A stretch of 64,000 nucleotides of DNA from contig LUGG01000014.1 in assembly GCA_001683735.1 (NCBI GenBank), positions 1,178,001 through 1,242,000 on the forward strand. Direction: 5' to 3'. The DNA comes from Grifola frondosa (taxonomy: Eukaryota; Basidiomycota; Agaricomycetes; Polyporales; Grifolaceae). The notes below the pieces were generated by a model. It saw nothing but the letters and a program-made list of their open reading frames with translations. It was not told the DNA's origin and made no database searches. The number at the start of each line of letters is the position of its first letter. Position 1 is the first letter of the stretch. Positions 1-64,000 of this stretch are shown here, in pieces. The position numbers and the translations under genes are program-made.

Positions 1-2875
1 GCTCGCCCCCAGCCATCCTGACAAGTCAGCCAGACCCGGTGTACCCCAAGGGAGACCTGTAGCTCCTGTCGTATCATCGACAGCGGGTCCACCGCTGAAT
101 ATGTTGCACCATTGATCCAACAATGACTGAGCTGTAGAATCGTCATCACCGCTCGGGCTCCCCGTTCCTGACTGAGAACTGCTCTCTGCGTGTTGCAACT
201 GTTGAACAGGTGATGGATACGAGGGATGCTGGGTGTACGCTGGCTTCTGATGGGCGGAGGAAGAACTAGCCATAGGCGCCATCACGTTACTATTCGCGAA
301 AGACGGTCCAGAGAGAAGACTCGGCGAAACACCTAACGGCCCAGGAGATTTATGTAAACCGAGGAGCAGCTGAGCATCGGTATGTGGTTTCTTGGCAACC
401 GACGGAGAGTCAACTGCCATCTTATGGTCTGCCAGATTCTCTCCACTGCCCGCTGCAGATTGAGATCTGCTCTTGAGGAACTCGAGAATCTTGATTTCTC
501 TGCGAGTGATATCGTCCATCTCCGCTATACGCTCGCGGTTTCTGAGGAAGGTGTCCACGAGCACAAACATCATTTTCGTGTCCTTTCCTTTGGGATAAAG
601 AACAAGATAGATGCCTGCGATCATCGCCGCCTGAAATTCTCTATACGCGCTGGCGACCGGGTCACGAGCTTCTTTGGCAGTAGATGCCAAGTAAGCTTGA
701 CGCATCTGAAAGTCCTTCAAGGCAGATTCGAAGCATGCGTTCCTTGATCGGAGGTACCGATCACTTTCTAATCGTCGCAAAAGGTATGGGCGATTGAGCG
801 TAATGCGCACGAAGAGAATCTCTGTAACAAGAAGAAATCGATGCAGGGGGATGTAAGGATGTGATTGGTCAAGCGAGGTATCGGGGTCAAGTGCGTAGTG
901 GGGAGGCAGCGCCTGCATGAATTTGAGGAGTTCATCGTCGAGCACTAAAACATCCGAATAGTGCCGAGGTGACCGCACTTTCTGGAAAAAATCGGACATG
1001 CGCCCCATTATGCCGGCGAGAGAATGTCGGAGTATCATGAAGGTAGCAGGAGTAGGAGTCGTAAGAGGAACTGGATTACGAAGACTAGCGACAGATCCGT
1101 CTTCACAGTTTGCAGGGGGAGTGTAGAAGTGTAACTGTCCTGTATGGCGATAGGTCTCCCCAAAACGAGTGCAATGGAGCGATCCGCATGGTAGAGATTC
1201 GACCTGTCATAACTGTGAGGTGAAACAGGATGATTTATAGACAAAGCACTTCACCATATTCGTCGACGTTTTTCCACTTGCACAGGATCCATACCCTGTT
1301 ACACTAACGTCAGAAATGAAAGAACAAGATCTACATAGTGACAGACCATGTCAGATCCATCTCGATGTAATCCGAGAGCCTGAGCAGTCCTCACAGCCGC
1401 ACCCAGCTGACTCCAAGACTCGGTCATCCTGCGGTCGAGGATGAGGAAACGAGCACTCTACGACAAGGTGAGACTACAATCCCCTAAGAATATCTTGGCC
1501 TGCTCACCAACATACGCGTAAGGACCATCTCGAAACAATCCGGTTGAATTGCAGCTACAATCAGTAAAGATCGTCGTGCTGCAAACCAAGTCAACCTACG
1601 ACCAATTCGAGAGTTGATGAGTGGCTTACATGACCAATAGTATCGCGACGATGTCAGTCTTCGCGTTCGCTCGTTTCCACCGATGTGCTCCGGCGCTAAC
1701 CGAACTGCGATGGCAAGGACTACGAAAAGCAGAGGGAGAAAACGGACATTATTAGGGTTCGCACTAGTTGTTGAATCAGCACAGATGGACGCGTAAGACG
1801 CTCGAAAATCGCGTTCCGAAATGGGATAACGAGTCCAATTTCTGTAAAGGAAGAGTTCGTATATTTCTGACGTTCAGGACAGAATATACGCACATCGCGG
1901 TAAAATAGTAGTCAACCAGCTTGTGAGATAAGCTCCGAGGAGGAAGTTCGCCTAGAAGTTCCGATATTCGGTGAGGGCTAACCCCGCAATCGCGGATGAG
2001 CAGTTTCAGCTTGTCAGCGGCGGACGGTTCAGGGGCAGCTTCCAGTAGCTTCTGTTCCGCATGAAAGATATCGGGGTGAAGCTGATTCACAGATAGTGGA
2101 CCACCAGACATATGATGCTCAATTCCCGTACCAGGAACCACCATATGTTGTAACTGAGTATGAGGTTGGGACGTCAAGTTCTTACGATGATAAAATGTGG
2201 CCATACTTGCTCCAAGACAGCTGGCGCGGCAATACTCCCTGACGCACTTTTGCCGTACCATCTTCCGCTTTCAAACATACCTCCACTCGGATCCTCATCT
2301 TCAGGCTGAGAGCGATTGCCATCGTCAAAACTAGGAGACATGGAACGCCGTTTATCGTTCGATCCAGCGTCAGAGTAGGGTGTATTATTGCCTTGAGACC
2401 AATAATGAGGTAGAGCGGTCTCTACGATATGTTCCAAGCGGGCCAGCCGAACATGGATGTCCTGGTCAGTCTTGCCTGGAGTGTAGGCCTTGCAAAGCTC
2501 GGGGACTTTGCGAGCAACACACTATACACCGCAATCCCACCTATCAGCAATCACCGTTGAACAAGAGAAATGGCAACACGAACATGAGAACACGGGATTT
2601 GACGATCACACTGTGGAGAGGGGTTGAAAATGGGTGTGCGCAAATGTGAGAAGAAACATAAAACATACCTTTTGCTTGCGGCGATGACATTCTCCACAAG
2701 AGTAACTAGATAGCATATTGGAGTGACATGATTAATGCGGAAGGGATCTACGTTACCTGACACGGGTTCTGGGCTTTTTGCTTATTCTATTGGAGTCTTC
2801 ATCCTCTGACTTTCTCCGCATCGTAGAAGGACCTGGGGTTAACTCTTCCGAAAGGCGAGATATGTTCTTGACCAT
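1..2875 (-). CDS. Zn(II)2Cys6 fungal transcription factor, partial (C-terminal end outside window)
   Basis: Multi-exon minus-strand gene starting MVKNISRLSEEL at 2875 and running off the left edge. An N-terminal zinc cluster, encoded about 2705-2490 across two introns, has the spacing C-x2-C-x6-C-x5-C-x2-C-x8-C (CGECHRRKQKC, DRQIPC, then SHC..C) and is followed by a coiled linker (VRLARLEHIVE). The middle region (about 1900-1000) has the fungal-specific transcription factor domain signature, including ALGLHRDG and RVW..LYHADRSIALVLGRP. The tail is Ser/Pro/Gln-rich, as is usual for activation regions. This class binds CGG-type DNA elements in the nucleus, usually as dimers. The target genes cannot be told from the sequence. 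It is divergent from MED17, with a 350-bp intergenic space. I do not recognise a specific named regulator. Confidence 0.88.
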
Positions 2876-3225
2876 TTTGCAGTATTGGCAAGCCACTGAG
2901 CACTAGAGCACCAGAGGCAGGAGAGTTGAGGTAATGTTGAGGAAGCGAAAAGGGACGCTTAGGGTGAGAGTCAGCACTGAAATTTCCTTTTGCGAACCTT
3001 GTTCACTGAGCAAGGGAGATACACGTGATTAGCCGTAATACGCGTGTGGTTCATTGGCCAATGGCGAAGAGTGGCAAAACTCTCACTCCTTCCGTGGCGA
3101 CGCCGCCTTGCGCTTCCAACTGCTTTCCTCAATATTTCTCGCGACACTTAGAACTGTTCGAGGAGCTGACGTTGGTAGATTGTACCACGCATTGACCGCA
3201 CGCATTTCCCGGAAACTCTGTCCCT
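2876..3225. other. Divergent intergenic region, transcription factor / MED17
   Basis: This 350-bp stretch between two divergent start codons must hold both promoters and 5' leaders. I see no strong TATA box and no other conserved element that I can support. Confidence 0.5.
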
Positions 3226-5408
3226 ATGGAACCTCCTTGGAAAAAGTTGAAGTTGTCTCTTGAGCGACCCTACAAGGATGACGATGGCGAACCATTACCT
3301 GTGCTGCTAGACATCACTCCGGACGGCCAGCATATATACGAGCCGTATGTTTCCTGTCGGTTTGCTTGAGTTTAACTGATGAACTGCCAGGAGGGATGAT
3401 CCTTCACTTAACGTCAGCGAGAAGCTGCGCCGTATCTTCGTAGAGCGAGGTCTCAACTTCTTCGAGAAACAGAAGGAGAAACATGCAAAGGAAGATCTCC
3501 CCGAGAACACAGATGACAGCTCCCAGGAGAGGACGAGCAGCCAAGAGCCCGCTACCCATATGATGAGTCCAGAAGAGCTGTTGAAGATGCGCATGGATAT
3601 TATGCCTCAACTTCAGTGAGTTCCGTACTAATGGAAGTCATTGCGGGATAAATTCATTGAATGCAGCATTGCACTTGGAGAAATGTGTCAGGCTAGGGAT
3701 TTACTCTCTCTATTATTGTCATCAACCCTCTCTGCACAACCCTCTCACGACTCAGCATCTACATCTTCCATTTTATCAGCTACTATAGTCTCGAAACCTC
3801 CTCCTATCCCCTCCGTCCGGACGTTTGATTCGCAACTTGTTGTAGGGGGTAAGGATCGGGCACTGAGGTCAGCAGCCGAGCTGTTCAAAGTCGCTGCAGA
3901 AGGCATGGAAAGTGGCCGACTGAAGGGCGAGCAGTATTGGATTGATGCGCTGAAAATTCGAAAAGGAAATTGGGGTTTAATTCCTGCGCCTCTTCCTCTG
4001 GGATCGGCCACAGGTAAAGGTGCAGACAAAACATCCAAAGACTTCTTAGTGTCTTTTGGACTTGAAGAATGTGGGTTTTTCTGAAATAACCTTACTCATA
4101 CTAACGGACTTGTTACAGCACCCCCTCTATTCCGTCGTAGAGCGATTGGACGTATGTTCACATTTGATGCCGAAGGCTCTCTGGAATTTCCCCTTCGTCA
4201 GCAAACTCGTTTGCAAGTTTCCATCATATGTACGGACGCAGACGGCACGCGGAAAGCGTCTCAGAGTCGTTTACTGAAGCTCGATGATGGTTCTCTTGAA
4301 GGATCTTTGCGCGCTGCTCAAGCAGAGGTGGTCGAACAGGAGATCTTCTCGGGTCTCATCAGGGAAGCGGGCAATCTTCCGACAGCCTCCGCGCAAGTTT
4401 CTGAGCGATTAATCATCATTGAAGCGGCGCAAGCTACCGAACTCCGATTTGAACTGGTGCAGTGTTTTTCCGTCGGATTTTCGTTTCCTCATTGATACCA
4501 TAAATTAGATTGATGAAGATGTTGCGACTTTTCCAAATGCATTAAACGCCCACGACGCCCATTGCGACCTGGTGTATTGGATACTCCATATTCTTCTTCT
4601 TCGTTCACATGTCGTATTGAAGTCCCAACGCTTGGCAAACATTGGTATTCCTCGGGTACAAGGGTTAACTCTGCAACCGCCTCCACTCCTACAGCCTATA
4701 ATCGACGTCCTACAGTACCGAGTATTTTGTGAGCGAGTTTATGCAGAACTTGACCGAATGGCGAAAGCCTTACGTCAAGCTGGTGTACCTACGAAGTTTC
4801 AGTTCGAACCGGTTGGCGAGAGTGGCGAAGAACTGGTTCGACTGCTGCAACAAGATAGATCTAGTCCTATAGGTGGCGAGACCCTGCTTCGAATAGATCA
4901 TCGGCACGTTGATCGCCTCTCATTGTTCTGACCCGCTGACATTCGCGTAATCCTATCAGACACACACTACGATTCACATTTATCTCTCCATCATCACTCA
5001 CCGCTCACCTGCCACAGGCGACGCTGATAATCGCGTCTATCCCTCAATTAACGCAACTGCTCATTGATGAAGTTGGAGGACGCATCTTGAGCAGGATATG
5101 CGAGCTTGGCTCTGACTTATGCGATTCCGTTGACGGGACATGGTTTGTGGATTTGTTGACGGGGAGAAGTGTGGGCAGATGGAAGGCTGTGTTCTGTGAG
5201 TTAATTATTATGATCCTTCACTCTACTTATTCACTTTATGTCCTAGAAATTTCCATCTATTGTTGACGGGAGCATCCATAACATGCTCTGTTCCACTATG
5301 GACCATGGAGATGGAACTGCAAATTTTTTGGAAGTTTATCAGCCTGAGCAGGGATCCTCATTGATGGATTGGGTACGGACTATGATCCAAAAGATGCTCA
5401 GTAGGTAG
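3226..5408 (+). CDS. MED17: Mediator complex subunit 17 (MED17/Srb4)
   Basis: Head-module subunit of Mediator, which links activators to RNA polymerase II in the nucleus. The start MEPPWKKLKLSLERPYKDD and the following LLDITPDGQHIYEP are typical of basidiomycete MED17. The body includes MSPEELLKMRMDIMPQL, the segment LALKIRKGNWGLIPAPLP-like (seen here as DALKIRKGNWGLIPAPLP), LFRRRAIGRMFTFDAEG and a leucine-rich C-terminal half ending WVRTMIQKMLSR. There are about six short introns; joining across the intron near 4072-4120 keeps the frame (..GLEE-S-PPLFRRR..). Predicted length is roughly 600 residues, in the family range. The final exons (5021-5202 and 5250-5408) are in frame. It is divergent from the zinc-cluster gene, and its 3' end faces the 3' end of RPL5, 212 bp away. 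Confidence 0.88.
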
Positions 5409-5620
5409 CAGTGCTCGCGTTGGATATACCGCCCACTATTATCTCATGCAATGCAATAAGACATCTCGCCTGTTGCATACATTGGCATCCGGGCTGAGGT
5501 TGTATACAAGTTCGACATGACATGAGCATGGCCTGGTTTTGAGTGTCATAAAGTGGTGCAGGTAAAAGATACATAGATAACGCGAAAGACTCGTGGAGAG
5601 ACGGTACAGAAGATCATCAT

Positions 5621-6744
5621 CTACTCGTCGTCCTCTTCCGCCTCTGCTCCTGCCTCCGCACCAGCCTTGAAAGCCTCGATCTTCACCTGGATTCTGGCCT
5701 TACGCTGCTCATAGGTGCTCTTCGGGTTCGCGTACTTCTTGGTCTCCGCCTTCCAGTCTGTCGTCTTCTCAGTAGGCTTGAACTCAGGATCTTCCCGAAT
5801 AGCTGCGTATGCGTTGGTATATATCTCCTCAATGTCCTCCGAGCCGATGCCATCCGCGAGATAAGTGGAGAATTGCTTCTTGAATCTGAAAGGGGAATTA
5901 CGAATCAAGCACATGTAGGATCCGGCGACGGTCCACGTACCTCTCGTCGTCTTCCTCCTCTAGCGACTCCATGTACTCGGCCACATGACCACCGAAAATG
6001 TACTTCTTCAAGACCTCACTATCCAACTCTTTGGATTCAGGGTCATAGCCAGGGAAGCGCTTCTCATTGTGTGGGATAAAGATACCACCATCACTGGCAC
6101 CCTTCAGCGCTCCAAACACGCGAGAGCCGGTCGAGGTGCGCTTGAGACCAACGTCGAGGTAACACTTGAAGGGACGAGGAGCATCCTCATCGTCAAGCGC
6201 TTCAATTAGAGAGATGGTGCCATCGGGCTCCTCAACACCCTGATACTTGTCCGCAAGGCCAAGCTTCGTCAAGGCACGACGCGCACACAGAAGACCGGTG
6301 GCGTAGGCTGCATGAAGTGAGCCTCATGGTGAACGCAGCTACATCCAGGAACTTACCGGCAGCCCAGTTCGTTAAGCCATGATTGATACCATAGCGAGGT
6401 AGTTCTTTTGACCGTGCCGCACAGAGCACGAAGTCTCCCTGAAGACGAGCATAGACAATCTGTACAATGACCTCCTTGTTGGTGAATCGCACAACCAGAC
6501 GGTATTTAGGCGCATTGCTGGGATATTCCGTGAGCCGATGAGAAAGAAGGCAAGCGGCACAACATACTACTTGTTCTTGGCCTGTGTACAAGCCGCTTGC
6601 GCGCATAGTCTGCATATACCGTTAGAAAAGAACCCAGGACGAAAGGGGACGCATACAGTCGGTCTTGCCCTCTCGCCGGCGGCGGTATTTGACTTGAAAA
6701 CGTGAAAAGTAGGCACTGGACTTGACCTTTTTGACGAACGGCAT
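5621..6744 (-). CDS. RPL5: 60S ribosomal protein L5 (uL18)
   Basis: Binds 5S rRNA and joins the central protuberance of the large ribosomal subunit. The start [19 protein letters not shown], then [72 protein letters not shown] and an acidic C-terminus match the family over its full length (about 300 residues, four exons). The start codon lies directly after a CAG, so a 5'UTR intron ending at the ATG is likely. One base seems to be missing near 6585: the frame after RKRLV only continues to the expected QAKNKYNAPKYR if one nucleotide is added. A disabled single-copy ribosomal protein gene is not credible, so I take this as a sequence error. Divergent from the RBM42-like gene. Confidence 0.95.
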
Positions 6745-7087
6745 CTGCAGGAAGGTTCAGTTTACCGGTCTGAGTACATCCATTGCTGCGCCATGTCATC
6801 CATCGTAATTTTGTGCCAATTTTGATGAATCCAAGGGGAAACAACATGGAACAGCAATACAAGATGATAACAATGGCATTCAATAGCAGCATACCTTGAA
6901 GAGTGGGCCTTGAGGAGGGCGATAATTTCGTTGACGGTATAGGGCACCCTCCGTACCACTAGACACGTTCAGGACCCCGGACAGCGCACGTGACACAACA
7001 ACGCTCTCGACGCTCGTCGTGACTCTACCACATACATTGATCACCAACACCTTGATCCTGTCCACTCACTCGCAGACTCTCCTCAAC
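6745..7087. other. Divergent intergenic region, RPL5 / RBM42-like
   Basis: These 343 bp lie between divergent start codons. The half next to RPL5 probably contains a 5'UTR intron of the ribosomal gene, because the sequence on the gene strand just before its ATG is a polypyrimidine stretch ending in CAG. No other element can be supported. Confidence 0.4.
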
Positions 7088-7896
7088 ATGGACCCGTATT
7101 CCTCGCAGAACTATTATCAGCAATACCAGCAGCAGCAGACCGATGTTAACCCTTATCACCAGCCCTATCAAGGTCCGATGTATCCGATTCCTGGATCGTC
7201 CACGTCTGCCCACAGCGCCCCGGTTCCAGCCAATGCCTACGAGTATGATGTTGGGATTTTGGCCCAACAAAGTGTTTATGTTCCTGGCGCAATGATCGAC
7301 AAGCGCGGTGGGGCAGGCGGGAAATTGGCGAAGGGCGGTAAGCGGACCACTGTACTGCGCAAAGGTGCTGGAAAGGTCTGGGAAGATCAGACATTGTTGG
7401 AGTGGAATCCTTGTTAGTGTTGCACCTCCCTACGGTAGTATCATGGCTGATATCACTTGTGTTTAGCTTGGTTCCGTCTCTTTGTCGGCGACCTCAGCAA
7501 CGATGTTTCGGATGATGTTTTGTCAAATGCGTTCAACAAATATCCATCTTTCCAGAAAGCGCGGGTTATCCGAGACAGGCTGAGCTCAAAGGTGAGAAGG
7601 TTTTGTCTTCTATATTGGCACATTCAATAGTTACCCACATTTCATGTTAGGCGAAGTACGGGTTCGTGGCTTTCTCTGACCCGGAAGATTTCCTTAAGGC
7701 GTGGAAAGAGATGGACGGTGCGTCTCACTTCACCAGAAGGGTGCGATAAACTGATTTGCATGTAGGCAAGTATGTCGGCAATAGGCCTATCAAGCTGAAG
7801 AAAGCGGATAATGCCATCAATCCAGTGGAAATTGGTCATCGGAAAGCAAAACAACTTGAAAAGGAATTAAAGAAGAACAGACACAAGCCTTACTGA
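7088..7896 (+). CDS. RRM protein, RBM42-like
   Basis: Small RNA-binding protein of about 200 residues in four exons. The N-terminus (MDPYSSQNYYQQYQQQQ) is rich in Gln/Tyr/Pro and low in complexity. The C-terminal half is a single RRM with RNP2 LFVGDLSND and RNP1 KYGFVAFSD, followed by KYVGNRPIKLKKA and a basic end (RKAKQLEKELKKNRHKPY). The segment WNPSWFRLFVGDLSNDVSDD before RNP2 and the near-terminal position of the RRM are characteristic of RBM42, a spliceosome/mRNP-associated protein. The start at 7088 was chosen because it opens the compact Tyr/Gln-rich N-terminus; an in-frame ATG 69 bp upstream adds a Thr/Leu-rich stretch that looks untranslated. Confidence 0.85.
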
Positions 7897-8488
7897 AGGA
7901 CTTCCGTGAAGTAGTAGAGTAGTTGGGGAATACGTTAATTGCTTTTGTAGTTCTGTGCGGACTCACAATACTTGTTGTATGTCTTCGTTTTGGAGCGGCG
8001 TTATCTATTCTGGACCGCACTCTCTGCCCTCTTGTGAAGCCGCGCATACAATTTACTTATGGTAAACTTTTCTTGTTTTCAATCTATTGTTTGCTACCAT
8101 GGGATACTCTGCACAGACTCATTCTATCGTGACCTTGTCTTTACGGTGAGAGCCGTGGATATATCGATTTGGGGGTCTGAAAGCGTTTCTAAGGTCTTCG
8201 ATGCCCTCATGGATGTATTGCTCTCTACAATCTCTTTACCTCGAGCTAGCATGTAGTGTATGTTGCCGCTTTCAATTTGACTTTTATATACAAGCTAGCT
8301 GTATATGTACCTTATTGAATTTCGTATTTCTGGGTTGAGAGGTGACCTTCTTCCAATGACATCACGTGAGGCAACACGAAAGATTCGGTGGCTGCAGTGC
8401 ATTTCCCCACCATCTTCGCTGTTTCGCCGTGAAAGTGATCACTTAACCATCGAATCTCTGAACGCCATCATAGCTAGCTTCAATCCTC
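7897..8488. other. Gene-free stretch between RBM42-like and CTNNBL1-like genes
   Basis: These 592 bp hold the 3' end of the RRM gene and the promoter of the next gene. Short open frames here have no recognisable protein character. I see no repeat or RNA gene. Confidence 0.4.
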
Positions 8489-10958
8489 ATGGATATCGAT
8501 AAGTTATTTAAGGTCCCCAACTCTCGCATTTGTATGTGCCCACCGTGAATGCGCTCATAGTGACTTTCTTTAGGTTCCCAAGTTACCCGCGGGGAGCAAG
8601 AAGAGGCGCATGCCCGACAATCCCACACCAGATATGCTCAAGCGAATGCGAATGGATTTATCAGAGGACTCATCAGATCCTATACGCCAAACTCGCACAT
8701 CTGAAGACAAGGGAAAGTCGCGTGCGGTCACTGTTCAGGATGAGGACGAAAACATGGAATCTGCCAACGTAGAATTTGCACCCGGAGGGGACGCAGATTA
8801 TTTTGCGGAAGAGGACGAAGAAGGTCGTTTCTTTGGTGGTGGGTTGACTAAGGAGCAGAAGGACATCTTGAATATTTTCGACCAAGCTGGTGGAGAAGAT
8901 GTACGAGAAGACGTAAGTTTTCATAAGAAGGTCTTGTTATTCTTGCTGAGTACTCATTGAAGATCGTCACCAGCTTGAGGAGTTATCGTTACCTGGTGTA
9001 CGGAGATTGTTCACTCGGTTTGACCGCGCAGTGAATAAAAACCAGGAGCAGCGGTCGAAATATCCTGATGACCCCAGCAAGTATGGCTACCGATATCATA
9101 TCCTTGCCCATCAGTTGTCTTACGTGCACGTTATATCTAGATTCATTGACTCTGAGGCAGACCTCGACGTTGCTATTAAAGCATTGTTGCTCTTGCTCAA
9201 ACTCCCAATGTATCCTACCCCGAACTCGTCCGATCCGGAATGATGACGAAATTGGTTGGGCTGCTCAGTCATGAGAATGCAGACATCGTCATTGACGTCG
9301 TGGAGGTCATCCACGAGTTGACCGATGAGGACGTCGGGAACGAAGCAGAAGAAGACGAAGAGGAGCAGGGGAGTAGGGAGGATGCTCTGAAGATGCTCAT
9401 AGAAAGTCTGGTAGGTTTGTTTTTATTACTTATATGTGGTCATCTTATCATTTTCTTCTATATGCAGCTCGACAATTCTATATCGGAACTTTTAGTAGAA
9501 AACCTCGGTCGGTTGAATGAATCCGAAGACTCCGACAGACAGGGTGTTTTCCATATCCTAGGTAACGACATTCAGCCAATTAACATCATCAATTCTCACT
9601 GCTGTTCCAAGGCATTTTCGAAAAATACTCGGATTCAACGCTGATCTTTCTACACAACTCGTTGGTAAGACCAACATCCTCACGTGGCTCCTGCATAGGA
9701 CCGAAGCCAAGACGTATGACGAAAACCGTGGATATGCTGCGGAATTGCTCTCTATTTTGCTCCAAAACAATCGGACGAATCGCCTGGAGTTAAGTAAACA
9801 AGATGGTGTGGAGACTATCTTGAAAATCCTGTCGGTACGTTTTGATGCATATCGCCAGTGAACATTGTGATTAATTCATTGTGTTCAGCGATATCGACGA
9901 AAAGATCCAATTGACGCTGATGAGACTGAATTCATGGAAAATGTATTCGACGCACTATGCTCGGCACTTAGTGAGCCGGAAATCAAGCGGCAATTCCTTG
10001 CTAGTGAAGGGGTTGATTTGATGGTTCTTATGATGAAGTACGTCCTATAATCGTTCCTGCCTCGTTTCTACTGATTCATCAACCTGGCTCAGAGATAAAA
10101 TGCAGTCGCGATCACGCGCCATCAAGGTTTTGGACTACGCCATGTCTGGACCATCTGGTACAGCTGTTGTGAAACATTTGTTGAAGCTCTTGGTCTCAAA
10201 ACGCTGTTTTCGACATTCATGGGCAAGGTTTGAGCATGAATCCGTCATATGCGTTTCGTTTACTGATACTATGATCGGACGATTACGCAGGCCTCCAAAA
10301 AACAAAAAACCCACACTGCGCACGCCGCTTCCGAAGATGCCTCGCATACTCTTGGCATCGTGTCATCCCTCCTCTCCAATCTGGCATCTGACTCTCCTGC
10401 CCGAATACGTCTGCTGGCGAAGTTTGTGGAGAACAGCTATGAGAAACCAGAAAAACTGTTAGAGATTAGAGATGCTGCACAGGGACGGTTGAAAACAGTT
10501 GAGAAGGAAATTGTGGACGAAAGAAAGGTAATCGAGTTTGCGTCACCCTTGCTATGATATTGATTATAGAATGCATAGCAAATGGAGGCTGAGGGCGAGG
10601 AGATTGGCCCTGAGGAGGAAGGCCTGTGGTACCTCCGACGTTTGGATGGGGGTTTGTTCACATTGCAGACAGTGGACTACATCCTTGCATGGATTATGAT
10701 GGAAGACGATGGAGTATGTAGATACCTACTTAATTCGACCAACACTAATATTCGTCATTTCATCCGCAGATAAGGAGTCACGTCCAAAAGCTACTCGACC
10801 GCAAAAGTCAGTCGCTTGAGGACATCGTGAAAACGCTGAAGATCTACTACAACAGTATTGACGAAGAGGAACCGAGCAATCAGGATAACAACGCGGATCG
10901 ATCCCTATCCCAACGGGAAATTTTGCAAAACCTGATATCCTTCCTGGAGGCATGCTGA
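8489..10958 (+). CDS. CTNNBL1: Beta-catenin-like protein 1 (CTNNBL1), armadillo-type splicing factor
   Basis: Armadillo-repeat protein associated with the Prp19/CDC5L spliceosome complex in the nucleus. It starts MDIDKLFKVP followed by a basic, Ser/Glu-rich nuclear-localisation region (KKRRMPDNP, KRMRMDLSED). Helical repeats follow: FFGGGLTKEQKDILNIFD, LPGVRRLFTRFDRAVNKNQE, GMMTKLVGLLSHENADIV, NRGYAAELLSILLQNN, FMENVFDALCSALSEPEIKR, and the conserved C-terminal YLRRLDGGLFTLQTVDYILA. About ten exons encode roughly 570 residues, as expected. Two single-base frame breaks occur: near 9197 (before AQTPNVSYPELVRSG) and near 10160 (before CCETFVEALGLK). Each is repaired by one added base and neither looks like an intron. 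The 3' end is 71 bp from the 3' end of UTP15 (convergent). Confidence 0.9.
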
Positions 10959-11029
10959 TTACCTGTACTAAGTATTGTACTTGTTGGATCTGACCAATCT
11001 ACCGTTTCTGAGTCTACTATGAAACCATG

Positions 11030-12853
11030 CTATGCAATTGTAAACAACGCCGCAGAGGCGAGAAGCATGTCCAATGCGCCTTTCGCTTTGATGAGCTCCT
11101 TTTGGAAACGAAGTTCTGCGGCCACTTTCTTTTGCAAACGAACAAAAAGTGCATCAATGAGCGGAGATTGACCTAGCACTGGCGTGTACATCTCTGGTTA
11201 AATGAGAAATCAGGGGAAAACATGCGCTGAACATTAGAGAGAGACGAACCGACGACCACATTCGCAACATCGCACACCATCTCGCCGAAGCGAGGGTCAG
11301 CGACATGCTTCAGCAAGAGTCTAAGAATGGGTTCCAAGAGAACATCGTCACGACCTGCCAGCGCAGTTCGCAATCCGTCTCTATGAATCAATTCTTGAAT
11401 AAGCGAGAATGTCGTAGTCGGTGGTACTTGCTGAAGAATCCATCAATACCCGACGGACACAGGAAAGTCGGGGCGAACCTTGCGTAGTACTGAATCCAGC
11501 GCAGCAGAGTACTTGAAGCCCTTGAGTAGTCTATCATACTCTCTTAGCCTCTTCTTTCTCTGACTCTCTACTCTTAATTCGTCCACATCTCCTATAGGTT
11601 TTGATTTCCTTTTCTCCCGTACATGACCTTGGCCAAGACTGGGAAGCGAGCCTCCCAAGAAGGATTCGAAAGCGCCTGATCGCAAAGCGCCGACGGAGAA
11701 TAATTCCTTCGAAGCAGGTTCAGAGGCTTTTGGCTGTCGGCGGCGAACAGAAAGTGTGCCATCAGACATGCCCGCTGCTATATGGGTTTCGTCCGGCTAG
11801 AGAAAAAGACCATGTCAATAATAGCCTAGCCATACCTGGTATAACACGCACCGAGATAGCTAGACATAGGACTGGGGCAGGGTAACGCATTGTGTGTACT
11901 ACTCGATATGTGCTCACATCGTAGACCTTGACCATCTGATCTAACCCCCCAGTGAGGAGTCTACTAGCGTTGGCGTCAAAACGAGAGCCGTTACAGTTTT
12001 CTGATGATTCGACATAGCCCTGGTACACCGGCCACCTGCTACAAGGTCCCAGACACGGAGGATGGGTCCTGCAGACGACAAAGTAACAGTACCGGAGGGG
12101 AACATCAACACCTGTTCCACAGGTGCAGTGTTCTTGCCACCGCCAAACAACATCTCACACTCCCCTGTCCTTGAGTCAAATAGTCGGACAGTAGCGTCAT
12201 ACGAGCCTGTGAGTATCAGATGGGGATTAGAAGGGGATACTTGCCCGAGCGAACGTAATCAGTGTGATCCGTGAAAGTGGAGATGGCGGATTGGGAGGGG
12301 ACGTCCACAATTTGACGGTGGTATTCATCAGAGCAAGACAGGACCTGGGTCTGGTTGAGGGAAGAGAACTTCGTGACATGAACAGGTTGTTTGTGCGAAT
12401 CCAGAGTACGTAGGATGGCACGCGAGTTTATATCGAAAACCTGGAAGATGGACGCTTAGCCTTGAACATCGTATACATGAACCACTCGGTGAGAGTCTGC
12501 ATATTCAGACACCTCTTCTACCAGCACACTGAAAACACTTACTTGGATCAAGCCAGTGTCATCTCCAGCAACGACGAGTTTCCCGTCTCCTCGTATGCAG
12601 CCGCTCCGGGCTACGTCCTTGAATCTTGAGATTGTCTTCGTCACTTTTTGTGTGGGGGAGCGTATATTTGCACTCTTGTGGCGGCCGTGACAGCGTATCT
12701 GTGCGGCTTCGAAGAGAGAGAATGGACAGAAGTGACTGGGGCGTATTCCTTGATGAAAACTGGTTTTTGAACTGTCGCCAGTGTCTAGATTCCGCGCTAT
12801 GTTTGGTGGATGACGGGCGAGCATTTGCGGACTACGACTGGCTGGTAATCCAT
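11030..12853 (-). CDS. UTP15: U3 snoRNA-associated protein 15 (UTP15), WD40
   Basis: Nucleolar t-UTP component of the small-subunit processome, needed for pre-18S rRNA processing and rDNA transcription. The N-terminus MDYQPVVVRKC and the segment EYAPVTSV..HRYAVTAATRVQIYAP open a WD40 propeller (SGCIRGDGKLVVAGDDTGLIQVFD, SYDATVRLFD, GPILRVWDLVAGG, RLLTGGLDQMVKVYDVSTY, SPDETHIAAGMSDGTL). The C-terminal UTP15 domain is clear (KRLREYDRLLKGFKYSAALD, ALAGRDDVLLEPILRLLLKHV, ending ASAALFTIA). The first 200 bp of coding sequence shift frame three times, near 12800, 12765 and 12664. The last is a run of five C where six would keep the frame. The pieces align in order with the family, so I treat this as one intact gene with sequence errors. 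Confidence 0.88.
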
Positions 12854-13068
12854 GTCTCACAAGCTAGCTGGGGAGTTCGGGATAGACACTTTCAAAACAT
12901 ATCGAAAAAGGCAATCTAAGTTTTCGGAGGTTCACGCACGTGACTGCGCGATAACAGATCGATTGATGTCTCTGCGACTTTTATTTTTCTGCAGGTGTAT
13001 ATACCGCCGTCTCCGTCTCTCTTTCTCATTCCCCTGTTCTCACCTCCACCGTTTTTCGAAAACCCAAA

Positions 13069-13838
13069 ATTGTTGTTGTACTCTGATGTTCTCACGAGGA
13101 TGAGATGTTCTCGACGCCTTCCCATGTAAGACAGTCCTTCATCACTCTCTTCCGGCTAACCACGGATCTCACAGCAAGGAGGTCGATGACATCGTGTACG
13201 AGGTCGACTGCCAGCTGATAACCGTCAAGGCCGGTGCCGACGTCGATATTGGTACATACCACGTTCATCATTCATCCAGTCATACAATATTCATAGCTTC
13301 ATCTAGGCGCTAACCCTCTGCCGAGGATCAGGACGAGGCTCTTGAGGAAGGAGCAACTCAGGTCAACAACATCGTCTACTCGTTCCGCCTTCAGTCGACC
13401 TCCTTTGACAAGAAGTCCTACCTCACTTATCTCAAGGTTTGTGAATTTGCTTCAAGCTGCATCCTGATACTGAGTTGCTATCCTATACAGGGCTATATGA
13501 AGGCCGTCAAGGCTAAGCTCCAGGAGACCAAGCCTGATCGGGTCGATGCATTTGAGAAGGGTGCTCAGGCATTTGCCAAGAAGCTCGTTGCCAATTTCAA
13601 GGACTACGAATTCGTGAGCCTCGTGTATAATCTCGGGAAGTTATCACCTTTATACTCTATCACAGTACACTGGCGAGTCCATGAACCCCGACGGTATGGT
13701 TGCTCTCCTCAACTATCGGGAGGATGGTGTCACTCGTACGTTTCCCTTCAATGACCCACCGAATGGAATTCTCACATCTGATTTTACTTAGCTTACTTTA
13801 CTTTCTGGAAGGATGGTCTCAAGGAGGTCAAGCTTTAA
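13069..13838 (+). CDS. TMA19: Translationally controlled tumor protein homolog (TCTP/TMA19)
   Basis: Abundant conserved cytoplasmic protein linked to translation, microtubules and stress responses; about 167 residues in five exons. Recognisable pieces in order: [93 protein letters not shown] and the end LKEVKL. The start is blurred: the expected ATG-TTG-TTG-TAC-TCT-GAT reads ATTG-TTG-TTG-TAC at 13069, as if one T were extra. A base is missing near 13095 and another in a C run near 13317 ([12 protein letters not shown] needs CCC). The start coordinate therefore rests on family comparison and is approximate. The promoter region (about 215 bp) is shared with divergent UTP15. Confidence 0.88.
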
Positions 13839-14114
13839 ACGATGTCCCTCTAAATCGTCTTTTTCTCATAGTTTTTGCCATTCTCACTGGATTGTGTAAT
13901 GAGGCGGAGCGTACATACGGCTTTGCATGGAGAAGTAACATGATAATTGTACTCTCGATGATTCCATCTTGCTTGAAGCGTATTTATGCAAACAAAACGA
14001 GACACCTGGCAAATTCCTTCCTATGCAAGACGCGTCAAATGAAGCAATTCAATGCCGTTTGCTTCGCTGTAGCTTAGACTAATACACAAATAATGCTAAA
14101 GATTCCATAACTGT

Positions 14115-15909
14115 TCACAACTCATCGTGATGATCAAGAACAACCTGCTCCTGCTCCTGAGCAGGCGGAGGCGGTGGCGTCGCCTTCCCGAAAGGAACCT
14201 TGGGGTCCAACGGGTTTTCGGCGTTCTCTTCGACGAACGCAATGAGACTTTCCAAAGAACGATCACCGTCGTAATCAATGAAGTCGCTTGTTCCAGCCTT
14301 CTTAAACTTGAGGGTAGGGAACCCCGAAATACGGAAGGGCACGGAAGGAGGGAGATCGTTTTCTGTGGCTTCCATTTTGGCACTGGAATGCTCAAAAATT
14401 AGAGGCAAGTCAACTGAAAGGAGATCAAAAGACGCACATAGTGATGCGGTCCTTCACATCAGCATAGCGATCACCAAGAGAGTCCCAAGTTGGTTTGAGA
14501 CGCTTGCAGTGACCACACCTGCAATACAAGGAGTTTAGCCAGAGCGTACGAAACAAGGATGTATGTCGCACCAGCTGGCATAGAATTCGACGAACACATC
14601 CTTGTCGTTATCGAAAACTACTTCCTCAAATTGCTTCCCAACAAGGTTGAACACACTTTCGTCCTGAGTATCAGGAATGGGTTGACTCTTCAACTGAGGC
14701 TCCAACTTCCCGTCAAGGAATTGGGATAACATCTCGTCAACAGCGTCCGCCTTGACTTCCAGACTCTGATCGTAAGGGTACTTGAGCTGCTTCGACAAGT
14801 CCTGGACGACGAAGCTTGGCCATTTCTCCTCGTTCAAGTTCAATGCCCGAGCGTGGTCGCCAAACTTCACGGCGTCAATCCACACGAAATTAATCTTGCC
14901 CTTGTACTTGGCAGCAACAGGCTTGATCTCAGCGATGTATTCGTCATGCTTCGCGTCACTAGGGTCGAGGAAGAGGTAGGCAAGGGGGTTCCCGCTCTGA
15001 GCGTACGCCTGATAGTTCTCCGTTCCCACTTCGTCGATGATGGGGATGGAAAGCTCCTGAATCCATCCCTCAATCTCCTTTACGGTTGCGTCAGCGACCG
15101 GGTAGGGATATTGCGTGGCTTGCTCATCGAAGGTGCGATAGACGACAATGATAGGTGGGGTGACGCCTGCAGCAGCAATGGCATCCTTGTCTGTAGTGAG
15201 ACCAAACAGGTAATCATCTCGGTGCTTGTTGGCGGTAGCACTGAATTCAGGGCCAGGTGCATCTGTAGCAGAAGAGAGAAACGCAAGGGCAACAATCTTG
15301 TCGGCATGGATGAACTCGTCAAAGTTAGCAGCCGTCACTTCTGACACGGCAGGCAGTGATTGCCTGCGATTCGAGCGTTATAAACTGTTCTAGGATGGAT
15401 AGGATAATTCAACATACTTGGTCATGTAGCTGATGATCCCATCTGCCTTGCGAGGTCCCGAGTAATCAGTGTGTTCGCCATCGCGATATATTCTCAGAGT
15501 TCTATGTAACAGCGAGTTAGTAGCCAACTAGTCGTCTTTAACGGAAACATACGGGTATCCTTGGATGCCATTGGATTGACAAAGATCCGCCTCGTCAACA
15601 CAATTCACTTTAGCGAGCTTGATGTTCTTCTCTTTCAAGGCAGTTGCAGCCTCCTCGTAATGAGGAGCCAAGGCTTTACAGTGACCGCACCTGCACGTAC
15701 ACAAGCAAATCAGATATCGGGAATGTAAAATGTATTTAAGCCAATGTGTACCATGGTGCAAAGAATTCCACAAGAATCAATGGCTCAGGGCTGACCACAG
15801 TGTCGAAGTTAGCAGCAGTGACGTCGATCACATCGGAGGCACCCTCAGCAACAACCGCAGAGAGAAACGCGAGCGCAGTCGCGGAGGAGAACAGATGCGA
15901 GAAACGCAT
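14115..15909 (-). CDS. PDI1: Protein disulfide isomerase (ER)
   Basis: ER oxidoreductase that forms and rearranges disulfides in secretory proteins. The N-terminal signal peptide ([21 protein letters not shown]) is followed by thioredoxin domain a with active site [16 protein letters not shown] (the codons are split by an intron between W and C), domains b and b', and domain a' with a second [16 protein letters not shown]. The protein ends in an acidic tail and HDEL, the ER retrieval signal. Total is about 500 residues with the a-b-b'-a' order of classical PDI, and no frame breaks were found. The start at 15909 gives the signal peptide directly. A TGACGTGTCA element lies about 67 bp upstream. 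Tail-to-tail with TCTP (276 bp). Confidence 0.95.
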
Positions 15910-15975
15910 TTGTCGAGAGATAGAAGGCGAAGGGGGGCCGGCACAGCAGAGGGGGTTATATAGCAGGAGCGGAAG

Positions 15976-15985
15976 TGACGTGTCA
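15976..15985. promoter_or_regulatory. Candidate unfolded-protein-response element upstream of PDI
   Basis: The near-palindrome TGACGTGTCA lies 67 bp upstream of the PDI start codon. TGACGTG is the core of UPR elements bound by Hac1/XBP1-type bZIP factors, and PDI is a classic UPR target. A generic ATF/CREB-type bZIP site is the alternative. Confidence 0.4.
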
Positions 15986-16212
15986 GTAATGTACCGCGCC
16001 TTGTAGCGCTCAAACCAGGCCAGTCACAATCAGTCACGGATGGATTCTGTGCGGGCTTAGAAAAGTCACGGCCTCGGGTTAAGGCATCAAACACCGATGC
16101 TCATGCGCTTATGATGCTCATCTCATTTGGATGTCTCCTTCCTGATGTAAATTAATTTCAAAGGTATATACGTGGCACTCTTGCTCGAGAACGCCCTGCA
16201 AGAAACGACAGA

Positions 16213-17604
16213 TTACAAAGCTCCTAGGTCGAAATTGCTACCCTTCTGTCTTCCTCCAGCATAACGCTTCACGCTATTATTAAACGGGCGCGGAGGCGGG
16301 AAGCCAGATACAGGGAAAGTATGCGGGCCCACATTCGGGGGTGGTGTAGGTACTGTAAGGACTCAGTGTCAGGATAACTTCAGAGAACAGAACTAAGAGC
16401 CTCACTTTTACGACGCTGTTCACTGGTTCCATTAAGTTTCGGGACGAGCCCAGATGGTACTCTGCTTGGAGGCATTGAGGATGGGCGTAGACTTGCACCT
16501 GACTGTGATCGAGTTACCATGGCAGAAGGTCCAGGAGGTGGTGGAGGAGGAGCAAGACTATGACGCGCCAAGGAAGGTGCAGTGGGAGGCGCAGGGGGAG
16601 GCGCAAAACTGCGACGGGGGGGAGAAGGCCCAGGAGGAGGAGGCGGGGAGCCGAAGGAGGAGCAAGGTTGTGGCGTGTTGGGGGTGGAGGCGGCGGCGCC
16701 GAGGGAGCGCTGAGACGCGCTGGAGATGGTCCTGGTGGAGGCGGCGGAGGCGCCGCTGGGGATCCCAATGAGGAATATGATCTCACACGAAGAGGCGGCG
16801 GTGGAGGCGTCCCAGTAGGAGCTCTTCGTGCAGGTGGGGGAGGTGGGATAGCTCGTGTGAGGGCCGCATGTCCATCATCCGTACGCGAGGTCAGCGACGA
16901 AGGCCGGGGTGGCGGAGGCGGGGGCGGCGCTCTTCCCGGGATGTTTGGAGGAGCAGGTACTCTGCGATGTGGTGCAGAAGCTGGTCGAGGTGGAGGCTCT
17001 GGTACAGAATGCGTGGGAGTGGCCGAAGGCCCTCGAGGCGGGATCGCGGGCGGGGCCAAGAGCGAATTGTGCAGTCGGGGAGGAGCCCTCCGAGGCGGCA
17101 CCGGAGCGCTAGATGGTTTTGGAGGAGTTAGCCTCGAGGGAAGACTGGGGGCAGAACGGATGGGCGCAGGGGGAGGATGAGGGGGTGCTGGTGCTGGTGG
17201 TCTGCCTGGTGAGGATCTGTTAGGGGGCGGAGGTGGCGCTGCAGGGGCTGATGTGCTTCCGTCTCGTTTGGGTATCGAGGGCGGCTTTCCAAGCACTGGT
17301 GGTTTGCCTTCGGGTAGGTGAGCTATAGATCCACGCATGAAGGTCGCTGCCACGTACCCAGATGACTCTGGCCTGCAGGCTTGAGCTTTGGCATCCCACC
17401 AGCAAACAAGCCTCCTAATTGAGGTGGGCCCACAGAAGCCGAGGAACCCATAGGTATTGATGGAACTCCCATTCCTCCCCCACCTCCCGACCGGCCACCT
17501 CCTCCCTTGGGAGTTTCGATCGAAGGAGCACTTCGGTCATTTGTTACTGCCTTCTTCAGTTTCTTTCCAGCTTGGATCTGCTTAAGGAGTTCACTAGATG
17601 CCAT
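16213..17604 (-). CDS. Verprolin / WASP-interacting-protein-like, WH2 domain, proline-rich
   Basis: Actin-regulating scaffold. The N-terminus MASSELLKQIQAGKKLKKAV is a WH2-type actin-binding motif (LLxxIxxGxxLKK). The glycine-rich spacer (about 17520-17460) and a long run of Pro clusters such as APPPPPPRP and PPPPARRAPTG are expected to bind profilin and SH3 domains. The C-terminus (TPPPNVGPHTFPVSGFPPPRPFNN and KRYAGGRQKGSNFDLGAL) resembles the WASP-binding end of verprolins. Two to three introns; one is near 17395-17340. A frame change near 16630, inside a G/C run, is repaired by one base and restores PPPPPPGPSAMVTRSQSGASLRP. The very GC-rich opposite strand has long open frames without protein character. 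The Ty3 element is inserted 134 bp upstream of this start codon. Confidence 0.82.
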
Positions 17605-17734
17605 AGTAGAACGGCTCCAAGAGTGCTTCAAGATATAAATGAGTCGATGCCGGCCACGGGAACGTTAGGTATTGGTGTAAAGTACGCAGGAAAGGTGCAA
17701 ACAGGCGCCGGTACGATATATACTCCGCCACAAG

Positions 17735-17738
17735 GCGC
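17735..17738. repeat. Target-site duplication (left) of the Ty3/gypsy element, GCGC
   Basis: The 4 bp GCGC immediately before the left LTR repeat directly after the right LTR at 41734-41737. Five-base comparison fails (GGCGC versus GCGCC), so the duplication is 4 bp. Confidence 0.75.
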
Positions 17739-18613
17739 TGTGGAAGATGCGTGCGAATTCAGGGAGGCTGGGATCTGGTCGGTCTGACCGGAGTACTGTA
17801 GAGTACCAGTAGAGTAGACTTGAGAGAGAGAAACCCCCCAGCGCTAGCTGCCGAGAGGTATAGGTGGATCCTGAGAGTGCCTTGAGTAGAATATATGCCG
17901 TTGAGTTCCTAAGGCGCGCTTCGCACTTCGAAGGCCCTCAAGGTGTTCTCGCAGACGGAGATTCAGAATCAAAGCGGGTGGTGGATTCACTGAAGGAAGA
18001 GAGAAAAAAAGGGTGCTCGATACATATCGGCCTACTGCTCGCGCACTCTCGCAGCAGTCTCCGCAAGGCTCACTAGCGTTCGATCAAGGTACGTGTATCT
18101 AGGAAACTTCACCGAAAAGGGTATGGACAGCTTCGGGATCGTTCGGCGTCGCATGACAGTGGGTCGGCGGGTGCGCGATACAACGCAGAGCCCTATTTAC
18201 GCTCGCTCGGCTCCGCCTGCACCGGGCGGGGGTACGCCATACGCGTCCGCCAACGACTGCCATGGTCTGCGTCCCTCAACCGTTAGCTGTCCGAGAACTG
18301 GTAGAGAACAGGGAGAAGTGGTTCATGAACAGTGAAACATACGGAATGGTAAATCAAGATATCCGTGCCTAGCCCGTCTCCTGCACCGCCAACCGTCGCG
18401 AGCGTGATCCGCCGCGGTGTTCAGTAGCTCATCCCATCCGGCTCTTCACTTGGCCGGGACTTTGAATGTGATTCGGAGAGAATGAAGGGAGCCGTGGAGT
18501 ACCGATAGCGTAGGCGTAGACGTCGAGAGGATGGAAATAAGAGTAAGAAATAGTTCTGACTTAGATAAGGGTTATCAGTAAATTCTACGAGTGCCGTTTC
18601 TGGCACTACCACA
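17739..18613 (-). repeat. LTR (3' LTR of the minus-strand Ty3/gypsy element)
   Basis: Direct repeat of 40860-41733 with TGTGG and CCACA ends. It differs from its partner by one G in the run near 18230. It lies downstream of pol in the element's orientation, so it is the 3' LTR. Confidence 0.93.
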
Positions 18614-18711
18614 ACTGGGGGGCAGTTGAATGCTGTCCTCAGCATCGGAAAAACGAGAACACGAAAGAAAAGGGAATAAAAGGGTTGGTATAAGAAAACA
18701 TGGTCTGGACA

Positions 18712-21700
18712 TTACCACCAAGCCTGCACGCGTTGTGCGTCGCGCGCAAGGTCCGCGAGATTTGTAGACTCGATTGAATGGTTTCCGAGCACAGTATGCT
18801 CGTCGTCTAAGTCCCCGATCGTGAGGCAACGCGAGCCGTCCACGATAGATCGAAACTCGTAGGAAAGGGAATAGGACGAAGTGATCGAAGCAACCGTCTC
18901 GTCCGCGCGTGCTGGCTGAAGTCGGTCGCGGAGGGCCGGAAGCTCTGTCATCGTCTGGTTTTCGAATCTGTGGAAAAACCGCTTGACGCGGTCAGCTGCG
19001 AACGCGCCCCGCATCTCCGTCCCATCTAATTCCATCAACTGGTAGAACCTGTCCACCACCTTCCGAACTACGTACGGCCCTGCCCAGCGCAGCGCGCCCT
19101 TGTTGCCGTGCTGGTTGTCCAGCATGTCTGATGGACGAGCACGAGCGTCCCAACCGCGAGCATCTCCGTCTGGATCCTCCCCGCATTCCGCTTCTCATAA
19201 TCCTCAACCGCCTTTGCGCGTGCTTTATTCAGCTTCTCCGTGGCTCGTCCAATGTCCTTCTCGCGGCGTGTAATTTGTTGTAAGCGCAGGGCAATGAGAT
19301 CGTCTGTGTCCTTGACTGCGAACCAGTCGAGAGTGCTCCATGTCCGATCAGATAGGTCGAAGCCGAAGACTGGGTTCTGGGAGTAGAGAAGGTAGTAGGG
19401 TGTGTAGCCCGTCATGCGAGAGGTCGTCGTGCGCATGGCGAGCAGGGCACCGGGCAGATAAAGAGGCCATTCTTGTGGCTCATTCCCGCACGCCTTGAGT
19501 ATCGAGTTTACGAGGGTTTGATGTGATCGCTCGGCGACGCCGTTGGCCTCTGGGTGATAAGGTGCAACGAGGATGCATACGATGCCGTACTTGTCGAATA
19601 GATGCTTGACCGCACCCTTGAACTCCGGGCCATTGTCGCAAACGAAAACTGGTATGCACGAGAAACGACAGATGATATCGGTGTAAATGAATTTTGACCA
19701 GGCCTCCGACGTGTTGCGTCTCGACGCGCGAGCCTCTGGCCATCCGATGACTGGTTCGATTGCCTTGAGAATGTATCGCATCTTCTTGCGGCCGCGCGGC
19801 ATGTAGATAGTGTCTAGATGGAATTTACGGAGTATGGAGATGGACCAGGATGGGCTGTACGTCATGACGGGGCGAGCCTTTGAGCGAAACTGGCAGGCGT
19901 TGCACGAACGCACGAAGGTCGAGACTTCGTCGTACATGTTCGGCCAGTAGTAGCGTTCCGCAAGTCTTGTATAGGTCGCGTCGCGCCCGCGGTGTCCGCA
20001 CTGGTTGTGAGCTTCTGCTAAAATGATCTTTCGTCTGGTCTTGTCAGTAATAACCAGCCGCGGCATTTTGCCTTTCTGCGCTAGCCAAAGACGCTCTCCT
20101 GAGAGCATGAATCGTGAACAGAAAGAAAGGAATTTCTTGCGCTGCTCGAGGCTCGCACAACGCGGTGGAATCGAGCCATCCTTGAGATAGCCCAATACCT
20201 CCGCCCACTGTCCATCTGACTCCTCGTCCTTCTTTCCAAACTTGTGCCCAGCACCTGAATAAAACACCCCGTCGTTCTGGGGATACAGTGAACGAGACGC
20301 AAAGGGACTTCTCCCGGATTCTTCACGGGGGTCTGATGAAATAATTGAAGGAGAAAGCACGTACGCATACTGATACTCAGTGATCGGGAGATCAACTTCC
20401 TCGCCAGCTATAAGGTAGGTCTGGCATAGTTCCTGAGGGGTGTGCCGTCGCATGAAGTCATTTGGCACGAAGAACGCAGCGTCCGTGTCTGTGAGGGATA
20501 GGACAAAAGGAGAGGAAGAGAGTAGAGTCCCGCCATCCAAGTCTGTGGTGGTGGACTCGTCGTGTAAGGTCGACAGCGCCTCTTCGCCGAATTCAGTAAC
20601 TCCTAACGTAGCCAAACAAGGAGTTGTTGAGATTCGTTCTGAGTCGAACAAGGCTCCGTCCTCGATTCTGCGTCGTTCTCGGATGCGGTGAGCATAAAGC
20701 TCAATTTCTTCACGCAACTCTGTAGCTGCTAGGACCCGTTCCAGATACTCCTCGCCATCAGACTCGTCTGAGTCATCCGACGCTGGAGGTCGACGCGAGA
20801 GGCCGTCAGATGCCTGGTGAGCCGTGGCGGGTACATGATTGACGTAGAAGTCGAAAAGCCGTAAGTATGAGACCCAACGGGTCATAGGTGCATTCGGGAG
20901 GTCTGGAGAGCTGATCATCTGTTTCAGGGATTTAGCATCAACATCGAGACGGAAATATGTCCCCCAAATTCGATGTCGCAGCTCCTTGAACGCGCGGAAG
21001 ACACCGTACAGCTCCAGCTTGGGTTGTGAATACCTGGACTCTACCTCGTTGAAGGTACAAGACCCAAACAGCGCGGGATGCTTCTCGACGACATCCACCT
21101 GATACAAGACCCATCCGGCACCGTGGAGTGAAGAATCAACCGCAACAATGACAAGCCCGTGATCGGTGAGTCGCTCGTCATGCGGCGTGATGGTGCGCGC
21201 AAGCTCATAGTCAATTTTCCGTAGAACGGGCGCAGATGTCACCCGATGCTTGACGTACTCCATGGCCTCGTGTTCCTCCTCGCCCCAGACAAAAGGTGCG
21301 TCCTTCCGTGTAAGTCTCGTAAGAGGTCGTACAATGATAGAGAAATTCTTGATCCAGCGACGGGCTATTCCGGCAACCCCAAGGAAACTACGAACTTCAG
21401 AAACGTTAGTACATTCCACCCATTTCAACACCTTGTTGACGACTCCGTGATCCAGATGCCAGCCTTCAAGCGAAACAACGGTGCCAACAATGTGCATTTG
21501 CGGCACCGCCGCCACCAGTTTGTGTCCGCTAATGGTGATTCCGGCCAATTCAAACCTTCCAAAGATCCGGCTTGCGGTCGTCAAGAACTCGTACACAAAA
21601 CGCCGAACTCCGCTGCCCGGTATAATGAGCTCGTCATTGTAAGTGGTATTCGGTCCTTTGATCCCGACATCATCTAAAAATGCACGTGCGTGAGTAGGAT

Positions 21701-22998
21701 TTTCGTCGCGCAAGATATGGGTCCATGTCGCGCTGGAACTGGGTACGGCGTTTGCATATCCTTGCGGCAAGCAAGTTAGCCGATGGGCTCCTATGAGGCT
21801 GTCGAAGGTTGTCAGGTCCCGTGAACTCTCTGCAAGGATCCTCCCGTCGTAGCCCGCTAATAGGTCTACCATCATATACACGGCATGCCCTACAAAGCTC
21901 TCCGCGAAATCGTTGACATTCGGAATAAGCGCAGAGTCACGAATTGTGACGCGGTTTAGTGGCTCGAGTTGTGTACCAGGCGCAGCTTTCCAGACTTTTT
22001 CTCGACAGCGAAGACCTGTGATCGATAGGATGCAACTGATGGCTCGAATTTGCCATTGCGACGGTGTTCAAAAAGTAAGTCATAGACCTCCTTCTCGCGT
22101 GCACGAGGAATTTTGATCGGAGGTAGCTGCCACGGATATGCTCTAGGACTGGTATCTCGTAGTCGGGAAGTATTCGCGCGAGAAGAATCCACGCTCCGAG
22201 TCCGTGAACGCTAAAACTCGGTGGTGGCATTGCAAGACATGGGCCAGGAGATCGATCTCTGGAGGGTGAAGAAAACCCTCCGGCACTGTTTCGAGTATGC
22301 CATCTAGTCGTTCGCGTGTCAACCGCTCGGTTGGAATGAAGTCGGCGAGTGGTGGTGGATTAAAAGGGAGTGGATCAAGCTGTGGGTCAGGTATAATCTT
22401 GAAGGCCTGCGCTGATGGATTCGGCATATACGTAGGGACGGAGCGAACTTTTCGAGCCACGGGCTTGTATTTCTTGACGACGGCAACAGAATGTGACATT
22501 TCTGTTAGTGCTCTGTGTACCCATGGAGACTCTAATGGTGTTAGTACATGGGGAATGGAAAAGGAAACTTGTCGTAGAAGAGAATCAAATTCTAGTGGAG
22601 GGTAGAAGTGAAGAAATGATATTAGTTTCGAATTCATCAGACGGAATTTCACCAAGAAGGGTATATAGAGAGCGGCCCATCATCGGAACGGGCACTGCAT
22701 TGGGCGCAGCCGTGCCCCGTCCTAAAAACCCTTGCGCGCACTCGCAATATCTGGCGGTGCGAGCTGATAGGCATTTCGGGCATGATTAGGTGCAACGAGC
22801 TTGAGGGAAATGGCAGGCCCAACGGGATCATCACCGTTAGGAAAGACTGAAATATTCATGGCCCCTTCCCGAGTGAACTTGATGTTTGCCGCATACCATT
22901 GGAGCCATGGTTGACCTAGAATAACATCTTGCTTCCCGATGGAAGAGTTAGTACGCGCAACAAACAGGTGATGGTCAAATCGATGCCCTCCGATTTCT
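18712..22998 (-). CDS. pol: Ty3/gypsy pol, 3' portion: protease end, RT, RNase H, integrase
   Basis: This is the pol sequence left of the nested insert. It begins in the protease with IEIGGHRFDHHLFVARTNSS and DVILGQPWLQWYAANIKF. Reverse transcriptase follows (VYMMVDLLAGYDGRILAESS, RLTCLPQGYANAVPS, and FLDDVGIKGP, an FLDD form of the YxDD box), then RNase H (LVIVAVDSSLHGAGWVLYQV). Integrase has the His/Cys zinc region (HNQCGHRG..CNACQ), a DDE core (FHLDTIYMP, FVCDNGPEFKG, NGVAERSH) and a GPY/F-type motif (RWAGPYVVRKV); the protein ends at 18712. The frame breaks near 22740, 22200, 21940 and 19125 look like single-base errors, because the pieces are colinear. Dead or active status cannot be judged in this sequence, but the protease is clearly split by the nested transposon. 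Confidence 0.9.
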
Positions 22999-23005
22999 AT
23001 GGGTA
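22999..23005. repeat. Target-site duplication (left) of the nested KDZ transposon
   Basis: ATGGGTA occurs here and again at 38590-38596, on the two sides of the insert. Removing the insert plus one copy rejoins the retrotransposon protease frame (ARDIP | IEIGG). An 8-bp duplication with one mismatch is also possible. Confidence 0.85.
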
Positions 23006-23030
23006 GAGGGACTTCAGTTGGCCGGATACA
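23006..23030 (+). repeat. Left terminal inverted repeat of the KDZ element
   Basis: Pairs with the reverse complement of 38565-38589. The inner 16 bases match at 14 positions (CAGTTGGCCGGATACA versus CAGTTAGCCAGATACA). The outer 9 match apart from one substitution and two single-base gaps. Confidence 0.75.
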
Positions 23031-23109
23031 GAAAGAAGATGGAGTAGAACAAAAATAGATACATATTCCGAGGTGTATATAGATCGTAATACCATATGTA
23101 TCATTGCCT

Positions 23110-23537
23110 GACACCGCCATATGTATCCGACACCGCCAGATGTATCCGACGACGACGCTCGCATCCTCGCCCGTAGCTACACCGGACCCATCATACCCCA
23201 AGTGCCCCGACACCGCCATATGTATCCGACGCCGCCAGATGTATCCGACGCCGTCAGATGTATCCGACGACGACGCTCGCATCCTCACCCGTAGCTACGC
23301 TGGACCCATCATACCCCAAGTGCCCCGACACCGCCATATGTATCCGACGCCGCCAGATGTATCCGACGCCGTCAGATGTATCCGACGACGACGCTCGCAT
23401 CCTCGCCCGTAGCTACGCCGGACCCATCATACCCCAAGTGCCCCGACACCGCCATATGTATCCGACGCCGCCAGATGTATCCGACGCCACCATATGTATC
23501 CGACGACGACGCTCGCATCCTCACCCGTAGCTACGCC
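23110..23537 (+). repeat. Left subterminal tandem repeat of the KDZ element
   Basis: Four copies of a unit of about 118 bp begin at 23110 (99 bp, missing one sub-repeat), 23209, 23327 and 23445 (last copy truncated). Each unit contains two or three copies of a ~19-bp sub-repeat built on ATGTATCCGAC, followed by a unique part with GACGACGCTCGCATCCTC and CCCATCATACCCCAAGTGCC. In all, 11 TGTATCCGAC motifs occur. Open frames through the repeat merely reflect its composition. The position just inside the terminal repeat suggests transposase binding sites. Confidence 0.85.
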
Positions 23538-23694
23538 ATGACTGAGAATGACTCACCTATATTCTCACACTTGCACGCGGTTTCAACATCAGACAAAATA
23601 TGAACATCACATTCTCTATTGTATTTTAAGTAGACTTCTGCATTGTCAACGGTTAGTGTGCAGCACAGGCATTGAATATAAACAACACACCTTC

Positions 23695-26435
23695 CTACAA
23701 CATGGACTCCCTGTCCAACTTGTGGAAGTCCTCCATCCCGGTGCACGGATCCACCCCAGGAAAACGTAAGATGAGTGTTCGCCGCAGCTCGCAGTGGACC
23801 CAGAAAGCGTCCGTAAGTTTATTCGCCTCCCATATCCGCATCACCGGGTTCCAACGCTGGAAATGCACAACATTAGATCGGTAAAGCACTTTAAAACGAT
23901 TGGAAGTCGCGCGATGCTGATTTTCCCCTCACGAGGGACAGTGATATAGAACGGCCGTGGTCGCTTGCCCGACTAACGTGAATGTGAGTTCGCGGAGAGA
24001 ATTAGCAAGCGGACATACCTGGTTCCACACGTAAATTTCGAGCGCGAACCAGTCCTGCTCCGTCGACACCGCCATTCCGGCTCAGAAGATGAGGACCCCA
24101 TGCCGCCCCTTTCCGGCTCAAACTCCTCGTCCGACTCATCCCATGTCAACTTGTCGAGGGGATCCTCGTCGGAAGTGTATAGGTCCGAAGCATGCCCACC
24201 CGACATCTCTTCTGTAAAGAGGGAGGCGAAGGGGTCCTTGTCAGTTCGAAGACCAGCCACCAACTCCGGGCTGGAGTTGACCTGCGATGAACGGGGTAAT
24301 GCATCGTCGTCGTCGGGCCCGATCGCCTCCTCCGCTGCGAGCAGCGGGGGGTGGCGATTCTCCTTGCTGCTGTCGTTCCCGCTTGAAGGGCTAGGCTCCT
24401 TCGATGCCTGTTGTTTCAAGAATTCAGATGCAAGGGAGGTGTACACCTTGCGGGCGGCCGTCATCCACACTTTTTGAGTGGGAAAGGTGTCCGAGATTGC
24501 TGCATCGACTGCCGCGCCAATATCCAACGTCGGCTCAGCATCCGAATCGGAAGAGATAGAGATGACGCTACAAGCGGGAGAGGGAGAGCGGGCATAGCTT
24601 GGGTCAGTGGTATGAACGACGGACGCCTTTGGCGTGACTGGCGTCCGTGTAATGGGGATTGGGAGGCGCGGAGAAGGTCGATGTGCGTACGATGCGAGCT
24701 CTCTTACTGGGAGAAGACGGTCCATCCGAGGGCGTGGAAGGGACAAAAAACGTGCTCTTAGAGCGAGACGCGGAGCCAGGAGGAGCGCTGCCAGCCGATG
24801 CCCCAGTCGCCGTCTTCTCGCTGGACTTCTGAGTGAGAGGGGCTGAGTGACCGGTTTAGTGCCAGTCGTTATGCGTACGATGCGAGCTGCCTTGGTAGGA
24901 GAAGACGGTCCATCCGAGGGCGTGGAAGGGCCAAACACGTCGTTGGACTTCTGGGTGAGAGGCTGGGTGACCGGCCTAGTGCCAGTCGTGATGCGTACGA
25001 TGCGAGCTGCCTTGGTAGGAGGAGATGGTCCATCCGAGGGCGTGGAAGGGACGAAAAAGGTGCTCGGGAGAGACGACGATCCAGAAGAAGATCACCAGCA
25101 GATGCGCAGTACCCGAGGTCGCGACCTTCTCGTTAAAGGTCTGGCTGAGGAGGGGGAACGTCACTGGCCTAGGAATATTCGAGTCTATGGCACGCGGACG
25201 ATGGCATTGATGGCAGGTGTCTTGCGAGACGACAGCGCCTTGCCTTTGCCTTTACCCTTCAAGGAGTCGGTAGGGCTCGTAGCTGGCGTCGAGGAGTAGA
25301 AGCCGTGGGCTGGATCAATGTATGATTAGTTATATAATGCGTAACACAAGAATCGAGGCTCACCTGCGAGCTGGACCATCCAAGCCCGGATGGAGTCACA
25401 CCGCTCGACGAACCTGTCGTCTATGTGGTAGCAGTCAGCAGGTGTTCATTTGCGGGTTGCATATCACTTACCTGGGGGCTAGCACCCTCTTCAACCAGCC
25501 TTTTTTTCTCAGGGATGCCCTCAGTGAGGTCCATCGAAGCGCGACGCTTCCCCAAACATCCCTATTATTCACTAGGTTAGTGTAGAATTACCGCGTATTG
25601 ATCTCTCACTTACCTCGTTATCCAATTCACTTTGCAGTTTCGTCGCCAAAGCACGGTCTGCTCGTTCTTGTGCCGCTCGCGCCGTCACTACCGCCCTCTC
25701 GTGCCGCACCTTAGCCACCTCCTCCGCGCACCCGCCTTCTCTTCAGCAACCCGGGCGCGTTCCGCCGTCGCTCCCAGACGATTCGCATCAGCCTCCAGGC
25801 GAATACGTTCTTCATCGGCAATGAGTGCCTGAATAGCGGCAATCTTCGATGGAGAGGGAGCTGCCCCGGTCCAGGAGAACCAATCGCAGTACTTGTTCTT
25901 CTCGAAATTTTTGTACGTGCACTGATGGACAGCAAATGAGCCCCGCAGTGCGTCTAAGTAAGTAGAAACATACCTTAAAGAACCATTCGCCCCCGCTCTG
26001 CGATGCTGCTGGCGAACGCCAACTTACAGATGATCTTGCCGCCGTTGCCGCAAGTAGGGCAAACTTTCGGGCTGTCTTTAGGGCGATATTCTTTCGAACC
26101 CTCCTCGCAGAGAGTCCTGAGAGCGTTAGAGTATTTAGAAGGCATGGGAAATGTGAGAATAGTGAGAGGTGGATGTCCACAAGAAGACAAATACACGAAG
26201 TCAGACAGATTATAACATACGCAGCCTGGATCTCGCCATGTCAAATTTCTCCAGAAGGCGGAAGAGCGCGTCGGCCGATGCGTTGGAGGAAGCAAATACG
26301 CGATAACGCTCCAGCTCGACCACACTTTCAGGGCACGGAACGACGAAACTTCCCTGCCGTGTTTCTAAGTGCCCGTGAAGATCGATCGCCTCAAGATTGG
26401 TTTCAAAACATACCGGAAATATCAAGATCACTCAT
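23695..26435 (-). CDS. KDZ cargo: GRF-type zinc-finger protein with repeated Ser/Pro motif
   Basis: Multi-exon minus-strand gene, start MSDLDIS at 26435. The exon ELERYRVFASSNASADALFRLLEKFD is followed by KVCPTCGNGG and, after an intron, SGGEWFFKCTYKNFEKNKYCDWFSW. The CPxCG plus GxWFFxC..CxWFxW pattern matches GRF zinc fingers, single-strand-DNA-binding modules of topoisomerase III, NEIL3 and APE2 type proteins. A coiled coil follows (IAAIQALIADEERIRLEANR.., AQERADRALATKLQSELDNE). The middle has three copies of a motif around STPSDGPSSPTKAARIVR, then an acidic Ser-rich stretch. The C-terminus is FYITVPREGKISIARLP.. and MRIWEANKLTDAFWVHCELRR. Frame breaks near 25730, 24780 and 23890 look like single-base errors. 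Function within the transposon is unknown; DNA binding is an inference. Confidence 0.65.
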
Positions 26436-26588
26436 TTATCCACCAACGCCCGGGACAGCAGATCTTATCCCACGGACACCGGCTGCCTGTCGAGGTGTAT
26501 CACTCTTGTCACAGTCGGGAACCAAGTAACTAAGACAAAAATACGATAACGTAGCTACGGAATTTAGTGGAAAGTAGCTGCGTGAAGT

Positions 26589-28549
26589 TCACCCGCGGCG
26601 ACGCTTCGTCGACTTCGGTTCAAGCGACTCGAGGCTCTGCGCCGCCTTCCGCTTTTGCAGAGCGACAGTCTGCACCCTGCACCGTAAGTGAGTTCCTTCT
26701 AGTCTGTTGATTGACAGAATATTTCACTTACGGATCTTCGCCAAGAAGGCGACCTGAAGGTTTGCGTTCCCGTGGAGCTCGAGTAATCAGTGAAGTGTCC
26801 ACAGGCTGGACCGTTCGTACTGGTTTTGCAACGCGCGCGGTGCCAGAAGATTTGGCGGCTGAAGCGGGGTCTGTAATATTATGCTGTAGATGAGAATGTA
26901 TGAAGAATGCGGTCAACTACGTACCGTTATCAAGAGACTTTGATTTCTTTGATTTGAATTTCTTTGACTTGGACTTCCTCGACTTCTTGCGCGTCTGCTG
27001 GTTTCCGTCAGTCAAGGTTTCTACATTGCGTTCGTCAGTACGATTGCCTCATCAACATTATTGCAAGCTTACCTTGGATCGCTGTGAGTCGAAGTTCATG
27101 TGTTAGCTAATCCTGAATGATCGACCACGAAGAATACGCACCCTTGTGCACGATCTCCGCCACGACTGCCTGTGACAATGAAGGTTGAGGGGATGCCGGT
27201 TGAGAAACCTCCTGCGGCATCTGTCGCACACAAGTAGGCGATGGGACGGATGGTTGAGGAGATGCTGGTCGCGAAACCTCCTGTGAGTTCTCACGCGTGC
27301 GAGCAGGCGATGGGACGGATAGTTGGGGTGATTCTGGTTGGTAGAGCTCCGGCGAGCTGTCTCGTGGGGGAGAAGGCGACGGCTGGGACGCAGCCAATGC
27401 GCCAGAGAGCTCGTCACCTTGCTCGGCAAGGTGGAGCACGACGCTCGTGTGTGCGACGGCGGCGAAGGCGGCGGTGCTGTAGTATAGGATCGATTGAGGA
27501 AAATGGCCGATCGAACACGACTGATACTCACGTTTGAATAAGTCAGATAAAAACTCTGTGAATTTGCCGCGAATACGGTCGGAAGGCCAACCTGCAAGAG
27601 CACACAGCCGCGTTTCGAAGTCACAGCCCGCTGCGTCCTTGCCAATGCTTGTTCTACGTGTGATGTCAGCTGAATCAACCAGTAACGAGTTTAAACGGAC
27701 TCACGCATATGCTTGTAGATTCCCATTGGCATCAACGCCGCCCGCGATGTAGAACCCTACCCAACCGGTTTGATCATACCATCCTCGTGCACAAGCTTCC
27801 AACCAGTCTGGCATCGAGGAAGCTTTCCTGTGCACGCCGTAAGAATTATCCCGCACAGAAATCGTATTGACTTACCGCGCGCGAATGCCATCAGGGCCAA
27901 GAGCTGCGAGTTCAGCTTCAAGTGCCTTCCCTTGAGTCTCCGCTTCCTGCGCGAAGGCAGCTTTCTCCGCCGGGCTCAGCTGGTCGAATCGGGCTTTGGC
28001 TTCGGAGGCCCATTTACCAATGTTGGCTCTAGCGCGTCCGTCGGTTCCCGTGCTGACTTCAGCTTGAGGGCGATCCGGATGTTGTTTCTTGTAGATGTCC
28101 AGCGCCTGGGCTTGCGGGCTGGCGTACCGGCCATTGGCACAGGCGGCACCACAGTAGCCTTCGTGCGCTTGCGCTTCTCGCTGGCGTTCTTCACCCAGTT
28201 GTAGATGCGCTAAGTAAGACGTTAGTATTAATCATTCAAGCCAGGCACCTCGTACCTTGGCAATACCCTCCAGACGAGCCTCTGCTTCTTCAACGGACTC
28301 CTCCTCAAGACAAACCATTCGTGACCGATTCTTGCGCTTCGCACCTGCCAATCGTACTGTGAATTCCTCGGCGCTCTCAGCCTGAAAGGGAGTGTTGCCA
28401 AAATGTTCGCGGTATCGCTGAGTGATGCAAGTCGCAGCAGCTCGCTGACTACCAGTCTCTCCCCCGTTCAGTAAGTCCATTACCTCCTGCGAATTGCGAG
28501 CCTCTAGCAAGAAAGCCAGCTCTTCGGGACGCCATTTCGTCTTCCCCAT
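26589..28549 (-). CDS. KDZ cargo: basic nuclear protein with HMG-box-like segment
   Basis: Multi-exon gene from MGKTKWRPEELAFLLEARNS at 28549 to a nuclear-localisation-type end, EPKSTKRRRG, at 26589. The N-terminal 60 residues (RPEELAFLLEARNSQEVMDL, AAATCITQRYREHFGNTP) could be a Myb/SANT-like helix bundle. Next come RIYNWVKNASEKRKRTKA and a segment resembling an HMG box: ALDIYKKQHPDRP.., IGKWASEAKARFDQLSPAEK. A conserved-looking exon reads KPVGWVGFYIAGGVDANGNL. The C-terminal half has Ser/Pro repeats (VPSPARTRENSQEVSRPASP and variants, about 27420-27180) and a Lys/Ser-rich tract (about 27000-26940). I do not recognise the family as a named protein. The HMG assignment is by eye and needs a profile search. 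It lies between the GRF gene and another cargo gene, all on the minus strand. Confidence 0.55.
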
Positions 28550-28968
28550 CTTTTCTACGGCGTAATCGTCAGTACCTGAGTTCAACACAGGGACGATTTC
28601 TCACCGAACGTTCCCGCCGCAGAAAGCTACCCTGCCAGAGCGCAAGAGATCCTGCAAGACATTGTTCAGCGCCGGAAATCCAACTTACCCGGTGGCCAAT
28701 CTCAAATGATCCCGATGGTCTCCGAGGAGACCCATGAAGGAAACAACGATCAATTCCGATAACTGCAAAATAATACATCCAACGGCAAGGAGAAAAAACT
28801 CGATAAACCGCCCGAGAAGTCCAGATCCAGCACAATCACGACGAAGGATCAAACGAAAGCACCTGAGGAGAAAACGTCGATCCACAGGCAGCGCGAAAGC
28901 AGAGAGCATACACGAAGAGCAAGGCATAGAATGAACATAGCAACAAAAACGATGACGTCCGCACTACA
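28550..28968. other. Intergenic spacer between two KDZ cargo genes
   Basis: These 419 bp separate the start of the HMG-like gene from the end of the next minus-strand gene. They must contain the promoter of the former. Nothing else can be supported. Confidence 0.4.
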
Positions 28969-31183
28969 CTAATCCAAGTTCATGAAAACAGGCGGCGTCG
29001 GCAAACGATGGAACACCCTTGCAAAGGACTGTGCGTAAAACGATACTGCATGGTCCTGAGCGTGCGCAAGCTCCTCGCTCGAACATGTCTGGAGCCAAGC
29101 AGGCTGCACAGCAAGCTCACGAGGGAGTGATGGCCAGGACGCAAGCACCGAGACGAACGCGACGACGGTATCCCTGCTGCGCGTGCTGCCGGGGCGGTAC
29201 ACGCCATCTATAGCTCTCTCGCTGCGTCTCGAAGTCCAATGGCACCACGCTCACCGCTGTTCCCCCAGCTGCCGTCCAGACCTTCGCAACCTCCTTCTCC
29301 CGAGCCCATCTAGCCAACGGCGACCACGCAGCGGATCCCAGGAGCACCTCATCCAGTGCCAACAGCTCTCCCCTGAAATTGATCTCGTGGCACTCCCAGA
29401 GGAGTAGCGTACGAAGGCGGCGGTCATCGCGAGCCACCGCTGTCGAGACCGTGATGCCACTGACGATAGGCTCGTCATCGGAGAAGTAGGTCGGGATGCG
29501 GCCAACTTTGCCGAAAAGTCGGCGAGCGTCCACCTTCGAGTGGTGGCGCCTCTCAGCGGCCGGAGAGACCTTTGGAGGGGGCACGGCGTGTGCATCATAT
29601 AGATATTCGCCCCACAGGGCATCACGCCATTGCGTGAGCGTGAGGGGGTCGCCAGAGAGGGTGGGCTCCATTATGCGGGAGCGGCAGAATGAGCGAATGC
29701 GAGCCAGACTATGGATGTACCGCGTGATCTTCAGCATCTCGTCCTCATCAGCTGCGTTTGCCCCCGGCATGGAGGACAAGAGGAAAGGAGGCGCGTAGAA
29801 AAATCTATGAGCATCCTCCGACGGGGGACAGGAGAGATGCTCTGCAATGCACGCATCCATGGCGAAGACATGCCGACGAGGGGAAGGGGAGGATAATGTG
29901 TGACGGCCGGATGGGTGAGATTAGTGACGACGGTAGGTGGCGGACTGATGTGTTCGCCTGCAGGAGACTCATCGCCGCCGTTTTCCTTGCCTGCGGCAGC
30001 AGCCTTCCTGCGCGATCGCCTCGGGCCTCGATGAGTTGACTTCGAGCGCTGCCGCAAGGCAGCGCCTTCGTCGAGCTTCTGACGCTTGACGACTTGTTCA
30101 CGAGCAGGGGGGAGGAGAGATCCAAGACGACGGTCGCCGATGTTCTTCATCAACGCACACTGGATGAGCTCGGTCCAATAGCCTGGGGCAGCCACAATGC
30201 CTTGGCCGTTGTCGAAAATGTTGACTAATGAGGGACGAGTGGGGTTGTTGTCCATGTCGAACGGCAGACCGACTGGCTCCACGATGTCATAGATGATGAG
30301 GGAGCGCGTGTGTTGCTGGATGAGCCACACAGGTAAGCCGACGCGATGGAACATCATCGCCGTGGTGGGAGAGTTCGTGAACGCGCCGAGGACAGGGAGC
30401 ACATCATGCGTGGCGAAGGACGGATTCTCCCATCGTGGAGCGACGACTTCATTCCAGGTAATGAAACCTGCTAGCTCCAGCGAGAGCCGCTGGACGTGAG
30501 CAGCAATCACGAGTACGGTCTCCCATCCAGAAGGCAGCCGGCGTAGACGATCCATCGAATTCTGGAGCGCCAACTTCATCCGGTCTCCAGGCGCACGGTG
30601 TGCCTTGCGGTTCATGCCTGAACGGTCCCAGCGCTGGATGATTTGCTCAGCTCCTTGAAACAGCTCGGACATAAGCTGCGGCCGCAGGAAGCCAACGTCC
30701 TGGACCCCGCATTGCTTATCGCGTTCGAAATCCTCTTCGCGAATGTATCGGAAGAGAACGGTCGGCGCGAACTCAGGGGAAGCAGTGCTGGGAATGCAAG
30801 CGCAGTGAATGATGTTTTGAGAATAATATTGCGGCCAGCGAGAATATTCGTGAAGGCCGAAGCGGCCGTCGTGCATGATCTCTAGGAGACCATGGCGAGC
30901 GAGAGGGAACTTCGGCACCCACGTCATATTGGGCGTGGTCCATAGGCAGCTGTCACTGAGACTTTCGGCGGCCACAAGTGCATCGTAGGCGTGGATCTTC
31001 TGCCCTGAACCTAATTCCAAATTTGAAAATTGAACATCGGATGCGAAAAGGAAACTACAAAGAAAGAAACGCACGCAATTTGTGGGTGCGCTTCAATGCT
31101 ACATCATGGACCCTTACGATCGAGGGCTCGTTCGTGGGACGAGGCTTTGGCTCAGGAGAAATCTCCTGCATATTTCGCGACAT
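28969..31183 (-). CDS. KDZ cargo: unidentified large protein
   Basis: Protein of about 680 residues. A short first exon MSRNMQEISPEPKPRPTNEP starts at 31183; after an intron comes GSGQKIHAYDALVAAESLSD, TTPNMTWVPKFPLARHGLLE and HDGRFGLHEYSRWPQYYSQN. The middle holds LPSGWETVLVIAAHVQRLSL and GLPVWLIQQHTRSLIIYDIV, then a basic stretch (HRGPRRSRRKAAAAGKENGG) that may be a nuclear signal. The C-terminal part has YIHSLARIRSFCRSRIMEP, LTLTQWRDALWGEYLYDAH and ends HRLPTPPVFMNLD. Frame changes near 29870 and 29200 join colinear pieces and are read as sequence errors or one short intron. I recognise no catalytic motif. In particular there is no clear HxD..H..R pattern of a TET/JBP dioxygenase, a known companion of fungal KDZ elements. 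Confidence 0.6.
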
Positions 31184-32798
31184 GATTCTTTGCTCATTGT
31201 CAGCGCGCGCCCAAGAAACACATGTACTACATTCTGAGACCTACACAAGAGAAAAAAAGGTATATTGGATGACCGAACCCTAATACAACAAGTGACGTAG
31301 CTACAATCGAAACCGATCGCCAAGCGCGCATGATTAGCCCACTGAAATGGTCGGAAGAAATAAGTGAATCATACCTGGAAGAACAAGCCAAATCACCGCA
31401 CACGCGCACGAAGGGTTGAGCTGGGGGGAACAGAAGAGGCACAACGGGAAAGGACACGACGCCGAGGGAGACACGGGGGAACCACCACCAGCAGAGAGCA
31501 CGAAACCGAGGGAGGCACGGACCGGGACCACGAACGCGGATGGACGTACGACGTACGAGAGACAACGACCAGGCACACAGTAGACGGTGTCTACCGGGCC
31601 AAGGCGTATACGGCGGTGTAGGGTTGGTATGTGCCAGCCCTTCACGCGCCGCGTCGAAGACCTGTGAAGAAAACAAAGGCGTACTGGGGAGCACGCGTAT
31701 CAGCCCAGGTATGCGCGACGAGGTCCAGGACTTACAGAGTATGGTGAGGACGCGAGGGAACCAAGAGGACGCGAAGGAACTAAGAAGCAGTGAGGGAGGC
31801 GTATCGTGACGTCGAGGCGTGCGGAGAAGGATAGGGGAGGCGAACAGCGAGCTGCAAGCAGAAGACAGTGAGGATGGAGGCCGGATTGGGGAAGGGGAGT
31901 GAGGCAGAAGTCAGAGGCGGAAGTCAGAGGACTGAGCGCCTGGCTGGCCCGTGCGTGGGAAGGCATTGAAGCTCCGCGCCAAAGCCACCCAGTCACCTGA
32001 GCGCCGAAGTGGTGTGACTGGGCGCTGAGCAGTGAGCGCCAAAATGGCAGCTCAGCGCCCAGTACGCTTAAGCGCCAAGTCGTCATCAGCTCCCACGCAC
32101 GGACCATCGGAGTTGCGTTCAGCCTTCGAGCTGAACGATGCCTCCCCCCCCGTTTCTGGCTCTATGTCCCCGCTCCCGCCCTCGCTCTCCCAGCCTCTCT
32201 TCCCCGCCACTCTCGCTCGCTTTCCTCGCCGCCGCTCGCACTTCCCGCCACTCTCCCTCGCTCTCCTCTCTGCCGCTCTCCTCGTCGCTCCTTCTCTCTG
32301 CCGCTCTCCTTGCCACTCCTTCGTCACTCTAGCTTGCTCTGCCAACCGCTCTCTTCTCCACGCTCTTTCCGTGGGCCTCTCGCTCTCGCTCACACTCTCC
32401 CCGCTCTCTCTCCCCCGCACGTGGCCATGAAACCCACCGAGACCCAGACGCATAACCGTCTGGCGAGCTCGATGGCCCGGGATACGCTCCGGCAGGTACC
32501 ACCTGCTGTTTGAGCATCCCACGACCGCCTGCCACGAAACCCCTTGTTTGGCCGCATGCTTTCCCTCTGGACCTCCAGGGTTCTTTCTGGATCACTCGTC
32601 TGGACGAATGCCACGGATTTCACAGTCCGGCTTGCATTGCGGAATATCGGTGCATGCTTCATTTTTTATCCTGATCTCACGAATAATCTTGTCTTCTCAG
32701 GTGTACTTGATCCACCCCTGTTCATCCGGTACGTGGATGTAAATGTTCTGCCGCAGGACTTAAGACTAATCCCCCACTATTCACTAGCTGATTCCTGA
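31184..32798. other. Long divergent spacer inside the KDZ element
   Basis: About 1.6 kb between the divergent start codons of the minus- and plus-strand cargo genes. It includes palindromic GCGC-rich copies of short words such as GAGCGCC and GCGCTGAGC (31990-32080) and the pyrimidine-rich tract listed separately. No convincing gene was found; open frames on both strands are compositional. Promoters for both cargo blocks, or a transcription-free spacer, are the likely content. Confidence 0.5.
32136..32430 (+). repeat. Pyrimidine-rich low-complexity tract
   Basis: About 295 bp of the plus strand are dominated by C and T, built from degenerate copies of CTCGCTCTCC, GCCGCTCTCC and CGCCACTCTCC. 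The minus strand is correspondingly purine-rich. It lies in the spacer between divergent cargo genes. Confidence 0.75.
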
Positions 32799-33573
32799 AT
32801 GCCGCGTGTTCGTAGCTCTCCCGACAGCCCTACGTCGTACATGGCGCGCCGTCGCGCTCAGTTTCTCTCAAGATTACGCCAGTCCCGCTCGCGTTCCTCT
32901 GCACCTGCATCGTCTTCCCCCACGTCCGTTTGGATCAAGACGTACGTGGTGTGACAGTGCGGGTAGAATTCTCGTCGACCAACCCCTCATTCACGTCGAA
33001 TGCCGCATCCTTGCGCAAGGAGTGCGGCCTCTCCATGCACTGGTCGATGTCCTTCAACCGCGCAGGTGTCACCCAGTTGCCGGAGTGTTACATTGAGATG
33101 GAGGGGTTGCCATCGCAGGTCGACAAACGCGTAAGTCATGCACATATCATCTTTTAACAGAAAATTCACGTCTTCGACAAGTTCAATCTCCCACTGTCCG
33201 CTGAACAACTGTTCCCCTCAGCACAGTTCGAACAATGGATCGCGCGTCTCGGAAGCCCTGACGTAGTGCGCGTGGTGCCGGAGTATGGGCGCGCTATCGT
33301 GCACGACCTCGCTAGGATTTACATATTCTTTTGTGAGGACCGGGTTATGTAGAAGGTTGGGAGATGTTCATCCGGAAGATTGAAGATGCTGCGAAGGAAC
33401 CTGCTCGTCCGATCGAAGCGCGTCTTTTAGAAATCGATCGTTGGGCACGCCGTAACCTACCGGTACGATAATTGACTTTTTATACACCGCTTTCTTGACT
33501 GATGTCAGGATTGCAGTATTGGATCTTTCTGCATTCGTATACGGAGCCGGAAGCCCATGGTGAAGACAATTAA
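32799..33573 (+). CDS. KDZ-adjacent small unidentified protein
   Basis: Plus-strand gene just upstream of the transposase. It begins MPRVRSSPDSPTSYMARRR with an Arg/Ser-rich stretch. After a one-base frame break near 32940 it continues VTVRVEFSSTNPSFTSNAAS and LPECYIEMEGLPSQVDKR. An intron of about 44 bp (33129-33161) follows, then KIHVFDKFNLPLSAEQLFPS, AQFEQWIARLGSPDVVRVVP, WEMFIRKIEDAAKEPARPIE and a last exon QYWIFLHSYTEPEAHGEDN. The pieces are colinear and look like real protein, but I do not recognise the family and the joins are uncertain. The same strand and about 290 bp spacing to the transposase suggest it is part of the transposon's gene set. Confidence 0.5.
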
Positions 33574-33608
33574 GGTAACCTGTCGTCTGTATTTCAGGAG
33601 AATATGTA

Positions 33609-33622
33609 GGGGGGGGGGGGGG
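33609..33622 (+). repeat. G14 homopolymer
   Basis: Fourteen consecutive G, the longest homopolymer in the window, lie between the small upstream gene and the transposase gene. Its length is doubtful given the homopolymer errors elsewhere. Confidence 0.8.
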
Positions 33623-33858
33623 AAGCAGCGCTGCCTGAGCTTTGTAATATGTATTCCGTGTTGTACGGCGTGTATCTGCGAAAGTAACCAATACTGGTCC
33701 CCGCTGGACGTAGTACGGCCCCTCGCATTGAAAACGAGCGATTGTCGGTGAACGCGGGTGTTGATATGGAATGCGGCTGCCTGGCAAATGTGCGGGTCAC
33801 GTGCTTTTTCATGAAGGATTTTGACTTCGTTTCTACCTTCAGTTCGACGACATGACCT

Positions 33859-36800
33859 ATGGCGACCAAACCTAAGGCGAGCAAAGTCCGCGCGAAGCAA
33901 AGCGGGCTGTTTGGGCTATCAAATATATTCCAATCTGCGGCTTCATCTTCCTCGGCGTCAGTGTCCCCTGATCCTTGGGCGGCTCGAAAGGTTGGAGTTG
34001 GGGATCAACCTGGGGCTTTACCCGCACCATATGCGAAGGAGTCACAGCCGTCGAAGGTGCAAAGTGGCAATGCTACGGTCAACAATACAATTGTGCGTAG
34101 CACGGTGGCGACTCTGATGATTTACTAATTCTACTCATAGCCACCTTCCGTGCGCATGGCCCAATTTCTCAAAGATTGGGCGACGCAAGCCTTGGCAGGG
34201 ATTTTGCAACGAGAACAAGGTCCAACGTCTGGAACCGGCGGAGAGACATGCTCGTGCGCGAAGTGCAAGTCTGCATGCGGTACAGAGGACCCAATGTACC
34301 GTTGCTTCGACTGTTATCACTCATCCTCCTCGTGTCGCAAATGCATCATCGCCGACCATTTCAACACCCCTTTCCACCGAGTAGAAGAGTGGGATGCCAC
34401 GAGCGGTTTTTGGCGTCGACGTGCTCTTGGAGAGCTCGGTCTCGTTATCCGATTGGGTCATGAAGGTTCCATATGCCCTAATTCGTTATCAGAACCTCGC
34501 CGCATGACGGTAGTTCATGCCCATGGCGTGCATTCCATGTCTGTGCATTTTTGCGCTTGTCGTCTGTCCGACGGTCGTCCGCCACTAGCAGACCCCCTTC
34601 AGCTGATCAAATTTGGGTTGTTTCCTGCATCCTGGGAACGTCCGATGACGGCTTTCGCGATCAGTATGCTCCGCGACTTCCATTTGCTATCTCTGCAGTC
34701 GCAGATGAATGCGCACGACTACTACACTTTTCTGCGGCGGACTACGGACAACGTGGCTCCCGACAGTGTTCCGGTGAGTGGATCTGGTTGTGAGGCGGAT
34801 TGCGCGCTGACGTGACGGGCGTACAGGACCGCTATCGAGAGCTTTTGACGGCTGCTCGTGAATTTACATTTTTACGATCGGTCAAACGAGCAGGCACACA
34901 GCCGCAAATTCATTTGCCAAGGGGCAGTCTCGCGGTGTTGTGTCCAGCATGCCCACAGCCGGGCATCAACATGGATCCACACTGGCGAACGAGACCGGAA
35001 GGGCAACGGTGAGCGTGATACCTAATTCATTATAATGGATTGTGCTTAATACGTTGATATCTAGTTTTCTGGACGCTCTTTTTCATACCGTGGATGGCAA
35101 CTTCCATCAAAATCAACGCGAGAAACCCATGGACCCGAACGATCTACCGCTGACCCTTGGGGCAGCGTACTAGCGAATGAGCGAGAGTTCGACTTGTATC
35201 AAAAGCGGCTTGGGCCGATTCAAAAAGAGGTGAGCGATTTTCTGTTTCGTCAGACATGAACGCTAACAGTTTATCAGCCTACCACATGCCACAAGTTCGG
35301 GGCGTTGGGCTACGGGCGGTACGGCGGGCGAATATCAGGAACAGTTGGGTTGTCGTGCGCTCGCCACATGTTCGTGCTTCCGTGTGGTGGCGTGGACCTG
35401 CAGAAAGGCGAAAGGTATGCACCACGGTATGCTCGCACACTTATGATCTAACCGATGGCGCAGATTCGCGAATGTTGATTTTGCAATGCTTTCCGCGTTA
35501 CAGCCATGGATGGGACTTCGATTACACGTTTCCGGCTACGATATCAATTGTCAATACCGAATTCATTTGGCCGCACGCCTACATTGGATTGCACGACGTG
35601 CGATAGACCTCCCCTCGATACAGTCTTACCGCTTGCCTCAGACGTTGGCAGCGGTTGGCAAATTCCATTTGCCGGCTCACATCGCGCAATGTCGGTTCAA
35701 GTTCTCTTACTATTGGTTGCCAGGGGTGGGGATGACTGATGGTGAAGCTCCTGAGAGGATTTGGGCTACCCTCAACGCCTTAGCTTCGCGGACTCGAGAA
35801 ATGACGTCGGGTCACCGCCACGACGTGATCAACGATCATCACTCCGACATGAACATCCGCCGCGTTCACAGCTTAAGTGTGGTCTTCATTGCTGAATTTG
35901 ACGTATACTACTGATGTACATTGCACAGGTCGATCGTTATCAAGCAAACACGAACGTGCGGTCAAGCAGCTGAAGGTGGCAACTGATCATCTGGTCAGTG
36001 TGGAGGAAAACGTGAGCACGGAGAAATTAGCAAACTGGAAGCAGCAGGAGGATGAGTGGCTGCGGAAAGTGGTCGATATGGGGAAACACAAGGACCTAGA
36101 GAATGTGTATGAGCCTCGCCGGGAGGCAGGTGAGTAAATGTTCAGATGACCTTTTGCCGTTCTGACGAAGCGCCGCAGCCCTGACACAAAAACAAATGTT
36201 GGCGCATCTCAACACACGAACGGATCCCAATCATTCGGCGACACCGGGTCTAGTGGAGGCTATTGAGCAAGGCATCTCTCTCCAGACTCAAAAGTGCGTA
36301 GGACCTCTGCTTTCGAGCAGCACTGCTGACATACACTGGCTAGATTATCACTTCTCACCGCAATTCAAGATGATTATGGCACGGATAGTGGGCACTCTGA
36401 GCTGGACGATAAGCGCAAGCAGTTCGCAGCGAAGTGGAAGGAATGGAGAGATATATCGGATCGATATCTGTCCCCGTTGGTCGACGAGGCGGCGAAGGCT
36501 GTAGAAGAGGAATCACCCGGTCCTTTCTCCAGATCATTTCCTTTGGCCGCGCCTGCAGTAGACGACAAGAACGAAGACTCCGTCACTGATTCCACCAGCA
36601 AGCCAAAGGGAAGCGCAAGCGTGACCCGGAGCCGGAGGATGACGCGCAGCGTACAAAAAGTACGGCGTGGTTCGAGGTCGATGCGATCCAGATAGATGTG
36701 CCATCGTCGTACGATCCGGCCGTGCGCACCACAACATTATGGCCGGTGCAATCGAGGTAGAACAGAAATTGCGACAATCTCAAGCGAACGATGCCCTGGA

Positions 36801-37600
36801 CGATGTGCGCACTCACATCATCACTAACGAGGCTTTCAAGATCGCGAAACATAATGTTTCGGGCCAAAGGGCGAATACTCGGGCAACAAACCAAATCCGG
36901 CAGAAGCAACTAGCCATCAACAGAGCGGCCGACGAATATCGCCGCGCGCGACGGATTATGGTAATGCTGGGTATGAATGCTAACGATCCTACATACAGGG
37001 AACTGAAGCGTGAAGATGTCCGCAAGTTCACAATGTATTCGGCGCAACAACAAATCGGGCAAAGCAAGGAAGCACCTTCGTGGATCTGGGAGAACTTTTC
37101 TTTTGTGGAAGGTCAAGCTGCGGGGGGATATGAGGAGTTTTTCGAGGACGGTATGTACACGAATATTCCACAGAGGATTTAGGACTGACGTGCATCGGGA
37201 AAGCACTGCGCGTTCACTGGTTCAGATCAAATGCCCTCAAGGCGCGTTGGCACGAGGAAGTGTTGCTGGTCGAGGAGGAAATGCGGCGGACATTGCGATT
37301 TTTCTTATACTTCGAGCGCGACTGGCTGAGGAAAGCGGAGGAGTTGGATAAGGGCGGAGACCATGGGGCAGCCGCATATGCGCGAAAGTGAGTCAGATAT
37401 TCGCGTAGGTGGTGCCGTACTCATTATAATCTAGGCAAGCATGTCGTTATTCGCGGTTGTTGTCGTTGGGGCGGATTTCGTTCGCAAATAGGATAGAGAC
37501 GGTAAGTATTGAACAAATGCAGTTAGCACTACACTAACGTGTTTGGTAGAATGCGGTTACAGTGCTGGACCTTAGGGTAAGCATTACGGATGTGGATTAG
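33859..37600 (+). CDS. KDZ transposase with CxC2-type cysteine cluster
   Basis: Multi-exon transposase of about 1000 residues. The first exon MATKPKASKVRAKQ.. is basic and Ser-rich. The cysteine cluster (about 34250-34570: CSCAKCKSACG, YRCFDCYHSSSSCRKCIIAD, HFNTPFHRVEEWDATSGFW) is the CxC2 module that precedes KDZ transposases. The core follows with CPACPQPGINMDPHW, VDGNFHQNQRE (first catalytic Asp), LSCARHMFVLPCGGVDLQKG, SGYDINCQYRIHL (second Asp) and TDGEAPERIWATLNAL (Glu), an RNase-H-fold DDE set with all three acids present. The long helical C-terminus (AIEVEQKLRQSQANDALDDV, GQRANTRATNQIRQKQ) ends VLDLRVSITDVD. Single-base breaks occur near 35170, 36605 and 36735. The enzyme presumably cuts and reinserts the surrounding element via its terminal repeats. 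Confidence 0.92.
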
Positions 37601-38196
37601 TATGTAGGATGGTGGCATTGAGTACTGTAATGGATTTCGGTGTTTTCGTATTATTAGAAGCGCGACGGAAGCGCATGTATGCACGAGCTTGCGAGATGCA
37701 CAAAATGTACCCGCGCAATTAAGCAAACAGTTCAATTTGCGTTGAAGAGAGACTCGCGCACGATTATGATGCACGGTGTTTTTTTGAAGAGGTCTGCACG
37801 CTGCATGCATAACTTTGAAGAAATCTATGTGCATGATGCTGGTGTGCATTGTATTTTGTGCTGAGAGGACACACAGAAAGTGCATGCGCAATTAGGTAAA
37901 TGATTGAATTTGCATACACTTCAATGAAGAGATGCGCGCACACAATTTCGAAGAGATCCGTGCGCACGGTTTTGGCGCGCTTCGTATTTGAGCTTGGGAC
38001 ATTACCCGCGTGCGCAAGCCGGCACAGAGCTCTGTTTGGACAGTTGTCCACTATAACGGAGGGGAAAGGAATGCTGGATTATTACTATACATGTAAGAGT
38101 GTACTACTTTATGTATACATGTGAGCATGTAGTTATAAGATGAAATGATCTTGGTATGTATGAATATCCGACCTGCATGAATGAGGAAGGGAGGTG
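37601..38196. repeat. Right subterminal region of the KDZ element with degenerate repeats
   Basis: Gene-free sequence downstream of the transposase. Two degenerate copies of a unit of about 173 bp start at the GCGCAATTA words at 37713 and 37886, sharing CAATTTGC, TGAAGAGA and GCGCAC words. Many GTGC/GCAC words are scattered through it. There is no coding character. Confidence 0.55.
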
Positions 38197-38280
38197 GGAT
38201 GGATATGGACAGCTGGATGTATATGGGAGGCAGGATGTATATGGGCGGCGGGATGTATATGGGCGGCGGGATGGATATAT
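38197..38280 (+). repeat. 18-bp tandem repeat near the right KDZ end
   Basis: Four units of 18 bp plus a partial fifth, starting at 38197, 38215, 38233, 38251 and 38269. The consensus is GGATGTATATGGGCGGCG; the third and fourth units are identical. Confidence 0.85.
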
Positions 38281-38342
38281 CGAGCACCACGCCAAAATGA
38301 GTGGATATTAGAATAGCTCCATATAGATTTGTAAAGCCTTCA

Positions 38343-38396
38343 TGGCGCAGTTGTATCAGGTATGTGCTTTGCTTTCCAAAGTCGCGGGTTCGATCC
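38343..38396 (+). promoter_or_regulatory. tRNA-like pol III promoter (A and B boxes), candidate SINE head
   Basis: An A-box-like TGGCGCAGTTGTATCAGG (38343-38360) and a perfect B box GGTTCGATCC (38387-38396) are spaced as in a tRNA. The B box sits in a CGGG-TTCGATC-CGGG hairpin resembling a T arm, and GCTTT/AAAGT could pair around a 7-base loop. The flanks do not form an acceptor stem and the loop lacks the usual U33, so this is not a functional tRNA gene. A tRNA-derived SINE fragment, or a tRNA-like piece of the transposon, fits better. Confidence 0.45.
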
Positions 38397-38564
38397 GGGC
38401 CAAATGCATCTATTTTGCCATAATTGAAGCGTGGAGTCCGATGCATCTCGCAATCTCGGTTGTATCCGAATTGGCGAGATGTATCTGACCCAATGCAAGG
38501 GCAAAAGCAGGAGGTGAGCCCACCTCCCGGGTGTATCCGGCACAGGTGAAGGTGATGTACCGGA

Positions 38565-38589
38565 TGTATCTGGCTAACTGAATCTCTAC
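38565..38589 (-). repeat. Right terminal inverted repeat of the KDZ element
   Basis: Inverted partner of 23006-23030. It ends at the second ATGGGTA copy (38590-38596). Nearby TGTATCCG/TGTATCTG motifs (about 38461, 38481, 38532 and 38565) echo the left subterminal repeat. Confidence 0.75.
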
Positions 38590-38596
38590 ATGGGTA
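38590..38596. repeat. Target-site duplication (right) of the nested KDZ transposon
   Basis: ATGGGTA, identical to 22999-23005. Confidence 0.85.
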
Positions 38597-39530
38597 TGTC
38601 ACGAGCACAACCCTGGAGGGTCACTGGCTCTCCGCTAATTCCTCGCAGAGACCAACGGGCCCCATCAATATCTAGCGGTATGCTCATTGAGTCAAATGCT
38701 TCCGCAGATATGATATTGAGCTCTGAGCCCGTGTCAATCATGCAGATGAGCGGAAATCCTGCAAAGTGAGCCTCGAAACGACCCGTGGTCATGGCAAAAA
38801 GACGAGAGGGTTTAAGAGAGACTGCAAAGGCATACCGTCCGATAACCTCCTCCACATCCTCATTGCTGCCAACCGATACATATGCAGCTCGGTAACCATC
38901 TTGGACTTTATCAGTCTCGGAGTTCTCCATGAACTCGCCGAGTTTGGCCACGTATTCTCGCCGTGTCTTCGTTATGTTGGTGAACCTCTTCTGCAGCTCG
39001 GCCGACGTTGCAATGAGACTTCGGAGTGACAGCGTGATCGGCGTGTCAAGAATTGCCTGCTGTACTGCATCGATATTGACGGATTCCTGTATATCAGAAG
39101 TAAATCGATAAGTGGGAGCCTTAGCCTTCGGTATTTCGTCACGCATTTCCACGTCATCCTTGACTGTCACAGACGGACGTGGCAGCTTGCGCGCCGAGGA
39201 CTTCTGCGTGATGCCCGGTGTCTGGATCTCCTCGATAACAGGCACGAAAGGCTGGGGGACAGATTCGTTCTGCTTCCGTGGCATAGAACTATCCGCCACC
39301 GGTGGGGACGGATGCTCTACTGTAATCGCAGGTGGCTGTCCTTTCCCCGAAATCTTGAGTTTGATACCCGTTGCCTTGCTTCCGTCTTCTTTCTTCGCCG
39401 TCGGGTCAAAACGCACATCCTTCTTTGGCGTTCGAATAGCTGGAGACATGCCATAATCCTGAGGGACTGCAATTGCGTAAACATCGCCTGAGAGGACGTC
39501 CTCGCCATTACACATCACCCCTACGGTCAT
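38597..39530 (-). CDS. pol: Ty3/gypsy pol, 5' portion ending in the split aspartic protease
   Basis: Second frame of the retrotransposon, beginning MTVGVMCNGEDVLSGDVYAI at 39530 with its ATG overlapping the gag stop (ATGA). About 200 residues of low-complexity linker (KKDVRFDPTAKKEDGSK..) lead to the retropepsin active site PLICMIDTGSELNIISAEAF. The reading is cut after GEPVTLQGCARDIP by the KDZ element: the codons run into the transposon end and stop at 38586. The protease continues at 22998 on the other side of the insert. A homodimeric retroviral-type protease is expected from the single DTG. Interruption here should abolish protease and downstream enzymes for this copy. Confidence 0.88.
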
Positions 39531-40744
39531 GCTCTGATGCGGGGGTGGATCGCGTTCTCGGCTCTTCCCTTTTGTAGCATGAATTTCTGTGCGAATATAG
39601 TTAGCAATGCCCCAGCTCCAGCGCGTACCATTGGCAGATCAGAGCCATCGAGCCGGACAAGCTTCCCGGTACTTGAGTACTTTAAGATACCCTCGGAGAC
39701 GAGTTTCTCCGCTTCTGGGCAGAATCTGTAGCCAATAGGGTGTGTATCAGTATTGTCGCACATCCAACAGTGCTTGCTCTTTGGAGCTCGCTGCGCTGCC
39801 TGCTGTTGTTCTACAAGAATCGTTAGTCTCTCCATCCGTCTCGTCAGTGACTCCAGAGTGTCTTCAGCGGGAGGCTGTGGTACCGCCGGTGCTGGCATCG
39901 GAAGAACCGCAGGCTTTCCTTTAGCCTTGGCCTTATGCTTCTGCGGCCTCTCGTCTTCCGAGTCACTGTCCAGGTCATCCGAGTCATCGGCCTTTGAGTC
40001 CTCATCAGATTCTTCATCCATGAGGTGTGCTTCGTCTTCATCCGTATTGTAGTCGATGTCGTCCGGCTCATAGAGCTTGCGAGTTTCCCTCAGAAGCTCG
40101 GCAATGTCGGGCATGGCGTTCGTCTTCGTCGACGAAAGCTTGCCATAGATTCGTTGACGGACCATACTTGGCAGGCCACGATAGAACCTAAGATTTATGT
40201 CATTGTCAGTAGTGACTTTCCGCGAGACTAGGTCTCCGGACAGTTTGAGGAATTGACGGGTGTACGCATCCAACTCGGAACGGGATTTGAATGTGGTGTT
40301 CTTACCCGTCTTTGTCGTGAACTCCAACAACTTCGGCCACGAAGCCTTCGGTCTCCGATCATTCGACTCGTAGAGCTCACGCAGCGCGGTCTTCGCGTCG
40401 TCCCAGTCTGCCGCATTGAACTGAGGAAGATGCTCGATCACCTCGCGGACAGCCTTAGAACAATAGCGCACGAGCTTCTTTGGAAGTTCGGTATCTTGAA
40501 TGCCCGCATGCGCTGCCAGAGACTCGAAATCTTCAAGGAATTCCTCGATGTCTACGCCCTTGAACTTCGGCGCATTGTGGTGGTTTGGACGAGGGAAAGG
40601 CGTGAATAGTCTTGCTGCCATGGGTGTAGCAGTGGTCGCCGCGGCGGGTGCTGTGGGAGCTGTAGGAGCCGCGCTCGACTGAGGTTGTACAGGCATGTTC
40701 GGAGCTGATGGAGTGGGGTTGGGACCTCCTCCCGCAGGGCTCAT
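39527..40744 (-). CDS. gag: Ty3/gypsy gag
   Basis: Intact frame of 405 codons, MSPAGGGPNPTPSAPNMPVQ to AIHPRIRA. The Pro/Ala-rich N-terminus is followed by a capsid-like region with NAPKFKGVDIEEFLEDFESL, LDAYTRQFLKLSGDLVSRK and DINLRFYRGLPSMVRQRIYG, the gag pattern of fungal Ty3/gypsy elements. An acidic stretch (DEESDEDSKADDSDDLDSDS) precedes a variant zinc knuckle, CWMCDNTDTHPIGYRFC (C-x2-C-x6-H-x5-C rather than the classical C-x2-C-x4-H-x4-C). It forms the nucleocapsid/capsid of the virus-like particle. The stop overlaps the next frame's ATG by one base pattern, ATGA. Confidence 0.9.
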   Translation of the reverse strand: MSPAGGGPNPTPSAPNMPVQPQSSAAPTAPTAPAAATTATPMAARLFTPFPRPNHHNAPKFKGVDIEEFLEDFESLAAHAGIQDTELPKKLVRYCSKAVREVIEHLPQFNAADWDDAKTALRELYESNDRRPKASWPKLLEFTTKTGKNTTFKSRSELDAYTRQFLKLSGDLVSRKVTTDNDINLRFYRGLPSMVRQRIYGKLSSTKTNAMPDIAELLRETRKLYEPDDIDYNTDEDEAHLMDEESDEDSKADDSDDLDSDSEDERPQKHKAKAKGKPAVLPMPAPAVPQPPAEDTLESLTRRMERLTILVEQQQAAQRAPKSKHCWMCDNTDTHPIGYRFCPEAEKLVSEGILKYSSTGKLVRLDGSDLPMVRAGAGALLTIFAQKFMLQKGRAENAIHPRIRA

Positions 40745-40840
40745 GCACTAAATTCGAGAATTGGTTAGTTTAAACGACGGGTAGGGAATCTCACCGTCGC
40801 AAGGGGCTGCAGAGGGCTGGACACGGAAAACCAGTGATTC

Positions 40841-40857
40841 CCCTGCGGTGGTCACCA
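40841..40857 (-). promoter_or_regulatory. Candidate primer-binding site
   Basis: On the element's sense strand, two bases inside the 5' LTR, TGGTGACCACCGCAGGG begins with the TGG expected to pair with the CCA end of a tRNA. The matching tRNA was not identified; it should end CCCTGCGGTGGTCACCA. Confidence 0.55.
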
Positions 40858-40859
40858 CT

Positions 40860-41733
40860 TGTGGAAGATGCGTGCGAATTCAGGGAGGCTGGGATCTGGT
40901 CGGTCTGACCGGAGTACTGTAGAGTACCAGTAGAGTAGACTTGAGAGAGAGAAACCCCCCAGCGCTAGCTGCCGAGAGGTATAGGTGGATCCTGAGAGTG
41001 CCTTGAGTAGAATATATGCCGTTGAGTTCCTAAGGCGCGCTTCGCACTTCGAAGGCCCTCAAGGTGTTCTCGCAGACGGAGATTCAGAATCAAAGCGGGT
41101 GGTGGATTCACTGAAGGAAGAGAGAAAAAAAGGGTGCTCGATACATATCGGCCTACTGCTCGCGCACTCTCGCAGCAGTCTCCGCAAGGCTCACTAGCGT
41201 TCGATCAAGGTACGTGTATCTAGGAAACTTCACCGAAAAGGGTATGGACAGCTTCGGGATCGTTCGGCGTCGCATGACAGTGGGTCGGCGGGTGCGCGAT
41301 ACAACGCAGAGCCCTATTTACGCTCGCTCGGCTCCGCCTGCACCGGGCGGGGTACGCCATACGCGTCCGCCAACGACTGCCATGGTCTGCGTCCCTCAAC
41401 CGTTAGCTGTCCGAGAACTGGTAGAGAACAGGGAGAAGTGGTTCATGAACAGTGAAACATACGGAATGGTAAATCAAGATATCCGTGCCTAGCCCGTCTC
41501 CTGCACCGCCAACCGTCGCGAGCGTGATCCGCCGCGGTGTTCAGTAGCTCATCCCATCCGGCTCTTCACTTGGCCGGGACTTTGAATGTGATTCGGAGAG
41601 AATGAAGGGAGCCGTGGAGTACCGATAGCGTAGGCGTAGACGTCGAGAGGATGGAAATAAGAGTAAGAAATAGTTCTGACTTAGATAAGGGTTATCAGTA
41701 AATTCTACGAGTGCCGTTTCTGGCACTACCACA
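40860..41733 (-). repeat. LTR (5' LTR of the minus-strand Ty3/gypsy element)
   Basis: 874-bp direct repeat of 17739-18613 with TGTGG..CCACA ends. It is upstream of gag in the element's orientation, so it should contain the element's promoter. Confidence 0.93.
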
Positions 41734-41737
41734 GCGC
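41734..41737. repeat. Target-site duplication (right) of the Ty3/gypsy element, GCGC
   Basis: Copy of 17735-17738. Confidence 0.75.
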
Positions 41738-41851
41738 CACCGCAGTCAAAGCCGAGTCAAAGCAGCAAACTTCACTCAATTAGCTGCACCATGGCGTACA
41801 AGTGTGATCAATACGTTTTATATACTTAGAAATGACTAGCAACCATAAAAC

Positions 41852-44465
41852 CTATTCCGACAGTGCAAAAGGAGGCAACTCTGGACAACTACTCCGCCGT
41901 TGCGATCGCGTATCTGCTTCGAAAATATTATCTGAAGACACTCCGTTAGGAGAATAAGAGGCGCTGGGCGATGACCTAGGTCCCTTCAGTTTGCCCATCC
42001 CATGCGGCCTTTCATAGGAGACAGGCGGATTCACGTCCATTATCTGAACATGCGGAATGGAAACTGGAGAAGTGGGAGGAGCAGAAGATGCTGTACCATG
42101 AATGAAGGAAAGGTGGTGAAGGAATGCAGGATTGGGAACAGCGATGGGAGGGTACGCCTTCCAATACTTGTACCCTGGTGGCACCTGCGTGACGGATTTC
42201 ACCGAGGGTCGACCGAGAGTCGTTCTTCTGGTGTTGACACGGAATAATGGGGATGAATTGTCCAATACGTCCGATGGTCCCTCGACAACAGTAGGCAGCT
42301 CCCCCTTTCGAGCCGATACGGAAGAAACTCGGTGTTGGCCCCCCAAGGTGCTTTCAGAGAAGATTCTTTGGGAGATTGACCACTTCTGCTCCTTTGGAGG
42401 TCCCGACCAGAACGTCTGGACCGAGTGTCATCCGAAGCCGCTGACAGAGCATGTGAACTGGCCGTCCGGGTGGAGTGCGAGGAGTCGCGATAGGCGGAGC
42501 GGGTGGTCAAGTAGGAATCGTGCGCAGAGTATGTCAGATACGTCGAGGGGGCTATCGATGCCGGCGACCAAGCTTTGGTATCCTTTCTAGTTTTCCTAGA
42601 TGGCGGGCGGATGATGTCTGATCCGATGATGGACGAGGGAATGGTCCTGGATCCTCTAATCGATTCTTCCGCCTCAATAACCACTTGAACTTGAGGACGA
42701 TCTCGAAGTGGTTTCACAACTGGTCCCACTTGAATGACTGGCTGATCAAATCTTTCAGCGTATTGTGCCTGCAAAGGGAGTATCTGATGAGACCCGGGGG
42801 CGCTCTCCTCGGGGAGGAATCTCCAACCAATCCTTGCGGGGGCACTATAAGGTAATGACGATAGATGGATGCCAAGGTTATAGTGATCGCCAACCAAAGC
42901 TTGTGTTCTGTGCTCATGATTTTTGACGATGGCATCTGAGTTCCGACCGCTACTTTCTCGCGTCCGCGAGATACGGACATCGGCATTTGGACTCCGAGAC
43001 TGGGTCGACACGACACAAACAGAAGTAGTGGAGATCTTTCCATCAAGATTTTGTATTGAAGGGAGGGTACGATAATTGAAGACGGCTGATAACATTATAC
43101 ATTAGCAATCGTATGATGAGCGTTACTGATATACTTACCAAGAACTAATAAGGATCCGACACTGACCGGGATAAATTGAGAGAGAACGCTTCCATGAACA
43201 GCAATTGGGATCAGAGCAAGGATATCGACAATTATAAGGCTCTCTGCCTTGGCAGCGTCATGGCTGACTAAGACGGCGGTAAAGTTGGACAGACGGCAGG
43301 GTCGAGATAAAGTCAGTGATATCAGCCGTCCTGCAACATACAGCTCGAGGAGTAGAAAGCTGATCGAACGTGAAACTGAGGTAGACAGGACACTATCCAG
43401 CGTCTTGAGCCCATTAGAGTAATCAGAATTAGAAGTTTACGCACTGTTGTCGATCACATATCGAGATTCCAAGTTGGGGAACGAAGTCGAGCGTTCCAGT
43501 GTTTGTAGCATTAAAAGCAAAGACAAATACTATCATAAAGTTAGCTGACAGCCTCCATACCCTAGCATTGAAACTACCTAAAGCAATGAACATCCCTGAC
43601 CACAGCGTACATCTCTCCAAGTTTTTGATACCCCGTCGCTGCAGTTCAAAACTCAGCAGGAGAAGACCGGCCAATCGTCCCGCCTGGGATGCCATACCAC
43701 CCCAAGCAACAACGAACGCTATGATGAAAAAGGTAACGTCGTAAGACAGATACAGGAGCTCATTATATCACATGACACATACTACATCCCGTGCGTCCGC
43801 CTGTTGAGCTGAATGCGAGGAGGGAACAAAATTGCGCAAAACTGGCAAATACAAAGCAGATGTTCAGCGCGAACGTGCAAGGATCATCGTCCATACTGCG
43901 ATTGTGGGAAGGATCTTCTCGACGTACTCCATCCTGTGGCTGGAAGGATTGCTGCCTATGCGAGAACGGAGGTTTCTCAGGATCTGCAGGTTGGTTGGAT
44001 CGGTGTAATCTCTGTCCAAAAACAGCTGGGACTGCAGCATTCCTGGAACAGGTACCTAATGAAGTTCGAACGTATGATATGAGCGAGACTGCTCAAGAAC
44101 ACCCATCCGAGAAAGAAGGCTGCAACGATACGACTAGGAGCCGTGTTAATGAAGATATGGAAACGTGGCAGCTGATCAACTTTACTTACAAATCAGGATG
44201 GACGATGTATTCCTCCACAGACGAACTCTGCTGGGCTTGTAAAAAGGCCGTCTGCTGAATCACAGTCGCATTCGACATCCGCGCTCAATGGGACAAGCAA
44301 CGCCTGTTTTAACGCAAAATTGGACCAGCCTCCGAGAAGAACTTCAGTCCAGCTGGAAATGATAGAGACCTGCTCTGATGAATGGTGTGGCAATCGACGT
44401 GAAGAAGAGTTTCCAGCCCAGATGGGACCCTCTGGTGATGGCGGTACGGGAAGCAACCAAAACAA
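41852..44465 (-). CDS. Unidentified multi-pass membrane protein with disordered C-terminus
   Basis: Minus-strand multi-exon gene whose 3' end (..RSSCPELPPFALSE) lies at 41852. Hydrophobic segments in order: INTAPSRIVAAFFLGWVFLS (about 44140), VTFFIIAFVVAWGGMAS (about 43730), ANFMIVFVFAFNA (about 43530), SISFLLLELYVAGRLISLTL (about 43350) and IIVDILALIPIAVHGSVLSQ (about 43200). They are followed by a long Ser/Arg/Thr-rich, probably cytosolic tail (42960-41852) with SHSTRTASSHALSAASDDTR. A one-base frame change near 42335 joins the two parts of the tail. The start is uncertain: competing frames exist between 44200 and 44470, and 44465 is only the upstream limit. I do not recognise the family. 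Divergent from TRA1; its downstream side now carries the Ty3 insertion. Confidence 0.5.
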
Positions 44466-44721
44466 TCATTTCGATTCATTTCGAGACTGAAACTATTTGC
44501 GACACATAGCTCTCATAGCTGATCAACCGGCGCTTGAATGGGATTGTGTCACGCTTTGTCACACTCACGTGTGATTCCTATTAAGAGGATTCGACTTGTT
44601 CCCGCTCGGTGCGCTCCATTGACCTCGTCCATCTCTTCGAATCCGACAGTACCAGACACTCTATAAAAGACTTTCTAAGAATCCCTTTCTGTGATAGTCG
44701 TCCATATGGTATACGCCCGTC

Positions 44722-47700
44722 ATGGATTTGAACACGCCACAGTTGACCACAGCCGCAGACCTGGAGATGCGTGCTGCTCGTGTGGCTGACCCCGGTACAG
44801 GTGCGCTAACATTTCCTCATATTTCCTGCAACATAATGACTATTTCTTCTTAGATCTGAAAACTAAGTATGCGGTTGCTTGCGAGCTCAGAGAAATGATC
44901 GATACTGTCCGGGATGCAGACTCCACACGCGTCCTTCCCCATATGATCCCATCCTTCTCGAGATCCTTAGGTCGGGCGAGGTTTCATTCCAGAAGGATAG
45001 CTTGGAGCATCAATTCCGTCATGGCTTGCTCGAAATTTTGCACCGCATTCCACTCACCGAGGTCATACGGTCGCAAATTCTTCCTCTCTTTCACGGGATG
45101 CTCTATGTCTTGCGCAACGACAACGAGGAGAATGCCGCCATTTGCTGCAAGACGATAGTTGAGCTCGCCCGCACCTTTAGAGCTCTGAACGAAGAGCTTC
45201 TGGCCGAATTCGCCGCAATTGTACAACAACTCCTCCATAACGTTCCTTCCTTGGTCATCGACACACTCTCAGAAGATTCTCTCCCTCTAAATTCGAATGT
45301 TATGCTCCCGGCTACGCGCAGCTTCAAAGTTCTTAGCGAAGTTGGTTTCGTGATGGTGACGTTTTTGCAGACCAATCGTGCGCTGGTCTCTCCAGTCGTA
45401 CAAGCAACGCTTCCAATGATCATCGATGTCATAACTCTTCAATCGTCTGTTCAGAAGAAAGCTAGGGAGGATTATGAAGCTATGGGCGATTTTTGGTCTG
45501 GAATGGCTACCACCATGGAGAATTCGCAGGCTTATACGGACTTCATCACGGCCCAAATCAAGCTCTTGTCCTCTTTAGCATTCCTCACGAGGGCTTGGGG
45601 AGCAGTATGATGCGCACGGCGAAGTTTTGATTCTCACTGGTCTACGGCTTTTACAGGATTGTCCTAAAACGGCCATAAGCGCTCGAAGGTATAGTGATTC
45701 GATATCGAATTGTGTATGGGTGTTCTAAAATGAAATGTGATAGGATCTAATGTTAGTCTTCAAGCACCTTATGGGCACATCTCACAGGCGGGCTCTGCTG
45801 CCACATGTTGACAAGCTTTACCATGAACGAGTACTTTTGGGTACGGGTATTGGTAGTCACGAATCTCTACGGTGTGTACTTGTGTTGCCAGCCAATTATT
45901 TGCTATCGATCTAATATATTTCTCGTTTAGTTCGCATGCCTTCAGCTGTGTCGCTGATCTCCTACATCATCTCCGAGGTGATCTGACATCCTCTCAGCTC
46001 ACCCAAATTTGTCTCGTCTACCTGCGACATCTTCATAATCCCTGCTACTCAAACCACCTCCATGTGCTGTCTGCTAAAATGATCTACAATCTCATCGAAG
46101 TCATTCTTGCGAAAGATACCCACAAGGGGCTGTGCGGATCCTCAGCGTACTGTTGGATTCTAGCGTGGATAAGATCGAGTCCTTGGCAAATGTGCAGGCT
46201 GAGATGATGGGTAAGGTCGACAAATCTCAGAAAGCTGCGAGCCAATACGATGATTTCGTCGTCATTGAAACATCGAAGACAATAATGGCTGCATCTTATG
46301 CCACCGAGAAGCCAGAGGATGCCATAAACGGTGCGTGCTACTCCCACTGCATCACATCTGCACTCATTGTTTGAAAGACTACCGCACCCTCTATCGTACT
46401 CTTCTGCATGGCTTTCGACATATTTTAATTGGGATGAAGAAATGCGACGCCCCCGTTCCCGACGGGGCCATCATATCCCGTCTATTTGAAGGTTGTCTGC
46501 GTTGCCTTCCCCTCGTTGAAGGTGAAACCCGTGATGCGAACGATGCCTTGGATTGGCTAGCGAGTGTATTATGCGAGACGAATTTGCACGTCTTTCAAGA
46601 GGTTTGGACGCAGAAGATGACATTCTACTTTGAAGCCTCGGAGAAGCGACCAATTCTAATGCACATTGTTAATTCTCTATACGGGCGGGAGGCTGTGTCA
46701 CCCACCTTGATGGCTATCGTTTTGCGCTTTCTGATCGACAGACTTCCTCAATTAGGAGAGTACGACGACCAAACCGCCGCGGTTGCAATCAGGATGTTCA
46801 AGATGACGTTCAATGCCGTCACTTTATTTCCCCAGACGAATGAGCCCATACTGGCTTCTCATCTAGGAAAGCTCATTATGGATTGCTTCCCTCTTGCAGC
46901 CAACGCTTCCAAACCTTCAAACTACTTCTTCCTCCTGCGATCACTTTTTCGATCTATAGGGGGAGGGGGCGGGAGATACGAGTTACTCTACAAGGAGGTC
47001 CTACCACTCTTGCCCGAGATGCTCGAATGCCTCAATCGCCAGCTACAATCCTCGGCAGAAAATAGAGATCTAATCGTAGAACTCTGCCTCACAGTTCCCC
47101 TTCGATTGACACATCTCCTTCCATATCTCACATATCTCATGCAGCCTCTTGCCTTAGCCTTGCGCGGGACTTCGGAATTGGTTTCTCAGGGTCTCCGCAC
47201 TCTGGAGCTCTGCATCGACAATCTCACACCAGATTTCCTTGATCCCACGCTGAACACGGTGCTCAGGGAGTTGATGGAGGCACTACACAACCATCTACGG
47301 CCATTGCCTGCCAATCACCACCATGCTCATACCACTATCCGAATCCTAGGCAAATTAGGTGGTCGGAATCGGAAGCTGTTAGAGAAAGAACCTGCGCTGC
47401 GATATCGTATTTACGCCGATCCCCTCAAAGCTCGCGTCTCCATCGGGGGACAAGCCGAGAGTATTGAGCTTACACCAATCTCGCAAGTGGCACATCGTAG
47501 TCTGAGCTCGGTGAAGGCAAATGCACCTTACCGCGTTCATGCTTACAACTACTTGGAAAGTTGTTTGGCGCTGCTCTTGTCTGAGGTATGAGCCTTTTAT
47601 TGTTAACATTCATGTCTCTTACTCATCTATTACAGGGTGTAAAGGGCCGTGATCGGGAGGAAATTTTTACCAGATGTCTGGAGGGAATGTATGATGCAAC

Positions 47701-50700
47701 TCATCTACCCGAGGTACAAGGGAAAGCGGAGAAAACCCTCCTGGAGGTGTCTCGCTTTGTTTTCAGCACGGAGATTCGGAGACTTTCGGCGAAGGACGAT
47801 CCTTCAATCAGGAGGTTTCCCAGCCCTCTTTTCTCTTGCTACCTTGATTCCCTTTCGTATTGTCTTGCGCGAGAGGACACCGAAGAAGCGGAGATGGGCA
47901 AAGAACTAGTGGCCGCTTTCCTCCGTGATCTGGTGGGGATGACCAGCGGGCCAGATGTGTCCTCTCAAGACATCGTGGCGCCTCTACACCAATTGGCTAG
48001 CCGATTCAGCTCGCTTTGTCTCGATAATTCAGCGGTTCGACGAAGTGCCGGTTGCTCAGGAATCAAAATCATGACCTCTATTCCCAGCCTAGGAGTGAAA
48101 TGGGTCCATGATCGGGAGCAGGAGCTCCTCCGTACCTTACTACACGTCTTAAAGGACATGCCTTATGACCTCCCTCGAGAGGTCGAGGAAGTCACCGATG
48201 TCCTCTTCCGCGTTGTACGGGCAAGCGATATGGATTCGCTCAACAACGGCGACAATGATGTCACTCGAAGGGAGAAGCATACAAACCTGGTATCAATATT
48301 CTTCTCGGAGCTATCGAATGCCAGCGCTATTGTACGTAAGGCAGCTCAGCGATGCATCGATTTAGTCGCAGAACTCAGCGGTCAACCTGCCTACGACCTT
48401 CTCGTACCTCACCGGGAGCGCATGTTAACGTCGATTTATACCAAACCTCTCAGGGCACTCCCATTCCCACTCCAAGTGGGCATGATAGAGGCGGTGCGAT
48501 ACTGCATCAGCCTTCAGCCTCCTCTCCCGGACCTCAATGACGAATTAATGCGGCTTCTTCACGAGGCACTTGCGTTAGCGGATGCAGATGATGCCGCTCT
48601 TTTAGGGAGGAGCAATCAGCGGCAAGGGAGCATAGAGATCATCAAGCTTCGGGTAGCATGTATCAAGTTGCTTACAGCTTCTATGCCTTTGACCGACTTC
48701 TTCTCTAAGCAACACCAGACTCGTCAGAGGTGAGCCATGTAATCCATCAATCCCTAACTCTATCGACTAAACTTATTTTCCCCAGAGTAACAAGCGTTTA
48801 TTTCAAATCTCTATATTCGCCTACGCCCGAAGTCAAGGAGGTGGCTCATGAAGGTCTTCGCATGGTCCTCACGCATCAAAGCAGACTCCCGAAAGAGCTG
48901 CTGCAGACTGGATTGCGACCCATTCTGATGAATCTAGCCGATCCTAAGCGGTTATCCATTCCCGGATTAGAAGGATTAGCTCGATTATTAGAGCTTTTGA
49001 CGAATTACTTCAAAGTCGAGATCGGTCACAAGTTGCTCGATCACTTCCGTATCGTTGCCGATCCTCAGATGCTGCAGGCCTCATCAAGGATGCCCCTCAT
49101 GGAGAATGAAGGTATCACCAAATTGGTCTGCTTGGCCAATATTTTCCACCTTCTTCCATCCGCTGCGAATATATTCCTCGAGAACCTTGTCAATGCGATC
49201 GTCCAAACGGAGTCGGCACTGCATTTTTCAGGAGAAACCCATTTTCCGCACCATTGGCCAAGTATCTCGATCGATATCCGGGAGAGGCTGTAGATTTCTT
49301 CATGAAGCACCTCCCTTTTCCCATGCATATTCGCACATTGAGGAGCATCCTACGAGGAAGCCTCGCGCCCAATCTCCTCCGGGAGCTCGTTTCTCGGACG
49401 TCGAATCTTATCACTGAGTGTTTCGGAGCCAAGGATTCTAATCTCATCTTGCCGGGGCTGCTGCTTTGCTCAGATCTGGCCGACGTCGTTCCGCGCTGGC
49501 TGACGGAGCATACCTGTGTCATAGATGCCATCCTCATCTTATGGAACACAGAGCCGTCTCCTAAAGAATCTTCCAATATCTCTCTCGGGGAATTGAACCA
49601 GAGGTGTTCACTGGTATTCTCTTTGCTTAAGAAGGCTGTGCAAGAGTCGCCGCGGATCGATATCCTTTTCGAAATGGTCACAGTGTTCGCCCGTCAGCTG
49701 CCTGTGGACTTCATCGGTGCCTCTCAATTCTTCTATCGCCATGTTGCTCTCAGTGACAGTCTCGCTTTCCGGCGGAATGTTCTTACCCGATTCCTCATAT
49801 GGTTTGAGGATCGCTCGTACTCTTGGCAGCACAAAACATTCTTCATCCAATATATTGTAACGCCGACCATACTCATTCACGCTACACGATCGGCCTCGAA
49901 GTCGGGTTTGCTAGATGACGACATTGTCCATAAAATGCATCGTTTGATCTGGCAGCCAATGATAGACGATACCGCATTCTCTGATGCCGACGACGTGTTT
50001 CGGATCGAGCTGCTTCATCTCAGCACCGTTATGGTCCAACAGTACCCCGAACTTCTTCAAGACGTCAAAAAAGAGATCATCAAATGCGCTTGGTATCACA
50101 TCACCAGTGATGATCCTATGGTCAAGTACACCGCGTACCTCTTAGCTGCGCGTTTTTTCGACGCCTTCGATGGTCCTCAAAAGTTCCTCCTCCGAGTTTG
50201 GACTGGACTTTTGAAGCCACCTCACACCGAAGGAAAGACCCTTATCAATCAAGCGCTTGATATTTTGTTACCCGTCCTGACTAGATCACAATCTTCTGAA
50301 CCTGGCTATCCTCAATGGGCTAAGACAACGCGACGGTTGCTTGCAGAGGACAGCATAGGTTTCTCACAGATAAATCTCATATATCGTTTGATCTTCCGGC
50401 AGCCCTCCCTGTTCTACCCTGTCCGGGCGCTTTTCATTCCACACATAGTCAACCATCTGACAAGGCTCGGATTATCTCCCACAGCTACAACCGAGCTACG
50501 GATCCTCTCAATCGATATATTGCAGGTCGTCTTCGATTGGGAGCAGAATACAACTTCGCTTGGTGTAGAGGCTAAGGCTATCACGCAGAGCCCCTGGATC
50601 ACGCCATTGGCTTTTCGCGAGAGTATGGTTAGCTATTTAGTCCGACTGGCAACTGCCCCACAAGACTCACAGGCAAGGGGCATTGTGATTCCCCGCGCTC

Positions 50701-53700
50701 TGTCTCTGCTGCGAGTCATTGTAGCACCATCGGGTGGAGTGATGTTACCGTGAAATTGCATTACTTTTCGCGTGCTTTGGAGCAGGTGAGTAATTTTTTT
50801 TGCCATCAGGTAGGATTGTTGACTCAAGAGATCAAAGAATGATCTTAACGATGAAGGAGCGAGGACGCAAGCTCTGGGTGCTGCCAAGGTTCTCCATATC
50901 GTATCCGCGGAGAAGAATGACGCATGGTATCGTGCCAACGTGGGGGTGCTGACACAGTTGGTCAGAAAAGGCATCTTTTCGGAGGATTATGGCCTGCAAG
51001 ACTCTTTGCATCCCGTTGTTGACTGCTTGCTCCGCCTGTATCCCCTACCCAAGGAGGATGACGACCAACAAACCGAAGTCTCCGATTTCCATGCCTTCAT
51101 CTACACCACCATTGGCGAGAACCTGCGCAATGCAGATAGTTTACGGGCTACTTCCGCCCCGATCCTGCGCGGAACATTGCTCACATTGAAGTCGGTTGTT
51201 CAAGTTGTTCCAGAGCGCATAGAGCCATTTGGTGCCACATTAATGAAACTACTCAGCAAGTTGTCGAAAGATCATGTTCATTCGTCTCCGTCTACAGCAG
51301 GCTTTGAGGTCGTCGTTCGGCTCCTTACGGCTATCCTGGAGATCAGCCATATCGCCGTTGCTCACCTTGGCGAGCAGAGGAGACTGTTGCTTCATAGCCT
51401 CGTAGCCCTGGTGGAAAAATCCAAGAGTGGAGGCTTATGTCGATATATGCTTGACATTGCGCGCGACTGGGCGATGAACAAACGAGATCCCTATCCCACC
51501 TTGAAGGAGAAGGCTAGTCTCCTGCAGAAGATGGTCGCATTCGAGATGCGTGGAGAACGAGGAGAAGCCCTATTCAACAGTTATCTGGAGCTGATATATG
51601 ACATCTACACCGATGCAAGTCTGCGTCGCAGCGATCTCACTACGCGGCTTGAACACCCCTTCTTGTTGGGCTGCCGCGCAACAGATCCCTCAATCCGAGA
51701 ACGATTCGTCGACCTGCTGGACATGAGTATTCCGCGTTCGCTTTCAGGCCGTTTGATATACATCCTTGGTGTCCAGAGTTGGGAAGCTCTTGCAGATCAA
51801 AATTGGATGTTTCTCGCGTTGCACCTCCTGCTCGGTTCAGTTGATGCTGATCTCAATCTTTCACCCACCCGCAAAGGTTCTCTAGAAATCCACGCTGGTG
51901 CCCCCTCCTTTCACTTTGGGTCGTGCTTCGTCCTTCCTTCGACCTATGCAGCGGTTGCTGTTCATTGATCCCCAAGCAGTTCACGACACCTGGGTGTCTG
52001 TCTTCGCTGCTGCCTGGCCTGGTCTTTCGAGACGAGAACAAGTTGATGTAACCCACCACATGATAGCGCTACTCAGCAAGGAGTACCTCATCAAGCAAGC
52101 AGAATTACGCCCCAATGTTATCCAAACACTCTTGGCAGGCATTCATGCTTGTTCACCTCCGATGACACTCCCTCCTCATTTGGTAAAATACCTCGCCAAA
52201 ACGTTTGGAGCGTGGCATATCGCCGCGGAAATACTGGAGTCATCACTTCGCCATGTCCGTGAGGATGAGATCCTCGTCCGCGACACTGTCTACGATTCCC
52301 TCGCTGAGATATATGCAGAACTCGCTGAAGACGATATCTTCTATGGTCTTTGGCGTCGCCGTGCATTGTTTCCCGAAACAAACGCTGGCATATCTTTCGA
52401 ACAATGTGGAATGTGGGATCAAGCTTCAAACATTTACGAGCATGCACAAAGCAAGACAAGAGCGGGTCTTCTACCTTTCTCAGAAGCGGAGTTTTGCTTA
52501 TGGGAGGATCATTGGATGCTCTCCGCCGAAAAGTTACAGAACTGGGAGACCTTGTATGATCTTGCTAATAGCGAGGGCAACAACGAACTGCTGCTGGAAA
52601 GCGCTTGGCGGATCAAGGACTGGGCGGAACCTTCAACACGAGAGGATCTGGAGCAAAGGATCAATACGCTGTCGGAAGTCGTGACACCACGCCGTCGAGT
52701 GTTTGAGGCTTCATTGCCTTACTCAAGTTACCTGGTGCTCTCGATAAAAACACTGAGTTCACCAGGATACTAGAGGATGCGATGCAGTTGTCACTTCGAA
52801 AGTGGATTAGCCTTCCTCCTTATCTATCAGCGGCCCATATTCCATTGTTGCAACACTTCCAGCAGTTTTGGAGTTGCAAGAAGCCGTCCAGATCTTTGGG
52901 TCCCTATCCACTACAAATGCGCAGAATCTTGAGAAGAAATCTTCCGACCTCAAGATGGTGCTGCAAGCTTGGCGGGAGCGCCTTCCCAATATCTGCGATG
53001 ATATCAGCATTTGGAGTGACCTTGTTGCCTGGCGACAGAATGTATTCGGTGCGATCAATAAAGCCTACATCCCTCTCATCACCAACGCGAGCCAAGGAGG
53101 GGCTGGTGCCGGTAGTACCAACACTTTCGGATACCGTGGATATCACGAGACCGCATGGATCATCAATCGGTTTGCTCACGTCGCGCGGAAGCACGAACTG
53201 TTAGACGTTTGTTTCAACTCACTGAACAAGATCTACACGCTTCCCAATATCGAGATTTCAGAGGCATTTTTGAAGCTCCGAGAGCAAGCTCGTTGCCATT
53301 ACCAGAAGCCAGGCGATCTTCAGGCGGGCCTCGAGGTGATCAACAACACGAATCTCATGTATTTCTCCCCCTCCCAAAAGGCCGAGTTCTACATTTGAAG
53401 GGATGTTCCATGCTCGATTTGTCGAACTGAAGACGCCAACCAAGCTTTTGGTCAAGCCGTCCAACTCGACATGATGCAGCCTAAGGCTTGGGCTGCATGG
53501 GGCAAATTTAACGATCGATGTTCAAGGATCTTCCGAACGATATGTCGTATGCCGCAAATGCTGTCAGCTGTTATCTCCAAGCGGCCGGACTGTACAAGAG
53601 CAGAAAGAGTCGTCCGCTTCTCATCGTGTCTTGTGGCTGTTGAGTGTGGACGATGGTACCTATTCCATCACACGCGCATTTGACACGTACAAAGGAGACG

Positions 53701-56326
53701 CTGCCTTCTGGTACTGGATCACGCTCATACCGCAACTATGTCTTTCTATGTCTCAACGTGAATTCAAGCAAGCGCGTTACATCTTGCTCAATTTAGCAAA
53801 GTTATACCCACAGGTTCGCACAATTTGTTTCCTTCCAAGATGTTACCTGATCTTTTCTTAAGGCTTTGTTCTTCACTCTTCGTACGACGAGAGAGGATAT
53901 GTCAGCAATGAAACGAGCAGCTATAGCGGCATCACAGCGGGTCTCGAATGTCAACGGTTCCCAATCTCCTGCAATTCCTGGTGATTTATCTAAGGAACTA
54001 AAACATACCATCACGTTAATGATTTTCCTACAGACAGCAGTGCTGCCATGACAAAGCCCCGGGGAGCAAGCGATGACTCAATGATCCAAGCTTCCCAAAT
54101 GAATGCTACAACAGATGCCGGACAGAATGTTCCTCGAACGTCCGAGAATGCAAGACAAACCGCCCCTGCCGAACCTCGCAATGCAGCTGATGTTACGATC
54201 GCTTATCTAACTCGCCAGTATGATCAGGTGGAAGAAGTCGTCCAGATTCTGAAGACGGCGTTCCCGCTATTGATTCTCAGCATGGAGACCGTGGTCGAAC
54301 AGATTCAGCATCGATTTAAGGCAACTCCAGATGAAGAGATATACCGGTTGACTTGCATGCTGCTACAGGATGCAACACAGGTGAGCAGTGTCCTGGTATC
54401 ATCGTATCTTCTCTGAAGTCAGTTTGATCAAGCAATATGTCACGCGGTTGCCCAATGATGACGATGGGCAGTTGAGTCCTCAAACACTTTCGAATCTTAC
54501 CAGACTGGCTATGAATCTGTCGGGAGTTAATCGTGTATGCATAATTCTCTGGTCTCGACATAAGCTCATTCTAACCAGCATTGTCGAGCAGAAACAATAC
54601 GAAGATGAGTTCTTGAAGAAAAAGCTCACTTTGTACGATTACATTCGGCGCCTTCAATCGTGGAGAGATCGATATGAACGATATCTTGATGCTCGTCCGC
54701 GCGTAGGGTCGCTTTACCTTCTAAGTCATTATCTGGTAGAATTTCAGTTCGCCAAATTTGATGAAGTGGAGGTTCCCGGGCAATACACGGAGGCAAGTCC
54801 ACTTATATCCATCGGTTGCTGTGGTATTGATCGGCAAATAGGATAAAGACAGTAATCAGAACTTCGTCAGGATTCGAAAGTTTGGTCCGAAGTTTGACAA
54901 TTGTCGATCGCATGGATACTCTTGGAGGCGCCTCACGATGCATGGAAATGACAGTTCCATACATAGCTTTGCGGTACAACTTCCGTCAGGCCGCCATTGC
55001 CGTCGTGAAGAAAGGGTCATGCAACTGTTCCGGACATTGAATTCGTGGGTCGCATATATGACATTCCCATCCCATATATTACACTAACATGACTACTAGA
55101 ACGCTGCATCGTAGGAAAGAGAGCCGAAAGCGTAATCTTCACTTCCATCTTCCGGCTGCTATCTCTCTCGCGCCAAACCTTCGTTTACTTCAAAACGATC
55201 CCTCCTACGTCACTCTTGGAGATATTTATGACCAATATTGCGAAGAAGGTGGAAACGCTAGAGAGGACCCAATGCTCGTCGTTGGCGAAAAGGCCCGCGG
55301 TGCATTGCGCGAGTTCAAGCAAAAGACGGGAAAATAGTGAGTGGCTGTCTAGAGAGTTTTGTGTATCAGTCTGAGGACGTCTTGCAGCCTACCAGGGCTG
55401 AGTATTACACCTTGAGGACGGATATGATGGATGAAGTCTTGCAAACGGTCTCGCCGGAAGATATCCTTACTCGAGTAAATTGATTTACTGAATGATCTTG
55501 CGAATATTGACACTCACTGTCTGGTCAACAGTATATGATACGTACTATGGATGGTCCTTGCGAGCTATGGCGGATGCGCAAGGAATTCGCGTCACAGATT
55601 GCGGCTTCAAGTTTTATGACTTACGCAATATGTCTCTCGAGTCGTCTGCCGTCTCGTTTCCACCTCTCCCGCACTACAGGTCAAATCGCAATGAGCGAGA
55701 TTCTTCCAGGTAATGTTGTTCAAATTATTTCGCCAGATAGGCACTGAGATATCGGATTTTAGGATTGGCCCCACAGGCTCCTGTTTTCTTCTCCAATGAT
55801 ACTGTTCCTTTCCGGCTCACCCCAAATATGCAACACTTCTTGGGGCCTGTCTTGACGGAAGGTCTCTTGGCACCGGGAATCATGACTATTGGTCGTTGCT
55901 TGACCGAACCTGATGTAAGTTACTCTATGTCTGCTGTGTGGACAGGCAGGTTAACTAGTGCGCCAGTACGAACTTGAACAATATCTGTGTTTGTTCGCCC
56001 GAGACGAAGTCATAACCTGGCTACATCAACATCACCGTGGAAAGATGCCTACTCCCATAGACTCCTCGTTCCGAAAGCAGGTTGCTACATGTATCGAGGG
56101 CGTGGTCAAGCGAGCTGAGACTATGGCATGCAAAGTCGAAAGGGAGCAGGTAATGATTTCCTACACTAGCACTGTTCACTACGCTGATTGATGACCATAG
56201 GCCGGGCAATCGACACAAAATCCTACGACGACACCTGCCACGCAGACCGTAACGAACTTGATTGGGCTAGCGACTAACCCCGTGAATTTAATGAGGATGT
56301 CAGATTTGTTCCTTCCTTGGTTCTGA
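44722..56326 (+). CDS. TRA1: Tra1/TRRAP, PIKK-family pseudokinase of SAGA and NuA4
   Basis: Giant scaffold (about 3500 residues over 11.6 kb) that recruits SAGA and NuA4 acetyltransferase complexes to activators. The start [20 protein letters not shown] lies at 44722. HEAT-repeat helices dominate to about 52000 (e.g. [24 protein letters not shown] repeats, [38 protein letters not shown]). A FAT domain follows (about 52000-54300: [57 protein letters not shown]). The PI3K-like domain (about 54850-56000: [22 protein letters not shown] region, [34 protein letters not shown]) and a short FATC ending DLFLPWF close the protein at 56326. The family lacks kinase activity. At least five one-base frame breaks occur (near 44945, 50750, 51880, 52720 and 53395), and the pieces remain colinear. 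Confidence 0.93.
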
Positions 56327-56523
56327 AAGGACTACCCTTCACTTTTCTCTGTATATGTATACCACCGACAGTTGGATGTATTGTACTTGTGCTAGATTGA
56401 TTTCCAGTTGATCAAAATACCACCACCGCATAATTTCCAAGCGAGTCTCCGGCGGCAATGGCTACATACGATGAAAACCCTCTGTCTGCCGAAAAGTGTT
56501 GATATGCGCCTCGCTCGCTACCA

Positions 56524-58580
56524 TCATCTACGTAGTAAGGCTGAGTCACGCCGAGTACCAGTGAGGAAAGAATTGTGTACCTCTTCCGCCATATTATAGA
56601 TTTCGGATCCCGGTCTATTATACATCATGGCGTTGGCGAACATCAAGAAGACGTCGCGTTGGAATTCGAGGGAGTTGGATATGAGCCCGTCTTTGACTCT
56701 CGCCTTAATCGTTTTGAGGTCCATTGGCCGTTTCACGATGTCATGATAATCTGGTGCCTCCGATTTCTTGATGGGGTTGTGGAAGATGTTGCCGAAGCGA
56801 TGCTGTGATATCTGGGAATGCAGCATTCCGATCACATTCTGGAAGCGTTTCGAGATAATGGGAGCTTCAGACGTCGCTTGACGTTCTCTTCGACGAGATT
56901 TCGAAAGCCCTAAAGACAATTTAAATTCTTTTATGTAGAAGATCGTAGAAACGGGCCGCTCACCTTCATCATCGTCGACGGGCTCGGAGTCTTCCCGTGC
57001 TCGTTTTCTCTCCCGTTGGGAATCAGTAGTTGCAATATCACTGTCGGAAGCCTTGCGTTTTCCTACAGTGTCTGTAAGCATTTGCTTGAGCATTCCCCAC
57101 GTCGACAGCCACAAACCTTCTGCTCGGCGTGCCTCGATGTCGGGTTGGGTAACGACAGCTGGTTCTACTTCAACGCTAGACTGATCAGGTTCGATAGCCG
57201 AAATAGGCACCTCTCGCGAAGCATCGCCGTGATCAGCTTGTTCAGGAAGAGGTGGAATGGAAGTCTTTTCTGCCGCGACCTCCGTCTCTGCTTCTACCTC
57301 TACCTCCGTCTCTGCTTCCGCCTCTCCGTTGTCTCCGCCTCTGCCTCCGCCTCCGCTTCTGCCTCCGCCTCGTCTACGTTCATATCGGATTCTTCGACAG
57401 CTTCCGCAACAGGACCCTCGATCTGTTCAGAGACATCGGCAGTCGCGCCTTCGACGACAACATCCGTTGCATGTTCCGTTAGTCCCGCACTGATTGGAAT
57501 GTTGGTGGTGTCGACTATGTCACCTTCTGTCTGCTCGGAGACATCGATGGGCACGCTTTCCATAGTGACATCTATTGCACCGTCCGCTGGTTCGGTACTG
57601 AGTTGAATATTGGTGGCGTTAACTGTGTCAGCGACCTGTTCTTGGACCTCCTCCGGCACTGGCTGAACACATAGTGAGAAACGCAACATCACCACGATAA
57701 AACTCCATACTGAAAAGGATTCCAACACCTCAAGTACTTGCTCTTGCGATTCGGATACGTCCATCGGTGACATTCTCTGTTCGTCCTGTTCCTCTTCGAG
57801 AATTTCCTCTTCACTCTGAGAAGAAGTTTGGTGCTGTATCTTTCGGATATATCTGATACACTCACGGGTGAAGGTCCAGATACTTCTTCGGCGGTTTGCG
57901 GTTGGGGTAGTTCCTGAACTTGCGCTACCAACTGAGCCTGGGGGCTAGGTGGAACGCCGCCCATAGACGCACGGATCTTGTCATCCCATAATCCAGCACG
58001 AATTTCGTCGATCTCCTTGACAAGAGTTCTGGAATATCCGGTACGTGAGATCATGGGATAATGTCCAGTGATCGGTCCGACATACTTGAATTTTGTTTCC
58101 TCACCAATGATGAGCTCTCGAAGCTCAGTGAAGCGTTTCAAATAGTATCGCTGCGCTAGTTGGAGATGTACACGGGCTTTATTCCATGCCATGCTCAGTG
58201 ATGCGAGAAGGTAGAAAGTTTCCTTTGAAAACTCACCATGTGGGACAGAGTCCGCCTCAGAGCTTGAATTTCAGACATGAGTATATGATATCGGAATTAT
58301 GCGGTGTTCTCCTTGCCTGATGAAGCCTGCTTCTTCCATGAGATCGGCATAGATATTATAACATGACTAAAGTACGACGGTCAGTATAACAATTATTGAA
58401 GCATCCATACGTGAGAGCTGACTTGGGGGTAAATGTATTGTTAGGTTGCGAGATCAACGGGTGTTTCGACAGCAATTGCGCGACTTCGGACCAAGCATTG
58501 GACCCGAATTCGTAGACAGCTTGGGAGAAAATAAGACGTTCGACGTTATTCAAAGCAGAAATGTCGAATTCAGAAGCCAT
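56524..58580 (-). CDS. BRD8-like bromodomain protein (NuA4/TIP60 subunit)
   Basis: The start MASEFDISALNNVERLIFSQ at 58580, followed by AVYEFGSNAWSEVAQLLSKH, is the SANT-like N-terminus of BRD8. A coiled region (MSEIQALRRTLSHM, QLAQRYYLKRFTELRELI) leads to an acidic middle with repeated DVSEQxEG units and an (AE)n run (about 57600-57310). The C-terminal bromodomain (RFGNIFHNPIKKSEAPDYHD, IVKRPMDLKTIKARVKDG, FLMFANAMMYNRPGSEIYNM) keeps the acetyl-lysine-contacting Asn in MMYNRP. BRD8 is a chromatin-reading subunit of TIP60/NuA4-type complexes. The protein ends soon after the bromodomain; a possible intron near 56580 leaves the last 15 codons uncertain. A frame break is likely near 58280. Convergent with TRA1 (197 bp), a subunit of the same complex. 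Confidence 0.83.
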
Positions 58581-58850
58581 CGTCCAGCAAGGTCTAGGAG
58601 TATACGGTGTAGTGTATGGTGCAGCGTACAGCTGAGTGTAGCGTACGGTATAGACGGTGTAGCCTGAGGTGTACACGGTGTAGCATACGGTGGCTGCTTT
58701 CGGCGCTAACTTAATTCGATCGAGAGCGAGGCGAGCTTCGTTGACGTCAGATATGGTTGTGTTTGGTTAGTATGGCTATATTTGTACTGTGGCTGAACCG
58801 CCTGGAGACGAGAGGCTGTCGCTTTCTGGTACGCTTGTCTTTCAACCACC

Positions 58851-60408
<1,558 letters not shown>

Positions 60409-60724
60409 GGGTTTTTTGAGCTGTCCAATTTGCCCTTTTTTTCGCATACACCTCGCATCAGCCCATTTTTTGATACCTATGTGTAATACTACCGCAATCA
60501 GTATAATGTCCTCGATATGACGTTCGTGCATGATGAGTCTTGCCAAGTTTTGCCCAAAGTTTAAGTCGCTTTGAGTACCCTTCATACCGCATAACTTGAA
60601 CGTTCCATGATGACGCGCGCAGATTCTAGCCCTTTCCACAAGAGAATTCTACATAGTTATCCTATCACATCCTCTCCTACGTATTCTTATACTGCCCTCC
60701 GGGGTGCTCATCGATATCTGCACG
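60409..60724. other. Spacer between PEP4 and the WD40 gene
   Basis: 316 bp holding the PEP4 3' end and the promoter of the next gene. I see no further feature. Confidence 0.4.
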
Positions 60725-62870
60725 ATGACATCGAGACAATATTACGATTCATTCAATACAAACAAAGCGCTCTCATCATTTACTTGGGCGATTCGCTGGA
60801 AGGAACGGCGTCTGTCCGCTGCATTGCAGCACACCCTTGACCGCGTGAATGTCCTCGGAAGTGATACAGCTGGACATACAGGGTACGAGAAGGTGATATC
60901 GTAGTTATCGTGTATCTTTAATCTTTATGAACAGATGTGTGAATGCTCTTTCCTGGGCGAAAGATGGCGAAATCTTGATTAGTGGTGGGGATGATACCAC
61001 GTACGTGAGACTACTCTACACGAGGCTACTACTGAAGTTCTCTCAGTGTACGACTGTGGCGCATCGATGCGAGTGATACGTCGCAGGAGTACCCGTTCGT
61101 ATGCGACGCTGTATTCAACACTGGCCATCGTGCCAACATATTCAATGCGAAATGTTACCGAATTCCTCTCGAATGTAAGAAATTATACTGTGAGTTAGTG
61201 TCGTTTGACACAGCTAACTCGTTGCCATTAGAGCGACAGTTGCAGGTGACAGACAGGTCAGAATTCTCGACGTAGGCGCTGCCGTCGGTTCTATAGAGTC
61301 GAAATACACTGGTGAAACAGAATACAACACTCGTGAAGCCGTCGTCAGCATATTGCGATGTCATCGCAGTCGCGTGAAACGTATCGTGACTGAAGACAGC
61401 CCGACCGATTCCTGACCGTTGCCGAGGTAAGTGGCAAAGTTGGTTATAAGTACTAAGATATCTCAGGAATTGACGCATTCATTCGCGAAGGATGGGACTG
61501 TGCGCCAACATGACTTGCGTGTCCCTCACAACTGTCTTGGCGGTTCATGTCCTCCACCATTGGTCAAGCTCAATCACGAACTCTCCACTTTGGCGCTATC
61601 CCCCCTCACGCCGTATCAATTTGTTGTCGCTGGAGAGTCTCCGTATGTGAGCTACACAACTCGCTCGGTGCGATCTCAATCTTATCCCTGCGACCACTTA
61701 GGGTTATTTGTTCGATAGGCGGAAAGCGGGCCGGTATTTTGAGGAAGAATGGGGCATGCTTCCAGATGCTTCTCAAATGACCACCTGCGTTCGACGATTC
61801 GGAAGAGCTGCCCCCGGTCCCAGTGAAAGAAGAGGCCAGGAGCATATCACCGGCGCAAAGATGGCGGCAAGTAACGGCCATGAGGTCCTCTTGTGTATGC
61901 CACTTCCTCGTTAGCAGGAAACGCATGGTTTTGCTAAACTGTTCACCTTGCAGCTTACAGCTCTGATGCTGTCTACCTCTACTCGACTAAAGATGAGCCA
62001 CACGATCCGTCGAGCTTATCACCCGCGCAAACGTCAATCGTACAACCGAATTCGAAGGGTTCCAGCAGAGCGGCGTCAGGTAGCCCTTCTAGGACTGCGG
62101 TAGGGAACAGCGCCGCTGTCGGATCTAATCTTGATGTGCAGATGGAAGACGTTATGGAAGAGGATATTGAACGATTTTTGGCAGAGGATGGTCCTGTAGC
62201 TGAGGCTCTTACTGGAGCAACCTCGCTGATGGGCCCACTTGAAGATGCATCCCAAGACGATGATGACCAAGATAGTGATGAAGACCAAGAAACAGGTGGC
62301 GAAAACGAGTTCTTCACTCGAGTACCTATCGTACTGCCCCGGAAAAGATTCGCAGGGGCGTGTAATTCGGAAACGGTGAAAGATGGTATGTGTTGCGGCC
62401 TAGCATTCTACGTCAGAGACTGAAGGAAAGATTCCCCAGTCAACTTCCTCGGCCCTCGGGATGAGTTCGTTGTCTCGGGTTCAGATGATGGCAACTTCTT
62501 TATGTGGAGAAAATCCACTGGTCAATTACACGATATTTTGACGGACGGTTGTCAACGTCATTGAAGGGCATCCCATCTTCCTTTGGTCGCAGTCAGTGGC
62601 ATTGACACGACGGTCAAGGCAAGCAGAGGTTTGTTTTGTAAATCAGGAGTAACTCGCTCACATTCTTTATTCTTTATCAAGTTGTTTGCGCCAGCACGCG
62701 GACCGAGTAAGTTCTCCAGGATACAGAAGGCTGAGTCCATCATGAGTCGGAATGCTGAAGCGGTGTCTGCACGGAGTGAGCTTTCCAATCTGTTTCTCTA
62801 TTATCGGCTCGCTCGTCAAGCAGCTGGTGGTAGTGAAGACGGGGCGGCGCCGCAATGTACTTTCCAGTAA
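60725..62870 (+). CDS. WD40 protein, DDB1-CUL4-associated factor (DCAF6/8) type
   Basis: The likely start MTSRQYYDSFNTNKALSSFT is at 60725, then RRLSAALQHTLDRVNVLG and GHTGCVNALSWAKDGEILIS GGDDTTVRLW, the first WD repeat as seen in DCAF6/DCAF8 proteins. Further pieces: GHRANIFNAKMLPNSSRIAT VAGDRQVRILD, AVVSILRCHRSRVKRIVTED, DGTVRQHDLRVPHNCLGGSC PPPLVKL and ALSPLTPYQFVVAGESPYGYLFDRR. A large acidic insert lies between blades (about 62000-62320: EDVMEEDIERFLAEDG, ASQDDDDQDSDEDQE), then VNFLGPRDEFVVSGSDDGNF FMWRKSTG and a C-terminus QKAESIMSRNAEAVSARSEL. This class supplies substrate receptors to CRL4 ubiquitin ligases. Frame breaks near 61400 and 62572 are one-base changes in short runs. Confidence 0.8.
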
Positions 62871-63811
62871 CGATCCCAGTTGGTAGTGGCCATGTTGTAT
62901 TAGTGTATTTTAGCGAGAGTTTGTTAGGACACGTCTGTTATACTACAATGTATCGTAGAATCACATTATTTTTTTCTTCTCGCCGTTTTGCATGGTGAAC
63001 CGCAGTGGCACTTTTAGTGCTGATGCAATACTTGAAATGCAATGTTTGGCCACCTATCTCATGAACACCACATCGGTCTCACCCCATGTATCTTTCGATT
63101 CGATATCAGACATCTGGACCCTACATGATGCAGAGTTGTGCATGGAGTTTTAGACAATAAGATTTTGGGAGGCTATCATGGCATCAGGGACACCAGGAGA
63201 GGGCTCAAGCTCTTGCAATTACTGCCACGAGCATCGTAGTCTGCTCTTCCGTTCCACTGGCTGTCCGTTGGTGCTGGCATCTCTGTCCGTCTGCTTCTTA
63301 AAAAAATTTATCGTTCCTTCTCTTCTAGCTGCGGGCCTGAAGTCATGTAAGTGTGCAAATTGCTCCTTGTCTGTCTTCAACTGCAGAACTTCCAGCTGAT
63401 ACCCTCTCGATCTAATCCTTGTTTCACCGCTGTTCCCAAGACCATCCGAAGGGTTTACAACTGTGTATGAGTGACTTCGGAAGCTTCTCTATTAACTAGC
63501 TGCAAAGGGTTACCAACCAAGGAAACCTTTGACCGTCCTCTTTTTCGCCTGTAACGCAAGCGTCCAAGTGTGGTCGTCCAACTTCACGTCTCCCATCATC
63601 TCACAAACTGTCACCGGTTCAGCCTCACGCATGCATTCGTTCAAGGACGGTCAAGAAAACACAGTGGTGGAGCTGTGGATATGACGAAGCTTCATCGTTA
63701 TTGGTCTCACGGGGCGTTGTCGACGAGTCTCACACTGAATCATACTCTCAACACTATTCTCATCGCTCCGAAAGCTATAGGACCTCGCCGTCCTCTAGAA
63801 ACGGGTTCGAC
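62871..63811. other. Gene-poor stretch upstream of the last partial gene
   Basis: About 940 bp with only short open frames of no recognisable character. The downstream part (63400-63800) may contain untranslated or short upstream exons of the next gene; pyrimidine-AG sequences such as CTATAG at 63775-63780 are possible acceptors. No repeat or RNA gene is seen. Confidence 0.4.
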
Positions 63812-64000
63812 ATGAGACGAGAAGGTCGTCTCTCGTGGTCTCGCGATGTCGATGATTGGCGGTTGGCAGACACACATGACCGTTACAATCGCTCGGGCAA
63901 GGACGATTTCCGTCGCGGTGGTAGGGAGGATTATGACACTCATGACTCCCGGAAGGGAGAAAGTTGGTCTAATCGGAATGATAGCGATGTTCGCTATGAC
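63812..64000 (+). CDS. Arg/Asp-rich protein, 5' end only
   Basis: Open frame from MRREGRLSWSRDVDDWRLAD to the window edge, rich in Arg, Asp, Ser and Gly (NRSGKDDFRRGGREDYDTHD). This composition is common in RNA-processing proteins, but no domain is visible in 63 residues. An upstream exon cannot be excluded, so the start is provisional. Confidence 0.5.
   Translation, partial: MRREGRLSWSRDVDDWRLADTHDRYNRSGKDDFRRGGREDYDTHDSRKGESWSNRNDSDVRYD

Follow-up and report, generated by a model that had tools for sequence, protein, structure and literature searches.

The locus considered here lies in a window of 64,000 nucleotides from Grifola frondosa and raises the question of what interrupts the protease of a minus-strand retrotransposon, and whether the ends of the interrupting unit can be fixed to the base. 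A sequence-only reading had proposed a KDZ DNA transposon, of a group reportedly named by Iyer et al. in 2014, inside a young Ty3 element. The present analysis establishes this reading: a KDZ-type element is inserted into Ty3 and ends at the bases given in Table 1, because the genome contains an empty paralogous site and a set of 12 end pairs flanked by 7-bp duplications.

Table 1. Features of the nested elements (positions within the window)
Feature	Position	Strand	Evidence or remark
Ty3 4-bp target duplication GCGC, left	17735..17738		flank comparison
LTR, 3' LTR in element sense	17739..18613	-	875 bp; LTR-vs-LTR comparison
Ty3 pol ORF	19068..22064	-	PF17917, PF17919, PF17921; RNase H and integrase zinc finger
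Split protease region, downstream half (IEIGG...ILGQPWL)	22722..22998	-	translation; match to uninterrupted C44 copy
KDZ 7-bp target duplication ATGGGTA, left	22999..23005		comparison with C44
KDZ transposon, 15,584 bp	23006..38589	+ (transposase strand)	domains, empty site, family ends
Left terminal inverted repeat GAGGGACTTCAGTTGGCCGGATACA	23006..23030	+	12 exact left ends in genome
Subterminal tandem array, 118-bp unit, octamer TGTATCCG	23110..23537		candidate transposase-binding sites
Gene 3, ORF of 371 aa	23973..25088	-	matched solely in KDZ element family, save one weak place
Gene 2, two exons (28232-28600 and 27872-28231)	27872..28600	-	alignment, Pfam
Companion gene	29120..31092	-	659-aa single open frame in C6 copy; two overlapping ORFs in window copy
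ORF with CxC2 cysteine cluster of transposase	34141..34812	+	PF18803 4.6e-32, 110.8 bits
ORF with C-terminal part of KDZ transposase domain	35447..35911	+	PF18758 2.3e-32, profile 98-217 of 217
Right terminal inverted repeat GTAGAGATTCAGTTAGCCAGATACA (minus-strand reading)	38565..38589	-	13 exact right ends in genome
KDZ 7-bp target duplication ATGGGTA, right	38590..38596		comparison with C44
Gag/protease ORF upstream of break	38597..39635	-	DUF4100 PF13352 9e-50; DTG motif; PF13975 weak, 0.071
Ty3 gag-side ORF, 405 aa	39527..40744	-	ORF list
LTR, 5' LTR in element sense	40860..41733	-	874 bp
Ty3 4-bp target duplication GCGC, right	41734..41737		flank comparison

The host of the insertion is a single retrotransposon, as had been proposed from its LTR pair, gag and pol: the two LTRs (ends TG...CA) agree in 874 of 875 columns and every ORF is a minus-strand one. 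RNase H (residues 305-402) precedes the integrase zinc finger (residues 674-728) in a single pol ORF, and this order, together with the paired TG..CA LTRs and the short target duplication, identifies the element as Ty3. The same ORF contains an FLDD motif like that of reverse transcriptases, while hmmscan reported no reverse transcriptase Pfam domain in it; the 405-aa gag-side ORF gave no Pfam match above cut-off. The LTRs differ by a single 1-base gap and no substitution, which fits the young age attributed to the element, and a KDZ insertion inside it is necessarily younger still. LTR matches number 11 genome-wide, four of them belonging to the window copy and to a second copy on contig C44.

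The break in the protease was found as described, with the DTG-motif ORF (open over 38586-39635, minus strand) ending in ..ARDIP at the right break and the opposite ORF resuming with IEIGG. Both breaks carry the same 7 bp, and a search for Ty3 copies lacking the insert recovered the empty site in the C44 copy (C44:13159-21552), which is uninterrupted and contains a single ATGGGTA in place of the two in the window, flanked on either side by 25 bases identical to those of the window. This copy has LTRs of its own and a CCGG duplication on both sides, as against GCGC in the window, and is therefore a separate insertion and not an allele. It provides a direct but paralogous (not allelic) empty site for the KDZ insertion.

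Copies of the family ending at other positions would have spoken against these ends, but the 12 left/right end pairs recovered (window copy included) have their terminal bases in common, the family termini being GAG..TAC. The 7-bp duplication is exact at 10 of the 12 pairs and matches at six of seven bases at the other two, while crossed left/right pairings, taken as a control, gave an exact duplication in 0 of 132. Eleven pairs outside the window thus fix the end positions independently, and the single-base placement stands on these as well as on C44. Six of the 11 pairs lying on one contig, including that of the window, span 15.4-15.7 kb; the remaining five copies are longer (about 19-35 kb). 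Inverted ends, also claimed earlier, are present but short, weak and imperfect: 18 of 25 positions match overall, and 16 of 18 do so when positions 1-7 are set aside.

The nest could alternatively be an assembly artefact, two unrelated stretches having been joined within a repeat. Near-identical copies differ mostly by gaps, suggesting indel errors, and one of the end pairs is divided between two contigs, a family copy seemingly split between C25 and C28; nevertheless, a misjoin can neither create a 7-bp duplication that is single in C44 nor give the same ends and duplications at 11 other end pairs. An artefact is accordingly considered extremely improbable.

A KDZ transposase had been predicted between the breaks, and Pfam found both its CxC2 and its KDZ domain there. 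The latter, found within one ORF, scores 112.9 bits where the cut-off is 26.6, and no other transposase family exceeded its cut-off among the ORFs scanned. The N-terminal part of the KDZ domain probably resides in short upstream exons, as a GT..AG pattern in the alignment suggests. Compared with the C20 copy, the CxC2 ORF shows one synonymous and seven non-synonymous differences (few, with no constraint visible) and the KDZ ORF one and two, in both cases too few for a selection test. A base present in the C20, C12 and C19 (400 kb) copies is missing from the transposase region of the window and C6 copies. The window copy may therefore not be intact, its companion ORF being split and its transposase region one base short; both defects may be sequencing errors, because near-identical copies within the assembly differ almost only by gaps. 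The missing base also favours the possible, if rather doubtful, explanation that the window unit was moved in trans by the transposase of another copy or family, its own being dead. In Ectocarpus, giant elements whose transposases are broken have been suggested to be mobilised in trans (PMC12477816, excerpted text), which favours such movement, whereas a sequencing indel in place of a true deletion would weaken it. Movement in trans is compatible with the history preferred below and does not exclude it.

Near the termini, the octamer TGTATCCG occurs 12 times in the first 500 bp and twice in the last 130 bp of the element, with none between these 14; the whole window holds 15. The transposase may bind this subterminal array, whose octamers are candidate sites. 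A tRNA-like stretch near 38340 (a B-box look-alike) was rejected, as the window contains no tRNA according to ARAGORN and 22500-39000 gave no Rfam match up to E 1.

The companion gene and gene 2, both unannotated and on the strand opposite to the transposase, travel with the KDZ element. Genome-wide, a KDZ domain lies within 25 kb of 26 of the 27 gene 2 loci and within 15 kb of 27 of the 41 companion loci; gene content and recurring gene order are direct observations. Relative to C20, the N-terminal part of the companion differs by 72 synonymous and 37 non-synonymous changes (substitution ratio about 0.18) and the first exon of gene 2 by 15 and nine (about 0.21). The second exon of gene 2 has two and seven (few differences, no constraint visible), and gene 3 has 18 and 17. 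A Pfam search with gene 2 returned no family above cut-off. Other ORFs of the element were discarded as genes on their ratios: 31227-31910, 32001-32510 and 32052-32591 (about 0.85-1.3 in comparison with C20 and C19), and 25966-26526 and 25812-26240 (1.2-1.5 in comparison with C20). TET/JBP matches number 22 genome-wide (21 above cut-off), none inside the KDZ element, and none of 77 KDZ loci has both a companion and a TET/JBP gene nearby. It is tentatively proposed, with somewhat less than even confidence, that a fungal KDZ lineage carries companion and gene 2 as a conserved opposite-strand cassette replacing the TET/JBP demethylase, an alternative helper acting in transposition via the subterminal octamer array or in anti-silencing, and that the two kinds of helper are mutually exclusive.

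By its predicted domains, PF18758 and a CxC cluster ahead of the transposase, the element is a member of the KDZ superfamily. It is classed only as KDZ, because the 7-bp duplication fits Kyakuja but the GAG..TAC termini differ from the published CA..TG. Assignment to Kyakuja sensu Kojima 2025 falls just short of an even chance. The fungal Kyakuja (Kyakuja-1_LB, -2_LB and relatives; Kojima 2025, PMC12730594) share with the element the KDZ transposase, the 7-bp target duplication and Agaricomycetes as hosts, and among TET-bearing elements of Polyporales the excerpted text of that source reports Kyakuja alone. In a transposase tree of 25 rows (of 30 KDZ pieces fetched), a split with 100/100 support places the element together with two TET-bearing KDZ rows; however, the tree has no outside references and gives no clear branching order within that group of rows. 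Furthermore, the TET-bearing Kyakuja are described in the same excerpts with CA..TG termini and no TIRs, whereas the present family has imperfect TIRs, lacks a TET/JBP gene and carries two other recurring genes. Zisupton and Dileera belong to the same superfamily and have 8-bp duplications (PMC12730594, in part); at length 8, just 0-4 bases match per pair across the 12 pairs.

Further likenesses emerge from excerpts of other reports. KDZ1-KDZ3 of Cryptococcus neoformans, shown to insert, are likewise large, possess a cysteine cluster and have ends that are defined, but show TIRs of 139-241 bp, CxC1 instead of CxC2, and duplications of 8 bp (KDZ1) or 4-8 bp (KDZ2/KDZ3) (PMC12810828). Pleurotus ostreatus harbours KDZ elements whose intact transposases have a CxC2 cluster ahead, as here (PMC7641404); these excerpts give neither ends nor target duplications for them, and 'target site', 'TSD' and 'inverted repeat' are absent from the main text of that paper. 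The giant KDZ elements of Ectocarpus resemble the element in exceeding 10 kb, carrying extra genes and forming nested insertions, although the hosts are algae, and a 31.7-kb giant KDZ element of Chlamydomonas is cited in the same source (PMC12477816).

The best explanation as a whole, held at a probability of about 0.95, is a Ty3 insertion followed by cut-and-paste entry of an end-defined KDZ element into its protease; both insertions, with their ends and duplications, are directly observed. On this account a Ty3-type retrotransposon inserted first, on the minus strand, with the 4-bp GCGC duplication. The KDZ transposon later entered the protease region by cut and paste, splitting the retrotransposon, and a 7-bp staggered cut accounts for the 7-bp target duplication. 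The element is one of a family for which the genome holds 12 end-defined insertions, and it encodes a CxC2-KDZ transposase on one strand, companion and gene 2 upstream on the other, and a family-specific third ORF. Its own transposase presumably moves it, and companion and gene 2 may aid transposition or evade silencing.

The nest itself, a transposon inside a transposon, is an ordinary kind of event. The value earlier placed on an end-defined KDZ element holds in that the ends are defined here; the argument from rarity is weaker than it was put, as the literature already describes KDZ elements for which both the ends and the target duplications are defined (PMC12730594, PMC12810828 and PMC8290104, as excerpted). 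The locus yields a KDZ family, usually 15.4-15.7 kb long, in which 12 end pairs together with one empty site determine the ends and the target duplication. Such a family makes boundary-aware annotation possible for the KDZ elements of polypores, and it raises a first testable question about the unannotated companion genes.

The insert of 15,584 bp, which carries CxC2 and KDZ domains, lies within a Ty3 retrotransposon bounded by LTRs that are identical in 874 of 875 alignment columns (one gap, no mismatches) and by a 4-bp target duplication (see table). The nest proposed by the sequence-only reading is borne out, as is its interpretation, and the KDZ insertion is younger than its Ty3 host. Since the LTRs are free of substitutions, the retrotransposon itself can, as proposed, be regarded as young. 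Pfam reported no reverse transcriptase domain for the Ty3 ORFs, despite the presence of an FLDD motif. The genome searched comprises 39.06 Mb in 64 contigs, the window being C13:1178001-1242000. In it, the internal stretch 18614-22998 has at least two matches (the window itself and contig C44) and the LTR at least 11, four of them within the window and C44 copies, both counts being lower bounds.

The C44 copy provides the empty site. Window positions 17736-23005 align to C44:13156-18422 and 38590-41736 to C44:18416-21555; the two matches share seven bases, ATGGGTA, flanked on each side by 25 bases identical to the window junctions. The 7-bp duplication noted earlier at both break points is therefore present once in an uninterrupted Ty3 copy. 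Given its own LTR pair (no mismatches, two gaps) and the CCGG on each side, the C44 copy is a separate insertion of the same Ty3 family and not an allele. Divergence between the two copies is uneven, with 124 mismatches in 4397 columns on the pol side and 7 in 2271 on the gag side. The target duplications of both Ty3 copies (window, GCGC; C44:13159-21552, CCGG) are palindromic, a number too small for a preference. Overall, this is an ordinary nested insertion, documented unusually well.

The proposed ends of the KDZ element also recur in its family, i.e., the end-defined copies in this genome. Scanning with a degenerate pattern of both ends (up to two mismatches) yielded 27 sites, 25 of them exact, and none with a control pattern. 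The exact ends comprise 11 same-contig left/right pairs, a left end on C25 and right ends on C28 and C40. As the C25 and C28 ends carry a common 7-bp duplication, CTGCGCT, they were counted as a twelfth pair; the partnerless C40 end was omitted. These two ends look like one insertion split by translocation or misassembly. The 7-bp duplication is exact in ten of the 12 pairs and agrees at 6/7 bases in the other two (on C8 and, at 400 kb, on C19), while crossed pairings (n = 132) gave none at 7/7 and two at 6/7 or better. Lengths of 3-6 and 8-12 bp were also tried over the 12 pairs, and the best results were 3/3 and 7/11, in the C3 copy. Six of the 11 same-contig pairs span 15.4-15.7 kb (window, C6, C22, C5, C3 and C20) and five span ~19-35 kb (C2, both C19 copies, C8 and C12); the longer copies perhaps arose through later insertions.

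The 25-base ends of the element are identical at 18 positions. Across the window there are 15 copies of the octamer TGTATCCG, of which 14 are in the element (12 in its first 500 bp, two in its last 130 bp), and the octamer's complement sits inside the left end. By analogy with other large DNA transposons, these octamers are candidate transposase-binding sites. Two termini with the same outer bases and two changes were observed ~2.4 kb from other KDZ loci; as they adjoin such loci, the end seems to be conserved beyond the family.

Coordinates of features (window positions, or contig C and numbered KDZ locus L)
Feature	Position	Strand	Remark
Ty3 LTRs	17739-18613; 40860-41733		
Ty3 target duplication	17735-17738; 41734-41737		GCGC
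Ty3 405-aa ORF	39527-40744	minus	no Pfam match over cut-off
Ty3 ORF	38586-39635	minus	Pfam: DUF4100, weak protease match
Ty3 pol ORF, 998 aa		minus	Pfam: RNase H precedes integrase
KDZ element	23006-38589		
Companion	29120-31092	minus	
Gene 2	27872-28600	minus	two exons
Gene 3	23973-25088	minus	371 aa
Flanking ORF	46269-47588		similar to proteins named transformation/transcription domain-associated protein by one source
Split end pair	C25:267279-267303 (left); C28:44377-44401 (right)		L058; L071
Near-matching termini	C22:694654; C25:445319		
Inverted KDZ pair	C19:859450/879499		L022/L023
Inverted KDZ pair	C2:1543180/1559907		L026/L027
Inverted KDZ pair	C7:95144/119873		L031/L032
Inverted KDZ pair	C3:164765/179680		L009/L011

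Compared with the C6 copy, the window element shows no mismatches in seven 500-base bins (34006-37505), 0.0-0.4% in bins 23506-25505 and 3.9% in the tandem array. Divergence from the C20 copy is 0-2% in the transposase half at 34-37.5 kb, 17-26% in bins 31506-33005, 12% in the tandem array and ~2-6% over the other left part up to 28.5 kb; this unevenness suggests recombination between KDZ subfamilies. Five near-identical KDZ locus pairs elsewhere (~3.4-3.7 kb each) differ by 0-1 mismatch and 2-4 gap openings, while a sixth is older (95 mismatches). Because near-identical loci in the assembly differ by gaps and hardly by mismatches, the single-base frame breaks of the window copy are not taken as proof of decay. 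Near-identical inverted KDZ gene pairs also lie 15-25 kb apart on one contig, with identity over nearly the whole 3.4-3.7 kb compared; they may be giant elements whose transposase lies within long inverted repeats, or else palindromes created by the assembly.

In published accounts, target duplications are 8-bp for Zisupton and Dileera and 7-bp for Kyakuja, and TET-bearing Kyakuja of Laccaria have CA..TG termini without TIRs (Kojima 2025, PMC12730594). Long TIRs with 8-bp or 4-8-bp duplications are described for Cryptococcus KDZ1-3 (PMC12810828). For Marasmius oreades, the TIR motifs characterised belong to KDZ or Plavaka elements (PMC8290104), and in Pleurotus, as in the present family, CxC2 stands ahead of intact KDZ transposases (PMC7641404). 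On this basis, the family shares its 7-bp duplication with Kyakuja but differs in its termini, i.e., it is a KDZ element with a Kyakuja-like duplication and non-Kyakuja termini. A tree of 25 of the 30 fetched KDZ pieces, all from this genome and without outside references, did not fix its clade.

The companion, a gene within the element, forms an open frame of 659 aa in the C6 copy. Of 7995 candidates scored, 46 are homologues at E ≤0.001, and those named with an organism come from Polyporales genera such as Ganoderma, Trametes, Cubamyces and Dichomitus; Grifola frondosa (maitake) is taxonomically a polypore. Against C20, synonymous and non-synonymous differences number 72 and 37 in the N-terminal part of the companion (ratio ~0.18), 15 and 9 in the first exon of gene 2 (0.21), 2 and 7 in its second (1.29, on few differences), 10 and 7 in ORF 27107-27700 (0.27) and 18 and 17 in gene 3 (0.37; 0.45 against a C19 copy). 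Gene 3 matches the family copies and one weak place elsewhere.

Matches were merged by hand into loci (KDZ, 128 rows to 77; companion, 92 to 41; gene 2, 33 to 27), and many companion and gene 2 loci, which look like mutual copies, are not independent. Among the 41 companion loci, 27 (~6% expected by random placement) have a KDZ locus no more than 15 kb away, 26 of these being on the opposite strand; after removal of 13 family loci the figure is 15/28. For gene 2, 26/27 loci have a KDZ locus inside 25 kb, all 26 on the opposite strand, and 14/15 once 12 family loci are removed; the lone exception (C2:76307) has a CxC2 match ~6 kb off. Among the 14 companion loci lacking a KDZ locus inside 15 kb, the C12 one belongs to the family and has its KDZ 22 kb away, and six resemble one repeat, judged by equal scores. 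These six (C1:842290, C1:1039717, C1:2301169, C3:302123, C3:812003 and C5:1062850) represent a companion-like gene that is repeated and shares 34-38% identity with the query. A TET/JBP match lies within 6 kb of 18 of the 77 KDZ loci and the companion accompanies 27, both co-occurring at none (hypergeometric 0.0001, a value that takes no account of relatedness); five of the 22 TET/JBP places stand apart, with no KDZ locus inside 6 kb. The linked companion genes, which rest on one genome, are what specialists may find unexpected.
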